Shown in pieces: positions 1 to 64,000 of a DNA stretch of 64,000 nt. A program made the translations under genes and the position numbers. Below the pieces are notes generated by a model, which saw only the letters and a list, made by a program, of their open reading frames with translations, ran no database searches and was not told the origin of the DNA. This stretch comes from Pyropia yezoensis (lineage: Eukaryota > Rhodophyta > Bangiophyceae > Bangiales > Bangiaceae): assembly GCA_009829735.1 (NCBI GenBank), contig CM020620.1:2111447-2175446 (forward strand), given 5' to 3'. Within the stretch, counting starts at the first letter, position 1, and the number at the start of each line of letters is the position of its first letter.

Positions 1-59
1 CCGTACGTCAAGGTGCGCCCTCCCCTCCTGCGGGTGCTCCCGCACTGGGTAGGTAGATA

Positions 60-99
60 TAGGTACGAGGGGTGCTCGCCAGGGTCCCCCCCCCCCGCA

Positions 100-134
<35 letters not shown>

Positions 135-1425
135 CCGTCCGCGGGGGGGGGCCCCCGGGGGGGGAGGGGGGGGGGGGTGGCGCCGGGGAAACTCGTGGGG
201 AGGGGACTTGGGGGGAGGGGGGAAGGGAGCACCGCCGCCGCCGCGTCCCGCCGCCGTCCCACAACACCCCCCCCCCATCCCCCCCCGGCGGGGAGGTTGG
301 GCAGTCGCCCCCGCCACGCCGGGGGGGGGTCTCAACCACCTAGCTAGGTACCTGCGGCGCCTGCGGGGGACGGCGGTCTGGCCGCCGTCGGGAAAAGGGG
401 GGGGCCGGTGGCCTACCCCCTGCCTCCTCTCTCCACCCCCCCCCACTCCCGCCCCCCCCCCCCCCCCACCCCCACCCCCACCCCCACCCCCCCCTCGCCG
501 GGGGAGAGCACAAACAGCAGCACCACCGCCGTGCGGCCCCGTTGGCCACACCGTCGGCGTGCCGCGCAGGTGCATGGCGGGACACCGGCGGCGGGCGACA
601 GGACAAGAAAAAGGCAGAGCGTCCCCCTGCCACCCCCCCCCCCCCCGCCACGGCGCCGCCCGCCCCACACCCCCCCACCCCCAGGCCCCCCCCCTCCCCC
701 CCCCCCCACACGATTGCAGTCGTGTGCCACTGCTGCGGCCGGCCTCTGGTTGGACGCGCACCTTTGGGGCCAGCTCCCCCAAATCCCGATGCGGCCGACA
801 ACGTCCACGGGGCGGGGCGGGAGAGGGGGGGGGGGGCGGGGGCGGGGGACGTCCGGGCTGGCCCTCACTCGCATGAGCCCCCCCCCTCCCGCCCCCCTCT
901 CCCGGGATCCCCCCCTCCCACCGCCCACCCCACCGCCCAAACCCCCCTTCTACATACTACTAGCCTCTGCCGCACCGGCGGGCCCCGCTGCCGTGCCGGC
1001 AGCCGCCGCCCCTCCCTCCCCCCCCCCCTCCCCCCCCCCCCAACGGCCGCGGGCGGATGACCCGCAAGGCCGCGGCCGTCCCGTGTCCGTGCCGCAACGG
1101 GCGGACACGGTGTCTGCGGGGGGGGGAGCGCACCCCCCCCATTAGCACCACACCCCCCCCATGAGCACCACACCCCCCTACCCCGCTGCTCGGCTGACTT
1201 TGCGGGGGGGGGGGGGGGGGGGTGGGGGGTGGGGCGCGGTGCAAGGGGGGGAGAGGGGCGACCTCCATCCACCCCTTGCGCTGCCGCCCCACCCCCCGAT
1301 GGTCGCACAACGGCGTGGGGCGCCCCCGCCCTCCCCCACGCGCGTGCAACGGCCTTGGCCGTCGCCCCTCGTTGTGCTCAAAGAAGAGAGTACTCAAGAC
1401 GGCTAGGAGGGGGGGCGCCGGTAAG

Positions 1426-1459
<34 letters not shown>

Positions 1460-1760
1460 CGGGGGGGGGGGGGGGCCCGCGGGTGCGCCCCCCCCCCCCC
1501 GCCCGCCGCCGTTTTTTTCCAGCGCCGCCGCGGGGGGGGGGGGGGGGGGGGGGCTGCCCGCACCGGACCGGCGGCGTCGTCGGTGGTGGGCGGGGGAGCA
1601 AGGCCGGCCGCGCCGCCCGTGGCCGACGGGCCTTATCCTCCCTCCCCACGCTGCGTGCGTGCGGCGTTGCGCGTGGGGCCGGTCGACGGCGCACCCCCCC
1701 CCCCCCCCCCCCCCCCCCCCCGACGCCCCTCCGTCCCAAGGTCAGCAGCCCACCCGCCGC
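60..1760. repeat. C/G homopolymer and low-complexity region
   Basis: About 1.7 kb dominated by runs of 8-40 C or G, with short CA/CCA-rich stretches near 440-500. All six frames stay open for long distances because the sequence gives only Pro, Gly, Ala and Arg codons, so the long ORFs here carry no coding evidence. Strand preference alternates between C-rich and G-rich blocks, which could form G-quadruplexes. The lengths of such runs are unreliable in any assembly. Confidence 0.85.
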
Positions 1761-1777
1761 GGGCTTCCCCCCTGCCG

Positions 1778-3382
1778 ATGGTCGGGATGAGCTGCCTCCT
1801 CCGCCTGGGGCTGGGCGCCGCGGTGGCCGCCGCGGCGGTGGCCGCCGCCGCCGCGGCCGCGGCGGTGGGTGCGGCGGCGGCACGCCCCCTGGCGGTGCCC
1901 GTCGCGGCGCCGGTTCTGGTCGGCTTCCACGGGGACACCCTCGGCAACGCGGAGATTGGTCACGGCTGCGACTGGCCGGGCGTCAACGACTGTGGGGAGG
2001 TGGCGAGCGCCGCTCTGGCTGACTGCGTCGCCACGTGCAACGCGGAGAGTGCGTGCACGCACTTTGTGTTCCACGCCCCCGGGGGGCGGTGCTACCTCAA
2101 GGCCCGCCCTGTGACGGCGGCGGAGGCAGCCCTGCGGTGGGAAGACGCCGACACCGTTACCTGCGGGCTGCTCCACGAGCGTCTTCAACCGGCGACACGC
2201 CTTGTGGCGCGCGAAGAGCTGGATGACGATGACGATGACGATGTGGTCGTGACGACGCCGACGCCGTCGCCTGCCCCCAGCCCTGCAGGGTTTCATGGGG
2301 CCACCCTCGGCAACGCCGTGGTCGGGCACAACTGCGACTGGCCAGGCGTGAACGACTTCGTGGACGGGTCCGCCACGTCCCCGTCCCACTGCCTCTCGTA
2401 TTGCAACATGTACCAGGCATGCACCCACTTTGTGTACGTCATCACGGTTGGCAGCAGCGGGTGGTGCTTCCTCAAGGGCGGGCAGGTGACGGCGGAGGAG
2501 GCCACCCTTTGGAGCCCAAGCAGTACCACCTACACCTGCGGGCTGCTACCCGAGCGGCTCGTGCCGACTCCGTCACCCGCTGCTACCCCCACTGCTACCC
2601 CCACGGTTGCGCAGCTCGCGCCGACACCGTCACCCACTGCTGCTCCCACCCAGGCCTCGCCCCTGGACGACCCCTCCGACGCGAGCCCTACCACGACTCC
2701 CGCCCTCGACAACCCATCCGACACCCCTAGCAACAAGACGACGACGTGCAACGTCCACAAGGAGGACTGCGAGGACACGAAAGCCGCCATCGCAAGCCGC
2801 TACCTCAACAAACGATGCCTGCCGCGGAAAGGGAACGGCCTTCTCGCCATGTCCGCAGCCGCCCTCGAAGACGCCTTCGCCGCCATTGAGGCGTACGACT
2901 GCTGTGTGCGGGACGACGACCGGGCCAAGCTCCTGTCTGTGGCGCTGCTCCTCGTGGTCAGTGACACTTGCGTGGCGTTGGACGCGGCGCCCCTGCCGAC
3001 GCAGACGGTCACTGCCGGCCCCACCAACAGCACTACAGTTGAGAGCCCTCAGAACGAACCAGATGTGCCCCCCGTCGACCTGACAATCAACGCCTTTGGC
3101 GCGCTCGGCGTCCTTTCGGGGGACCTGGCCATGGGGGCGACTGCAACGACGCAGACCAGCCGTCGGCAAGTAGGAGCCAAGGCCAGGAACTCTGTCACTC
3201 TGGATGTATCAAACTACGAGGACCCTCATCAGCGTGCCTGCTGTCACGACAACTTCACGTACGACAATCAAGGCTGCTGCGCCGGCTGGTGCTGGCACTT
3301 GGCGGACATTATGCCCTTCTTCACCCTCAAGATGTGCTGCTCTGATTACCTCACCCCCTTTGAGCTGACCTGTCCGGCATAG
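1778..3382 (+). CDS. Secreted protein with two PAN/Apple-like modules
   Basis: 534 residues from the ATG at 1778; a second in-frame ATG lies three codons later. The frame is open upstream only through low-complexity DNA, so the start is placed where an Ala-rich hydrophobic signal segment begins (residues 5-38). Two copies of a PAN-like module follow (about 49-131 and 171-256), each opening with GFHG.TLGN and sharing CDWPGVND, ACTHFV and a C.LK motif. PAN modules bind carbohydrate or protein outside the cell. An acidic Asp run and Pro/Thr-rich linkers separate the modules. The rest has several Cys and ends in a Cys-rich block (about 488-532) with three CC pairs that I do not recognise. The protein is probably secreted or attached to the wall; its ligand is unknown. 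Confidence 0.8.
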   Translation: MVGMSCLLRLGLGAAVAAAAVAAAAAAAAVGAAAARPLAVPVAAPVLVGFHGDTLGNAEIGHGCDWPGVNDCGEVASAALADCVATCNAESACTHFVFHAPGGRCYLKARPVTAAEAALRWEDADTVTCGLLHERLQPATRLVAREELDDDDDDDVVVTTPTPSPAPSPAGFHGATLGNAVVGHNCDWPGVNDFVDGSATSPSHCLSYCNMYQACTHFVYVITVGSSGWCFLKGGQVTAEEATLWSPSSTTYTCGLLPERLVPTPSPAATPTATPTVAQLAPTPSPTAAPTQASPLDDPSDASPTTTPALDNPSDTPSNKTTTCNVHKEDCEDTKAAIASRYLNKRCLPRKGNGLLAMSAAALEDAFAAIEAYDCCVRDDDRAKLLSVALLLVVSDTCVALDAAPLPTQTVTAGPTNSTTVESPQNEPDVPPVDLTINAFGALGVLSGDLAMGATATTQTSRRQVGAKARNSVTLDVSNYEDPHQRACCHDNFTYDNQGCCAGWCWHLADIMPFFTLKMCCSDYLTPFELTCPA

Positions 3383-4760
3383 TGTAAGGGAAGTCGGTTG
3401 GGGGTGCGGCGGCCAACGCGGGAGGCACCGACGGAGCAACCGTCGTGCCGGGTCGCGTGGGTGAGGTACGCATCGCCAGGCCGCCGCCAGTGCCGCTGGC
3501 GAAAGGGCTTAACGCGTCAACGGTGAGACCTCCATCACAGGGTGAGAGTGTGCGGCAGTGACGCGGGGCGCGGTCATTCTGCCCGGCTTTTCCGGCCTCG
3601 CTGCAGGCGGGGTGGGTGAGGTTCGCCAAGGAGGTACAGATGCTATGAAAAAAGTAGCCGTCCAAGTAAGGACGGGCGTTACCGGTGTTTCAAAAAGCAA
3701 CTGGTGCTCCCTGGCCCAGTGGTGACGGCGTCCGGCGCGCGGTGGCCGATACGGCCGGCGCGCGGTGGCCGATACGGCCGGCGCGCTGTGGCCGATACGG
3801 CCGGCGCTGGCGGTCGGGGGTTGGCGGACAGGGTGGTCGGTTGCTGGGGGGAGGCGACACGCCGCCAAGGACGGGGTGGCGCAGGGGCCAGGCCGCCCGC
3901 TGCGGGGCAGCCGCAAGCCGACAGGCCGTGGCCACACGGCGGCCGCCGTCGCCGCCGCCACAGGCGCCGCTGGCCGCCGCCACCGCCGCCGCGGGGTGAG
4001 GCCGCCCCCCGCCGCGGACGTGTGGCCGCCCGCCACCGCCGCCTGGGCGTGGCCGCCGCCGCTGCCGCGGGCGGGCGGCGGCAACGGCGGCGACGGCGGC
4101 AGCGGCAGGCAGAAAGAGAGGAACTTGGGGGCGGGGGGGACGCACCCCCCCGCCTCCGCCCCACCTTGCTCACCCGGCCATGCGGTCGTGGCAGCGGCGG
4201 CGGCAGCGGCCGCAGCTGCGGCGGCAGCGCCTGCGGCGGCGGCGGCGGAGGCTGCGGCGGCGGCGGCAACGCGGTAGGAAAGAAGCCACGGACGCAGACA
4301 GGGAGGCCGCTGCGGGGAAGGGTGCCCGTGGTGAAAGACGAGGGCGGGGCGGGGGGGGGCGTTGGGGAGCAGTAGCGGATGCCAGCGGAGTCCAGAGCGG
4401 GGCAGGTGGTTGGGGGTGGCTGCAATCCCAGCCCCATGCGGGAAGTACGTTAGTACAGTACAGTCATACGGTTGGGTAAACCGCTGTCCCCACGGCTCCA
4501 CCCGGCCGGACCTCGTCATCATGACCAGGTGAAGGTCCGGCTGAGTTCCCCGCTTGGGATGCGCGGTGGCGAGACGCAGTCCGCTCTAGGGACGCGAGTG
4601 GGTCTCGCGCCCTCTCCGCCTCCCGCTGACCACCCCTCCCCCCCCTCGCCCCCGCCCCCCCCTGCCAATGCCCTCTCCACAGACCAGCGGCGGCTCGACG
4701 GGTAGCCCGGCCTGGGCGCGCAGCTGCCGCCTCTACCCACGCCCGCCCGCCCAGCCTGTC
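3383..4760. other. GC-rich interval with no supported gene
   Basis: About 1.4 kb of GCC/GCG-rich DNA. Long ORFs occur on both strands but translate to Arg/Pro/Ala/Gly low complexity. Near 4180-4280 there is a (CGG)n-like stretch. It holds one clear tandem repeat (3732-3800). Confidence 0.6.
3732..3800. repeat. 23-bp tandem repeat, three copies
   Basis: Three consecutive 23-bp units of the form CCGGCGCG(C/T)GGTGGCC..., each ending GATACGG. The third differs by one base, and a partial fourth copy begins at 3801. Each unit contains GGCC palindromes. Confidence 0.9.
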
Positions 4761-4877
4761 CGTGCCTACCGCAAACCAGAGCACTACATGGCTGGGCCGC
4801 GGACGTGACAGGGCGAGGCCGCTCCGCTTCCCGGGCCGACGGGGAGCGCCGCCTCCACCCGCGCCCCGAAGTGGGGG

Positions 4878-5302
4878 ATGTGCGCTCCCGCCGGCGGCGG
4901 CGGGGGCGTGTGGGTGCAGGTCAACCGGGCGTCCCCCACCGGGATGGTCGAGGCAATGGACCCGGCCACCGGCGCGGCCACCCGCCTCTTTGATCTCCCC
5001 CCCGCCAGTGACGACACGCAGGTGCGGCGGCGCCGTGCGGGTGCCCGGTTGGGCCATCCTCTCCAGCGGCGGCTGCGGGGACCCCACCCGGTGGACGTGC
5101 AACAAGGTGATGGCGGTGGACGTGGCGTCTGCGGCGGTGGTGCACCGCATCCACTCCCAGAACAGTGGGGGGTCGGGCGGCCTTATGCTGCCGGGGGGGG
5201 CACCCAACGTGGACCTCACCCGCGTCTGCTTTTCGTCCGAAGCAAATCAGTGCAACAGAGACGGGGAGGTGGACGTGCTGTCGTCGCTGAAAGGCCGTGG
5301 CG
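4878..5302 (+). pseudogene. Frameshifted beta-propeller-like protein remnant
   Basis: Two adjacent plus-strand segments in different frames read like one protein. The first (4878-5021) ends near LFDLPPASDDTQ and includes a DPATGAATRLFDLP-type strand. The second (from 5035) carries CNKVMAVDVASAAVVHRI and later NRDGEVDVLS. The 'value, identity, DxxSG' rhythm resembles a PQQ/WD-type propeller blade, but I cannot name a family. A +1 shift between 5021 and 5035 is needed to join them, so this is either a very short intron, a sequencing indel or a decayed gene. Pro/Ala repeats follow. Confidence 0.35.
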
Positions 5303-5983
5303 GCGTGCCAACGCGACAGCCTCCGCCGCCGCAGACGCCGCCGCCGCAGCCGCCGCCGCCCGCCGCGGAGGCCGCGCCCTCCAAAGGGGTGCCCACCGAG
5401 GGCGTGCAGTGGGGATTGCCATCTAGGGCGCGCTCTCCAAGACAGCGGGGGGGGCACAACAAAAACAAACCTGGACCAGCGGGGGGGCGGCGGGCGTCGT
5501 AGGGGTGTGGGTGGGGGGGCTCGGGGAAGTTGGCGGGCCTCTGAAAGGAACGACATGGCTATCTGAACGCGCGTGAAACTTAGTCCAATGACCCGAGCGC
5601 TTAAAAACGTACTAACCAGCATCCAATGAGTCAAGTACTGTTGAGGTTCGACCGACCTGGATGTATGCGCGCGCTACTCCTGCGTTACAGACTCTTCGCC
5701 ATCTGACTGCTGGCGCTTAGCTTCCGCTTGTGCGTCGCCTGGGCTTGTCGCTTTACGTGGCGCATGCCTGCGTGCTGAGTTTTTGCCGGCCGTCACACCC
5801 TTGTTCTTCGCGCGCTCTTTGTTGTCTCTCGTTTGCGCTGGCCGACGCTTGACGCAGGGGAGCCTGCTTGGCCTGCTGCTTTTGTTCGCGACCGGTGCAC
5901 ATGCAGCCTACGCTCTCCCATCTGTCCGCTCTGAACGGTTGCGCACTGTGACTTTCAACTCCGGCGTTGCTGCCCTTGCCATC

Positions 5984-8983
<3,000 letters not shown>

Positions 8984-9221
8984 GGAATGTGTGGGGGGAT
9001 GGGCACTGGTCGCATTTGGCATGCGTGAGCTGCCTGCTAGCGTGAGTCCGCTGCCCGTCGAACGATGTGTATGAGCTTGCCTCAGGGCTGTGTTGATGCG
9101 CCTGTTGGCATCAGACGCGTTGCACTCTTGGTTAGGCGTCCCGAAAGAAGTACCCCTGCGTCTCGTGTGACGGCCACCCAGTCTTCGCGAACGCCGACCC
9201 TCGTTTAGCTTCGCGAACCAC
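8984..9221. other. Short intergenic spacer between convergent genes
   Basis: 238 bp between the RTF1 stop and the minus-strand reductase stop. No conserved element is recognised. Confidence 0.6.
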
Positions 9222-10100
9222 TCAAAAGAACTTGCTCCACCCCCACACCACCACATCGTCATCCACCAGCACCTCACGAGTCGCCTTCATCCGCCCCGTG
9301 ACCAGGACATACTGCTCCAGCGCGTCCCAGCCATGCCCCGCCAGGGAGAAACCCTTATAATGCCCCGCGGCGGCCACCACGTGGCGCATCTTGGGGATCA
9401 GGTCACAGTCGAGGGCACTGACCCAGGGGCCCGTCAGGAACGGCCCACCACCGGCCTCCAATACCCCATTGACGGCGGCGAGGGCGTCTTCCAGCGCCCC
9501 CACACGCGCCGCCTCCTCCTTCGCCTCCTTGTTCTTCATCAACCGCGCAAAGGCGCCAAAAACGCCACCAACCGCGTTCACCGCGGACGCGTCGGCCGAC
9601 GCAAGAGGAGAGAGAAGGGAGCGCGCACCCGAGTCCGTCCCAAGGGTGTCCACGTACTCGACAATCTCCGCAGAATCGGTCAGTGTGCGGCCGTCGTGGA
9701 CAAAGACGGGGGTGCTGCCGGCTTCGGTGATGGCGAGAAACGAGGCGGGCTTGTTGGACAGGTCCACCGGAACAACGTCCACCTTGACCCCTTTCAGGTT
9801 GGCCGCCAGCAGCGCCTTGAGCGAAAACGGGCAGTCCCCGACGCACTTCCCGTCGGGGCCAGCCTTGACGTACAAGACGCCCGTGGCCGATGGCGCGCCA
9901 ACGGCAGACATGGTGGCAGCTGACCGCCAGCCAGGAAGGGAGCGAGCAACAGCCTCACGCTGCGGCTGTGTCGCCACAGGAAGAGGGGAACCAAACGCCC
10001 GCCGCAGGGGCGATGGCCGGGACGATGCACCGCTGCCTCGCAGGCTGCCGACGGCGGCAGCGGCCAGCAGCGGGGCGGGGCTAAAAGCGAGGAAGCTCAT
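9222..10100 (-). CDS. DHAR: Dehydroascorbate reductase (GST superfamily), probably plastid-targeted
   Basis: 292 residues from the ATG at 10100-10098. The enzyme reduces dehydroascorbate to ascorbate with glutathione in the ascorbate-glutathione cycle. The core begins near the inner ATG at 9911-9909 (229 residues, the usual soluble length). It shows the active-site loop GKCVGDCPFSLKALL with the catalytic Cys in CPFS, followed by VDVVPVDLSNKP and the cis-Pro segment STPVFVHDGRTLTDSAEIVEYV of a thioredoxin-fold N-domain. The all-helical C-domain contains SALDCDLIPKMRHVVAAAGHYKG, matching the plant LAPKLYHLEVALGHFK region. The first 63 residues are rich in Ala, Ser, Pro and Arg, as in a transit peptide. 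The two ATGs could give plastid and cytosolic forms. Confidence 0.88.
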   Translation of the reverse strand: MSFLAFSPAPLLAAAAVGSLRGSGASSRPSPLRRAFGSPLPVATQPQREAVARSLPGWRSAATMSAVGAPSATGVLYVKAGPDGKCVGDCPFSLKALLAANLKGVKVDVVPVDLSNKPASFLAITEAGSTPVFVHDGRTLTDSAEIVEYVDTLGTDSGARSLLSPLASADASAVNAVGGVFGAFARLMKNKEAKEEAARVGALEDALAAVNGVLEAGGGPFLTGPWVSALDCDLIPKMRHVVAAAGHYKGFSLAGHGWDALEQYVLVTGRMKATREVLVDDDVVVWGWSKFF

Positions 10101-10594
10101 CCAGGGCCTGTATGGGGCGCGCAGGGGACAAGAAAAAAAATAGTGGCACAGCCTTGTTAGGCCGGGCAGCCGAGTTGGGCGTCGAACAAAGCACAACGGT
10201 CGCAGAGGGGGTGCGCCCAAATGGACGAAACGGAGGGATGCGCGGTACTGTGTTGGGTAGCGGCGCTCTGCCGGGAGGTCCGTGCGGTCTGCACGAGCCT
10301 AGGAGTGGTGGCTATGTGCATACGGCGCGCCACGTGGCGTACAGGCATTGGGTACCAGCAGTACGCTGCACACACGAACGATCAGCAGTGGATCACCACT
10401 TCCCCGACTGCGGATCGTCTTCGTCCTCACGCAACCACACTCATTGGCACAACGCGAGCACGCGAACGGATGGTTTTTTGTTCTGCACAGGCGTCGCACC
10501 TCGTATCGCTCGACTCACACAATCCCCTCGTCTCCCTCACGCACAGTGTCCACAGCTGCGACAGATGGCTGCCCAAACCCCCCCACCTGACGCC
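10101..10594. other. Intergenic region, no supported feature
   Basis: About 500 bp between the reductase 5' end and the 3' end of the next minus-strand gene. Short ORFs on both strands show no protein-like character. The stretch next to 10101 is the likely reductase promoter and leader. Confidence 0.5.
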
Positions 10595-11646
10595 CTAGAT
10601 GCATTCATCTGGGTCCTTGGCCGTGTTGCACACAGCCGACCCCGCCATTAATGTCGTGCAGCAGTACTCAACGCAGCCAGCCCCGTAGTAGAGAAATTCC
10701 CTGCACCAAGCAAGCCAAGCCTCACCCGTCTCCGTCTCCTCCTGCACCGCAAGCTGATCCTCAAAGAACAAGGGCAACACCGTGTCCTGTCGGGCCGTAG
10801 TCGGCACCGAACAGGGGAGTTTCCGGGACCCATGGTGGACGCGTGTGCCACCGCCGGTGTGGCAACAGCGGTGGCGCGCGCAGCAGACGTGCCGCTGAGC
10901 CCCACCGTCGCATGCCGCTCCTCCCGGTGCCCCAGCTCCCGCGCGGTCGAAGAGTTGAGAGAGAGCATGGCTGCAAGCAGTGCCCTCCGCTGCAATGCCT
11001 GCACCGTAATTCTGTCCCGTACCGCCACCCGCAGCGGCAGCGGCTTGACCCGGAAGCTGTTGGCGGGCTGGGTTGCCAGGCTAAGCGGTGGCGACACGAG
11101 GAGGTTCTCGTGTGTAGCACACAGCAGCACCTGGTCGGTGTCATTGGCGGTGCCCCGGCAGCAGCGGCGCCACTTCTGCAAGCCACACGCGGTGGGGTCA
11201 TCCAGGGTAGACTGGCGAACAAAGTCCAAGCAGCGACCACGTCTATGAAGAGTCTGCATAATCGTTCGATACAAGGAGATGGCCAATGTCATGGAGAGCG
11301 ATGAGTTCCGCTGGGTGTTGATTTCCACCTCGTACTGTAGGTTGCTCGCCCTCTCTGCGTCCATCAGCTCGTCCATCGACACACCGAGCGTGCTGTACGT
11401 CGCCAAGAACGACAGGACTCTCAGGTCGAGCATCAAGGGAAAGAGTACCTTGGCGGCGACAGGCGGGCCAGTGTCGGGCGGCCGTGCGGCGCCAGCTGCG
11501 GCGCCAGCGCGGCCCACCGTCTTGGCATGGAGCTGCGGTGCTCGTACTCGGGTGCCGGACGCGCTCCCACAAGATGCCGCCGTCAGCAGTAGCAGCGTCA
11601 CGACTACGGACAATGCAGAGACCAATCCGCATCCGGGGGGGACCAT
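10595..11646 (-). CDS. Hypothetical secreted Cys-containing protein, frame interrupted
   Basis: The ATG at 11646 opens a signal peptide (MVPPGC, a hydrophobic LSVVVTLLLLTA core, then small residues). The mature part has no domain I recognise; it contains isolated Cys (RGRCLDFVRQ, TACGLQKWRRCCRG, VLLCATHEN) and NSS/NDT N-glycosylation sites. The frame continues to a stop at 10648, but its last 55 residues become Arg/Cys low complexity. From about 10807 a different frame reads a well-formed end (PLFFEDQLAVQEETETGEAW, then CREFLYYGAGCVEYCC) to a stop at 10595. I infer either an intron or a one-base indel near 10810-10830. Function unknown; probably extracellular. Confidence 0.5.
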
Positions 11647-13431
11647 CTTGGCAGCCGCTACAGAGCACGGGCGGCGGACAGTATCCAGGGACAGGGAAGG
11701 CGGTGGGTCACCCCAAACACAGCCGGCGCACGCGGCGGCCACTGGCACACCGCGGTGCCGGTACCCCCGCCGCCCAAAGAACCCCGAAAGGTCTGCAAGA
11801 AGCATCCTGGGCTACCCACATCCAGACGGATGGACAACCTCATATGCGAGCGACGCAGTTGCACGGGGCGCAAGCAACAGTTCCTACAGCGGACCCTGAG
11901 GCCCCCAAGCGACAAGGCGAGACGACCACAAGCAAGCACGCGACAGCTACGAGCACCCACCGAGCTCTGAGATGAGACTGCGCGGTGCCCGGCAGGGGTA
12001 ACATGCTGGCGTACTCATAGTGCAGCATGGGGATGATGAGCCACTTCCGGCTGGGAGAGCCCCGCACTCACACACCCACAGTGAACCGCGTAGGTGGTAA
12101 GCGAGGCGACCAGCAAGCGGCGGGGGAGGAGGGGCGGGGCCATCCATTGGGAGAGGCGGCGGGGATGCCAGCCGGGCAACATGGCAGGACGAGTAAGCGG
12201 AGCGAGCTGCGGCGTCAGCCATCAGAAGCGCCCAGGCCAGCGCCCAGGTCAGCGCCCAAAGGGGAGCGTCCGGGGCGCCGTCATGCCGCATCACCATCCA
12301 TGTGGACGACCGTACCCAAAGCAGCGCCCATGGAAGAGGCAGGCAGACTCACAGTGTGACGCGTCAACCTTCCGCCCTCTCTCCAGCTGGGAAGTCGGCT
12401 CAGTCAGCTTCCCAGAGACTCCCCTCGCCGCGTCGTCTCTCTAACCTTGACACGAAACGGACTATTCTGCACAACGACTCTCTCTTTTAGCTACGTGGCA
12501 GCTTTCCTTCTCACATTGCAGCTTGTTTTTCGTGATTGTTAGGGTAAGGCTTACGTGCAAGCATGCAGAAACCGCGAGTCAACAGTGGTGCACAACATTC
12601 CCGAGCAGCTCCCGTCATCAGTTTTCCAGACTCTCATCCTTCAGAATCCCTGAACGGTTCTCAAAACAATTCGGAGAATGTGCGTCGGTCATTCTTCTTT
12701 GTGTTTTCTCTCGGGACCCTCGAACAACTCGCAGAACTATTCAACTCTTTAGTTGAAATGTCTAAAGTTATTTCAAAAGAATTATCTGGTTAAGTTGCTG
12801 TCCAAGACGATGTCAACGTTTAGTTGAATGGGTGATCTGGATTATACTCTTCGTTATCTTCGGTTTCTCAGCCGTTCTGCATTACTTTTTTTGAATAGAG
12901 TCTCGCACGCCAAAGTGACACACTTTTCTTGCGTTCCCGCCGCCCACCCGTCCCCATCCTTTTTCATGTGCCGGGGCGCTCGCCCCCGTGTGCGGCCTCA
13001 TCCGCTAACGATGGGGCCGAGCGCTGAGTGCGGCCGCCCCTGCCCGCCCATCAATCTGACCGGGATCGACTACGGCGCCTGCCGTCTCGACAACGTGGCG
13101 TCGCCCTTGGTGGGGGGTGGACCCCCCGTCGAAAGGCTCCTCGCTCCGGGCGACGATGGACCGCTGCGGTGGGCTTTCCACGGGCGGTCACCCTGGGATC
13201 TGTGGCCCCCTACTGGACCAACGTGGAGCCGGTGCCGCCGTTGCATGGACACCCTCCCTCCCTCGTGGCTGGTTCAACCAGACGGGCCGCGCGTCCCTGT
13301 GCGGTATCCGGCCCGCTGACGTCGTCGCCTCGGTGAGGCGGTCGGCGCTACGTCGTAGGGCACCCCACCCGCCTGGCCCTGCTTGGCGGCGTGCGGCACC
13401 GGTTACCCCCACCACTGCGCCGTCCCCGTCA
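11647..13431. other. Intergenic region with an AT-richer core
   Basis: No convincing gene. The first 600 bp are GC-rich with short ORFs; 12430-12930 is clearly less GC-rich than its surroundings. A frame beginning at the ATG at 13011 and ending near 13319 has balanced composition and could be an exon or N-terminal piece of the gene that follows, in another frame. Confidence 0.4.
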
Positions 13432-16350
13432 ATGAGCGTGGACATTATGGGGGGAATCGGCACTGAACCGCGCCCGACGTACGCGGAGCAGCCCGAGGAC
13501 CCGGAATTGGCAAGTTACTGGACGGGGACCATCCAGTTGATGAGCTACATTGATTCCACGTCCCGGATCGTCGAGGAGGCGCTCGAGGCGGGCGGCGGCA
13601 GCGGCATCTCGCACAACCAGAGCAAGTTGGCCGTGGCGCAGAAGGGCCTCGCCCTCGCCGTCAACCGCATGGACACCGTGACCGCGTCCGTTCTGGGCCG
13701 CTGCTCTCGCTTTTCCTCTTGCGCCCTGCCGGCGCTGAAGCTGGTGCTGCTATGGAGACAGACCTTGTCGGAGAAGATGCAAGGCTTGGCAGAGCTCGGC
13801 TTGTCTGCGTCTTCTCGTCTCAACTCGCGCGAGTGCTCCCCAGCCGAGGGCCGGCGCCTTGCCCCCACTGCGTCGCTGGTGTTGGACTTCATCGATCTGA
13901 TGGAAGTCTACCATGCCTCCCTGTTGCCTTTTGAAGAGCAGTTGCGGCAGCTGTTTGCGGGGGACTACCCAGTTGCGGCGATGCTGAACGATCAAGGAAC
14001 TCTTCTCTCGGCGGGTCTGCAACGCTCTGCGAGCAGTGTGCTAGCGACGTTCCCTGTGAGGGAGGAGGACCTGGCTATCCCACGCGACGTCGAGGTGGTC
14101 CTGACCTGTGCGCACCTGTCAAGGCTGACGCGGCTGAGAGACGCCCGAGCTGCCTGGTACCTGGTGTCTTCACCGGGAATGGGTAAGACGCACTTCCTGG
14201 AGGACCTATCGGTGGTGTTGGGGGCTCTAGGCGACATCCGGTACGCCGAGGCTGCGGCGCGAGCCAATCTGGCCTCCTGGGAGAACACCGTCTCGGACCT
14301 GGAGGGCACCCGCTTGTGCTTTGTGTCGTTCAACGGTGCATCCTTGTGGGGCTCGTGGGACGAGAAATTCGTGAAGGACGTGGCTGCTCATCCAACTAAG
14401 GCCTTCCTCCCTCTCTATCTACGTTTGCTGTGGTGCCTGCGCTGTGCGGAGCGGGACTGGAACTGGTTTGTTACCTAAGTCCAGAAGATTTTGACCGTGA
14501 ACCCGAGCCTCGTCGACGCCATCATTACCCAGGCAATGCTCGCGCTGTGTGAGAAGCCCACTATTGTGGCCATCGAAGAGCTTAACAAGGTGACGCCGTT
14601 TCAAGTGCCTTCCATCGAGACGAGTCCTGCAGAGCTGGAGTGCGGCCTGAACTCGACAGACCCCACCACGTCCCCCGTCTCGCCACTGGCACCTGCTGAT
14701 GCAACCCCCACTGCCTCACTTATGAACGTGTACCGCCATGAGGTGTGCACTTGGACAAGGCTCGAGAGCGTCACTGTGCTCCTGACGGTGCCGTTTCCAG
14801 GGCTCGTGCTGTCGGAAGTGCGGAAGCTGATGTCCAAGAATCAGACTGCCGCCCTCGACACCGAGGTTGCCGAGTTGTTGCTGACGGCGCCGGCGAGCTG
14901 GGAGAGGCAAAGCCTGATGCTCACGTCCTTGTCCAGCCGCCTGAAGGGCTCTCCCTATTTTCTCCTACCTGCTGCCAAGATAGGCTTCCTGGACGTGAAC
15001 GAGATTGCGGACGTCTACTTCCTTCCCATCTTTCGGGAGGCTGTCGTGATCCGGACGTCGCATGCGTGGCGCTCGTCGTTCCAGCAGCCCTCCAAGCTGT
15101 CAGCTCGTGCCTTTGCCAGGCTCAGCTGTGGTCACCCGCGGAGCGCAGCTCTGTTGTTGTTGAACCTGCGAGGGGTCTCTGCGTCTTGCTCGGTGTGGTC
15201 GTCTGTCGTCAAACCTGCTGGCGTCCTCCTGTCGCAGAACCTGTCCCTGTCCAAGTTACTGTCTGACCTTTTGGTCGTGCCTGCCGTCCTCCTTGCAGCG
15301 TTGCACAACTGCACGCTCGACAGCGAGCAGCCGCTGGTCCTGGGCATCAACCTGCCGGGATTGACGTTCAAGTCATGGGATGATGTAGTTTCGTACAACG
15401 TCCTGGTGGGTGCCGTCCAGGCATCCGACGGCAGGTTTGAGAACCCTTGCATGCCCCCGCTCTTCCTCGTGGCGCTTATGGCTCAGTGGAGGTCTGCACC
15501 CTCCATTGAGGCCGATGCGACGGCGACCGAGTTCCTGCGGTTGAAGGGTGTGTTTGATGCTTTATCCGAGATGCTTGACGCCGCTGACAAGGGCGGAGCC
15601 GCTTCTCGGGTCTGGGAGTTCGTTTCCCTGTATGCAGATGTGGCCCTAACACGTCTGCGCGCTGCCGCGCCAGCTTGGACAGCCTCGTCGTCGGGTGTGT
15701 CTTCACCTCACGACTACCGGTCGATCACCCTAATGCAGCTGTACCCAGGGAGCACGGCCATCTACTCTGCTGGTGAGCGGCCTCTCCTAGACAAGGTTCT
15801 ACTCAACGCCGTGCCCGATGCCGTGATGGTCAATGATAGCGAGTCTACGAACACAGTCCTCACGATCCTGGAGCGAGACGCTGCGGAACTGGCATCTACC
15901 GTGTTTAAGTGCACACCAGAGCATGCTGGCTTCGACTCGATCAAGTTTTTGCGTCGCAGCGGTGCTGCCGGCAAGGTGACGAAGGAGGACCTCGTGGCTG
16001 TTTGCAAGTCAGCAAAGGTCACCGGGAATGCACGCTCCTACTTGAATCTGAATAAGCATGTGCGCAAGAGCCTGCCGCTGATGGAGAAGGTCTTTGGTAA
16101 GTGGTGGGACCAGTGGAAGGGGCGCGTCGTCCTGGTTGTGGAGTCCAACCACAATATTGCCGGGAAGCCGACGCCCCGGCTGACCAAGGAGGAGGGCAAC
16201 ATGGTGATCGTCATTGGGGTGAACGAGCACCAGGCTGTCTATGGGAGGACGCTGAGCGGCTTGATGGGTGATGGGCCGTCGCTTTACGATGCAAAAGTAC
16301 TGTCTCGACGGAGAGCTCCTGTAGCGCCCCGCGAAGCGCGCCGGCGGTGA
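13432..16350 (+). pseudogene. Crinkler/RHS-like P-loop protein with an in-frame stop
   Basis: Two halves lie in the same frame (13432-14475 and 14479-16350), separated only by TAA at 14476; together they span 973 codons. The frame is also open upstream, with another ATG at 13156. Residues around 246-253 form a Walker A loop (SSPGMGKT). A LCFVSFNGASLW strand and a Walker-B-like TIVAIEELNKV just after the stop complete the NTPase core. Near the C-terminus, GFDSIKFL followed by VVLVVESNHNI resembles the degenerate nuclease-like end of Crinkler/retrotransposon-hot-spot proteins, which are secreted or nuclear effectors in several eukaryotic lineages. That family link is inference from motif order. 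The stop may be a real nonsense mutation, a base error or a readthrough site. Only description is given. Confidence 0.5.
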
Positions 16351-16499
16351 CGGCTGCGGGGTGGACTGGGATGCCTAGAGAGCGCTGCTGTCGGCGGTAG
16401 CTTCCTAACGGAGGTCGCCTCGTCCCACTTTCCCCGTCATAAACGCAAGTCCGCCTCACCGCCGCCATTGCGAAGCTGCGTTCCCTCCGTGCGCGGGAG

Positions 16500-17060
16500 G
16501 TGGAGGCGGCCGCCGCCGTGGCGTCGGGACGGTCGGGTGGGAGGGGGCGATGTCGCCGCCTCCAAGGCGCCACCATGGTCCGCGGCGGGTGGCGGTTGCA
16601 GTGGCGGTGGTGGCGGCGGCCGTGGGCGCCACGGGGCGTTCAGGGCGTGGCCGCGGGGCACTCCCCAAGGGCAGCGGACGATGGGTCGGGCAGCGGGGAC
16701 GGCAGTGGGGACGGCAGCGGGGACTGCAGCGGGGACTGCAGTGGGGAAGACGATGAAGTCGTGCCCGAAGGCGAGGAGGAAGAGGGGGAAGAGGACCTGG
16801 ACGGCGGCGATGGTGAGGAGGACGACGATGCCAGCTCGCGCGACGGTGCGGATAGCGCTAGTGGCGACGACCATGCCGACGTTGACGACGGTGACGAGAG
16901 GCTGGAACAGAGGGAGACGGACGGGTCGGGCGAGGACCAAGTGGACCGCGGACCGCCGCCGAAAATATTGCTCCACCTCGGGCGTGGGCAGCCCAGGCGG
17001 GGAATGCGTGGGGGCTGCGGCGGGCGCGGCGGGCCCTGTGGGACTGTGCGCTTCTCGTAG
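16500..17060 (+). CDS. Possible acidic low-complexity protein
   Basis: 187 codons including the stop. The N-terminal third is Arg/Trp/Gly-rich and not protein-like. From about residue 60 it becomes strongly acidic (runs of Asp/Glu) with GSGD repeats encoded by a 12-bp tandem repeat at about 16685-16750. The opposite strand is equally open. No homologue is recognised, and coding status is doubtful. Confidence 0.2.
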   Translation: MEAAAAVASGRSGGRGRCRRLQGATMVRGGWRLQWRWWRRPWAPRGVQGVAAGHSPRAADDGSGSGDGSGDGSGDCSGDCSGEDDEVVPEGEEEEGEEDLDGGDGEEDDDASSRDGADSASGDDHADVDDGDERLEQRETDGSGEDQVDRGPPPKILLHLGRGQPRRGMRGGCGGRGGPCGTVRFS

Positions 17061-17244
17061 GTCAGTCGGGACGCGCTGGGTTCTGAGGCGGAGACCACTA
17101 GAAACGCTGATGACGGCGCCCGGATTGCGCTCGCAGGAACGGGGGGACCTCCGATGGCGGCAGTCTCGCCACCCTAACTCTAGCGGCAGGCGGCGTTGGT
17201 GACGCGCAGTGGTAGGGTGCCCGCCTTCGTGGCCGCATCAGCGG

Positions 17245-17356
17245 CGTCGCGCGCGTCGCGCGCCGAGCCCCCCCTGGCCAGTCATGCTGCGCGCTGGCGT
17301 TGCGCGCGTTGCGCGCCGAGCCCCCCCTGGCTTGTCATGCTGCGCGCTGGCAACCC
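17245..17356. repeat. 53-bp direct repeat, two copies
   Basis: Two copies offset by 53 bp sharing GCGCGCCGAGCCCCCCCTGG and, a few bases later, GTCATGCTGCGCGCTGG. They differ at a few positions. The copies lie in the GC-rich spacer upstream of a G-rich minisatellite. Confidence 0.8.
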
Positions 17357-17388
17357 CCCGAGTCTGCCTCTCCTCGCTTCCTTTGGCG

Positions 17389-17472
17389 GCGCGGGCGGGC
17401 GGGCGGACGGGCGGAAGAGTAAGTGGGCAGGCGGGCGGGTGGGCGGGCGGGCGGGTGGGCTGGCAGGCGGCG
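17389..17472. repeat. GGGC/GGGT minisatellite, G-quadruplex prone
   Basis: Irregular runs of GGGCG and GGGTG with many closely spaced GGG triplets on the plus strand, as expected for a G-quadruplex-forming tract. Confidence 0.75.
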
Positions 17473-17814
17473 TGGCGACGGCGGCCGCCTGCCACCGCCA
17501 TTTTGTAGCGCCGCGCCCACGCGGCCGGCGACGCGACACCGTACTGCGCGGGGACACGCCGCGGGAAGGCGGCACTGCCGCTGCCAGTCGCGGCGCGCCA
17601 CAGCGGGCCGTCCCGCCCCGCCGGCAATGGCATGGTGCCCTGTGCAGCCCGCCTGCGGCTATCATGAAGCAAACGGAATGCCCTTTCCCCCCCCTCGACG
17701 GACAATGCGCTGCTCCTGGTTTGGGTGCTTCCCCCGGGCGGCGGGGGGCAGTCCGGCCCAGTTGGCGGCGGCGGCGGCGGCGGAAGAAGTCGTGCCCGGC
17801 TTGGGGCGGCGGCC

Positions 17815-17890
17815 GTGGCAGCGGCAGCAGCGGCGGCAGCGGCGGCAGCGGCGGCAGCGGCGGCAGCTGCGGCAGCGGCTGCAGCCGCCA
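17815..17890. repeat. GGCAGC simple repeat
   Basis: Repeated GGCAGC/CGGCGG hexamers. It gives poly-Ala or Gly-Ser readings in all frames, so ORFs across it are not informative. Confidence 0.8.
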
Positions 17891-18097
17891 GGGGGACGGC
17901 GAGGGCACCTCCACCCCGCCACGGGTGTCCCCCCCGCGCTCCGCCCCGTGGGCGGTCTACCGCCAGCACAGCACTGGTCGACGCGAGCCTCGGCGGCCTC
18001 GGCTGCAGCACTATGATCGTGCTCGCCGACTGTACGGTCGGGGTGCCGCGGCGTTGTTTGGGAGTACGGGCTTGCGGCGGTGGCGGTGGCGGTGGCG

Positions 18098-18655
18098 GTG
18101 GCGGTGGCTTGGAAGGGGGCGGCGGTGGGGGTCGTGGTTGCGGGGGCGGCCGCCCTCTCTGACACCCTCCTCGCTCGCAACGAGGCGGCGGTGGAGGGCG
18201 CCGCCGCGAACGCGTCGGCGGTTGAGTCAGCGCTCACGCAGTCGACCAAATCGGCAGCGTCGGCGAAGAAACGTGCTGCCGCCCTTGCTGCCACCCTTGG
18301 TGAAGAAAGCAGCAGGGGGCGGTGCTGGTGCAGCGGCTGGCGCTGTCGGAACGGCTCGTGTCGACGCGGGAAGCCGAGCTGGCGGACGCCCGCGATGGGG
18401 CGACCGCGCTGTCGCCGCTGTCTGCCGACGTGACGGCCTTCGCGGCGGGCTCCGCGGCGCACAGCACGGGGCAGGTGCGGCTACTGCTGGCGGGCCTGTC
18501 CCCCCACCTTGAGTCGGGCGCCCCGTTTTCCCCCGCACCGTCGGTGGTCGCGGCGGTGGCCGAGGCGGTCGCGTCGGTGGGGGCGGGCGGTGCCGCCGGC
18601 AGCGGCGCCGCGGCGTCGCCCGTAGGGTGGCCCAACGCCCTCGCGGCGGTGGTGG
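18098..18655 (+). pseudogene. Ala-rich protein remnant in two frames, truncated
   Basis: Two plus-strand segments look coding. One frame gives GVVVAGAAALSDTLLARN and a Ser/Ala helix ending near 18310. A second frame from about 18325 gives LVQRLALSERLVSTREAELA, then ADVTAFAAGSAAHS. A one-base shift around 18310-18325 is needed to join them. The coding-like composition ends abruptly at about 18655, where the DNA turns AT-richer; the final 40 codons of the open frame lie in that different DNA. Function unknown. A (GGTGGC)n repeat precedes it. Confidence 0.3.
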
Positions 18656-20099
18656 TTACCATTTTCATATGGTATTTCCGATCTTCGATAGACACACAGA
18701 ATGGAAAAGGTATTCACTGTTTTGTCAATGATAGAGGCGCACTAAGAGCACGTCCTCCGACGTCCGATCCGTTCTTCAAAATGCCAGACTAAACCCAATT
18801 CAGACGTCAACGTGTACGGCTGTGAATGGCTGGAGAACAAGAGCGCGGGGAGCAGGGGGATCTCACTGTGGAAGCCCACGCGAAGGTCGAAGGACTTGAC
18901 GCGAACGGAGGCTACCGTGCCATTTGAGAGACGCAATCTCCGAACCAAAGAACTGGGTGTCGTCCAACAACGTCAGAACGAACTTCCCCAACGTCACCAC
19001 ACCGGCGCACATCGCCCCCGATTGAAGCCAGCGGCTGAGACAAACACACCCGGAGAGCCTTAAAATACGTCGATCGTCCATCGATCGTTCACTAAATTAG
19101 ATGCGGTCGTCGTCGAATGTGATAGAAATCGACTGGGTTTGGGCCGACTCGACAACAATCGGGCTAATACAATGCTTAATACTGCGATCGAGTGTGCCAC
19201 GTGGTCCATACTATAGACCATATCTGGAGCTATAATCGTTCCGCAATATTTGCCAAAGCGCATGATGCGGCCTCTGCGGCGCCATGGCGTACTCGGAGAC
19301 CTGCAGTCTGCGGGCCTGCGCGTGGATCTCTGCAGTGGAAGCCGCTAGGGCCGTTCACGTTGCAGGGAGATTGCTCCGTGATCGCCTCGACGCCGCCCCG
19401 CCTCGATAGTGGGCTCGTCTCCCAGGGCGTGGGCCGCCTGCGTGGCTCCGAATGCGGGGCGGCATCCTGCAACGCATAGCCAATGTTGTCGCTCCCGCCT
19501 CGCACGGCAGTCGACGTTGGTTGACCTCGTCGATCGAAGGCGCCTTGATCGTACAATCATACGCACTGTAATTCTCGACGTGCCAGATCATGTGGCACAC
19601 GCTTTGTGGAAGAGGTCTACTGTCACTGTCCGACTGTATCCCAAGAGGGTGATGTTTTGGAATCGTGACAGTCATGGCGGGGCCCATCATGGGCCGTCCA
19701 TGAGCGACGCGTGTCACACATCCTGTGTCGTCCAGGTTCTTGGTCGTGGAGCGCAGTTGGCCGTGGGCGTTCTGGTGCTGACCCGCAACCGCATTTTCCG
19801 GATGTCTTTTCCGTGCAAGGGGGGTACCGTGCTGAGGGGGCCCGTGCATTGCTCGCGCTTGCAGGCGGTTCGAGATGAATCAGCAGGCAACACGAGGGAA
19901 GGAAAATGTAACGCACGACCAGGGTGGACTACCGCTGGGCCGCGGGCGAATCCGGGGGGCGCGACAGGGCGCCCGACAATAGGTATCGAGGGGGCGCCAC
20001 GCGGCCCGCGTTGTGGTGGCGAGCGGGGGCTCTCGCGCCGGCCGCCAGTCGTCGCCGCCGTCGACCAAACGTCTGAAGAGCCCCTCGCCGGGCGGCACG
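18656..20099. other. AT-richer insertion-like interval
   Basis: Composition changes sharply at about 18655 and returns to high GC around 19920. No ORF here looks protein-like. A 30-bp motif at 18742-18771 is shared, inverted, with 55840-55869. The interval may be an old mobile-element remnant. Confidence 0.45.
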
Positions 20100-20146
20100 G
20101 CGCGGCTGCCTCGCGGTGCGGTCGCCTCGCGGCGCGGCCGCCCCGC

Positions 20147-20509
20147 TGTAGCACAATAGGAATCCGTCGCACGTCCACTCTCAGGGAACACTCACCAAGG
20201 GGGATCGGCACCAACGTCACCGGGAGGCCAAGGTTGCTGTCCTTGGAGCGCAAGCCACGGGACCAAGATGGGAGCCCAAATGGGAGGGGTTTCTTGTTCT
20301 ACCTCGGCCGGCGGTGGATTCGCCGCCGGCCCCCACGTTATAAACCCTCGGAGACACTACTAACTACCCTCCACCCCAAGATGCAAGTTCCTCTGGTCAT
20401 ACGTAACTTATAGATACCGTGACCAGTACGGACTATCAACTTGAAAGCCAAGGATTAGAAGTAGCCCCCCTAATATTAGGGTCACAATACGGCCAACCAT
20501 ATTGCTACA
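20147..20509 (-). repeat. Element A 3' LTR
   Basis: 363 bp, near-identical to 30294-30656, with perfect 7-bp terminal inverted ends. A TTATAAA motif lies within a GC-rich setting near 20338. Confidence 0.95.
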
Positions 20510-20522
20510 TATCCCCCCCTTA
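20510..20522 (-). promoter_or_regulatory. Element A polypurine tract
   Basis: Read on the minus strand this is AAGGGGGGGATA immediately before the 3' LTR, the plus-strand DNA primer expected for an LTR element. Confidence 0.8.
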
Positions 20523-21096
20523 GATTCGGCCCGTCCTCGGGTCGAGTTGCATTCGGGTTACCGAATGTAAGTGGGTCGCGTGACCGTTTACCAGTCGGGT
20601 GGGGCTTTGCGCCCCGTCGCGACAGACACCCCTTTTCGAGGTTGTCTGAGGGGGGTGCCCCCCTTTGTGTGGTACACACACGATCCGTTTTCCGGACCGT
20701 TAAATTCCCGATGCGGGTTCTGTTCACGACCCCCCTTTCCGAGGGGTGGTGCAAGCGGATCGGCCACCAGGTGCCTGGTGGTAGGGGGGCCCCTCTCGTG
20801 TGGACGATTGAGTGGGGCGGGAACTGCCCGCGTTGCGCGGGGGCGGTTGGGGGTGACCCCCCTTGCTTACCCCGTGTGGGGGGGGCGTGGCTCCGGTCCA
20901 GGTGCCTGGGTGGAGCGCCCCCGTAGCTTGGCTGGCGCGGGTCGTCCCGCGCTGCCGCATCGCTCGTGCTGAGCTGTGCGGTTATAAGCACGGGTACCCG
21001 CGCTTCCCTGGCTCGTCCTGCGCGAGCGTTCCTTGTACCGGGTCGAGCCGGCCTCGGCTTTTCTGCACGGGGCGCCCCTGCTACCCCGGTTGCACC

Positions 21097-23230
21097 ATGT
21101 TGGACCCCCAGGTACCCGGGGGCGAGGACGACCTCCTGCTTGAGGAGGAGGAAGAGGTGATGGTGGACGACGATCCCGTCTCTGCCACCGCCGCCTAGTG
21201 CTTCTTAGCGAGCTCGTCGGAGGACGAGGGCGACCGGGTGACCGTTCGCGTGGCTCCGGACGGTGCTCCGGGCGGTTTGTCGTCCGTGTGCAGCGGCACG
21301 ACGGCTCCGTCGGGTGGCGGGCAACCGCGGGTAGCTGCTGCGTCTACCCCTACTCCTCCGGCGGCCCGAATGGCTCCTTTCGCCGGTGCTGGCGCGGCTC
21401 AACCTCAAGACGGCGTTGCCGGCGTGTCGGGCGGTTATGGTGGCACCCCGACCGGGACGGCGGGTCAAGACGGCGCGGGTGCCCGCCCGGGTGGTTCATC
21501 CGCGGCTGCGGGTGACGGGTCTACTCCTGCTGCCCCCGAGGTGCCCGCGTCGGGCTCGGGTGGCGGCGTTGCTCTGCCCGCGGTGCCGCGGGCGTCTGGT
21601 GGTCAAGGTGGGTCTACACCGATGGCAGTTGACTCCGGTAGTTACTCCGGGTGGGCGCCCGCCCTTCTTCTCCCTCCTCGGCCCCGTGCACCTTCGGCAC
21701 CTGCTCATCTGCCGGTGGGGCATCCCCCGGCGCCCCCGATTCTTCCTGGTCCTGCCCGGGTTGCCCCGTTGGGTGGCGGCGTCGCCGTGGCGGCGGGTCA
21801 ACCCGCCATGTCGGTGTCCGACTTGGTGGCTCGGGTTCGAGGCCTGACTGTGCAAGAGTCAATGGAGTCCGCTGGGCGGATGCGGGTGGACTTCCACCAG
21901 CCGCTTCCCCGTGGAGAGTCCTCCCGGCGCGTTAAGGTGGACCCGAGTTGGGAGCGGGAGTTGGTGCGGCTGGTCAACCAGCCGAACGCGGTGCGAGTGG
22001 AGCACGAATGGGTCCTGAGTCAGCCGGACGACCGGCATGCGCAGCTCTGGCGCACCCGGGTGGGACGGGGTGAGGTCTACCTCGACCCCGCCTTCGGGGT
22101 ATGCGACCTGATTGCCCCCGCGTTGCCGCGGGAGGTTGACTACCCGGCTAGTGCTCGGGGGATTGCGGCGGCGGCGGAGCCGGTTGCGTTTGGGGAGACG
22201 GTGGGCGATACCGGTCGGTATCCCGACTTTGACTACTACCCGGGGGTATCCCCGTATCTGTCGTTGACGGCTCCCTACCCGCCTATGGCGGGGTTGAAGT
22301 CGGCGTGAGGTTACCCTCGGGCAGGCTTCCTCCTTCTTGCTGTCCGTCCGCCGGCAGGGGCGCCTGTTTCATCTTCCGACGGGTGTCCGTCGGCACATCG
22401 CGCAGTTGGGCGTGGACCTGATAGCTGCCAAGACCGGGTTGGCCCGGGAGTTCGAAGCCCTGCTGGCTGTTCACGATGCCGTGAACTGGGCTGGGGTGTT
22501 GGCCCTTCCCCCGTATCGGGACCCGCAGGCTGGGGCTACCCCCTTGCCTCGTCACTCGTTGCGTATCCGGCGTACTCAGCCGGGTGAGCCCAATTGCCAT
22601 GGGTGGGCGTCCACCGAGGCTGTTGCTGACCTGGGTATTCCCATGGTTATCCATGACCCTCTTCAGGTCCTTGCCCCGTGGTTCGGTAACCCGATACCGG
22701 CGGCGGTTGGCCGTCGTCCCCGAAACTGGGGCTCTGCGGGTGGGGAGCGTGAGGTGTCCCGTCGTCGGGCGGAGTCCCGCCGGGGTTACGGTGGAGCCCC
22801 TTCGGTAGGGTCCTGCCGAGCCTCGTATCAGGTGCCACCGGCTCCGGTGGTAGCCGTGTCGGCTCCTGTGGCTCCTCTGGCGGCGCCAGTGTCACCTCCC
22901 GCCCCTGTCCTACATGACGGGGGTCCCCGTCTCTGGTATGAGGGCGTTGACGCCCTTGTTGCCCGTGCAATGCGGGAGGGTCTCTCTGTTAGCTGGGGGG
23001 ATATCCCCCCAGGTGCTGCGCTAGTTGGGTCAGCGCGTCGCTTCGGTGGCGTGCTGGACCGCCTCCAGAAAGCTCTGGAGGACGTGGAGGCTGGCCGCAG
23101 CACCCTCGTCCAGCTATGCACCGAGGTAACTCGGGTGATTGACCGTCGTGACATCGCCGACCGGTGTAGCACGGAGGTACACGCGCTTACGCGTGAGTGG
23201 CCTCCCTCGGGCAGTGGGTCTACCCACTGA
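21097..23230 (+). pseudogene. Element A antisense ORF (aORF), broken
   Basis: Lies between pol and the 3' LTR, opposite in strand to gag-pol. An ATG in good context (CACCATG) at 21097 opens an acidic N-terminus (LLLEEEEEVMVDDD). The frame is interrupted by TAG at 21196 and shifts by one base between 22298 and 22308; otherwise it is open to TGA at 23230, 711 codons in all. After a Pro/Gly/Ser-rich region there is a folded-looking block: VDFHQPLPRG, then DYYPGVSPYLSLTAPYPP, then after the shift RRQGRLFHLPTGVRRHIAQL and GLAREFEALLAVHDAVNWAG. This order matches the aORFs of families B and C. A Pro-rich linker and a helical C-terminal region follow (WYEGVDALVARAMREGLSVS onward). Function unknown. 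Confidence 0.75.
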
Positions 23231-23411
23231 GGAGTGTTATTGTTTGTACGGGAGAGGGACCCGGTGGCCCTTATGGTGGCCGGGTAGTAGTGAGTATAAA
23301 CTCATCCCCTTTGGGGGCATTGCTTGCCTCTGTTTGCTGCCCTGGGGAGTACCCCTTCTGGCTCAGTGGTGCCTTGCCTCCCGTCCAACTTCTTCCGGTT
23401 GGTTCTTGCTT

Positions 23412-23464
23412 GGGGAGGTCATCCTCCCTTACTTTGTGTCTTGGCTTGGGGAGGTTATCCTCCC
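23412..23464. repeat. Repeated GGGGAGG-N4-CCTCCC hairpin, two copies
   Basis: GGGGAGGTCATCCTCCC and GGGGAGGTTATCCTCCC occur 36 bp apart between the aORF stop and the pol stop. They are candidate RNA hairpins at the convergent 3' ends. Confidence 0.7.
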
Positions 23465-23541
23465 TTGTAAGCTCCCTAGTTGCTTCGATATCATCGGAGT
23501 TAGCCTTTGCCTTTAAGTTAACTTATTAAGGCTCAGGATTT

Positions 23542-23637
23542 ACTTAGTTACCTAAGCTTGGCTCTACTTATTTACCTAAGCTTGGTTCGACTTAGAAACC
23601 TATGTCTGATTTGACTTAGATACCTAAGTCTGCCGTA
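23542..23637. repeat. 24-bp tandem repeat, four copies, each with a TTAGGTAA-type palindrome
   Basis: Four head-to-tail 24-bp units starting ACTTAG (or ACTTAT) and containing a near-palindrome CTTAG-NTACC-TAAG. It is AT-rich compared with the rest of the element and lies between the stops of two convergent ORFs. Confidence 0.85.
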
Positions 23638-23708
23638 ACCATGTGACACCCTACTTAGTAGGTATAAGCCTCACCCCCCAACAGCCGAAGTCGGTGTCGG
23701 TTGGGTTG

Positions 23709-26700
23709 TTACAGTAGGCGTCGTCGCCTCATGTAAGGCATCAGGAGTTGGCGGGGTATGTTTGCCGCCTGTTCCGAGGTGGGTGAGTCGTATCCGACCC
23801 ACATAACCTTGACGTACCAGGGTCCTGGTAGGTCCGGGTCGGTGTGTCCGACCACGCTCTCTACTTGGTATGGAATCCCATCCGGTCCCACCGGATCATC
23901 TGACCGGTGGGTTGTAAGAGCTTCATGTAGCAACCCGGCCGGTACCGGCTGAGGCTGTTCCGGCTTCGGAGCAGGTGTCACATCATTGATGTTGATGCGT
24001 TGTATCTCCGTATCGGAGAGCAGCATGACAGAGTGATCATCTCTGTGTGAGATCTGGTACGGTCCCTTGACCGGTTGCATAAGCTTGTTCCCTCGGAACT
24101 TCTGGTGTCTGATATAGACCCTGTCACCTGTTACCAGGGTTGCGTTGCGCACCCGTAGCCGGGCGTCGAAGTTCTTCTTGTATCGAAGTTGTGCTCTGTC
24201 AAGGGCACCCTTGAGCTTAGGAATCATCCACGATAGCTTGGCCAACCAAGCTAGGTGGATACGTTCGGCCGGTCGGCCTTTCGGTGTATCATACCGAGTG
24301 CACCTGCCTGGTGGCAGCGTCAGGTTACCGACGCCTAGTGGCATGACCCACTCCAGCGGAGCGATGTTCGTGCTCCGATGAGGCCTGGCATTGTATGCCA
24401 GGGTAAGTACGGACAGAAGCCTGTCCCAAGTGTTTGTGTGCTCGGCCACGTAGCATTGTAGCATCTTGACGATGGTGCGGTTGAACCGCTCCACCTGCCC
24501 GTTGGTTTGCGGGTGGTAGTCGGATGCCCGACGTGGTTCGATGCCGAACATGCCCAGGACCTTAGTGCAGAATGCTGACGTAAGGTTTGCTCCGTTGTCG
24601 GAGAGTAGTTGCTTCATGACTCCGTATGCACTGATCCAGTGGTCAACCACTGCGTTCATAATCGTGTATGCCGTATCATTCGGGATGGCTGCCGCTCGTG
24701 ACAGCTTGGTGAAGCGGTCAGACATGACCAGGATGTACCTGTTTCCTTCTTCCGCTACCGGAAGTGGCCCGAGTATGTCGATAGCGACTTGCTCGTTGGG
24801 CCCATCGGGTGGGAATAGTTTCATGGCAGATGCCTGCCTATGTAGCCTCATGCGGTTACGTGCACAGGTGTGGCATCCCCTTACGTGGTCGACCACGTCG
24901 ACGGCCATTGCTGGCCAGTAGAAGAACCTTCGCATTGCTGCGAACATACGTGAACCCCCCGGGTGTCCGGCTGTAGGGTTCTCGTGTTCTCGTTCCATGA
25001 CGGCTTGCCGTAAGGACACGGGAACCACGACTTGATGTCGTCCATCGGCGGGTGCCCGCCGGTATATGAGTCCGTCTTCGTTCTCGGAGAAGATGCCGGC
25101 CGTACCGGCCAGGAGGTTAGCACGATGGCGTTTACAGTCATCGTCATTGGCCTGTGCCTCGCGGAAGTCCGCGAGGGTCAATGGGCACGCAAGGTGTGCC
25201 ATGGTATGGTCAACCATACCCTGGGTAGCATTACCCACCATGCACACCGGTACCACCGGGATGTCCTCGTCCACAGGGCGGGTATCCCCGCTCGGGGTGT
25301 CGAGGCGAGACAATGCGTCTCCGAGATGGTGGGTTGACCCAGCCTTATACACGGTACGGTAGTCGTGCTCGGCCATCTTCAGCCTCCATCGGGCTAGCCT
25401 CCCATGGCTATCGGAATCCTTGTCACCAAGGTTGAGGAGCCATCGTAGGGGTTCGTGGTCGGACCTCACGATGAACCTGGAGCCCTCCAGGTATGGACGG
25501 AGCAGTTGCACTGCCCATATAACTCCGAGGCATTCACGCTCGGTGGCACTATAGTTACGCTCAGCCGGGTTGAGTGTCCGGCTGAAGTACCCTACCGGAC
25601 GTAGGTCCGGGATAACGTTATCGGAACCGATCAACGTCTCCCCCTGTAACAGGGTGCATCCCACTTGTGTATCGCATGCATCGACATCGATGACGAAGGT
25701 CCCCCGTCTGTGCGGTAACGCAAGGACGGGTGGGGATAGTAGGGCTCGCTTCAGCGACTCGAATGCCTCCTCTTCGCTAGGCGAAGGGGGTTGGAGTACC
25801 TTGGGAAAGGTACTGCTCGTAAGAACCGTTAACGGTTTGGCTATCCGAGCGAAGTCCTTGACGAACCGTCGGTATACGTTGCACATTCCCAGAAAGCTCT
25901 TGAGCTGTGTCTGGGTGTTAGGGAACCGGGCATCCCGGAGTGCCCGGGTATTGGCTTCGAGTACCCCTAGTTTACCAGGGGTTATCTGGTGACCCAGATA
26001 CTCGACCGTCTGTTGGAAGAAGGCGCACTTCTTCAGACGCAAGGCTACCCCGGCGTCCCTCAAGAGGGTGAGTACCTCGTCAACATGTTGCACATGGTCA
26101 TCCATGTTCCGCGAGAAGACGATGACGTCATCGAGGTACACTAGGCAGTTACGCCACTTCACCCCGGACAGTATAATGTCGATAGCCCGCTGGACTGTAG
26201 CGGGGGCGTTGGACAATCCGAAGGGCATCCTTAGGAACTCGTACACTCCACTGTGACAGACGAATGCCGTCTTGGGGATATCCTCGTCCGCCACCGGGAT
26301 CTGCCAGTATCCGGCATTGCAGTCGATGGTGGTAAGCACCGTAGCTTCCCCCAGGGAGTCGATGCATTCATCCATCCTTGGTAAAGGGTATGAGTCTTTC
26401 TTGGTAACCAAGTTGAGGCGTCGGTAATCGATGCAAAACCGAGGGGTTTGATCCTTCTTCGGTACGATAACGACTGGGGCACCCCACTCCGACATCGAAG
26501 GTCGGATCACCTTAGCTTCACTCATCCTCTTCACTTCTCCATCAACGATCTCTCCTTGCATAGGTCCCGCTCGGTGCGGTTGTGACCGGGCGGGGCGTGC
26601 GCCTGGTACCAGGTCAATACGATGATGGGTTGCCCCAATGGTACCCAAGGCCCCGCCTGTCCACATGACGTCATGCTTTCTTAGCATTCGTCGTACCCCT

Positions 26701-27875
26701 TCGGCTACCGAAGGGGGAAGGTGGTCGAGGTCAGCCTCGGCCAGGGACTTCAGTGCTTCTTGGTCCTTTGGCGGCATGTCCGCCGGAGCCTCCGATGGGT
26801 TAGGCTTCCCGTCATCGGGTTGCTGTCGCTCGGTGGGCTCGGCGACCGCCAGCACCTCAAGTGGTTCCACTTGACCTTCCTTGTCAGGGGTAAGGATATC
26901 TCCTTCGTAGAGCTCGGCAATCCCGAGGATAGATCCCTTCGGGAGGGTGACTGCCTTACGGCGATAGTTCGCCATCACCAGGAGGGACGACCCTCCTGCT
27001 GGGAGGTCTATGAGACCGTTGGCCATGGTCAACCCATGGCGCTTGTACGTCCGCAGGTTGGACCGGACTCTGCAGATGCCTGCGAGGTCACAGTTAACCG
27101 GGAGGACTGTCTCCGACAACGGCTCAAAGCGAGTTCGCTTGGCCAACCGAAGTGTCTTCGGCTCGACACTTGCGTACACCTCAGCCACGTTAACGTGGCT
27201 CCCTTGTAGCGTCAGGTCCCTGACGATAGCCGTGTGTCCTCGCTTCGTTCCGTCGGCTTCTTGAAGCTCAACGGTCCTCCGGCCTGGCCGGATTGCATCC
27301 ACGTGAACGTTGATGAAGGTGCATCCCAGTATGCAGGGCACCGATAGGGTCTCACACACCAGGAAGTCGACTTCCGTGGTGAGTTCCCCGATGGTAACCC
27401 GCAGCGACATCGCTGCGGTCGTGCGAATGAGGCGACCATTCGCGTCCTTGATGGTGGGTCCCCGAGTCACTCTGACTCGCGGAAGCCACTTGTCCGGGAG
27501 GGTATCCTTCCGGATAAGGTTGGGTCCAGCCCCTGTATCCAGTACAGGGTAGTACGATCGTGTCGACTGGGGGTCAACCCCCAGTGTGGCTGATACCTTG
27601 AAGTTCTCCAAGGTGAACAGTACGTGGCCTACACCGATATCCGGTGTAGCTCGGGCATCCTGAACAGGGCCCTTGGCTGGTTCAACGTGACGGGGCATCC
27701 CGTCCTCTCCTCCCAACCATGGAGGTTGGTCATCAATCCCCTGACGCCGTGTCGTCGGGGCCGGAAGGTGTACCCGGGGGTTGATGCGGCGTCGGCTCAA
27801 CCGCGCTCTCCGTGGGGCTTTCCCCGCGGTACTCCGGGGTGGCTTGCATGGGTTACCCCAGCGCCCCCCGGTCAT
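23709..27875 (-). CDS. pol: Element A Pol polyprotein (PR-RT-RH-INT-chromodomain)
   Basis: 1388 residues, uninterrupted. Domains in order: aspartic protease with DTGA at 113-116 and an ILG motif near 182; reverse transcriptase containing DYRRLNLVTKKDSYPLPRMD, FLRMPFGLSNAPATVQRAI and the catalytic YLDD at 580-583; RNase H beginning near VIDVDACDTQVGCTLLQ; integrase zinc module with His-His-Cys-Cys (AGHPGGSRMF to GCHTCARNR); integrase core with AIDILGPLP, LSDNGAN and QVERFNRT giving D-D-E; and a C-terminal chromodomain-like segment (WYVKVMWVGYDSPTSEQAAN). Domain order marks Ty3/Gypsy. The start ATG overlaps the gag stop as ATGA, so pol is probably made by termination-reinitiation rather than frameshifting. 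Confidence 0.95.
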   Translation of the reverse strand: MTGGRWGNPCKPPRSTAGKAPRRARLSRRRINPRVHLPAPTTRRQGIDDQPPWLGGEDGMPRHVEPAKGPVQDARATPDIGVGHVLFTLENFKVSATLGVDPQSTRSYYPVLDTGAGPNLIRKDTLPDKWLPRVRVTRGPTIKDANGRLIRTTAAMSLRVTIGELTTEVDFLVCETLSVPCILGCTFINVHVDAIRPGRRTVELQEADGTKRGHTAIVRDLTLQGSHVNVAEVYASVEPKTLRLAKRTRFEPLSETVLPVNCDLAGICRVRSNLRTYKRHGLTMANGLIDLPAGGSSLLVMANYRRKAVTLPKGSILGIAELYEGDILTPDKEGQVEPLEVLAVAEPTERQQPDDGKPNPSEAPADMPPKDQEALKSLAEADLDHLPPSVAEGVRRMLRKHDVMWTGGALGTIGATHHRIDLVPGARPARSQPHRAGPMQGEIVDGEVKRMSEAKVIRPSMSEWGAPVVIVPKKDQTPRFCIDYRRLNLVTKKDSYPLPRMDECIDSLGEATVLTTIDCNAGYWQIPVADEDIPKTAFVCHSGVYEFLRMPFGLSNAPATVQRAIDIILSGVKWRNCLVYLDDVIVFSRNMDDHVQHVDEVLTLLRDAGVALRLKKCAFFQQTVEYLGHQITPGKLGVLEANTRALRDARFPNTQTQLKSFLGMCNVYRRFVKDFARIAKPLTVLTSSTFPKVLQPPSPSEEEAFESLKRALLSPPVLALPHRRGTFVIDVDACDTQVGCTLLQGETLIGSDNVIPDLRPVGYFSRTLNPAERNYSATERECLGVIWAVQLLRPYLEGSRFIVRSDHEPLRWLLNLGDKDSDSHGRLARWRLKMAEHDYRTVYKAGSTHHLGDALSRLDTPSGDTRPVDEDIPVVPVCMVGNATQGMVDHTMAHLACPLTLADFREAQANDDDCKRHRANLLAGTAGIFSENEDGLIYRRAPADGRHQVVVPVSLRQAVMEREHENPTAGHPGGSRMFAAMRRFFYWPAMAVDVVDHVRGCHTCARNRMRLHRQASAMKLFPPDGPNEQVAIDILGPLPVAEEGNRYILVMSDRFTKLSRAAAIPNDTAYTIMNAVVDHWISAYGVMKQLLSDNGANLTSAFCTKVLGMFGIEPRRASDYHPQTNGQVERFNRTIVKMLQCYVAEHTNTWDRLLSVLTLAYNARPHRSTNIAPLEWVMPLGVGNLTLPPGRCTRYDTPKGRPAERIHLAWLAKLSWMIPKLKGALDRAQLRYKKNFDARLRVRNATLVTGDRVYIRHQKFRGNKLMQPVKGPYQISHRDDHSVMLLSDTEIQRININDVTPAPKPEQPQPVPAGLLHEALTTHRSDDPVGPDGIPYQVESVVGHTDPDLPGPWYVKVMWVGYDSPTSEQAANIPRQLLMPYMRRRRLL

Positions 27876-30067
27876 CCTTCCTCTTGCTCGTTTCCCGCCC
27901 TTGGTAGGGTGCTGTCCGCCTGGACATCCGGCTGAGGAGGTGCCTCCTCGACGGCCAGTACTCCACCTGGAGCTGGCTGCCTACCCGGGGCGGGTCCGGG
28001 TGCTCTGGCGGGATACCCCCCGGTGGATGCCTTGCGTTGCGCCGCTGCCCGCCGAGACTCCTCGGGGATGAGTGGGCAGGAAGACACGCAGTGCTGGGGA
28101 TCCCCACACAACATACATCCGGACGTGCCGGTCCCCCCTTGAGTTCGCATCGGGGTAGCCCCGTAGCTACGGTTGCCTCCCTCGGGCGCCCGAGTGCCTG
28201 CTCCCTGGTAGGCCTTGGGTCTTTGGGTCAACCGGAACATGGACTCCCCCAACCGGTTGGGTCGGCCCGCAATCTGCGGGGGTGCCTCCGTGCGCACCGC
28301 CCATGTTGGCAAGGGTTGGTGAGGGTTACCCGTCACCGGGGAGAACCCCGTAGTCCGTACGTACGGGACGCGACGTCCCGTGCCCTCGCTGACCTGGAAC
28401 TGGGTCCCCGCCGGAGCAATGTACGCTACCGTACCGTGCTCATCAATCACCGGCGTCGCCGGTAGCAACAGGTGGCCCTGTTGGTCAACTAGAGGTTCAT
28501 CCTCGACCGTAGGGGTATGTTCGGTCGCCACCAGTACTGGTGCGGCCTTACGTTCCACCTTCTCTTGCCTCGGTACCGGGGTAAGACTGGGCTTGCCTCC
28601 CTCACCCTTGGGCTTCGGGGCCAAGGTACATTCCGGGTGTAGCACCCGGTAGGCGTCCCCTAGGGACTTGCACATGTGCATCAGTCGACTGAAGCTCGTC
28701 CGGGCCGTATTGGCTCCCCGAGCGGATATCCGCACGTAGTTGGGTACTCCTGCGAACAGGATGGCCCGTAGCTCCCCTTCTCCGAGGAGCTTCCCCAGCT
28801 CGTAGTCGAGCTCTTGGATCCGGCGTCCAAGCATCTCTTCATCCTCCCAGCTCTGGGCGGTGGCAGTGCGCAGGGCCCGGTAGTGGTCCTCGCACTTGTC
28901 CTCGCTGAGGTAACTGCTCAGCAGCTCCTTGAGAATCCCACGGTAATCCATGGGGGTGGCCGCGACCCTCATTCCCGGCATCGGGGATGCCTGGCGAAGA
29001 ATGCCTCGCACCCGATCATCAACAAAGAACGGGAGGATCTCCAGGGCCAGCCCCTCGTTGACGAGGGCCTTGTCCGCGGCTGCCTTGAAACTAGTCAAGA
29101 AGCCGATGACTGCCAACGGGTGTCCGTTCGGCCCCCCGAACATAGGGACTCCCTTCATAAGGGTCTGCATAGAGCGGATCGCTCGGTGCGACGTATTACG
29201 CATCGATTCCGATACGGTGGTAGATCGGTCTTCCAAACGATAACGTTCGGGAGTCAGTACCGACCTGAAGACTTCGTTCACGATCTCCGTGTCAGCGTCC
29301 AGGATATCCAGTCGCTTAGCCAGTTGATGAGCAAACTCATCGGACTCCATCCGCTTCAGTAGGCTCGCAGTGACCTGCGCGGTCATAGCTTCCACCACTG
29401 AAGATGGTACTTCAGGCGTCGGCACCTCGGGAACCCGAGTTGCCTGGCCTCCTTCGTCGTGGGGATACTGTGAGAGGGTACCCCCTCCGCCAATAACCGA
29501 CTCTCCACCGGCGTAAGTATCCGCCGGGTCGTGTCCGCGGAGTCCGCTTCGGGTGCTCCGAGCGTATCGCTCCGTGTGGCTCCGTTCCAACTCTGCCGAC
29601 GAGTCGGATCCATACCCCATTGTGTCCGGGGGTTGTCCAGGAGTAGCAACACCGGGGTTGACCCTGGTGGACTCCAAAAGTAGTCCGGCCGGTTCGAACC
29701 GTACTGGTGTGGGAGGAACACGACGGGGTCCCGTCGTGTGGCGTGTTGACATCAACACTGCCATCGCGTCCTCCGTCCGCTCCTGGCGAGCGTCGAGTCC
29801 GGAAAACCGGGCCTCGATGCGGGCAAATGATGCCATCAGGGAATCCCCTGGTGAAGGAGGCGGCGGAGTGAGGTCGGTCGACGACAGTTGAGGCGGGCCC
29901 CCGCCTCCTGCCGTCCGAGCCGTGCCAAACGTCGATCCGGCACCGGAAAGCATTGGTGTCTCAATGTTGTCGATCGGGTTCCCGATCCCGGTTCCCGTGG
30001 TCACCTCCGGGGTCGGCGTCGACGCCGATCCGTCATCTTGAACGTTCCCCGTCTCTTGGGTAGACAT
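27872..30067 (-). CDS. gag: Element A Gag
   Basis: 731 residues from the ATG at 30067-30065 (MSTQETGNV). The frame extends two codons upstream without an ATG. The middle third is helical and capsid-like (FGGPNGHPLAVIGFLTSFKA; LSSYLSEDKCEDHYRALRTA). Near residue 650 there is a single CCHC zinc knuckle, CMLCGDPQHCVSSC, the nucleocapsid RNA-binding motif. Pro-rich linkers flank the knuckle. The stop codon TGA shares two bases with the pol ATG. Intact, consistent with a functional particle protein. Confidence 0.92.
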   Translation of the reverse strand: MSTQETGNVQDDGSASTPTPEVTTGTGIGNPIDNIETPMLSGAGSTFGTARTAGGGGPPQLSSTDLTPPPPSPGDSLMASFARIEARFSGLDARQERTEDAMAVLMSTRHTTGPRRVPPTPVRFEPAGLLLESTRVNPGVATPGQPPDTMGYGSDSSAELERSHTERYARSTRSGLRGHDPADTYAGGESVIGGGGTLSQYPHDEGGQATRVPEVPTPEVPSSVVEAMTAQVTASLLKRMESDEFAHQLAKRLDILDADTEIVNEVFRSVLTPERYRLEDRSTTVSESMRNTSHRAIRSMQTLMKGVPMFGGPNGHPLAVIGFLTSFKAAADKALVNEGLALEILPFFVDDRVRGILRQASPMPGMRVAATPMDYRGILKELLSSYLSEDKCEDHYRALRTATAQSWEDEEMLGRRIQELDYELGKLLGEGELRAILFAGVPNYVRISARGANTARTSFSRLMHMCKSLGDAYRVLHPECTLAPKPKGEGGKPSLTPVPRQEKVERKAAPVLVATEHTPTVEDEPLVDQQGHLLLPATPVIDEHGTVAYIAPAGTQFQVSEGTGRRVPYVRTTGFSPVTGNPHQPLPTWAVRTEAPPQIAGRPNRLGESMFRLTQRPKAYQGAGTRAPEGGNRSYGATPMRTQGGTGTSGCMLCGDPQHCVSSCPLIPEESRRAAAQRKASTGGYPARAPGPAPGRQPAPGGVLAVEEAPPQPDVQADSTLPRAGNEQEEG

Positions 30068-30273
30068 AGTCACAATCAGTCAACTGACGTATCAATCACC
30101 ACGAATAAGATAGCGGGGGGGGTAGATTGGGGAGAGTAGCAGTAGATCACAGTCAAAGGTAAAAACTCAACACAATCGAACAGGTCGCAACACCACGAGT
30201 ACAAGAAAAGGACCGGATCCCTATCCGTGTGCCAGGGCCGAAGACGGCGTCACCATAAGGGTGACGGAAACCC

Positions 30274-30292
30274 GTCCCCTGCTGCTCCACCA
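30274..30292 (-). promoter_or_regulatory. Element A primer-binding site
   Basis: Minus-strand TGGTGGAGCAGCAGGGGAC, one base inside the 5' LTR. Its complement ends in CCA and folds as the 3' half of a tRNA (T-stem CCCTG, acceptor CTGCTCC, discriminator A). The same 19 bases occur in family B. I cannot name the tRNA. Confidence 0.85.
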
Positions 30293-30293
30293 A

Positions 30294-30656
30294 TGTAGCA
30301 CAATAGGAATCCGTCGCACGTCCACTCTCAGGGAACACTCACCAAGGGGGATCGGCACCAACGTCACCGGGAGGCCAAGGTTGCTGTCCTTGGAGCGCAA
30401 GCCACGGGACCAAAATGGGGGCCCAAATGGGAGGGGTTTGTTGTTCTACCTCGGCCGGCGGTGGATTCGCCGCCGGCCCCCACGTTATAAACCCTCGGAG
30501 ACACTACTAACTACCCTCCACCCCAAGATGCAAGTCCCTCTGGTAATACGTAACTTATAGGTACCGTGACCAGTACGGACTATCAACTTGAAAGCCAAGG
30601 ATTAGAAGTAGCCCCCCTAATATTAGGGTCACAATACGGCCAACCATATTGCTACA
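30294..30656 (-). repeat. Element A 5' LTR
   Basis: 363 bp, partner of 20147-20509, followed by the duplicated target CCCGC. Confidence 0.95.
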
Positions 30657-30720
30657 CCCGCGGCGCGGCCGCCCCGCGGCGCGGCCGCCCCGCGGCGCGG
30701 CCGCTAGCGGCGCGGCCACC
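30657..30720. repeat. 18-bp GC minisatellite split by element A
   Basis: Units of GCGGCGCGGCCGCCCCGC; the same unit abuts the left end of element A (20126-20146), showing that the element landed inside the array. Confidence 0.8.
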
Positions 30721-30779
30721 CCACGGAGGCCGCCCGACGGGTGCCGGCCACCAAGGGTGGCCCCTGGTCAGAGCACCCG

Positions 30780-31170
30780 GCGTCGTGCTCCGTGCCCCCT
30801 GCGGTGGTCCCCCTTCGCACTCTCCCCTGGGTTTGTGCCCCAACCCTGTCCATCAACGTTGAACACCCTGTGGAGGCCGCTTTTTCTGCGGCCTCTCGTG
30901 GTAGCGGCCGCCCCAAGTCGGCCCCACCCTCTGGGTACATACGTTTCGGGGTCGTTGGAGGCCGCTTCTGGTGCGGCACCTCGTGGCGGCTCCCGCCGAG
31001 CCCACTGCCAGCGCCTGAAGGGCTGGGCTGTGGCGCCCTCGCGGGTGTCCCCCCTCGCGCATTTTCCCATGCTGCTGTCCAACAACGTTGAACACCGTGC
31101 AGAGGCCGCTTTCCTTGCGGCGTCTCGCGGTCCCGGCCTGCGTTTATGCGCGACGCCCGCTCCTCGTGGG
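30780..31170. repeat. Diverged direct repeat of about 230 bp
   Basis: A block ending in CAACGTTGAACACC followed by a GGAGGCCGCTT...GCGGC.TCTCG stretch occurs at about 30848 and again, diverged, at about 31076, with an intermediate partial copy near 30957. ORFs in it are not protein-like. Confidence 0.6.
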
Positions 31171-31357
31171 CGTCTGCTGGCTGTGTCGTGACGCCCTGCA
31201 TTGTGAACCCTCCTTCGCGCGCTGGAGTGCGGTCGGGTCACTTTATAGCTGAGTCTCTGTCTCAGTGTGCACCGGGCTGGCGGGCCGCTGTGTGCGGCCC
31301 GCCGGCAATTCGGAGGGGGGAAGCGGAGAGCGGCGGCACACCCGGTTTGCGCGTGGA

Positions 31358-34019
31358 ATGGACGCGTCCTGCGCGGGTGCGGGCGGCCAGGAGCCCCCGC
31401 CAGTAGGGGGTGATGGGCGTTCAGGAGGAGGAGGTGGCGGGAGTGGAACTGGAGGAGGGGGGCGGCCGCCGCGCGAGCCCCATGGAGGACCGCCTGCAGG
31501 GTGTGGGCGGTATTTGACCAAGAGTGAGAAACGGCGGGGCCTTCGTCGACTCTGCGGACGGTGTCGTCGCGACCTGCTGGGGGAGCCGACCGATCCGCTG
31601 TGCCCGCCCACGTGTGGTTGTCTTTGCGCTGCGCGCTCTTGGGAACAGTGGGATTGGGTGCGCGAAGGTCGTGGCGCTCCCCCGCCGCCTTCGGCGTGCG
31701 GGGGCGCAGGGTGGCGGCCACCGCAGCAGCAGCAGCAGCAGTAGCCGCAGCAGCAGCAGCCGCAGCAGCAGCAGCAGCAGCAGCCGCAGCAGCAGCAGCC
31801 GCAGCAGCAGCAGCAGCAGCAGCCGCAGCAGCCCCTGCAGCAGCAGCAGCAGCGACAGCAGCAGCATCAACAGCAGCAGCACGCGTGGCGGGGGAGGCCG
31901 CCGAGCCCACGCCGTGCATCCCCCCGACGTGGAGGCCCGGGAAGTGGGGGGGGTGGACCGTCGGGGGAAAGCCCGCGCTTTGGGTCCTCCTCGTGGGGAG
32001 GCCCGGGAGGTGGGGGGGGCGGACCGTCGCGGGGGAGCCCGCGCATTGGGTCCTCCTCGTGGGGAGGCTGGGGAGGTGGAGGTGGTCCATCGCGGGGGAG
32101 CCCGCGCTTTGGGTCCCCCGAGCGGGGAGGCTGGGGAGGCGGAGGCGGGCCGACTCGGCGGGGTCCGCCAAGCCCGCTCCCGCCGCCGGATTTTCTAGGC
32201 GGCCTACCGCCGCGGCCGCCGATCGACCGCTTCGGCGGACCGCCGCAGCGACGGCCGTTATATAAAGGCAGGGGCCCGCCGCAGCAGTTGCCCGACGACT
32301 ACCGTAGCGGGCCGCCGCAACGGCCGCCCGAGAGCTACTGGGGCGGGGCGCCGCAGCGGCCGGCCGGCGACTACCGGCGCGGGCCGCCCCAGACGCCGCC
32401 TGACAGCTATCGGGGCGGGCCGCCGCAGCGGCCGGCCGAAGACTACACGGGCAAGGCGCCACAGCGGCCGCGGCCTGACCTCTTTGGCGAGCCGCTGCAG
32501 CGGCCAGCCAACGGCGTCCGGGGTGGGGCGTCGCATCGGGCGCCGGAAGATTACCGGGGCGGGCCGCCGCAGCGGCCAGCCGACGACTACCGGGGCGGGC
32601 CGCCTCAGCTGCCACCCGACAACTATACGGGCGGGCTGCCGCAGCGGCCGGCCGACGACTGCCGGGGTGGGCAGCTGGCCCCCCACCGGCCGACAGAAAG
32701 CAACTGGGGCGGGCCGCCGCTGCGGCCAGCCGACAACTGCAGGGACGGTACGCCCCGCCACACGTCCAACATCTACTGCGGCGGGCCGCCCCAGCGGCCG
32801 CCCGACAACTACCGCGGCGGGCCGCCGCTGCGGCCAGCCGACGACTACGGAGGCGGTCCCACCCACCACCCGCCCGACAACTACCGCGGCGGGCCGCCCC
32901 AGCGGCCGGCCGACAAGTACCAGGGCGGGCCGCCGCAGCGGCTGTCCGACAACGAACGGGGGGGGCCGCCGCAGCGGCCACCCGACAACTACTGGAGCGG
33001 GCCGCCGCAGCGGCCAGCTGACGACTACAGGCGTGGTCCTACCGACCACCCGCTTAACATCTACGGCGACGTACCTCCCCGGCGGCCGCCCGACAGCTAC
33101 TGGGCCGCCGCAGCGGCCGGCCGACGTCCACCGGTACGGGCCGCACACGCAGCGGCCGGCCGACGACTACAGGGGCGGGCCGCCCCAGCGGCCGACCGAC
33201 AACTACCGGGGCGGGCTGCTGCAGCGGCCGCCCGACAACTATTGCGGGTCGCCGCAGCGGCCTGCAGACAACTACCGGGGTGGGCCACCCCAGCCGCCGC
33301 CTGACACCTATCGGGGCGAGCCGCCGCAGCGGCCGGCCGACAACTGCCGCGGTGGGTTGCCCCAGCAAGCGCCCGAGATCTACCGCGGCCGTCCCGTGCA
33401 GCGGCCTCCGCGCGGCAAGCAAGCGAGGCCGCCGCAGCGGCCACCGCTCGACCAACAAGAGAAGCCGCCGCAGCAGCCGCATCACGGGAAGCAGAGGGAG
33501 CCGACGCAGCGGCCATCTCACCACGCTCAGGGCGGCCCGCAGGAGCATACTCAGAGAGGGCCGCAGCAGCGGCCGCCTCACGACCAGGAGGGGGGGCCGC
33601 TGGAGGGGCCGGGTCACCACCAGCAGCGGGGGCTGGCTCAGAGCCCAGTATGGCCAGTGAGGCCCACCCTCTTTCTGGAGGGCGGCCCCAGCGTCGGGGC
33701 GGGACAGCACAAGTACGGATGGTGCGCACCTACCGATCCCGGGCAGCCGCCAGCGGCGCAGGCGGCGCCAGCGGAGCCGCAACAGCAAGCGACGCCGGAG
33801 CCGCCCCCGCAGCAAGTAGCCCAGGAGGCGCCGGTGCGCCCGCAGCATGACATCCAACTGGCGCCGCCGCCGCAGCAACGGACGGCGGACCCGCAACAGG
33901 CACAGGAGACCCGGAACGGCGACGGGCAGCAGCAAGAGGCGGTGCCGCGGGAGCGGCAGGAGCCGCCCCCGCGGTCGCCGCTCCGCGCGGCGGGCAGCCG
34001 TCGGGAGCAGGGCGCGGAG
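31358..34019 (+). pseudogene. Gln-rich, PPQRP-repeat protein, broken and cut by a retrotransposon
   Basis: Reading from the ATG at 31358 (MDASCAG): a Gly/Pro N-terminus, a Cys-containing basic patch (CGRYLTKSEKRRGLRRLCGR, then Cys residues ending in CGCLC), a long polyGln tract, a Gly/Ser/Arg region (GGGGGPSRGS), then about 30 copies of a 12-residue unit like GPPQRPADDYRG encoded by 36-bp repeats (about 32280-33400), and a Gln/Pro/Glu-rich tail. Two lesions: TAG at 31742 inside the CAG tract, and a frame change after 33103 where one repeat lacks five bases present in its neighbours. At 34020 a family B LTR interrupts the reading. Function unknown; intrinsically disordered. Confidence 0.5.
31722..31885. 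repeat. CAG/CCG trinucleotide repeat
   Basis: Interrupted CAG runs with CCG breaks and a single TAG. In the gene frame it codes polyGln; other frames give polyAla and polySer. Confidence 0.9.
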
Positions 34020-34209
34020 TGTGGCAAAAACCACTAGCACACACGGCACGCAAATTAGGGCGGTGTGCTAGGGCTGCCTCCCGTGTCGGGGGAACCGGAA
34101 GAAGTGCAAGTCGCACACACTCTGTCCCTGTTGTGGGGCAAGCCCCCCACGGACAAACAAGAGGATGGTGTGTGGTCCAACAGTTTCTTGGTCGGGACGG
34201 GGACGCAGG
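34020..34209 (-). repeat. Left fragment of a family B LTR, split by element C
   Basis: The first 190 bp match the LTRs at 44198 and 48744 (TGTGGCAAAAACCACTAGCA onward) with about five differences. The match stops exactly where the family C LTR begins. Its continuation should lie past element C, in the assembly gap. Confidence 0.85.
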
Positions 34210-34781
34210 TGTGGTATAAAACTCGATCCTCTCAGACACGTGTCAATATCCCTCGGGGGAAAGGGACAGGTAACGCAGAAAGGGGAACTACGAGAATGGT
34301 ATGCCTGTTGCCTCACGTGCCTGCTTGCAGGGCAAACAGATACGCACGGTAGTGCACACGGGGAAGAGGAAAGCAAACGCGCAGTTGTCTTTTTCCCTGA
34401 GGGCGCGGGCCGAGGGCGCCTCGCTGTCCCTCTTAACGTGCATCTGGGGGAACCTCGGCACGTTGGCCCGGTAGCCCCCCCATAACCCCGAGTGGCCCCG
34501 ACCCGAGTCTAACCTCGTCAGGTCGGGGGCCACTATCACTACTAATTCTATTCCCACTCACTAATCTCACACTCAAATTCTCTCAAATCAAGTCCCTCAC
34601 AAATATGCAAAAACACATCAGAAATCCCTCTCTCGCGTGTGGATAGCGTAGTCCACCGCATCCCAGTGCCGGGCACGGGCCACGGCCGCCAACCATCGCC
34701 ACACGGCGGGCGTGTTCTGGCACCTGGTGCCCTCTGGTTGCAGTCCCGGGTCGGCGCCAAGTCGGGGCCAGGGATGCTACA
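34210..34781 (-). repeat. Family C LTR (3')
   Basis: 572 bp; reads TGTGGTATAAAA at its left end and ...GGGATGCTACA at its right end. Other copies are at 58619 (truncated) and, inverted, at 63745. The left end carries TATAAAAC on the plus strand (34214-34221). Confidence 0.88.
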
Positions 34782-34796
34782 TAGCTCCCTCCCTAG
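34782..34796 (-). promoter_or_regulatory. Element C polypurine tract
   Basis: Minus-strand CTAGGGAGGGAGCTA abutting the 3' LTR. Confidence 0.65.
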
Positions 34797-34964
34797 TCCG
34801 GCACGTCCTCGGGCCGAACCAGGTGCCACCGTGCACAGCCTCGAGCACGTCCACACCGGTGCCGAGGTCGAGCGTCTTCACCCGGTCACGATCACCTGCC
34901 CCGATCCTGCCCCCCCCCTCCGCTCCTTCACCTTGGCCCTCTCGTTCCCCGGAGTCTGGACGGT

Positions 34965-37082
34965 ATGTCCAGTTCCGAGATCCAAGCTGGGCCCGTGGTT
35001 CCGGCGGCGAGTATTGCGGAGGAGAGCTCGGGTCGTCGTGCCCCTCTCCTGCCTCCGGTTCCTCGGATGTCGGTGCCGGCGCCGGTCGCCACGGCGGGGA
35101 CGGATCGAGTTCCCCCGGCTTCCGCGATGCACCCGGTCGAGGCCCCCCCGGAGGGTCTCCCGGAGATGCTTCTTGGGCAGGACCCTCTGGCGGCCCGGCG
35201 TTACTCCACGGTGGTCGGCAACGCCGGGGCGGCCCAGTGCCAGCAGGATTGCATGGACCTCTGGCGCAAGGAACTCCAGCGCGGGGTCTTGACCGAGATG
35301 GACAAGGCACGTCTTCATACGGCGGACCAGATGCGCCTGGCACAAGACCGCTCCCAGAGCTTCTCGGGTTCCTCTTGGGTTGCTCGTCTGGAGGATCTCC
35401 CCTTCGCGCTGGTACTGGATCTACCCTTGACCGAGCGTCGCGTGTCCGCGTCCGTTCTCCGGTGGCCGGAGGAGGAAGGGTACGTCCACCGGGCGCTCAA
35501 GGTCTGGGACGAGGCGCTCAAGGGGTCGGGAAGCTTGAACTGCGACCCCCGTCCGAGCATGGTCGCTCTGGAGCCGCCTTTCTTGACCCGGAAATACTCC
35601 AAGTTGTCGCCGGCACGGGAGCAGGGTGAGCGACGCGGGCGTCAGCGTGACTTCCTTGTAAGCTGCAACCACCAGGAGTTCTGGAAGCTGGACAAGGCTA
35701 ACCGGGCGGCATACTACCCCAAGGTCATCCCGCAGCAGCAGGAAGTCGAGATCCCGGTCGGGTTTGCTCCTTCCAGCATCCCTTGCACCTGGTACTTCTT
35801 GGACGCCTTGACTCAGGCGTCAATCAAGGGCTTCTTCCACTCAATCCCGTACATGATGTACACGTCCGAGATGACAGTCTTGGCGGCCAACCACTGGCTT
35901 CATGAGGTCTTGGTGTCCAACCGGCTTTGGTTTCTCCCTGACCTCCTGATGGTCTGGATTGTCGACAAGTTGACCGTCGACTTCCTGTGCAGCCAGGACG
36001 AGGAGTACAAGGAGCTCTTCCAGGCGATGATCGACTTCCGGTGTCTGGTGCCGGTGCATGACCGGAACTTCTTGAACGCGATTGCCGACCAGAACCGCCC
36101 GCGTCGGGATGGCTTCGGTTGGGCGCAGGTGGTCTACCAGTCTTCTCCGGCCAAGGTGCAGCTGGCGACGCCGCTTCCGGCGTGGCCGCAGCTAGGTAGC
36201 TTTCCTGCTCCGGCCGCCCTTGATCTTCTGCCAGTTGGGCCGCCGGTGCAGGAGTCGGGATGGGCCGCGGCGGTCGGTCGGGCGTCTGCGGCGGCTCCGC
36301 TTCCTCCGGTTGCCCCTGTCGCCCCGGTCGCCTCGCCTGAACCGTCACCGGCACGTCCGCGCCCTGTTCCGGCTGTGCCAGTACTTCAAGCTCCTCCGGC
36401 ACCGCGCTTGTCTGCGGCGAGTCTGGGAGTGGCCGTGCGGTCGCCGATTACTCCGGCCGCTCTACCCCGGACGCCTTCTTCCAACGCCGGCGGCGCTGTG
36501 CCTCCGCTGGAGTTGGGCACTCCGGTCTCGGGGGCCGTTGTGGACCGTCCGGTAGTGTCATCCTCGGGCCGGTTCGAGATTCCGGCGCCGACTCTGCGCC
36601 TTACCCGCTTCCGGGTGCCTGACTGGTACCTGAACCAAGGTGGTCCAACATGCGACCAGTACGACGTCGGCATGATTGAAGACCAGCTGGGTCGTCTTCC
36701 GGTGCAGGTTGAAGGCGTCGGGTCCTCTCTGGTGCTGGGTACTTACGCCAGCGTCTTGAACGACGTGGTCGACCGGGTGTTTGCTTGCGCGGACAGCGGT
36801 CAGATGTCGAACAACCCGGTGGTTGGCGAACTTCTGGCGACTTTGACGCGGCATGGCTTGGCCCAGCAGTGGTCAGAGACCTTCACGGGCTTCCAGCGGC
36901 GCCGACGGACATATCTGGATGAGCGGGAGCCACCGGCAACTACTGGTACTACTCCGATGGCGTCATACCGGGATGCGCCGCGTCCACCGCACTACGTCAT
37001 CCCGTCTTCCTCCGGTTCCCGTCGTACCGCGGAGGCAACGCCGGAGGACACTCCCGCGGCTCAGCGTCCGCGCCGGGAGTAG
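34965..37082 (+). CDS. Element C antisense ORF (aORF), intact
   Basis: 705 residues from a true ATG at 34965, on the strand opposite to pol; its stop is about 145 bp from the pol stop. The N-terminal 60 residues are Ser/Pro-rich. Residues about 95-380 look folded and helical: DCMDLWRKELQRG, RDFLVSCNHQEFWKLDKANR, YYPKVIPQQQEVEIPVGF (about 250-267), AANHWLHEVLVSNRLWFLPD and EEYKELFQAMIDFRCLVP. A Pro/Ala-rich linker (about 400-530) leads to a second conserved region (VPDWYLNQGGPTCDQYDVGM, then SLVLGTYASVLNDVVDRVFA). There is no signal peptide, membrane span or zinc knuckle, so it is neither an obvious envelope nor a second Gag. Homologous in order and motif to the aORFs in families A and B. Function unknown. 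Confidence 0.85.
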   Translation: MSSSEIQAGPVVPAASIAEESSGRRAPLLPPVPRMSVPAPVATAGTDRVPPASAMHPVEAPPEGLPEMLLGQDPLAARRYSTVVGNAGAAQCQQDCMDLWRKELQRGVLTEMDKARLHTADQMRLAQDRSQSFSGSSWVARLEDLPFALVLDLPLTERRVSASVLRWPEEEGYVHRALKVWDEALKGSGSLNCDPRPSMVALEPPFLTRKYSKLSPAREQGERRGRQRDFLVSCNHQEFWKLDKANRAAYYPKVIPQQQEVEIPVGFAPSSIPCTWYFLDALTQASIKGFFHSIPYMMYTSEMTVLAANHWLHEVLVSNRLWFLPDLLMVWIVDKLTVDFLCSQDEEYKELFQAMIDFRCLVPVHDRNFLNAIADQNRPRRDGFGWAQVVYQSSPAKVQLATPLPAWPQLGSFPAPAALDLLPVGPPVQESGWAAAVGRASAAAPLPPVAPVAPVASPEPSPARPRPVPAVPVLQAPPAPRLSAASLGVAVRSPITPAALPRTPSSNAGGAVPPLELGTPVSGAVVDRPVVSSSGRFEIPAPTLRLTRFRVPDWYLNQGGPTCDQYDVGMIEDQLGRLPVQVEGVGSSLVLGTYASVLNDVVDRVFACADSGQMSNNPVVGELLATLTRHGLAQQWSETFTGFQRRRRTYLDEREPPATTGTTPMASYRDAPRPPHYVIPSSSGSRRTAEATPEDTPAAQRPRRE

Positions 37083-37227
37083 TAGTTGGATGCAAGGAGG
37101 GTGAGGGTCTTGGGAGAAGCGAGGAGGGAAGAGGCGGAGAGAAGGGTTGCTCGAGCGGGTGCTTGTTTTCCTTGATTGCTCCATGCTTGCATTGCGTGTT
37201 CTCCTTGATATACCCGTTCCCTTCTTC

Positions 37228-39761
37228 TCAATCCTCTTGTTCCGCATCCGTTGCGGGTGAGCTCGTCTCGTCCCGAGGGTCTTGGTTGGCCCCGTCCTCT
37301 TGGTCCTCCTCCGTGTCCGACTCCAGAATCTTGCCGGCTCTGGCCACGGGAGTGCCCTCAATCCCGTTCCGTCGCGTGTAGGCACAGACGTCCGCGATGG
37401 GTAGCCGGTTTGAGGGTTCCCATGTATCATCTGCCGGGTTGAAACCGAACCAGCGTACTCGCAGGTACAGGCGTCCATCTCTCCAGGCATGGTCGACAAA
37501 CTTGACGTAGACAAATTCCCGACCTTCTTCTTGGGATAGCCAGGGTATCGCAGTCCGCTTACGCCGGGTCAAGTCCCGTTGGCTTGGCGGTGGAGCTCGG
37601 GTGACATGGTCGCTGCTCACCCGGTACGGAGAGCCATCCACGTCTAGAAGGAAGGTCCAGCCATCCGTATTGAGAATCTCATAAGGTCCATCCGTCTTAG
37701 AGTCCAGCTTCCCCCGGGTCTTGCTATGGTTGTCCACAAAAACCCAGTCGCCACCACCCAGTTCCTTGTTCTTTTCCCGGACACTTTTGTCATAGTCCCG
37801 CTTGTATCGCTCCTGGGTCTTTGAAATTGACTCCTTGACTCTTGGGAGCAGGAGCTTTAGTTGTTCCAGGAACTCATCCTTTGCCTTGGGACCTGACTTC
37901 AGTGCAGGCTGGAGACCATCCGGTATTCTTTCCAGGGAGAAGTTGGTCAGCCGCCTCGGGGTGACAAAGTCGAGTGGAGCGACTCCCGTTGTCCGGTGAA
38001 CTCGGGAGTTGTAGGCTAGAGTGAGGACAGCCAGGAGCTCGTCCCAGTCTTCTTGGTGCTCCTCCACATAGTGCCGTAGCATGTCCACTAGGGTCCGGTT
38101 GAATCGTTCCACCTGGCCGTTCGTTTGAGGGTGGTACGTCGTGGTGTACAAGTTCTTGATGCCCATCAGGTCACAGACTCCTTGGAAGAACAGGGATGCA
38201 AACTGGGGACCGTTGTCGGTTAAGACGGAGTCTGGAGGGCCGTAGGCGGCTATCCAGTACTCGCAGAAGGCCGACGTGACATCCAGAGCCGTAATGGTTC
38301 TCAACGGGATTGCTCGAGTGAACTTGGAGAACCGGTCACAAATGATGAGCAGGTATATGTTGCCACTGGACGTCTCAGGTAGGGGCCCCAGGATGTCCAT
38401 GCTTAAGCTTGCAAAGGGCTCCGCCGCAGGGAATAGGCGTAGCTTAGAAGTCTTCTTCCTCTGGGACAACCGGTTCCTTGCACAAGAAATACAAGCCTCC
38501 AGGCACTTATGGACGTCACTGGCCATGGTTTCCCAGTAATAGTGTCGTCTCATGGAAGCATACATCCGATTGATACCAGGATGTCCGGCCTGGGGAGACA
38601 AGTGCTCCAGGCGTAGGATGTCAGCTCGTAGACTTCGGGGTACGTAGACTTGAGTTGCCCCATCGAAGGGTGACACCCGTACTAGGAGTCCGTCTGTAGA
38701 CTCGGAGAAGCGACTGTTCCGGTTCAGGTCCATTTGGTGGCGAAGCTCCAAGCATTGAGGGTCCGTCAATTGTGCCTCCAGCATCCGGTGAATGGTTACC
38801 GGTTGATGAGCGTCAGGTGTCTCGTACAGGGGAGCGTGCCAGCCACGTCCGACATTCGGGAGGATGAAGCAAGGTATTTCCTCCGGGATAGGACCGGTAT
38901 CGGCTGCAGGAGTCTCCAGCCGGGATATGGTGTCGGCGCAGTGGTGCTCCCTCCCTGCTCTGGTGCACACCTTGTACTTGAACTCCGAAAGGCGTAGGCG
39001 CCACCGGGCGACCCTTCCTTGACTGCTGTCCATGCATAGCAGCCACCTTAGACTGGCGTGGTCCGTCCGGATGAGGAACTCTTGTCCTTCAAGATATGGA
39101 CGTAATAGGAAGCAAGCCCAGACGACCGCCAAGCACTCGCGCTCGGTCGTGGAATAGTTCTTCTCGGCTGGAGTCAAGACGCGACTGTAGTAGCCTATCG
39201 GGAGGAAGTGCCCATCAGGTTGCTGCTGGAGTAGTGAGCACCCCACCTGGACGCCACAGGCGTCAGTCTCCAGAACAAACTGACCCTCCCGCTTGGGTAA
39301 TGCCAGTACTGGAGTGGTGGTCAGGCGCTTCTTGAGCTCTTCGAAGGCTGCTGTCTGCTTCTCGTCGAACACCGGGAGTTGTGCTGGAAGCTTCTTGCTA
39401 GTAAGCTTGGTCAAGGGCCGGGCAATCAGAGCGTAGTCTCGTACGAACCGGCGGTAGACGTTGCACATACCCAGGAAGCTCTTGAGTTCCGTCTGGGTTT
39501 TAGGTTGCCGTGCATGCCGGAGGGCCTTGATGTTCTTCTCATTGACTCGGAGCTCCCCCGGACTCAGCACGTGCCCCAGGTACTCCACCTCAGTCTCAAA
39601 CAGGTGGCACTTCTCGGCCTTGAGGGTAACTCCAGCCTTGGACAGGAGGGTCAGGACCTCTCGAAGGTGCTCCAGGTGTTCCGCTGGGGTCTTGGAGAAA
39701 ACAATGATGTCGTCCAGGTAGACCAAACATGTTCTCCACCTTAGCCCCGACAGGATGATGT
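37228..39761 (-). CDS. pol: Element C Pol, C-terminal part (RT to chromodomain)
   Basis: Open from the gap edge to TGA at 37228. Entering from the gap it shows the end of reverse transcriptase with CLVYLDDIIVFSKTPAEHLE, then NVYRRFVRDYALIARPLTKL, RNase H (VLETDACGVQVGCSLLQQQP), the integrase zinc module (AGHPGINRMYASMRRHYYWE, CISCARNR), integrase core (MDILGPLPE, LTDNGPQF, QVERFNRTLVDM), and a good chromodomain (YLRVRWFGFNPADDTWEPSN). A short Glu/Asp-rich tail ends the protein. The part before YLDD lies in the N gap. The enzyme portion visible is intact. Confidence 0.9.
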
Positions 39762-40261
39762 NNNNNNNNNNNNNNNNNNNNNNNNNNNNNNNNNNNNNNN
39801 NNNNNNNNNNNNNNNNNNNNNNNNNNNNNNNNNNNNNNNNNNNNNNNNNNNNNNNNNNNNNNNNNNNNNNNNNNNNNNNNNNNNNNNNNNNNNNNNNNNN
39901 NNNNNNNNNNNNNNNNNNNNNNNNNNNNNNNNNNNNNNNNNNNNNNNNNNNNNNNNNNNNNNNNNNNNNNNNNNNNNNNNNNNNNNNNNNNNNNNNNNNN
40001 NNNNNNNNNNNNNNNNNNNNNNNNNNNNNNNNNNNNNNNNNNNNNNNNNNNNNNNNNNNNNNNNNNNNNNNNNNNNNNNNNNNNNNNNNNNNNNNNNNNN
40101 NNNNNNNNNNNNNNNNNNNNNNNNNNNNNNNNNNNNNNNNNNNNNNNNNNNNNNNNNNNNNNNNNNNNNNNNNNNNNNNNNNNNNNNNNNNNNNNNNNNN
40201 NNNNNNNNNNNNNNNNNNNNNNNNNNNNNNNNNNNNNNNNNNNNNNNNNNNNNNNNNNNNN
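39762..40261. other. Assembly gap (500 N)
   Basis: Exactly 500 N, a conventional placeholder length, so the true distance is unknown. It hides the 5' half of element C, the rest of the split family B LTR and the start of the first family B unit. Confidence 0.98.
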
Positions 40262-40459
40262 CTCTCCTCAAGCTTGCCCACTCGGCAGCTTGCTCTCCTC
40301 AGTTCACTTCACCATCACCACCACCTCCCCTTCACCTTCCACTGGGCCGCCCCACGCTGGGGAGGCCACCCGTATACCCACGATCCGAGTCCCCCTCAAC
40401 TCGAGGCGGGTCTCGTGCCGCGATAGCCAGAGCGTCTCTCCCCAACTTGGGGAGAAGCC

Positions 40460-42401
40460 ATGGCGACCCCGGGGAGTGAGACAGACTCTCTAGATGAGCG
40501 TATGGAGGACACCAGCTACGGTGCAGCACCGCCGGGACTTCCGGCGGGGCTCCGCGATCGCTCCGGGGGATGGGACTCCCGCGTCACCCGGCTTTGGGTT
40601 GACGGCGGGGTCTCCCCCGGAGGCGGGACTAGTTGTCCCGCGTGAGGCCTTGGGGCGGTGGTTTTACCCCGCTTGGCCTCTCTATGAGGAGGGGTTGACT
40701 GTTCTTCGCTGTGGCCGACTTGGCGCAGCGATGGGTCGGGTATGGGACCGCCTACGGGAGAAGTGTCCCCGTAGGGTCGGGTTCCCTGCCGGCTTCAGGA
40801 CGGACCAGTTTGCCTTCCTGGACGATGAGGAGGTTGAGGACGTTCAGCGTGCCAAGGCCATGGTGGACCGCGGGGGAACTATCCCGGGTCCCGGCGACTT
40901 GCCGACCTTCACGTGGGACGCTGTGGCAACTCGCCCACCGTACCTCCACGAGGCCGATCCACACACTCATCACTTTGATGTGGCGGATGGAGAAAGACTT
41001 CCGGCGAGGTCCCTACTTGGTGACCTCGGCTCAACTTGAGTTTCCTCAACAGTCTGCTGCCAGTAAGGAGCAGTACTATCCGAAGAAGCCCGAGTGGTGG
41101 CCTCAAAGTTGAGGTCCCCTACGGGTTCCCGGCGTTGTTGCCACGGTTGCTTGACCACTTCGGCTCCGTCATGTTGACGGCTGCCCCTGATCACCTGGTG
41201 TGGGCCATGTTGGCCACTCAGTGGCTCCTCGAGGTCATGTCGACCTGGGTGTCCTGTGTTCAGCGGCGGGGATGCTCTGGCATCTCCCCCTCCGGCTCCT
41301 CCAAGGTTTGGAACAGCTCACCCCTCAGCTAGTTGCTGAGGGGTGCTCATCAGGACAACTCACTCTACTTGAGGAGATGCTCCGGCTCCATAAGTTTATC
41401 GAGTGGGAGAGCATTGAGCACAAGTTGCGCCGCCCCACTCGTGGGCCCAAGGACGATGGCGCACTTCGCCAGTTCGTGTGGGTCGCTCGTGAACTTCACG
41501 ACGGCCGTGTGGTCCTACGAGAGAGGTTGGGCATCGGGACTACCCGTATGCCCCGGGGGTGGATCGCCACACTGCGCCACCCCCGGACAAGCCCATAGTT
41601 ATGGCCGTGCCGTCCTATGATGACCATATGACTCAACCCACTGCGGGGGCCCCAAGTCGGGGTCGCAGTTACACCCGGGTACCGCCACCTCGGTGGGCCC
41701 CTCCGCTTCCTCCTGTTCCTTTCCAACCTCACGGGAACATCCCGATCAGCGTGGCCGTGGAGTCTTCCACCCCGGTGTCCCCCAACTTGGGGGCCACCCT
41801 CCTGACGGTATACCCCAAGTTGGTGTTGCCGCCCACGCCTCTAACCTCAGAGATGATGATCACCACGTTGGTGCGCACCATTTCCTGGTTGGCCGCGTCG
41901 ACCGCAACCCTACAGAGTTCCGAGACTCCTCAACTTGAGAAACGCGTTCGTACTGCAGTGGCGACCGCGAGTTGCGAGTCGGTGGCGGAGTTTATGACAG
42001 CCGAGTTGGCTCGCATTGGGGCTATTATGCCCCAGCCAGCCCCACTTGGGCGTGGCAAACGTCGCGCGAGCCGGGCATACTCGCCTCCTCGCCGTCGTCG
42101 CCGACACTCGCGGCGCTCTCCTTCCGTATCGGAAGACGAGTTGTCTTACTCCGTTTCGGAGTCCTCTACCCCGTCGGAGACGGAGTCAGTCCAGCGTCTG
42201 CGTCGCAAACTTGCGCGCAAGACCAGGCAGAAGAGTGGCCACGGTCTGCGCCACTTGCGCGACCGTGAGGGGCGCGACGGTTCCGACTTGGAGCCGCCGC
42301 CCCTTCCAACGATTGGAGACCGTTATCGGCGTTGGTCTCGCCGCTCGCCTCCACGTGAGGGCGAGGGCCGTGGAGTGGGAGAGTCTAGCATGCGTGCCTA
42401 G
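40460..42401 (+). pseudogene. Family B aORF, unit 1 copy (indels)
   Basis: The same protein as in unit 2 but broken by several small indels between 40455 and 41560 (for example an extra G before the DVRMEKDF region and an extra A in the QVEVPYGF codons). It has two bases near 41573 that unit 2 lacks, so here the downstream half (from about 41559) connects in frame to the upstream reading. It ends with an Arg/Ser-rich region (RRRRRHSRRSPSVSEDEL) at 42401. Confidence 0.65.
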
Positions 42402-42544
42402 TTGGCAGCTGCCTTTGTTGTGAGAGTGTGAGGGTTAGGGCTGTAGTTAAAAGCCACTCTGCGTACCACTTCGACTTGAAGCACTCTCTTGGCACTGTTG
42501 CTCGGCCTTCCCTCACGTTGAGGGAGGGCTGTTCGGGTCTATCT

Positions 42545-43510
42545 CATTCCGGGCACAGTACGCCCGGACCTTCTCAGCGGGAAGGTCCTCCACATACTCC
42601 CACGTATCATCCTTGGCTTTTTAGCCAAACCAACGCACCCTCAACATGAGGCGGTCAGTGTCTTCATCCCATCCGTGGTCGATGAACTTATCGAACACGT
42701 ACTCCTGCGGGCCCTGTTTGGCCGCAGGCAGTGAGGGGAGGCGCCACGCTTCCAAAGCACGCGCCCAAGCTGGGTCGTCTGCAGGCGGTGGTGCAACTTT
42801 GACCACGTCCTGTTCGTTCACTGTGCGGACCCCATCATCACTTTCGATGGTGAAGCGCCGCCCATCAATACGAAGGACCTGGTACGGCCCCTTCGTCTGG
42901 AGTACCAACTTACCCCAAGTTGGGGTGTGTGAGTGAACCAGCACCCAGTCACCCTGCTCGGGGATATGCTTAGCATTGCGCACCTTTTTGTCAAAGGTAC
43001 GCTTGTAGCGCTTCTGTGCTTTATCCATCTCAGCCCTGACTTTTGGGATGAGGTTTTCAAGCCTAGCAGCGAACTCCGCCTTACTCTCAGTAGGAGTAGG
43101 CGTACTGCCACCACCCTCCCTAGTTGGGAGCGGCCGCCGCACGGCAATAGACCGCACGCGACGGGGGGTCACAAAAGCGAGGGGTACTTCCCCGGTAGAT
43201 GAGTGAACCTGCGAATTGTAGGCAGTAGTAAGGATAGAAATGTATTGATCCCACGTTTTCACATGCTCACTCACATAGTGGCGCAGCTGCCGAACAATAG
43301 TTTTGTTGAAGCGCTCCTTAACGAAATCCCTTGAACGGGGCCCTCCCTATACGGTTGTTGGCGTAAAGGGGGTACACCGGGTTTCAACTCGATCCGGTGT
43401 TGGGTGGCTCTCATGAGTCCCAACTGACCATCCCACAACTTGTGATATTGGTCCAAGAGGCGTTCAACTTGAACCCTCAACCTGGGTGGAACACCCTCCA
43501 TGTTCACATG
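42545..43510 (-). pseudogene. Family B pol remnant, unit 1
   Basis: Contains the pre-RT segment (TQHRIELKPGVPPLRQQPYR), joined with a frameshift to the end of integrase (LRHYVSEHVKTWDQYISILT) and a chromodomain interrupted by TAA at RVRWFG. Most of RT, RNase H and the integrase core are missing. Confidence 0.7.
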
Positions 43511-44197
43511 GGGACGAGGAGAGGCGGCCGACTTGGCTTGATGCTTCTCCTTTCCGGACTTCGGGTCGCTACTCGCGCCCGCGTTGAGGGTGACCGCTAC
43601 TACCGGTCCCTCATGTTGGTCGATATAGCCGAACTTGGCTCCCGGTCAAAGATGCTTTCTTTGAGGGTGGCGGGGGTAGCAACTTGCTACGACCCCTGTC
43701 ACAGGCTCGAGCCCATCACCGACGAGTGAAGGTCCGCCGTCCTCCACCCGCCTAGTTGGCGACGGCTCTATGCCGAAGTTGAATCCAACCCGAGTGGATC
43801 TCGCGGGGACAGTCCTCTCACCTTGGGACGTTCCTTTTGAGTGTACCACCCGGTGGCCGAAGTGCGAACCACCGGTCCGAGGAAGACCCTCAGGGTAAAC
43901 ACCCGACGGGGTCGGGGTGGCATACCGCCCGCACCGATACCCACGGCCCTGCTGGCTGGAGTGCCTCTAGCACCTCCGCGACCCCAGGTACACCCTGTGT
44001 CTGGCCAGTATTCAAAAGCGCCGGAGTAAAGTCGTCACCGGAGAGTTTCCCGAACGTCGGGAGGTCCGATCCAGCCGTGTTGGCTAACGATCCACACGAC
44101 ACAGTCCAAGACCACCATTCCTCTGAGACAGAGGGCCCCCTACGCCCGGCTGCACCCGGAGGTAAAGTTTACCTCTGTCCCCTGCTGCTCCACCAAA

Positions 44198-44666
44198 TGT
44201 GGCAAAAACCACTAGCACACACGGCACCCAAGTTGGGGCGGTGTGCTAGGGCTGCCTCCCGTGTCGGGGGAACCGGAAGAAGTGCAAGTCGCACACACTC
44301 TGTCCCTGTTGTGGGGCAAACCCCCCACGGACAAACAAGAGGATGGTGTGTGGTCCAACAGTTTCTTGGTCGGGACGGGGACGCAGGGCCAAGCCCCGCT
44401 GTCCCTCCCCTTATCCCCCCAGGGTCCACTCAGAATCTCGCCACTCAGAATCTCCCACCCCAGCACCTGCCCACCGGGCCACACGAAAATTCAAGACGAT
44501 AAATGCAGAAAACCCTCAAATCCAAGTTGGATTTACCACTAAGCTAACTATCCCAAACTTAGGGAATATGGACCCAAATGCAGGGGGAGGAACGGATCAG
44601 GCTAGTGGCCTGCCGCCCCTTGCATGGCACGTGTTGCCCCCCTACCTGGGGGTCAATACTGCCACA
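44198..44666 (-). repeat. Family B LTR (middle, shared by both units)
   Basis: 469 bp. It acts as the 3' LTR of unit 2 and sits just outside the primer site of unit 1. Confidence 0.93.
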
Positions 44667-45004
44667 CTCCCCTCTCCTCAGTTCCGACCGACCCGGTCGG
44701 CCCTGTGAGGGGGTGCGTAAACGCACGTCTCGGCGTTGGGGGCGCGACTTGCTGTCCCCCATGGAGTACGTAACACGGATGTGGAGGCGGTCACGTTGAC
44801 CGCCCCTCTCCTCAAGCTTGCCCACTCGGCAGCTTGCTCTCCTCAGTTCACACTTCACCATCACCACCACCTCCCCTTCACCTTCCACTGGGCCGCCCCA
44901 CGCTGGGGAGGCCACCCGTATACCCACGATCCGAGTCCCCCTCAACTCGAGGCGGGTCTCGTGCCGCGATAGCCAGAGCGTCTCTCCCCAACTTGGGGAG
45001 AGCC

Positions 45005-46946
45005 ATGGCGACCCCGGGAGTGGAGACAGACTCTCTAGATGAGCGTATGGAGGACACCAGCTACGGTGCAGCACCCGCCGGGACTTCCGGCGGGGGCTCC
45101 GCGATCGCTCCGGGGGATGGGACTCCCGCGTCACCCGGCTTTGGGTTGACGGCGGGGTCTCCCCCGGAGGCGGGACTAGTTGTCCCGCGTGAGGCCTTGG
45201 GGCGGTGGTTTTACCCCGCTTGGCCTCTCTATGAGGAGGGGTTGACTGTTCTTCGCTGTGGCCGACTTGGCGCAGCGATGGGTCGGGTATGGGACCGCCT
45301 ACGGGAGAAGTGTCCCCGTAGGGTCGGGTTCCCTGCCGGCTTCAGGACGGACCAGTTTGCCTTCCTGGACGATGAGGAGGTTGAGGACGTTCAGCGTGCC
45401 AAGGCCATGGTGGACCGCGGGGGAACTATCCCGGGTCCCGGCGACTTGCCGACCTTCACGTGGGACGCTGTGGCAACTCGCCCACCGTACCTCCACGAGG
45501 CCGATCCACACACTCATCACTTTGATGTGCGGATGGAGAAAGACTTCCGGCGAGGTCCCTACTTGGTGACCTCGGCTCAACTTGAGTTTCCTCAACAGTC
45601 TGCTGCCAGTAAGGAGCAGTACTATCCGAAGAAGCCCGAGTGGTGGCCTCAAGTTGAGGTCCCCTACGGGTTCCCGGCGTTGTTGCCACGGTTGCTTGAC
45701 CACTTCGGCTCCGTCATGTTGACGGCTGCCCCTGATCACCTGGTGTGGGCCATGTTGGCCACTCAGTGGCTCCTCGAGGTCATGTCGACCTGGGTGTCCT
45801 GTGTTCAGCGGCGGGGGATGCTCTGGCATCTCCCCCTCCGGCTCCTCCAAGGTTTGGAACAGCTCACCCCTCAGCTAGTTGCTGAGGGGTGCTCATCAGG
45901 ACAACTCACTCTACTTGAGGAGATGCTCCGGCTCCATAAGTTTATCGAGTGGGAGAGCATTGAGCACAAGTTGCGCCGCCCCACTCGTGGGCCCAAGGAC
46001 GATGGCGCACTTCGCCAGTTCGTGTGGGTCGCTCGTGAACTTCACGACGGCCGTGTGGTCCTACGAGAGAGGTTGGGCATCGGGGACTACCCGTATGCCC
46101 CGGGGGTGGATCGCCACAGCGCCACCCCCGGACAAGCCCATAGTTATGGCCGTGCCGTCCTATGATGACCATATGACTCAACCCACTGCGGGGGCCCCAA
46201 GTCGGGGTCGCAGTTACACCCGGGTACCGCCACCTCGGTGGGCCCCTCCGCTTCCTCCTGTTCCTTTCCAACCTCACGGGAACATCCCGATCAGCGTGGC
46301 CGTGGAGTCTTCCACCCCGGTGTCCCCCAACTTGGGGGCCACCCTCCTGACGGTATACCCCAAGTTGGTGTTGCCGCCCACGCCTCTAACCTCAGAGATG
46401 ATGATCACCACGTTGGTGCGCACCATTTCCTGGTTGGCCGCGTCGACCGCAACCCTACAGAGTTCCGAGACTCCTCAACTTGAGAAACGCGTTCGTACTG
46501 CAGTGGCGACCGCGAGTTGCGAGTCGGTGGCGGAGTTTATGACAGCCGAGTTGGCTCGCATTGGGGCTATTATGCCCCAGCCAGCCCCACTTGGGCGTGG
46601 CAAACGTCGCGCGAGCCGGGCATACTCGCCTCCTCGCCGTCGTCGCCGACACTCGCGGCGCTCTCCTTCCGTATCGGAAGACGAGTTGTCTTACTCCGTT
46701 TCGGAGTCCTCTACCCCGTCGGAGACGGAGTCAGTCCAGCGTCTGCGTCGCAAACTTGCGCGCAAGACCAGGCAGAAGAGTGGCCACGGTCTGCGCCACT
46801 TGCGCGACCGTGAGGGGCGCGACGGTTCCGACTTGGAGCCGCCGCCCCTTCCAACGATTGGAGACCGTTATCGGCGTTGGTCTCGCCGCTCGCCTCCACG
46901 TGAGGGCGAGGGCCGTGGAGTGGGAGAGTCTAGCATGCGTGCCTAG
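45005..46946 (+). pseudogene. Family B antisense ORF (aORF), unit 2, one 2-base deletion
   Basis: ATG at 45005 in a strong context (AGAGCCATGG). Open to about 46117, where two bases present in unit 1 are missing; the remainder is open in the next frame to 46946. The unbroken reading would be about 647 codons. Conserved block: RGPYLVTSAQLEFPQQ, EQYYPKKPEWWPQVEVPYGF (about 204-223), TQWLLEVMSTW, RRGMLWHLPLRLLQGLEQLT, TLLEEMLRLHKFIEWESIEH. After a Pro-rich linker comes a helical segment and a strongly basic, Arg/Ser-rich tail (RRRRRHSRRSPSVSE; KLARKTRQKSGHGLRHLRDR), as in nuclear RNA-binding proteins. Matches the family C aORF in block order. Function unknown. Confidence 0.75.
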
Positions 46947-47089
46947 TTGGCAGCTGCCTTTGTTGTGAGAGTGTGAGGGTTAGGGCTGTAGTTAAAAGCC
47001 ACTCTGCGTACCACTTCGACTTGAAGCACTCTCTTGGCACTGTTGCTCGGCCTTCCCTCACGTTGAGGGAGGGCTGTTCGGGTCTATCT

Positions 47090-48395
47090 CATTCCGGGCA
47101 CAGTACGCCCGGACCTTCTCAGCGGGAAGGTCCTCCACATACTCCCACGTATCATCCTTGGCTTTTTAGCCAAACCAACGCACCCTCAACATGAGGCGGT
47201 CAGTGTCTTCATCCCATCCGTGGTCGATGAACTTATCGAACACGTACTCCTGCGGGCCCTGTTTGGCCGCAGGCAGTGAGGGGAGGCGCCACGCTTCCAA
47301 AGCACGCGCCCAAGCTGGGTCGTCTGCAGGCGGTGGTGCAACTTTGACCACGTCCTGTTCGTTCACTGTGCGGACCCCATCATCACTTTCGATGGTGAAG
47401 CGCCGCCCATCAATACGAAGGACCTGGTACGGCCCCTTCGTCTGGAGTACCAACTTACCCCAAGTTGGGGTGTGTGAGTGAACCAGCACCCAGTCACCCT
47501 GCTCGGGGATATGCTTAGCATTGCGCACCTTTTTGTCAAAGGTACGCTTGTAGCGCTTCTGTGCTTTATCCATCTCAGCCCTGACTTTTGGGATGAGGTT
47601 TTCAAGCCTAGCAGCGAACTCCGCCTTACTCTCAGTAGGAGTAGGCGTACTGCCACCACCCTCCCTAGTTGGGAGCGGCCGCCGCACGGCAATAGACCGC
47701 ACGCGACGGGGGGTCACAAAAGCGAGGGGTACTTCCCCGGTAGATGAGTGAACCTGCGAATTGTAGGCAGTAGTAAGGATAGAAATGTATTGATCCCACG
47801 TTTTCACATGCTCACTCACATAGTGGCGCAGCTGCCGAACAATAGTTTTGTTGAAGCGCTCCTTAACGAAATCCCTTGAACGGGGCCCTCCCCTATACGG
47901 TTGTTGGCGTAAAGGGGGTACACCGGGTTTCAACTCGATCCGGTGTTGGGTGGCTCTCATGAGTCCCAACTAACCATCCCACAACTTGTGATATTGGTCC
48001 AAGAGGCGTTCAACTTGAACCCTCAACCTGGGTGGAACACCCTCCATGTTCACATGGGGACGAGGAGAGGCGGCCGACTTGGCTTGATGCTTCTCCTTTC
48101 CGGACTTCGGGTCGCTACTCGCGCCCGCGTTGAGGGTGACCGCTACTACCGGTCCCTCATGTTGGTCGATATAGCCGAACTTGGCTCCCGGTCAAAGATG
48201 CTTTCTTTGAGGGTGGCGGGGGTAGCAACTTGCTACGACCCCTGTCACAGGCTCGAGCCCATCACCGACGAGTGAAGGTCCGCCGTCCTCCACCCGCCTA
48301 GTTGGCGACGGCTCTATGCCGAAGTTGAATCCAACCCGAGTGGATCTCGCGGGGACAGTCCTCTCACCTTGGGACGTTCCTTTTGAGTGTACCAC
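47090..48395 (-). pseudogene. Family B pol remnant, unit 2
   Basis: Minus-strand pieces: a short leader with VGFNFGIEPSPTRRVEDGG, the pre-RT motif HRIELKPGVPPLRQQPYR fused in frame (GPRSRDFVKERFNKTIVRQL) to the integrase C-terminus, then a chromodomain stopped at RVRWFG by TAA that both units share, beyond which KAKDDTWEYV is still readable. A C-to-T change on the minus strand also makes a TAG before the RT motif, unlike unit 1. The catalytic core is deleted. Confidence 0.75.
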
Positions 48396-48722
48396 CCGGT
48401 GGCCGAAGTGCGAACCACCGGTCCGAGGAAGACCCTCAGGGTAAACACCCGACGGGGTCGGGGTGGCATACCGCCCGCACCGATACCCACGGCCCTGCTG
48501 GCTGGAGTGCCTCTAGCACCTCCGCGACCCCAGGTACACCCTGTGTCTGGCCAGTATTCAAAAGCGCCGGAGTAAAGTCGTCACCGGAGAGTTTCCCGAA
48601 CGTCGGGAGGTCCGATCCAGCCGTGTTGGCTAACGATCCACACGACACAGTCCAAGACCACCATTCCTCTGAGACAGAGGGCCCCCTACGCCCGGCTGCA
48701 CCCGGAGGTAAAGTTTACCTCT

Positions 48723-48741
48723 GTCCCCTGCTGCTCCACCA
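48723..48741 (-). promoter_or_regulatory. Family B primer-binding site
   Basis: Identical over 19 bases to that of element A, two bases inside the 5' LTR; a second copy is at 44177-44195. Confidence 0.85.
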
Positions 48742-48743
48742 AA

Positions 48744-49212
48744 TGTGGCAAAAACCACTAGCACACACGGCACCCAAGTTGGGGCGGTGTGCTAGGGCTG
48801 CCTCCCGTGTCGGGGGAACCGGAAGAAGTGCAAGTCGCACACACTCTGTCCCTGTTGTGGGGCAAACCCCCCACGGACAAACAAGAGGATGGTGTGTGGT
48901 CCAACAGTTTCTTGGTCGGGACGGGGACGCAGGGCCAAGCCCCGCTGTCCCTCCCCTTATCCCCCCAGGGTCCACTCAGAATCTCGCCACTCAAAATCTT
49001 CCACCCCAGCACCTGCCCACCGGGCCACACGAAAATTCAAGACGATAAATGCAGAAAACCCTCAAATCCAAGTTGGATTTACCACTAAGCTAACTATCCC
49101 AAACTTAGGGAATATGGACCCAAATGCAGGGGGAGGAACGGATCAGGCTAGTGGCCTGCCGCCCCTTGCATGGCACGTGTTGCCCCCCTACCTGGGGGTC
49201 AATACTGCCACA
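48744..49212 (-). repeat. Family B LTR (right, 5' LTR of unit 2)
   Basis: 469 bp. Its right edge, after TGCCACA, meets host DNA starting CTGAG at 49213. Confidence 0.93.
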
Positions 49213-49216
49213 CTGA

Positions 49217-51139
49217 GCAGCAGCACCCGCCCCCTCCCCATCCTCTGCACGGCGGGGGGAGACAAGTGGAGCCCGCGGCCGACGAGGCAGAGGAGGCGGG
49301 GGGCGAGCGGGGGACGCCGCGTGGCGCGGACCCAACTGGAGGGACCACGAACGTGTAGTGGTCTGCAAGGCTGCGCTGGTGGTGGGGCAGGACCCAATCA
49401 TTGGGACCGACCAGAACAAGGACATCTTTTGGCACAACGCGGGGAAGATTGTGCATCGGTCGGAGCGGAGAGACGCGGCGCGACTGGGCGCGAGCGCTGG
49501 ATGGTCGGAGCGGCCCGACACCGCAATGAAGAGGGAGTTCAAGGAGCACATCAGTATGAGGTGCCAGACGTTTGGAGAATGCTGGCTGAGAGTGAAGCGG
49601 GCATACCTGACGGGAAATCCCTCTGAGGAGGACCTGATTGAAGCGACGAAGGCGGAGTTTGAGAAGACGAGCGGCTACCAGGCGATACAAGGGCAGCGGG
49701 AACAGGTGGAAGGGCTGCACTACAGGGACAAGGCGGACACCTGGGTAAATAGCTGGAAGGTGCTGTGGGTCATTGACAAGTACAGCGGGGCGGCCGCGCT
49801 GGCCGCCTCAGGCGGCGCACGCGGCGGCCCACCCGGCAACCCGTGTGACGAGGACGAGGACTTTGTCGTCCCGAATGGCGATGAAGAAGGCGCAATGAAC
49901 CCCGCGAAGAGGGCGGGTGAGTTCCAGATCCGGCCTACGGGCACAAGGGCCGCGAAGGCCGCACGCACGACCGAGGTGGCCTTAGTGCAGCAGGCGGCTG
50001 CCACCACCAATGTGTTGGAGAGCTACCTGGTTGTGAGTCGCGACAAAGTGGACCAGGCGTTTTGGACCGGACCAGACGTGCGGAACACGGCAGAAGCCGC
50101 AACGTGGCGCAGAATAGAGGCGCAGGACCGTCTGGCCGCGTTTTTGGCCCGACGCGCGGCACGCATCGGAGATGGGGCGGCCGGAACTGCGGCGGCCCAA
50201 CCACGGCGTGCGTCACCCACTCTCGACCTGCCTGACTTGCCGGCGTCGCCCACGCCAGGGCGCGATGCACGCGTAGCGGGCGAAGCGGCCGCAATAGCGG
50301 CGGCTCCAACTTTGCCGGCGTCTCCCAAAATCGACATGCCTGATCTGCCGGCGCCCCCGACGCCCGGGCGCTCCCTTGCCGCACGCGCTGATTCTGACGG
50401 TGCCAGTGGCGGTCTGGGGCATACTGCACCGGGGGGCGCCGCACCAGCAGTTTTTTGCTTGGAGACGGACGACGAGGTGGGGATGGATGCCACACTGCGC
50501 ACCGGCCGCGCGGGAGTTACCGATGGGGCGCGCAGGCGCACGAGAAACGGCAATGGGGCTGCTGACGTGGCAGTCGCGGGGACGGCGGCCGCTTTTGTGC
50601 CGACCGCCCGCATGGAGCTGGAAGCGGTTCCTGATGTAGCAGTCTTTTACGATCAAGGCGCGGCCGCCGTTGTGCCGGCCGCTCCCGCCGAGCAGGAACC
50701 GGCAGACAACGCAGAGTCCGCGTACCAGGAGGCGGCCGCGAGGGCTTTGGAGAGGTTGACCCGCGCGGACGCAGCCGGTGCGGATCTGCGCGGGACGAGC
50801 GACGAAGGAGCGCGCTCTGGCATGCCTGTCACAGCGCGTGTTGCGGATGCGGCGTTGACGCTTTTGCCTGCACGCGCAAATGGCACGGACAGCGACGGGG
50901 ATGCCGGCAACGTGCGCCAGCGCAAGCGGCGGCCATTTGCACAGCCGCGACCGCGGCGTGCACCGGCTACGCGGACTGCGACACGGGGCAGGAGGTCCCA
51001 GGCCACGAAGCAGAGTGCGCTTGAGCGAAGTCTGAAGCGGGCCGCCGCGGCGGCCGGCATGGACCCTAGCAAGCTGGATGTTTCTACTGAAGAGGAGTCG
51101 ACGGACGGCGGCTTTTCGACCGGCTCTGTGACTGTGTGA
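49217..51139 (+). CDS. Myb/SANT-like DNA-binding protein of a PIF/Harbinger element, 5' end lost
   Basis: Open from the LTR border to TGA at 51139 (about 640 codons); no ATG precedes the domain, so the start was probably removed or displaced by the family B insertion. Starting near 49330 the protein reads NWRDHERVVVCKAALVVGQD, IIGTDQNKDIFWHNAGKIV, TFGECWLRVKRAYLTG and SWKVLWVIDKY, the layout of the Myb-like/NAM-associated domain that plant and Harbinger ORF2 proteins share (trihelix, W-rich, GT(D/N)QK, C-terminal SWK). Such proteins bring the Harbinger transposase to the nucleus and bind element ends. The rest is Ala/Pro-rich with two PDLPASPTPGR-type repeats and a basic patch (RQRKRRPFAQPRPRRA) fit for nuclear import. 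The transposase gene faces it at 52497. Confidence 0.75.
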   Translation, partial: AAAPAPSPSSARRGETSGARGRRGRGGGGRAGDAAWRGPNWRDHERVVVCKAALVVGQDPIIGTDQNKDIFWHNAGKIVHRSERRDAARLGASAGWSERPDTAMKREFKEHISMRCQTFGECWLRVKRAYLTGNPSEEDLIEATKAEFEKTSGYQAIQGQREQVEGLHYRDKADTWVNSWKVLWVIDKYSGAAALAASGGARGGPPGNPCDEDEDFVVPNGDEEGAMNPAKRAGEFQIRPTGTRAAKAARTTEVALVQQAAATTNVLESYLVVSRDKVDQAFWTGPDVRNTAEAATWRRIEAQDRLAAFLARRAARIGDGAAGTAAAQPRRASPTLDLPDLPASPTPGRDARVAGEAAAIAAAPTLPASPKIDMPDLPAPPTPGRSLAARADSDGASGGLGHTAPGGAAPAVFCLETDDEVGMDATLRTGRAGVTDGARRRTRNGNGAADVAVAGTAAAFVPTARMELEAVPDVAVFYDQGAAAVVPAAPAEQEPADNAESAYQEAAARALERLTRADAAGADLRGTSDEGARSGMPVTARVADAALTLLPARANGTDSDGDAGNVRQRKRRPFAQPRPRRAPATRTATRGRRSQATKQSALERSLKRAAAAAGMDPSKLDVSTEEESTDGGFSTGSVTV

Positions 51140-52440
51140 GGGCGTTAGTTGTTTTTTGTACCTCTGTTGCATCTTTTTCTGTGTGTGTTTTTCTGTGGTG
51201 TGTGCGTGAAGTGGCGGAGGTTTTTTCCAGGCTCTTCCACAAGAAGTCTTTTTCCTTTGCCGCCGCCGTCCCCGCCGCCGTCCACGTCGCCATCCACGTC
51301 GCCGCCGCTGTCGTCGAGCCTCCCCACCGTCGTGGTCGCCTCCCCGTCGGCGTCTGCGTCGGCGGGCGCAGCGACCCTGGCGGTGGCGGCGGCGGCGGCG
51401 GTGGCGTCGGCAGAGCCAAGCAGGGCAAGGGGCATCCCGCCCCCCGCCCCCCGACTCCTCACCGTCCCCGCACGTGCCCAGAGGGCGCCGCCGGGAGGGT
51501 GAGGGGGGGCCGTCGCCTCAAACGGCGCCGCCGCCGCCGACGCCGAGCGGCCACCGTCGACGTGGGCGGTGGGGGCCGTCTGGGCGGCGCCAGCGGCGAC
51601 TGGGCTGCCACCCACCATCAAGACACCATCGATGCTGCCGCCGGCGTCCCTCCCGCCCACCCCCCCAAGGGACGACGGGGTCCCCCCCGCCCCCCTTTAT
51701 GGCACGCCGGCGACCGCTTGCGGCGGTCGCCAAGCCACGCGTCGGCCAGCACCCCCCCTGCCCACGGGGTAGACGTGCTCGTCTCGTTGGGCGCCGGCGA
51801 GCACGACGCGGCAGCCACGGGCAGCAGTGTGTCCACGCTCGCCGTCGGTGGCGGCGGGGACGGCCTTGGCGGCGGCGGTGGCAGCGGCGGCCGTGGCGGC
51901 TGCGGCACCACCAGGTGTGGGGCAGAGGGTGCGGCCGCCGCCCCCGCCGTCGCTACCGCCACCTCCGGTGCCGCCGCCGCCGCAGAGGCCTCCGCTGCGG
52001 CGGCGGCGGCGGCCGCAGCGGCTGTCGCAGCAGCGGCAGCCAGCCCACCACCCCCGCGGTGACTTCGCGCGTCCCCTCCCCCCTCCCCTCGCCCCCTGTG
52101 CAGCCGCGGGTCGGTGGCTGTTGCTCGGCGCGCCGCCGCCGCCGCCGCCGTTGCGGCGGCCACCGCCATGGCCGCCAGCGCCGCGGGAGCTCCCGCGGCG
52201 GCGGCCTGGGCAGCCGCCCCCGCCTCCGCCGCCGTCAATGGGACTGGCTCCCGCGGCTTCGACGCGGGCCGACCGCCGACCACCGACGGCGGCGGCGGCG
52301 GGGGCAGCCGCCGCGGCGGCGGCGGCGACGGGGGCTGTGGCGTTGGGGGGGACGCCACCAAGCTGCCACCGCCGGGGTGGTCAGGACTTGGCGGCTGACC
52401 CAACATGACATCTCTCAATTAAGAGCAATAGTATAGGAAA
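51140..52440. other. GCC/GGC-rich spacer between convergent transposon genes
   Basis: 1.3 kb of trinucleotide-like GCC/GTC repeats. All frames are open and read Ala/Pro/Arg/Gly. No gene supported. It includes a short T-rich stretch right after the Myb-like stop. Confidence 0.6.
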
Positions 52441-52483
52441 AAAAAACCCTGCTTGCTGCCCAACGCAAGCAGGAAAAAAAAAG
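52438..52483. terminator. Hairpin flanked by A-tracts at transposase 3' end
   Basis: CCTGCTTGC and GCAAGCAGG form a 9-bp stem with an 8-base loop, flanked on both sides by runs of nine or so A. It lies 14-60 bp beyond the transposase stop, between convergent genes, so a transcript-end role is plausible. It is also a candidate transposon-end structure. Confidence 0.45.
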
Positions 52484-52496
52484 ACCTTTAGATGGC

Positions 52497-54134
52497 CTAC
52501 AAGAAAGGCTCAAGAAGAGCTGCGCGGTCCTTCGACACGTGCGCGGCGATGTCATGGCGAATAGATTGATGTTCAAGAGCACTTGTAGTCGCTGCCCTGG
52601 CTGCTAGGGAGCGGGAATACCAGCCCTCGGGAGGCGCAAGCGCCGCTTCCATGGCGACAGGAGGGTGACCGTGCGAGGCGATCACGGGTAGAGGAGCTGG
52701 ACCACAGCGTGCTTGATGATCCGGGGCGGCTCTGTCCCCATGAGCGCCCCTTACAACACCGGCAGAACTGCCAGATGGGTCACGACCCCCAGCGGGAGCT
52801 GCGCCACCTCCCCCGCCGTCTCCCTCTCCAGCAGATGCACCCAATGGAGACGCGGCCGGGACACGACCCCCGGCCGCCATGCGTGAGCGCCAAAGAAATC
52901 CGTCTCGACGCTCTCGGATGACCATGTTGTGCAAGATTGCTAGGGCCCGACCGGTTGCAATCATCCGAGTCACAGTCGAGAAACGCGAGGGGTATAGTGC
53001 AATGTGAAAGCGATTCGTCAGCACAGCAAACACACGCTCAACGTCCTTCCTCTGAGCTTCTTGCAGCCTGTTGTATGTGCGCTGTTGCGGTGTCAGCGCG
53101 ACGGCAAAAGGTCGCGCAAATATCGGGTACTGCGGGTAAATGCCGTCTGCTAGGTAGTACAGCAATCGGCTTCTGCAGCCGTTGAGCACGTACTCAAACC
53201 GGTCCGGCGGCCACGCCCCGGTCGTGATCTCGTGAAACAGGGGCGACTGCCTCAGCACGTTCAGATCGTTGTTGCTCCCCGCACAGCCGATGAAAAAGTG
53301 CCAGATATAGAGGTCCTCGTCACAAACAACCTCCATGGTGACAGAACGTCGACCCTTGTAGTCCTGGTACTGCCCAGCCTGGCCTCGCGGGCACTGCCGC
53401 CACGGCCAGTGGGAGCAATCAATGCTGCCCATGCATCCGGGCATGCCGCGCTGCGCGTTGCGGTGAAGGATGTGCGCCAACTCATCGTCGTTGGGGGCCC
53501 GCAGGTACATAGGTGCATACTTGTGGACAATGAAGTCCACCAGCTTCGTAGTGGCTACAGCCACTGTCGAGCGGGACAACCTCACATACTCATCAGACCG
53601 GTCGTACGACTCTCCGTACGCCAGCACTCGGAATGCAGCGACAAGCTTCTGTAAAGGGTACGCTTGCGGCCGCCCGGTGGCGTTGATGCGGCGCGCCCAG
53701 AAGGGCTCGTCCTTGATGTCGCTGTAGATGCACTCAAAGACGGCCCGAGGCAAGCGAAATCGCCGCTCAAAGTCGGCCTCAGAGTACACTGGGGGTCGCC
53801 TGTCCAGGCCAAAATAGTCTCTCAGAATAGCCCGATAGCCGACGTCAAAATCTCGGTCTCTGTTGCCCCGCTTGCCTGGGATAGAGCCTGGCTGCTTGTG
53901 CGGCCCAGACTGTCGAAGCGCAAGACGACACTGGGCTGCAAGAGCTGCGGTGGTTGTAGTGCCCAGAACGACGGCGAGCATCTCGTCGTCAGAGTCATCA
54001 GACTCACACATGCCGCCTGGTTCAGCGTCCAGAGGAGGAGAGAGAGGACCCGCGCTAGCGGGGCTTTCGCCAGAAGCAGGGCCCGAGCCTGCAAAATCCC
54101 CGCCCGCACCTTCACCACCGCCTCGCCCAGACAT
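52497..54134 (-). CDS. PIF/Harbinger-type DDE transposase (HARBI1-like)
   Basis: 545 residues from the ATG at 54134-54132 (MSGRGGGEGAGG); the frame is open upstream but through repeats. A disordered acidic N-terminus is followed by a helix-turn-helix-like region (SEADFERRFRLPRAVFECIY; LVAAFRVLAYGESYDRSDEY) and the DDE_4 nuclease: GCMGSIDCSHWPW with D239, YYLADGIYPQYPIF with D330, and QRKDVERVFAVL with E366. All three catalytic acids are present, and GRRSVTMEVVCDEDLYIWHF plus GSNNDLNVL are typical. The C-terminal 120 residues are Gly/Ala/Pro-rich. Harbinger transposases cut and paste with 3-bp TTA/TAA duplications and need the Myb-like partner encoded upstream. Looks intact. Confidence 0.92.
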   Translation of the reverse strand: MSGRGGGEGAGGDFAGSGPASGESPASAGPLSPPLDAEPGGMCESDDSDDEMLAVVLGTTTTAALAAQCRLALRQSGPHKQPGSIPGKRGNRDRDFDVGYRAILRDYFGLDRRPPVYSEADFERRFRLPRAVFECIYSDIKDEPFWARRINATGRPQAYPLQKLVAAFRVLAYGESYDRSDEYVRLSRSTVAVATTKLVDFIVHKYAPMYLRAPNDDELAHILHRNAQRGMPGCMGSIDCSHWPWRQCPRGQAGQYQDYKGRRSVTMEVVCDEDLYIWHFFIGCAGSNNDLNVLRQSPLFHEITTGAWPPDRFEYVLNGCRSRLLYYLADGIYPQYPIFARPFAVALTPQQRTYNRLQEAQRKDVERVFAVLTNRFHIALYPSRFSTVTRMIATGRALAILHNMVIRERRDGFLWRSRMAAGGRVPAASPLGASAGEGDGGGGGAAPAGGRDPSGSSAGVVRGAHGDRAAPDHQARCGPAPLPVIASHGHPPVAMEAALAPPEGWYSRSLAARAATTSALEHQSIRHDIAAHVSKDRAALLEPFL

Positions 54135-54139
54135 GGTTG

Positions 54140-54385
54140 ATGGACTGCGGTGGCGGCCACGGCAGCCTGGCCGCCAACAGAGAGGACGGAGAGACGGCGT
54201 CGGCGGCCACGACGGCCTGGCCGCCGACACAGCAACGAAAGAACGGCTACGTGCGCCTGGCCGCCTACAGAAAAGCGGCGCCACGCCCACGAGCACGGTG
54301 GCCCTTACGAGGGCGGGGAGAGGTCAAGATGGCGGTGTGAGCGAGAACATCGTCGGCGGCCACGGCAGCGTGGCCTCCTGTAGAT
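54140..54385. repeat. Repeated GGCGGCCA...TGGCCGCC interrupted palindromes
   Basis: Just upstream of the transposase start, motifs GGCGGCCACG then TGGCCGCC recur at about 54150, 54200, 54260 (half) and 54353 at roughly 50-90-bp spacing. These could be subterminal protein-binding sites of the Harbinger element. Confidence 0.6.
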
Positions 54386-54526
54386 GACGCAGGGCGGGCG
54401 CGAGCGAAGCGCCGCTCAGCAACCATGGAGAATGTAGCGGTGGGCACGACGGCGACGCTTTCAGACGGGCAGGGACGTGGGGACAGCGACGATGGGTCGC
54501 ATGGCGCTATTCACCCCCGCCGGCGC

Positions 54527-54775
54527 CCCCCCCCCCCATGCGCGCCTGGTCCCACGCACCCCGTCCATGCGTGCCTGCTCCCATCCCCGTCCCCCCCATG
54601 CGTGCCTGGTCCCACCTCCCCCCCACGCATGCCTGGTCCCCCCCCCCCCCCAATGCGTGCCTGGTCCCCCCCCCCCCCCCCCGCCATGCGTGCCTGATGC
54701 CACCCCCTCTCCGGAATGCTTGCCTGTTCCCACCCCCCCCCGCCATGCGCTCCGGTTCCCAGCATGCCCGGTCCC
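54527..54775. repeat. Minisatellite of CCATGCGTGCCTGGTCCC units in C-runs
   Basis: Seven to nine imperfect units of about 25-40 bp, each C-run + (C/A)ATGCGTGCCTG(G/C)TCCC. Unit length varies with C-run length. ORFs crossing it are artefacts. Confidence 0.85.
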
Positions 54776-55592
54776 CGCCCGGAGGCCCCTGTGTGGAGCC
54801 CCACGCCAGAAGCCTCGCTCCACACCTCCGGGCGCCCGCCCCCGCAGGACCCCTCCCCTCCACACACGGCCTGCAACGGTGTCGCGCCGGCCCACTCCCC
54901 GCAACCTCCTGCCGCCTCCAAGCGGGGCTGCCCCTCCAGAAAATGCACGCGCTGTGTGGTGCGTGGCGCACTGTCGTGCTGATACGAGCCACCTGAACCC
55001 CCATCCCCCGCCCGCTCCACCCCCCTTGCCCGTACCCCCTCACCGACGACATGGTGCAAGGGCGCTGCTCCCCCTGCGACCCTGGCCCCCATCGCGTTGT
55101 CCACAGAGGACAGTGTTACGCGAGTCCCCCCTGTGATGCCAGCAAACTACGATGGTACTCGCGAGAACAATGGCAGTCGCGTGTCGTCGTGCCACGTACG
55201 CTGTGGGACCAGTTCCTGCGCTCCCGTGCGGAACAGGCAAGAAAGCCAACCTCGAGCAGGCCGAACCGACGCCCCCTGCGCCCTGAAAGGAGTCCAGCAC
55301 GCATTCCTCACACGAGCGACAGCCAAGAGCCAGAGCGCTGGCGTCCCCGCACACGCCCTACAGTATACAGTGCTGGCAAGCCCCCGTTGTTGGAAAAAGG
55401 CGCCGCCCCGACCGTCACTGTAACGAGCACGCACGGCCACGAATTCTCGCGCGAGAACATTGCCCGGGGCTGGGAGATGTGCCAGAGATACGACGCCCCG
55501 GTGGCTGACACCCATGCGATCGTCTCCCGAAATGTCCTCGGTCGTCCATCGATCATGTTTTGGCCCTTAAATTAGCGAAAACGGGGGACAAA
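54776..55592. other. Unassigned interval with a weak plus-strand ORF
   Basis: A plus-strand frame from about 55051 to 55575 (174 codons) has mixed composition (HGHEFSRENIARGWEMCQRY) but no recognised domain and overlaps other open frames. It ends where the DNA becomes AT-richer. Not supported as a gene. Confidence 0.35.
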
Positions 55593-55665
55593 CGAGATCG
55601 GAGATAGGGAGCGCCGTACAATAATCGCCGTGATTATTGTACGGAGCCTCCGATCTCCGATCTCG
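55593..55665. repeat. Foldback: 34-bp inverted arms with 5-base loop
   Basis: Arms 55593-55626 and 55632-55665 are complementary at 30 of 34 positions, with a perfect 13-bp core CCGTACAATAATC / GATTATTGTACGG around loop GCCGT. Typical of a MITE core or cruciform. Confidence 0.9.
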
Positions 55666-55927
55666 CCCCCAGCTGTTGTTTACAATATGGCTTTCAATGT
55701 ACGATAAGTTCCTTGTACTTGAAATAAGCCTCGTTGATCTCCGATGCCGTAAAACGACCAGATCAGGCCCGAATTCACGAGATACCGCCACGTGTTCTAC
55801 GTGTCAGCCGACTTCGCCTAATATATGCTAGTATATGATCGGATCCCACGTCGGTGGACTTGCTCTAAGCCGTTGTCGCGCGCAAAGCCGCACTTCCTTG
55901 TCTTTTTTTCGGAATCTCTTGCACAGC

Positions 55928-56285
55928 TGTGGCAACGACCTCGCAGACAACCCGCACCAAAGGCGGAAGGTGTATACGGGCTGTCAGCCCTATTGGGGGA
56001 GCCGGAAGAAGTGCAAGTCGAACACATGCTGTCTCAGTTGTCGAACATACCGTCCGGCACAAAACAAAACTATTGTGAGAGGGCCAACAGTTTATGGGTC
56101 GGGACGCGAAAGCGAGCCCCATCCTGGCTGCCCCTTCCATCTTCCATGCAGGGTCCATTCAGAAACTCGCCAACCAGAATATATTTCCCCGGAACCTGTC
56201 CACTGGGCCACACGAAATCTCAAGCCGACAATAATGGAGAAGCGCCTCAATTCACAGATGAACTTACTATCATGCCAAGTAGCCT
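55928..56285 (-). repeat. Decayed family B LTR (solo)
   Basis: Aligns with the family B LTR from TGTGGCAA through GGAAGAAGTGCAAGTCG, GGCCAACAGTTT..GGTCGGGACG, CAGGGTCCA and GGGCCACACGAAA, with many substitutions and indels. The right end is not resolved. No internal region follows, so it is a relic or solo LTR. Confidence 0.75.
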
Positions 56286-58618
56286 TTACATGGGGGAATC
56301 CGAGACCGGTTTGTCTCTTTATGTATAGACGAAGTAGCTTTGTCGAAACTGAGCTTGACCGGTTTAAAAACATGCAGCGAAAATATCTTGGACAGTTCTC
56401 ATGCTGAGCCCAAGATCGTCACAGGCTCTTTCTCAACGTGTCCGGGGGACAGGAATCTCGACCTTATCTCATAAACGCTCGCTACTTGCTTCCTGGAAAA
56501 TATAGCGCAGGACCCCCTTGAGCGTTGTGGATTTTTTGAAGCTGCTGACGTCGCAAGGGAGATCGTAATAATCGCTTTCGGACCGCAAAAATGGCCAGAC
56601 ACGGTTTCTGAGCTGCTTCTGAGTTCGGCACGTGAATGATCTTTGAGATATGGTTGCGGATCCCATGATGATTCTGCCACCCGCAGTCTCTGATACACTT
56701 GTCAAGATCGATCCCGGGAACAGTTCTGAGATTCGTTCTGAGAACCTTTTGCACTTCTCACTGTTTTTAGCTTGTAATTTCTGAACTACGTCGTCCTCAC
56801 GATTTGTTCTGTTCCCGAAAGGTAGCACACTTCGGTCGTTGAACATGCGCTTCTCTTGCCTTCTCGACCCAGAATAGCACGCACGCCCCCGCGTGCTGCC
56901 CGCCCTCCTGCGTCCACGGAGTCCTCGGCAGCCGGCTTCCTGCGACGAAGTTGCACCTATCCCCCGAGGCCTCTCTTCCCGGCATTATGACTGCTCGTGC
57001 TCGCGATTTGAACTGGGTGCGTAGGTTCGGAGGAGACCAGGACGTGCATCCACGTGCCGATCCACGCCGTGCACGTGTATTGTATAAATAACGTCGAGGC
57101 TCGGAACAGTTGTTTGAGCGCTCACTCCCATACATCCGCAGATCACGGCACGCCCAAGATTCGAAGAGTCGCACGTCCGTGTATTAAGCGCCTCTCTCGA
57201 CTTTCATCCATCCCGATCGACGTCGCCATGGCGGGGCAGGACCACCTTGCAGAGCGTCGACGACAAGCAGCGATGCAGCTTTCGTTCTCTTTCAAACCTT
57301 CCCAACAGAAATAAAAAGGTTGCGGGAAGAGATTTTAAAATTTACAACCTGATCTGGTTTATACCATTGTCAATCGCTTCGGATGAGACTTTCATCGGCA
57401 TCAATTAGAAGTGTTTTCGAAAGATTCGCAGTACACGTACCCAACAGATTCTAAGAACTGCTCTGAAGACTCTTCCGAAAACTGTTCCGAGGAACTCTTT
57501 ATGGAATTGATGTCGGCACATTCCTGGAGCGACGGCTGTATGGTTCAAATAACATTTCAAAACGTTTGTACGAGCTACCCCCCGCTGTTCACTAGACTCT
57601 GGCCGACCATTGATGGTTTCTGCTTTTAGTCTTGAGCGACGGAGACTGACTCTCTCAGACGAGCTTGCAGCCTATCAGATACGATCCTAGGACCGAGTCC
57701 CGTGCCGATGTGCCCCAACAAACTACTGGAATTGCACATTCTTTTCTTTAATTTTCCGAGGAAACAGGAGCTTCTGCAAAGGTCGTTCTGTAAAGTGGTC
57801 CTGACACTACATCAAGCATCAGAGAAGAAGCCGTGGAACACAGGTGCGGCTTTTTCTGGCCCGGCGTGCAAGCACATGATTAGAATGTCAAGCAACTGGT
57901 AGCGCTGTTCAGCCAATGCTGCTCCCGTCCCTTTAAGAAATCGACTCTATGACTCGGTCTCAGGTCACGACGACAGAACTCAGCGAACAGAACTGCATTT
58001 TGGGATTAGGCTTTTCTGCAATGAGGCCCTAGCCTCTAAAGAACCCATCCTTGACCTTTTCGATACCTTCGGTTCCCGAACCGTTGGCCCTCAATGCTTT
58101 TGAACAGAGGCGCACCCTGCTGTGTGCGACGCGTCTCAGATAAGTGATGAGATGAGTGGAGAACGCCATGCATGCCCTAGCATACCTCCTCCGCATAACA
58201 CATTACTGTGACCGGCCTGTCAGCTCCCTCGAGCGCACAGGAAGAGGAAGCAGCATCAATCACATACGTTCACTTTGATTTGGGACTCTTCCTGTAACCC
58301 TCTTCCGTTGCACTTCTGAGAGCTGTACAGGTCCCTCGCCCGAGTGCCTTGATCGCCTCCCGAACAGGACTTGATGCCCGGAGTCTTCAGGCCATACGAC
58401 TAGAAGGCGCAAGCGTCCCCCCGAACCAGGGCCCTTCTCGAAGCCCCCCCCGGTACCAGGACAGCCTCGGAAGAGCGCGCTTTGCTGTGCTTGTTGCGTG
58501 GTTTCTGCGAGCTGCCAATTCGGTCGACAGAAACTCTAGTGCTGAGCACTTGCAGCGCCACTTCCGCCTTCATGCCGGCCGAAGGGAGTTAATGTCTCTG
58601 ATGCTCAGCCAATGGAAC
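56286..58618. other. AT-rich island without supported genes
   Basis: 2.3 kb, clearly lower in GC than the rest. Short ORFs on both strands are unlike each other and lack domains. TATAAATA at 57083-57090 sits in a promoter-like setting and is followed, 145 bp on, by an ATG in good context (GCCATGG at about 57228) opening only 28 codons. The right end is the insertion site of element C2. Confidence 0.45.
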
Positions 58619-59097
58619 TGTGGTATAAAACTCGATCCTCTCAGACATGTGTCAGTATCCCTCGGGGGAAAGGGACAGGTAACACAGAAAGGGGAACTAC
58701 GAGAGTGGTATGCCTGTTGCCTCACGTGCCTGCTCGCAGAGCGAACAGATACGCACGGTAGTGCACACGGGGAAGAGGAAAGCAAACGCGCAGTTGTCTT
58801 TTTCCCTGAGGGCGCGGGCCAAGGGCGCCTCGCTGTCCCTCTTAACGTGCATCTGGGGGAGCCTCGGCTCGTTGGCCAGGTAGCCCCCCCCCATACCCCC
58901 GAGTGGCCCCGACCCGAGTCTAACCTCGTCAGGTCGGGGGCCACTATCACTACATATTCTATTCCCACTCACTAATCTCACACTCAAATTCTCTCAAATC
59001 AAGTCCCTCACAAATATGCAAAATCCCATCAGATATCCCTCTCTCACGTGTGGGTAGCGTAGTCCACCGCATCCCAGTGCCGGGCACGGGCCACGGC
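58619..59097 (-). repeat. Truncated family C LTR (left end of C2)
   Basis: Follows LTR C for about 479 bp to GGGCCACGGC, then jumps directly into aORF sequence. Carries the same TATAAAAC motif at its left edge. Confidence 0.88.
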
Positions 59098-60013
59098 GAC
59101 ACCACTGCCGGCGTGGCCGCAGCTCGGAGGTCCTCCTGCGCAGGCCGCTCTGGATCTTTTGCCGACTGGGCCGCCGGTGCAAGAGTCGGGATGGGTCGCG
59201 GCGGTCGGTCGGGCGTCTGCAGCGGCTCAACTTCCTCCAGTTGCGCCTGTCGCACCGGTTGCTCCGCCTTTGCCGTCGCCGGCGCGTGTGCGCCCAGCTC
59301 TACCTGTGCCGGAGCTCCAGGCTCCTCCGGCACCGAGTTTGTCTGCTGCGGCTCTTGGCGTTGTCATCCGGTCGCCGACTACTCCGGCCGTTCCTCCTCG
59401 GGCGCCTTCTGCGGCTGGTGGTGGCTCGGTGCCAACCCTCGAATTGGGGACTCCTGTTTCCGGCGCCGCTGCTAGCCGTCCGGGTGTGGCAACCTCGGGT
59501 CCGTTCGAAATCCCGGCGCCGACGCTGCGCCTTTCCCGTTTACGGGTGCCCGACTGGTACCTGACCCAAGGCGGCCCGTCGTGCGACCAGAACGACGTCG
59601 GCATAATCGAGGACCAGCTGGGACGTCTTCCGGTGCAGGTCGAGGGCGTCGGGTCCTCCTTAGTGCTTGGCACATATGCCAGCGTCTTGAACGACGTGGT
59701 CGACCAGGTGTTTGCTTGTGCGGATAGCGGCCAGATGTCGGACAGTCCGGTGGTTGGTGAGCTTCTGGCAACCCTGACCAGGCATGGCTTGGCCCAGCCT
59801 TGGTCGGGGACCTTTACAAGCATCCAGGGGTGCCGACAGGCGTATCTGGAGGAGCGGGTGCGCCCGGCGACTACTGGTGCTGCTCCGATGGCGGAGTACG
59901 TGGAGGCGCCTCGCCCGCCGCACTACGTCATCCCTTCGTCCTCTGGGACTCGTCGTGCTGCGGAGGCGGAGCTGGAGGACGCTCCCGTGGCGCAGCGTCC
60001 GCGCCGGGATTAG
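59098..60013 (+). pseudogene. Family C aORF, C-terminal fragment in C2
   Basis: Open frame matching residues about 400 to the end of the intact family C aORF, including the Pro/Ala linker, VPDWYLTQGGPSCDQNDVGI and SLVLGTYASVLNDVVDQVFA, and an end of PVAQRPRRD. The N-terminal two thirds are deleted. The remaining frame has stayed open despite the decay of the neighbouring pol. Confidence 0.8.
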
Positions 60014-60160
60014 CACTTGGAGGCAAGGAGGGTGAGAGTCCAGGGAGAAGGGAGGAGGAAAGGGGCGGAGAGAAGGGTTGCTCGAGAGGGTGCTTGCTTC
60101 TTTTCTGGTAGTTCCATGCTTGTATTGCTTGCTTTTCTTGATACACCCGTTCCCTTTTTC

Positions 60161-63100
60161 TCAATCCTCTTGTTCCGCATCCGTTGCGGGTGAGCTCGGC
60201 TCGTCCCGCGGGTCTTGACCAGCTCCTTCCTTCTCGTCGTCCTCCGAGTCCGATTCCAGGATCTTGCCGGCTCTGGCCACCGGAGTTCCTTCAATCCCGT
60301 TACGCCGCGTGTAGGCGCAAACATCCGTATTGGGCAACCGGTTGGAGGGTTCCCAGGTATCATCGGCCGGGTTGAAACCGAAACAGCGTACTCGCAGGTA
60401 CAAGCGCCCGTCCCTCCAGGCATGGTCAACCAACTTGACGTAGACATATTCTCGGCCTTCTTCTTGGGATAACCAAGGTACTGCGGCACGCTTGCGCTGA
60501 GTCAGGTCCCGCTTGCTTGGCGGTGGAGCTCGCGTAACATGGTCGCTGCTCACCCGGTACGGGGAGCCATCCACCTCTAGAAGAAATGTCCAGCCGTCCA
60601 TACTCAGGATCTCATAGGGCCTCTCCGTCTTGGAGTCCAGCTTCCCCCGGGTCTTGCTTTGATTGTCCACAAAAACCCAGTCGCCACCACCCAGTTCCTT
60701 GTTCTTCCCCCGAACACCGTTGTCATAGTCCCGCTTGTATCGCTCCCGGGTCTTTGCGATTGACTCCTTGACTCTTGGGAGCAGGAGCTTCAGTTGTTCC
60801 AGGAACTCATTCTTTGCCTTGGGACCCGACTTCAGGGCAGGCTGGAGACCGTCTGGTATTCTTTCCAGGGAGAAGCTGGTCAGCCGTCTTGGGGTGACAG
60901 AGTTTAGTGGAGCGACCCCCGTTCTCCGGTGAGCCCGAGAGATGAAGGCTAGCGTGAGGACGGCCAGTGTGGCGTTGTGGCCCTCAGGTACCGTTGGGAC
61001 CCGGGAGGCTGACTTGGGACCCGGCTGGCAGCGTTACGTGGAACCACGCGCTGGCTTGGGATCCCTGCATCGGTGGCCCGGGGCAGTGGCGACACGCCCG
61101 GTGCCCTGATTGGTCCCCCCGGAGCGGAGGACTTGCCGGGTTGGGGCATACTGACCTTCGGGTTATTTGTTTGATTTTTCGCATTTGCTTTCCTTGCGTG
61201 ATTTCGTGTCTTTCCCCTTTTTCCCACTGGGTTTTTTTTTGGGGATTCACAATTGTGTGTAGGGGGACTTCGCTTGCTCTCGCGTGTTGGCCCGGTGAGC
61301 AGCCGGTGCCTTGCTGGCACTTGGCCCGCTGGAGGCGCCCTCTGGGGGCCTCGTTCTGGGCCCCTGGAGGGGCCAGGGGGGGACATTCTTGAGGGGTGCT
61401 CCGGGGATCTCCCAGGGGCCATCTTGTAAAATCAACAGTGCTTTGGGTTCCGTTTCCCTCGGGCTTTTGTCCTGTTTATCTTTGCCTCGTATCGTAGCGG
61501 GCGAGTGGACCAGCAAGGGCTCTTACCTGTTCCTTCCTGGACTCCGGACCTTGGTCTCTGTGTGTGTGTTTGTGGTTTGTGGTTCCGGGAACCTGGGTTC
61601 CATTACGCTACAGCCAGGAGCACGTCTCAGTCTTTTTGTTGCTCCTCAGCGTAGTGCCGCAGCATGTTCACCAGGGTCCGGTTGAATCGTTCCACCTGGC
61701 CGTTCGTTTGTGGGTGATATGTCGTAGTGAACAAGTTCTTGATACCCATCAGGTCACAGACTCCTCGGAAGAACAGGGATGCAAACTGGGGACCGTTGTC
61801 GGTTGAGACGGAGTCCGGAGGGCCATAGGCAGCTATCCAGTTCTCGCAGAAGGCTGACGTAACATCCAGGGCCGTGATGGTTCTCAGCGGGATCGCTCGG
61901 GTGAACTCGGAGAACCAGTCACAAATGATGAGCAGGTATATGTTGCCACTGGATGTCTCAGATAGGGGCCCCCGAATTTTCATGCGTAAGCTTGCAAAGG
62001 GCTCCGCCGCCGAGAATAGGTGTAGCTTAGAAGTCTTTTTCCTCTGGGTCAGCCGGTTCCTTGCACAGGAGACACAAGCCTCTAAATGTCTGTGGACGTC
62101 ACTTGCCATGGTTTCCAAGTAGTAGTGTCGCCGCATCGAGGCATACATCCGGTTGATGCCGGGGTATCTGGACTGGGAAGACGAATTTTCCAGGCGGAGA
62201 ATGTCAGCTCGTAGACTTCGGGGTACGTAGACTTGAGATGCCCAATCGAAGGGTGACACCCGTATCAGGAGTCCATCCGTGGACTCGGAGAAGCGACTAT
62301 TCCGGTTCAGGTCCATCTGGTGGCTGTGCTCTAAGCAATGAGGATCCGTTATCTGTGCCGCCAGCATCCTGTGAAGAGTTACCGGTTGGTGAGCTTCAGG
62401 GGTCTCATTTAAGGGAGCATGTCAGCCACGTCCGCCATGCGGGAGGATGAAACCGGGTATTTTCTCCGGGATAGGGCCTGTGTCGGCTGCAGGAGTCTCC
62501 AACCGGGACATGGTGTCGGCGCAGTGGTGCTCCCCCCCTGCTCTGGTGCACACCTTTTACATGAATTCCGAGAGGCGTAGACGCAACCGGGCGATCCTTC
62601 CTTGGCTGCTGTCTATGCTTAGCAGCCATCTTAAGCTGGCGTGGTCCGTCCGGATGAGGAACTCTTGTCCTTCCAGATAGGGGCGTAACATGAAGCAAGC
62701 CCAGACGACAGCCAAGCATTCGCGCTCCGTTGTGGAATAGTTCTTCTCGTCTGGAGTCAGGACGCGACTGCAGTAGCCTTTCGGGAGGAAGTGCCCATCA
62801 GGTTATTGCTGAAGTAAAGAGCACCCTACCTGGACGCCACAGGCGCGAGTCTCTAGAACAAACTGGCCCTCCCGCCTGGGTAGCGCCAGTACTGGAGTCG
62901 TGGTCAGGCGCTTCTTGAGCTCCTCGAAGGCAGCTGTCTGCTTCTCATCGAACACCGGGAGTTGTGCGGGGAGCTTCTTGCTGGTGAGCTTGGTCAACAG
63001 CCTGGCAATAAGGGCACAGTTCCGTACAAACCGACGGTAGACGTTGCACATACCCAGAAACCTCTTGAGTTCCGTCTGGGTGTTAGGTTGCCGGGCTTGC

Positions 63101-63400
63101 CGAAGGGCATTGATATTCTTCTCGTCGACCCGAACCCCCCCCGGGCTCAGCACGTGCCCCAGGTACTCCACCTTCGTCTCAAACAGGTGGCACTCCTCGG
63201 CCTTCAGGGTAACTCCAGCCTTGGACAGGAGAGCCAGGACCTTTCGAAGGTGCTCTAAGTGTTCCGCCAGGGTCTTGGAGAAGACGGTGATATCGTCCAA
63301 GTAAGCCAGACATGTCCGCCATCTTAGTCCCGACAGAATGTGATGCGAATGGCTCTCTGGAAGGTAGCCGGAGCATTGGTGAGACCAAAAGGAAGACGTT
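60161..63400 (-). pseudogene. pol: Family C pol remnant in C2
   Basis: Broken into several frames by small indels and stops. Readable parts: chromodomain (YLRVRCFGFNPADDTWEPSN, with W to C), integrase C-terminus, core (LTDNGPQF region now STDNGPQF) and zinc module, RNase H, and RT to LAYLDDITVFSKTLAEHLEH and RLPFGLTNAPATFQRAI near 63390. Interrupted by the solo LTR at 60968-61612. Not functional. Confidence 0.88.
60968..61612. repeat. Solo LTR, family D, inserted in C2 pol
   Basis: 645 bp starting TGTGGCGTTG and ending TTACGCTACA, flanked by a perfect 5-bp duplication GCCAG (60963-60967 and 61613-61617). The flanks rejoin the pol sequence. It includes a T-rich stretch (about 61160-61245) and a TG repeat near 61560. 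No relative elsewhere in the window. Confidence 0.92.
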
Positions 63401-63432
63401 TGTCAAGTGGGGGCCAGGGATGCTACAGGAAC

Positions 63433-63744
63433 AATCTGCTCACAGATTCTTCGCGCTTTTAGGGCGTACTCGCCCACGTGACTATCCGAGAAAGGGTCAT
63501 GCTAGGCCGTTGATAAGCCAATACGCATCTTCTTGCAACGCAGAAGAAGCTAATCCATTGAAGGGCTATGGAACCTCGGTTAGTCCGTTAACTACGACAT
63601 TTCGGGCCACCCAAGAACGCGAGTTACGGTCACACCGATTGTCATCGTACTATCAAATGCTTTGTTATTCGAGCATAAAGTTCACTGAAGTGGCAAGCAA
63701 GGTGTCACGAAATGTAATCTTGTGCTCCAAAAGCCAATACGTGG
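63433..63744. other. Unique DNA between two family C insertions
   Basis: About 310 bp of moderate GC with no ORF of interest; continues the AT-richer DNA left of element C2. Confidence 0.5.
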
Positions 63745-64000
63745 TGAAGCATCCCTGGCCTGGACTTGACGCCGACCCGGGATGGCGACCAGAGGGCACC
63801 AGGTGGCAGGACACGCCCGCCGTGAGGCGATGGTTGGCGGCCGTGGCCCGTGCCCGGCACTGGGATGCGGTGGACTACGCTACCCACACGTGGGAGAGGA
63901 ATATCTGATGGGATTTTGCATATTTGTGAGGGACTTGATTTGAGAGAATTTGAGTGTGAGATTAGTGAGTGGGAATAGAATATGTAGTGATAGTGGCCCC
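63745..64000 (+). repeat. Family C LTR, inverted, running off the window
   Basis: Reverse complement of LTR C from its right end: starts TGAAGCATCCCTGG (TGTAGCATCCCTGG elsewhere) and follows the LTR for 256 bp to the window edge. This marks a third family C insertion, in opposite orientation. Confidence 0.85.

What the first reader, a model, noticed from the sequence alone, without database searches (positions are those of the whole stretch)
21097..46946. A conserved antisense ORF family inside three Ty3/Gypsy families
In elements A, B and C a long ORF lies between pol and the 3' LTR on the strand opposite to gag-pol: 21097-23230 (711 codons), 45005-46946 (about 647) and 34965-37082 (705). 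By eye the proteins share one order of blocks. A YYP motif leads into a (V/A)P(Y/V) turn: EQYYPKKPEWWPQVEVPYGF in B, YYPKVIPQQQEVEIPVGF in C, DYYPGVSPYLSLTAPYPP in A. A helix ending in (M/R)LWHLP, LWFLP or RLFHLP follows, then a helical LLxxxxxVxW-like segment, a Pro-rich linker and a helical C-terminus. Nothing resembles Gag, Env, RNase H or a known accessory protein. Antisense ORFs are known in some plant Gypsy lineages, but a shared, ancient protein at this position in several algal families looks undescribed.
Basis: partly seen in the sequence, partly recalled or inferred. Interest (0 to 1): 0.9.

Follow-up and report, generated by a model that had tools for sequence, protein, structure and literature searches.

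The report
Antisense accessory gene of seaweed retrotransposons
Several distantly related virus-like jumping elements in a nori seaweed genome carry, on their opposite strand, the same family of protein-coding gene, which selection has kept working but whose job is unknown.

Summary
The core observation holds, with corrections. In Pyropia yezoensis (host inferred from scaffold sizes), Ty3/Gypsy families A, B and C carry a protein-coding gene between pol and the 3' LTR, antisense to gag-pol. Only C is intact in the window (705 codons). The window copies of A and B are broken; open copies elsewhere have 789 and 647 codons.
The proteins are homologous: A-B 3e-10 and B-C 8e-8 by BLASTP, 0/100 shuffles each. 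I found two more families, D (C-D 1e-13) and E (linked only through B, 3e-6).
dN/dS is 0.18-0.32 for C against five open relatives (up to 0.49 among those), 0.12 for one B pair and 0.35 pooled in A. C pol gives 0.15-0.17.
Against a strict need in cis: a D subfamily, with pol frames open in three of seven copies, has lost most of the ORF and still multiplied.
No convincing Pfam or PDB match, no TRP28 match, no membrane segment. Structure prediction never ran. Antisense accessory ORFs are known in plant Grande/RIRE2/Retand and fungal Boty elements, so this is a new protein family within a known kind. Best guess: a trans-acting nuclear regulator.

The parts
20147..20509 (-). 3' LTR of element A (element reads on the - strand); TATAAA on the antisense (+) strand at 20339
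   Evidence: 98.3% identical to 30294-30656, TG...CA ends, TSD CCCGC on both sides, PPT beside it
21097..22308 (+). element A antisense ORF, first part (one in-frame TAG at 21196)
22307..23230 (+). element A antisense ORF, second part, different frame, after loss of about 80 codons relative to P0007
23709..27875 (-). element A pol, 1388 aa, open (RT, RNase H, integrase)
27872..30073 (-). element A gag-like ORF, 733 aa
   Evidence: named from its position upstream of pol and a CxxC...C stretch seen by eye; no Pfam match
30294..30656 (-). 5' LTR of element A; PBS TGGTGGAGCAGCAGGGG adjoining
34210..34686 (-). LTR block of element C, directly after a piece of B LTR (34020-34209); TATAAAA on the antisense strand at 34215
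   Evidence: 95.6% to 58619-59097; exact LTR end not fixed
34965..37082 (+). element C antisense ORF, open, 705 codons
37228..39756 (-). element C pol, cut by the N gap 39762-40261; chromodomain-like C-terminus
   Evidence: Chromo 21.4 bits, below the 25.1 cut-off
40460..42401 (+). antisense ORF of the first B copy (broken)
45005..46946 (+). antisense ORF of the second B copy, in two frames in this copy; open copies elsewhere 647 codons
47166..47969 (-). B pol remnant, internally deleted
59096..60013 (+). second C-type copy: C-terminal 305 codons of the antisense ORF, 79% identical to C
   Evidence: dN/dS 0.232 against C

Best explanation
It is a real protein-coding accessory gene, antisense to gag-pol and convergent with pol, in at least five Ty3/Gypsy families of Pyropia yezoensis. 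The protein has a variable N-terminal part, a conserved core of about 160 residues (helical by eye; no structure was predicted), a Pro/Ala-rich linker and a C-terminal region, Arg-rich in B and E. Shown: shared ancestry of the cores (A, B, C, D; E through B alone) and selection on the protein. Inferred: it is expressed from an antisense promoter in or beside the 3' LTR, and acts in trans in the nucleus on the element's own transcription, RNA or chromatin, as has been proposed for Grande GENE23 and Retand TRP28 proteins. Subjective odds: coding and selected 0.97; single family A-D 0.95; E a member 0.8; trans-acting nuclear regulator 0.4.
For: Homology: A-B 2.8e-10, B-C 8e-8, B-D1 2.7e-12, C-D1 1.2e-13, B-E 3.3e-6, each 0/100 shuffles. 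Core profile scores: AB 39.4, AD 44.5, BD 45.5, CD 68.0, BE 31.1, against a highest shuffled score of 23.3 over those five pairs (40 shuffles each). Selection: C versus its second copy 0.232 (bootstrap 0.165-0.333), 0 gaps in 915 nt, substitutions 39/35/105 by codon position; pol of the same pair 0.17 and 0.152. C versus five full-length relatives 0.176-0.316, upper limits at most 0.405. A pooled 0.347 over 21 pairs of 7 copies; B 0.116 on one pair; D1-D2 0.305. In 11 of 11 ORFs checked only the antisense frame is free of stops. Scored copies without stops: C 63/63, B 74/76, A 86/91, second-C query 112/129. No 19-residue window reaches a hydropathy of 1.6 in the six proteins tested. TATAAA lies on the antisense strand only, in the A and C LTRs. 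A D subfamily without the gene still multiplies, as expected if the protein works in trans.
Against: No expression, localisation or structural evidence; structure prediction answered 'busy' 17 times. The subfamily that lost the gene can equally mean that it is dispensable. A-C, A-E, C-E, D-E and A-D1 are weak or not significant by BLASTP. B-C rests on BLASTP and single-sequence hhalign; its family-profile score, 25.2, is below its highest shuffle, 27.4. C-terminal regions are alignable only for C-D (0/40 shuffles reach the score) and doubtfully A-C (5/40). No TATA match in B. Residues 1-90 of C show dN/dS 0.65-1.9, so the true start may lie downstream. The copies compared were picked for open frames, so the lack of frame-changing indels is partly by construction, and the copy lists are ranked by score and capped. 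Pol and aORF distances do not correlate (rho 0.28, 160/720 permutations).
Confidence: 0.5

Rival explanations
1. The protein is a component or cofactor of the particle or pre-integration complex (nuclear import, integration targeting), made from a separate antisense message.
For: Selection nearly as strong as on pol in the one pair where both were measured; Arg-rich C-terminal parts in B and E.
Against: No similarity to Gag or Pol of element A; a D subfamily with open pol frames in three of seven copies lacks it.
Confidence: 0.2
2. The protein counters host silencing (small RNA or chromatin) of the elements.
For: Trans-acting behaviour suggested by gene loss in an amplifying subfamily; faster-evolving ends around a constrained core.
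Against: No direct evidence; no known domain found.
Confidence: 0.2
3. Only the antisense RNA matters (dsRNA or transcriptional interference); the ORF is a by-product.
For: Antisense transcription alone is discussed as a regulator of some elements (PMC7264820, passages).
Against: Codon-position pattern and dN/dS in three families.
Confidence: 0.03
4. The ORFs are chance open frames of GC-rich DNA or mirrors of a sense-strand gene.
For: The A run length is reached by 2 of 300 shuffles; the mirror frame on the other strand of the C pair also gives 0.254.
Against: That mirror frame has 4-23 stops in each of the 11 copies checked while the antisense frame has none, and no sense frame is open; significant homology between families.
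Confidence: 0.01

Closest known systems
Antisense aORFs of Retand elements (TRP28, PF04195) in flowering plants
   Same: Between pol and 3' LTR, antisense, in 97% of clusters, function unknown, DNA-binding and regulatory role proposed (PMC11963269, passages)
   Different: No PF04195 match in 15 proteins scanned to E = 10 nor in a genome search (no plant positive control seen). Retand is non-chromovirus; B, C and E here have chromodomain-like ends, all under the Pfam cut-off. From recall only, the spacing of the core motifs looks somewhat alike; not tested by profile
GENE23 of maize Grande; aORF of rice RIRE2
   Same: Position and orientation; Grande has its own promoter and a nuclear product (PMC7264820, passages)
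   Different: Sequences not compared here; host lineage differs
Boty antisense ORF of Botrytis/Sclerotinia
   Same: Antisense ORF in a fungal LTR element (named in PMC7264820, passages)
   Different: Sequence not compared here
HBZ of HTLV-1
   Same: Antisense gene with a nuclear product (mentioned in PMC11963269, passages)
   Different: No Pfam bZIP match here (that HBZ is a bZIP protein is recalled); HBZ not fetched

Membership tests
Ty3/Gypsy LTR retrotransposon (host element A) | LTRs with TG..CA, TSD, PBS, PPT | tested here: met
   LTR 363 bp, 98.3%, TSD CCCGC, PBS and PPT
Ty3/Gypsy LTR retrotransposon (host element A) | pol order RT - RNase H - integrase | tested here: met
   Pfam order in A and C
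Chromovirus | chromodomain at the end of integrase | tested here: inconclusive
   C 21.4, B 22.2, E 20.8 bits against a cut-off of 25.1; none in A; D not scanned
Antisense aORF class (aORF-3R) | ORF antisense between pol and 3' LTR | tested here: met
   A, B and C with LTR; D and E antisense beyond pol, LTR not mapped
Antisense aORF class (aORF-3R) | present in most copies, conserved like other element proteins | tested here: inconclusive
   Selection met; presence not universal: of 24 D integrase loci 14 show its 3' end, 7 have it replaced, 3 undetermined
Antisense aORF class (aORF-3R) | own antisense promoter, nuclear product (Grande) | not testable with these tools
   Only TATAAA on the antisense strand in the A and C LTRs
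Retand TRP28 | PF04195 domain | tested here: not met
Env-like aORF | transmembrane segment, sense orientation | tested here: not met
   antisense; highest 19-residue hydropathy 1.54 over six proteins

The most novel reading that the evidence does not exclude
The antisense gene is an ancestral third gene, acquired once before the deep split of these red algal Ty3/Gypsy families and shared in trans between elements. Subfamilies that lost it, or lost pol (B in the window), would live on products of their relatives, so the elements form a community around a common trans-acting, perhaps anti-silencing, factor.
Probability: 0.25. Interest if true: 0.8.

Novelty: new variant of a known kind. Interest (0 to 1): 0.6.

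Why it matters
Antisense accessory genes of LTR retrotransposons have unknown functions, and the plant cases I read of are in flowering plants. A separate, measurably selected protein family in a red alga with a small, chromosome-level genome gives an independent comparison set. The D family supplies sister lineages with and without the gene, which turns the question of what the gene does, in cis or in trans, into a comparison that can be made.

Tried and rejected
Viral contigs: four scans (C, B, A second part, A pol), no relative. Prokaryote genome contigs with D: none. Protein database: one close record (94-98% identical) per query for C, B and A, so distribution outside this species is unknown; how many algal proteins it holds is not known to me. 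PDB by sequence: C alone gave five weak matches (best 0.0048) on residues 474-555, in the Pro/Ala-rich linker; the profile none. PHROGs none at 0.01. Co-divergence of pol and aORF: inconclusive. C-terminal domain shared by all: not shown. Prokaryotic promoter scan: not informative for an alga. Rows dropped before counting dN/dS: L042 (no full-length C frame) and the partial loci L029-L036; for A, L020, L025 and L026 (no full frame from the usual start, or a stop); for B one pair of ten loci was used.
Full report
Host. The window is G000:C3:2111447-2175446 in a genome of 107.48 Mb with three large contigs of 43.6, 34.3 and 29.4 Mb. The published Pyropia yezoensis scaffolds are 43.6, 34.3 and 29.4 Mbp (PMC7423979, passages), so the host is taken to be this nori seaweed.

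Anatomy. Element A (20147-30656) is a complete Ty3/Gypsy element on the - strand: 363-bp LTRs, 98.3% identical, TSD CCCGC, PBS and PPT, a gag-like ORF of 733 aa and pol of 1388 aa. Element C starts directly after a piece of B LTR and is cut by a 500-N gap. B occurs as a 99.6% identical tandem whose pol has lost its middle. In all three a + strand ORF converges on pol, with 479, 220 and 146 bp between the ORF ends.

State of the ORFs. C is open over 705 codons. A and B are broken in the window. Copies elsewhere are open over 789 (A) and 647 (B) codons. Among the copies scored, which are the best of capped lists and so biased, those without stops are 63 of 63 for C, 74 of 76 for B, 86 of 91 for A, and 112 of 129 for the second C-type query.

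More families. The integrase search scored 150 of 3515 candidates; 24 of the 150 came as loci, and those 24 matched C pol at 46-58% over varying lengths; I call this group D. Downstream stretches were fetched for five of the 24 and for three other places of the list of 150. L067 holds an open D ORF (581 codons from a plausible Met; 663 stop-free). L068 holds 485 open codons of a second D type. L069 and L071 hold broken copies. L070 keeps only an N-terminal end of the D ORF, beside a nested B piece. L072 is a new family E with a 952-codon antisense ORF. L074 is a B copy whose ORF lacks residues 1-214. L073, a D copy, shows none. So some part of the gene is seen in 7 of 8 stretches, and it is open over the core in L067, L068 and L072.

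Homology. BLASTP of full proteins: A-B 2.8e-10, B-C 8e-8, B-D1 2.7e-12, B-D2 8e-11, C-D1 1.2e-13, C-D2 1.8e-12, B-E 3.3e-6. Weak or not significant: A-C 0.07, A-D1 0.006 (1 of 100 shuffles reaches it), A-D2 1.2, A-E 0.24, C-E 3, D1-E 11, D2-E 1.4. Profile comparison of cores is clear for AB, AD, BD, CD and BE. AC (22.5 against a highest shuffle of 22.1) and AE (22.9 against 20.8, out of register) are marginal; BC (25.2 against 27.4), CE and DE fail, though single B and C cores do match in hhalign (1.7e-5). The family is therefore a chain held together by B and D; E hangs on B alone. The core holds PP(Y/F)L, the YYP...VEVPYGF block, a long stretch that looks helical, LW(H/F)LP or its variants, and a nearly invariant His.

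Selection. C versus the second window copy: dN/dS 0.232 (0.165-0.333), 179 substitutions split 39/35/105, no gaps; pol 0.17 and 0.152. The mirror frame on the opposite strand also gives 0.254, because third positions coincide; it has stops in each of the 11 copies checked. Six C-type ORFs (the window's and five of the six fetched, picked for open frames) align without gaps over 705 codons. Whole-ORF values over their 15 pairs are 0.18-0.49. By region: residues 91-240 0.05-0.41, 241-400 0.09-0.83, 401-535 0.17-0.62, 536-640 0.11-0.32, tail 0.26-0.88; the first 90 residues, 0.65-1.9, show no constraint. A: 21 pairs of seven copies, pooled 0.347, middle part 0.05-0.28, no gaps in 789 codons. B 0.116 on one pair. 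D1-D2 0.305, synonymous sites near saturation and 102 gap positions.

Loss. Of the 24 D integrase loci, 14 show the 3' end of the ORF within the half kilobase or so available. Seven (L047, L050, L052, L053, L054, L057, L063) share with one another a different sequence there, 93-99% identical, and three (L044, L046, L061) are undetermined. L070, downstream of L052, and L073 match L067 on both sides but not where the core should be. Three of the seven (L052, L054, L063) have pol frames open over 1438-1442 codons; the others are shorter. So a lineage without the gene has multiplied: the gene is either dispensable there or supplied in trans. This is against a strict need in cis, and it is the main reason why I favour a trans-acting role.

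What it is not. No Pfam match for any of 15 members, apart from DUF6214 at 0.014 in one; none in PHROGs; no PDB profile match; not Gag or Pol of element A; no membrane-like segment. PF04195 was not found in the genome by a six-frame search; of its 14 control genomes only E. coli rang, under the cut-off, so I saw no positive control.

Literature. [quoted passage not shown] The passages seen of a brown algal survey mention a gene opposite the transposase of a Sola1 DNA transposon, and no such gene in a Gypsy element (PMC12477816). Nine searches listed no paper on such a gene in red algal Gypsy elements. The lists were capped at 3-20 rows and, apart from the four papers named in this report (passages only), I saw titles and abstract beginnings; subscription papers are mostly not held.

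Verdict. The gene and its conservation are real; the kind is known; the protein family, its host lineage and its loss in one amplifying subfamily appear new. The mechanism remains a guess.

Noticed in passing
L072:1-1509 (G000:C1:34414280-34415788): Family E pol (open frame 1673 codons) ends in a chromodomain-like part followed by a Dam-like DNA N6-adenine methyltransferase match (PF05869, 2.1e-7).
   Followed up: partly
L070:170-872, L073:1043-2099: In the D subfamily without the ORF the missing core is replaced by about 0.7-1 kb of other sequence; its start is shared among the copies at 80-99%. Origin unknown.
   Followed up: partly
L074:3613-4998: Beside the B copy lies a piece of an A-related antisense ORF only 64% identical to A: a further, divergent A subfamily.
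   Followed up: no
39762-49214: 500-N gap followed by two 99.6% identical B units of 4546-bp period: tandem LTR-internal-LTR-internal-LTR or an assembly artefact.
   Followed up: no
34020-34210: Element C begins directly where a B LTR breaks off (98% to 44198-44387): nested insertion.
   Followed up: no
52497-54296 (-): Transposase ORF matching PF04827 (4.9e-57) and PF13359; PIF/Harbinger-like by recall.
   Followed up: partly
34965-35234: First 90 codons of the C ORF show dN/dS near 1 and low synonymous divergence in many C-type pairs, and the start Met is not kept in all: possible 5' UTR, promoter or later start.
   Followed up: partly
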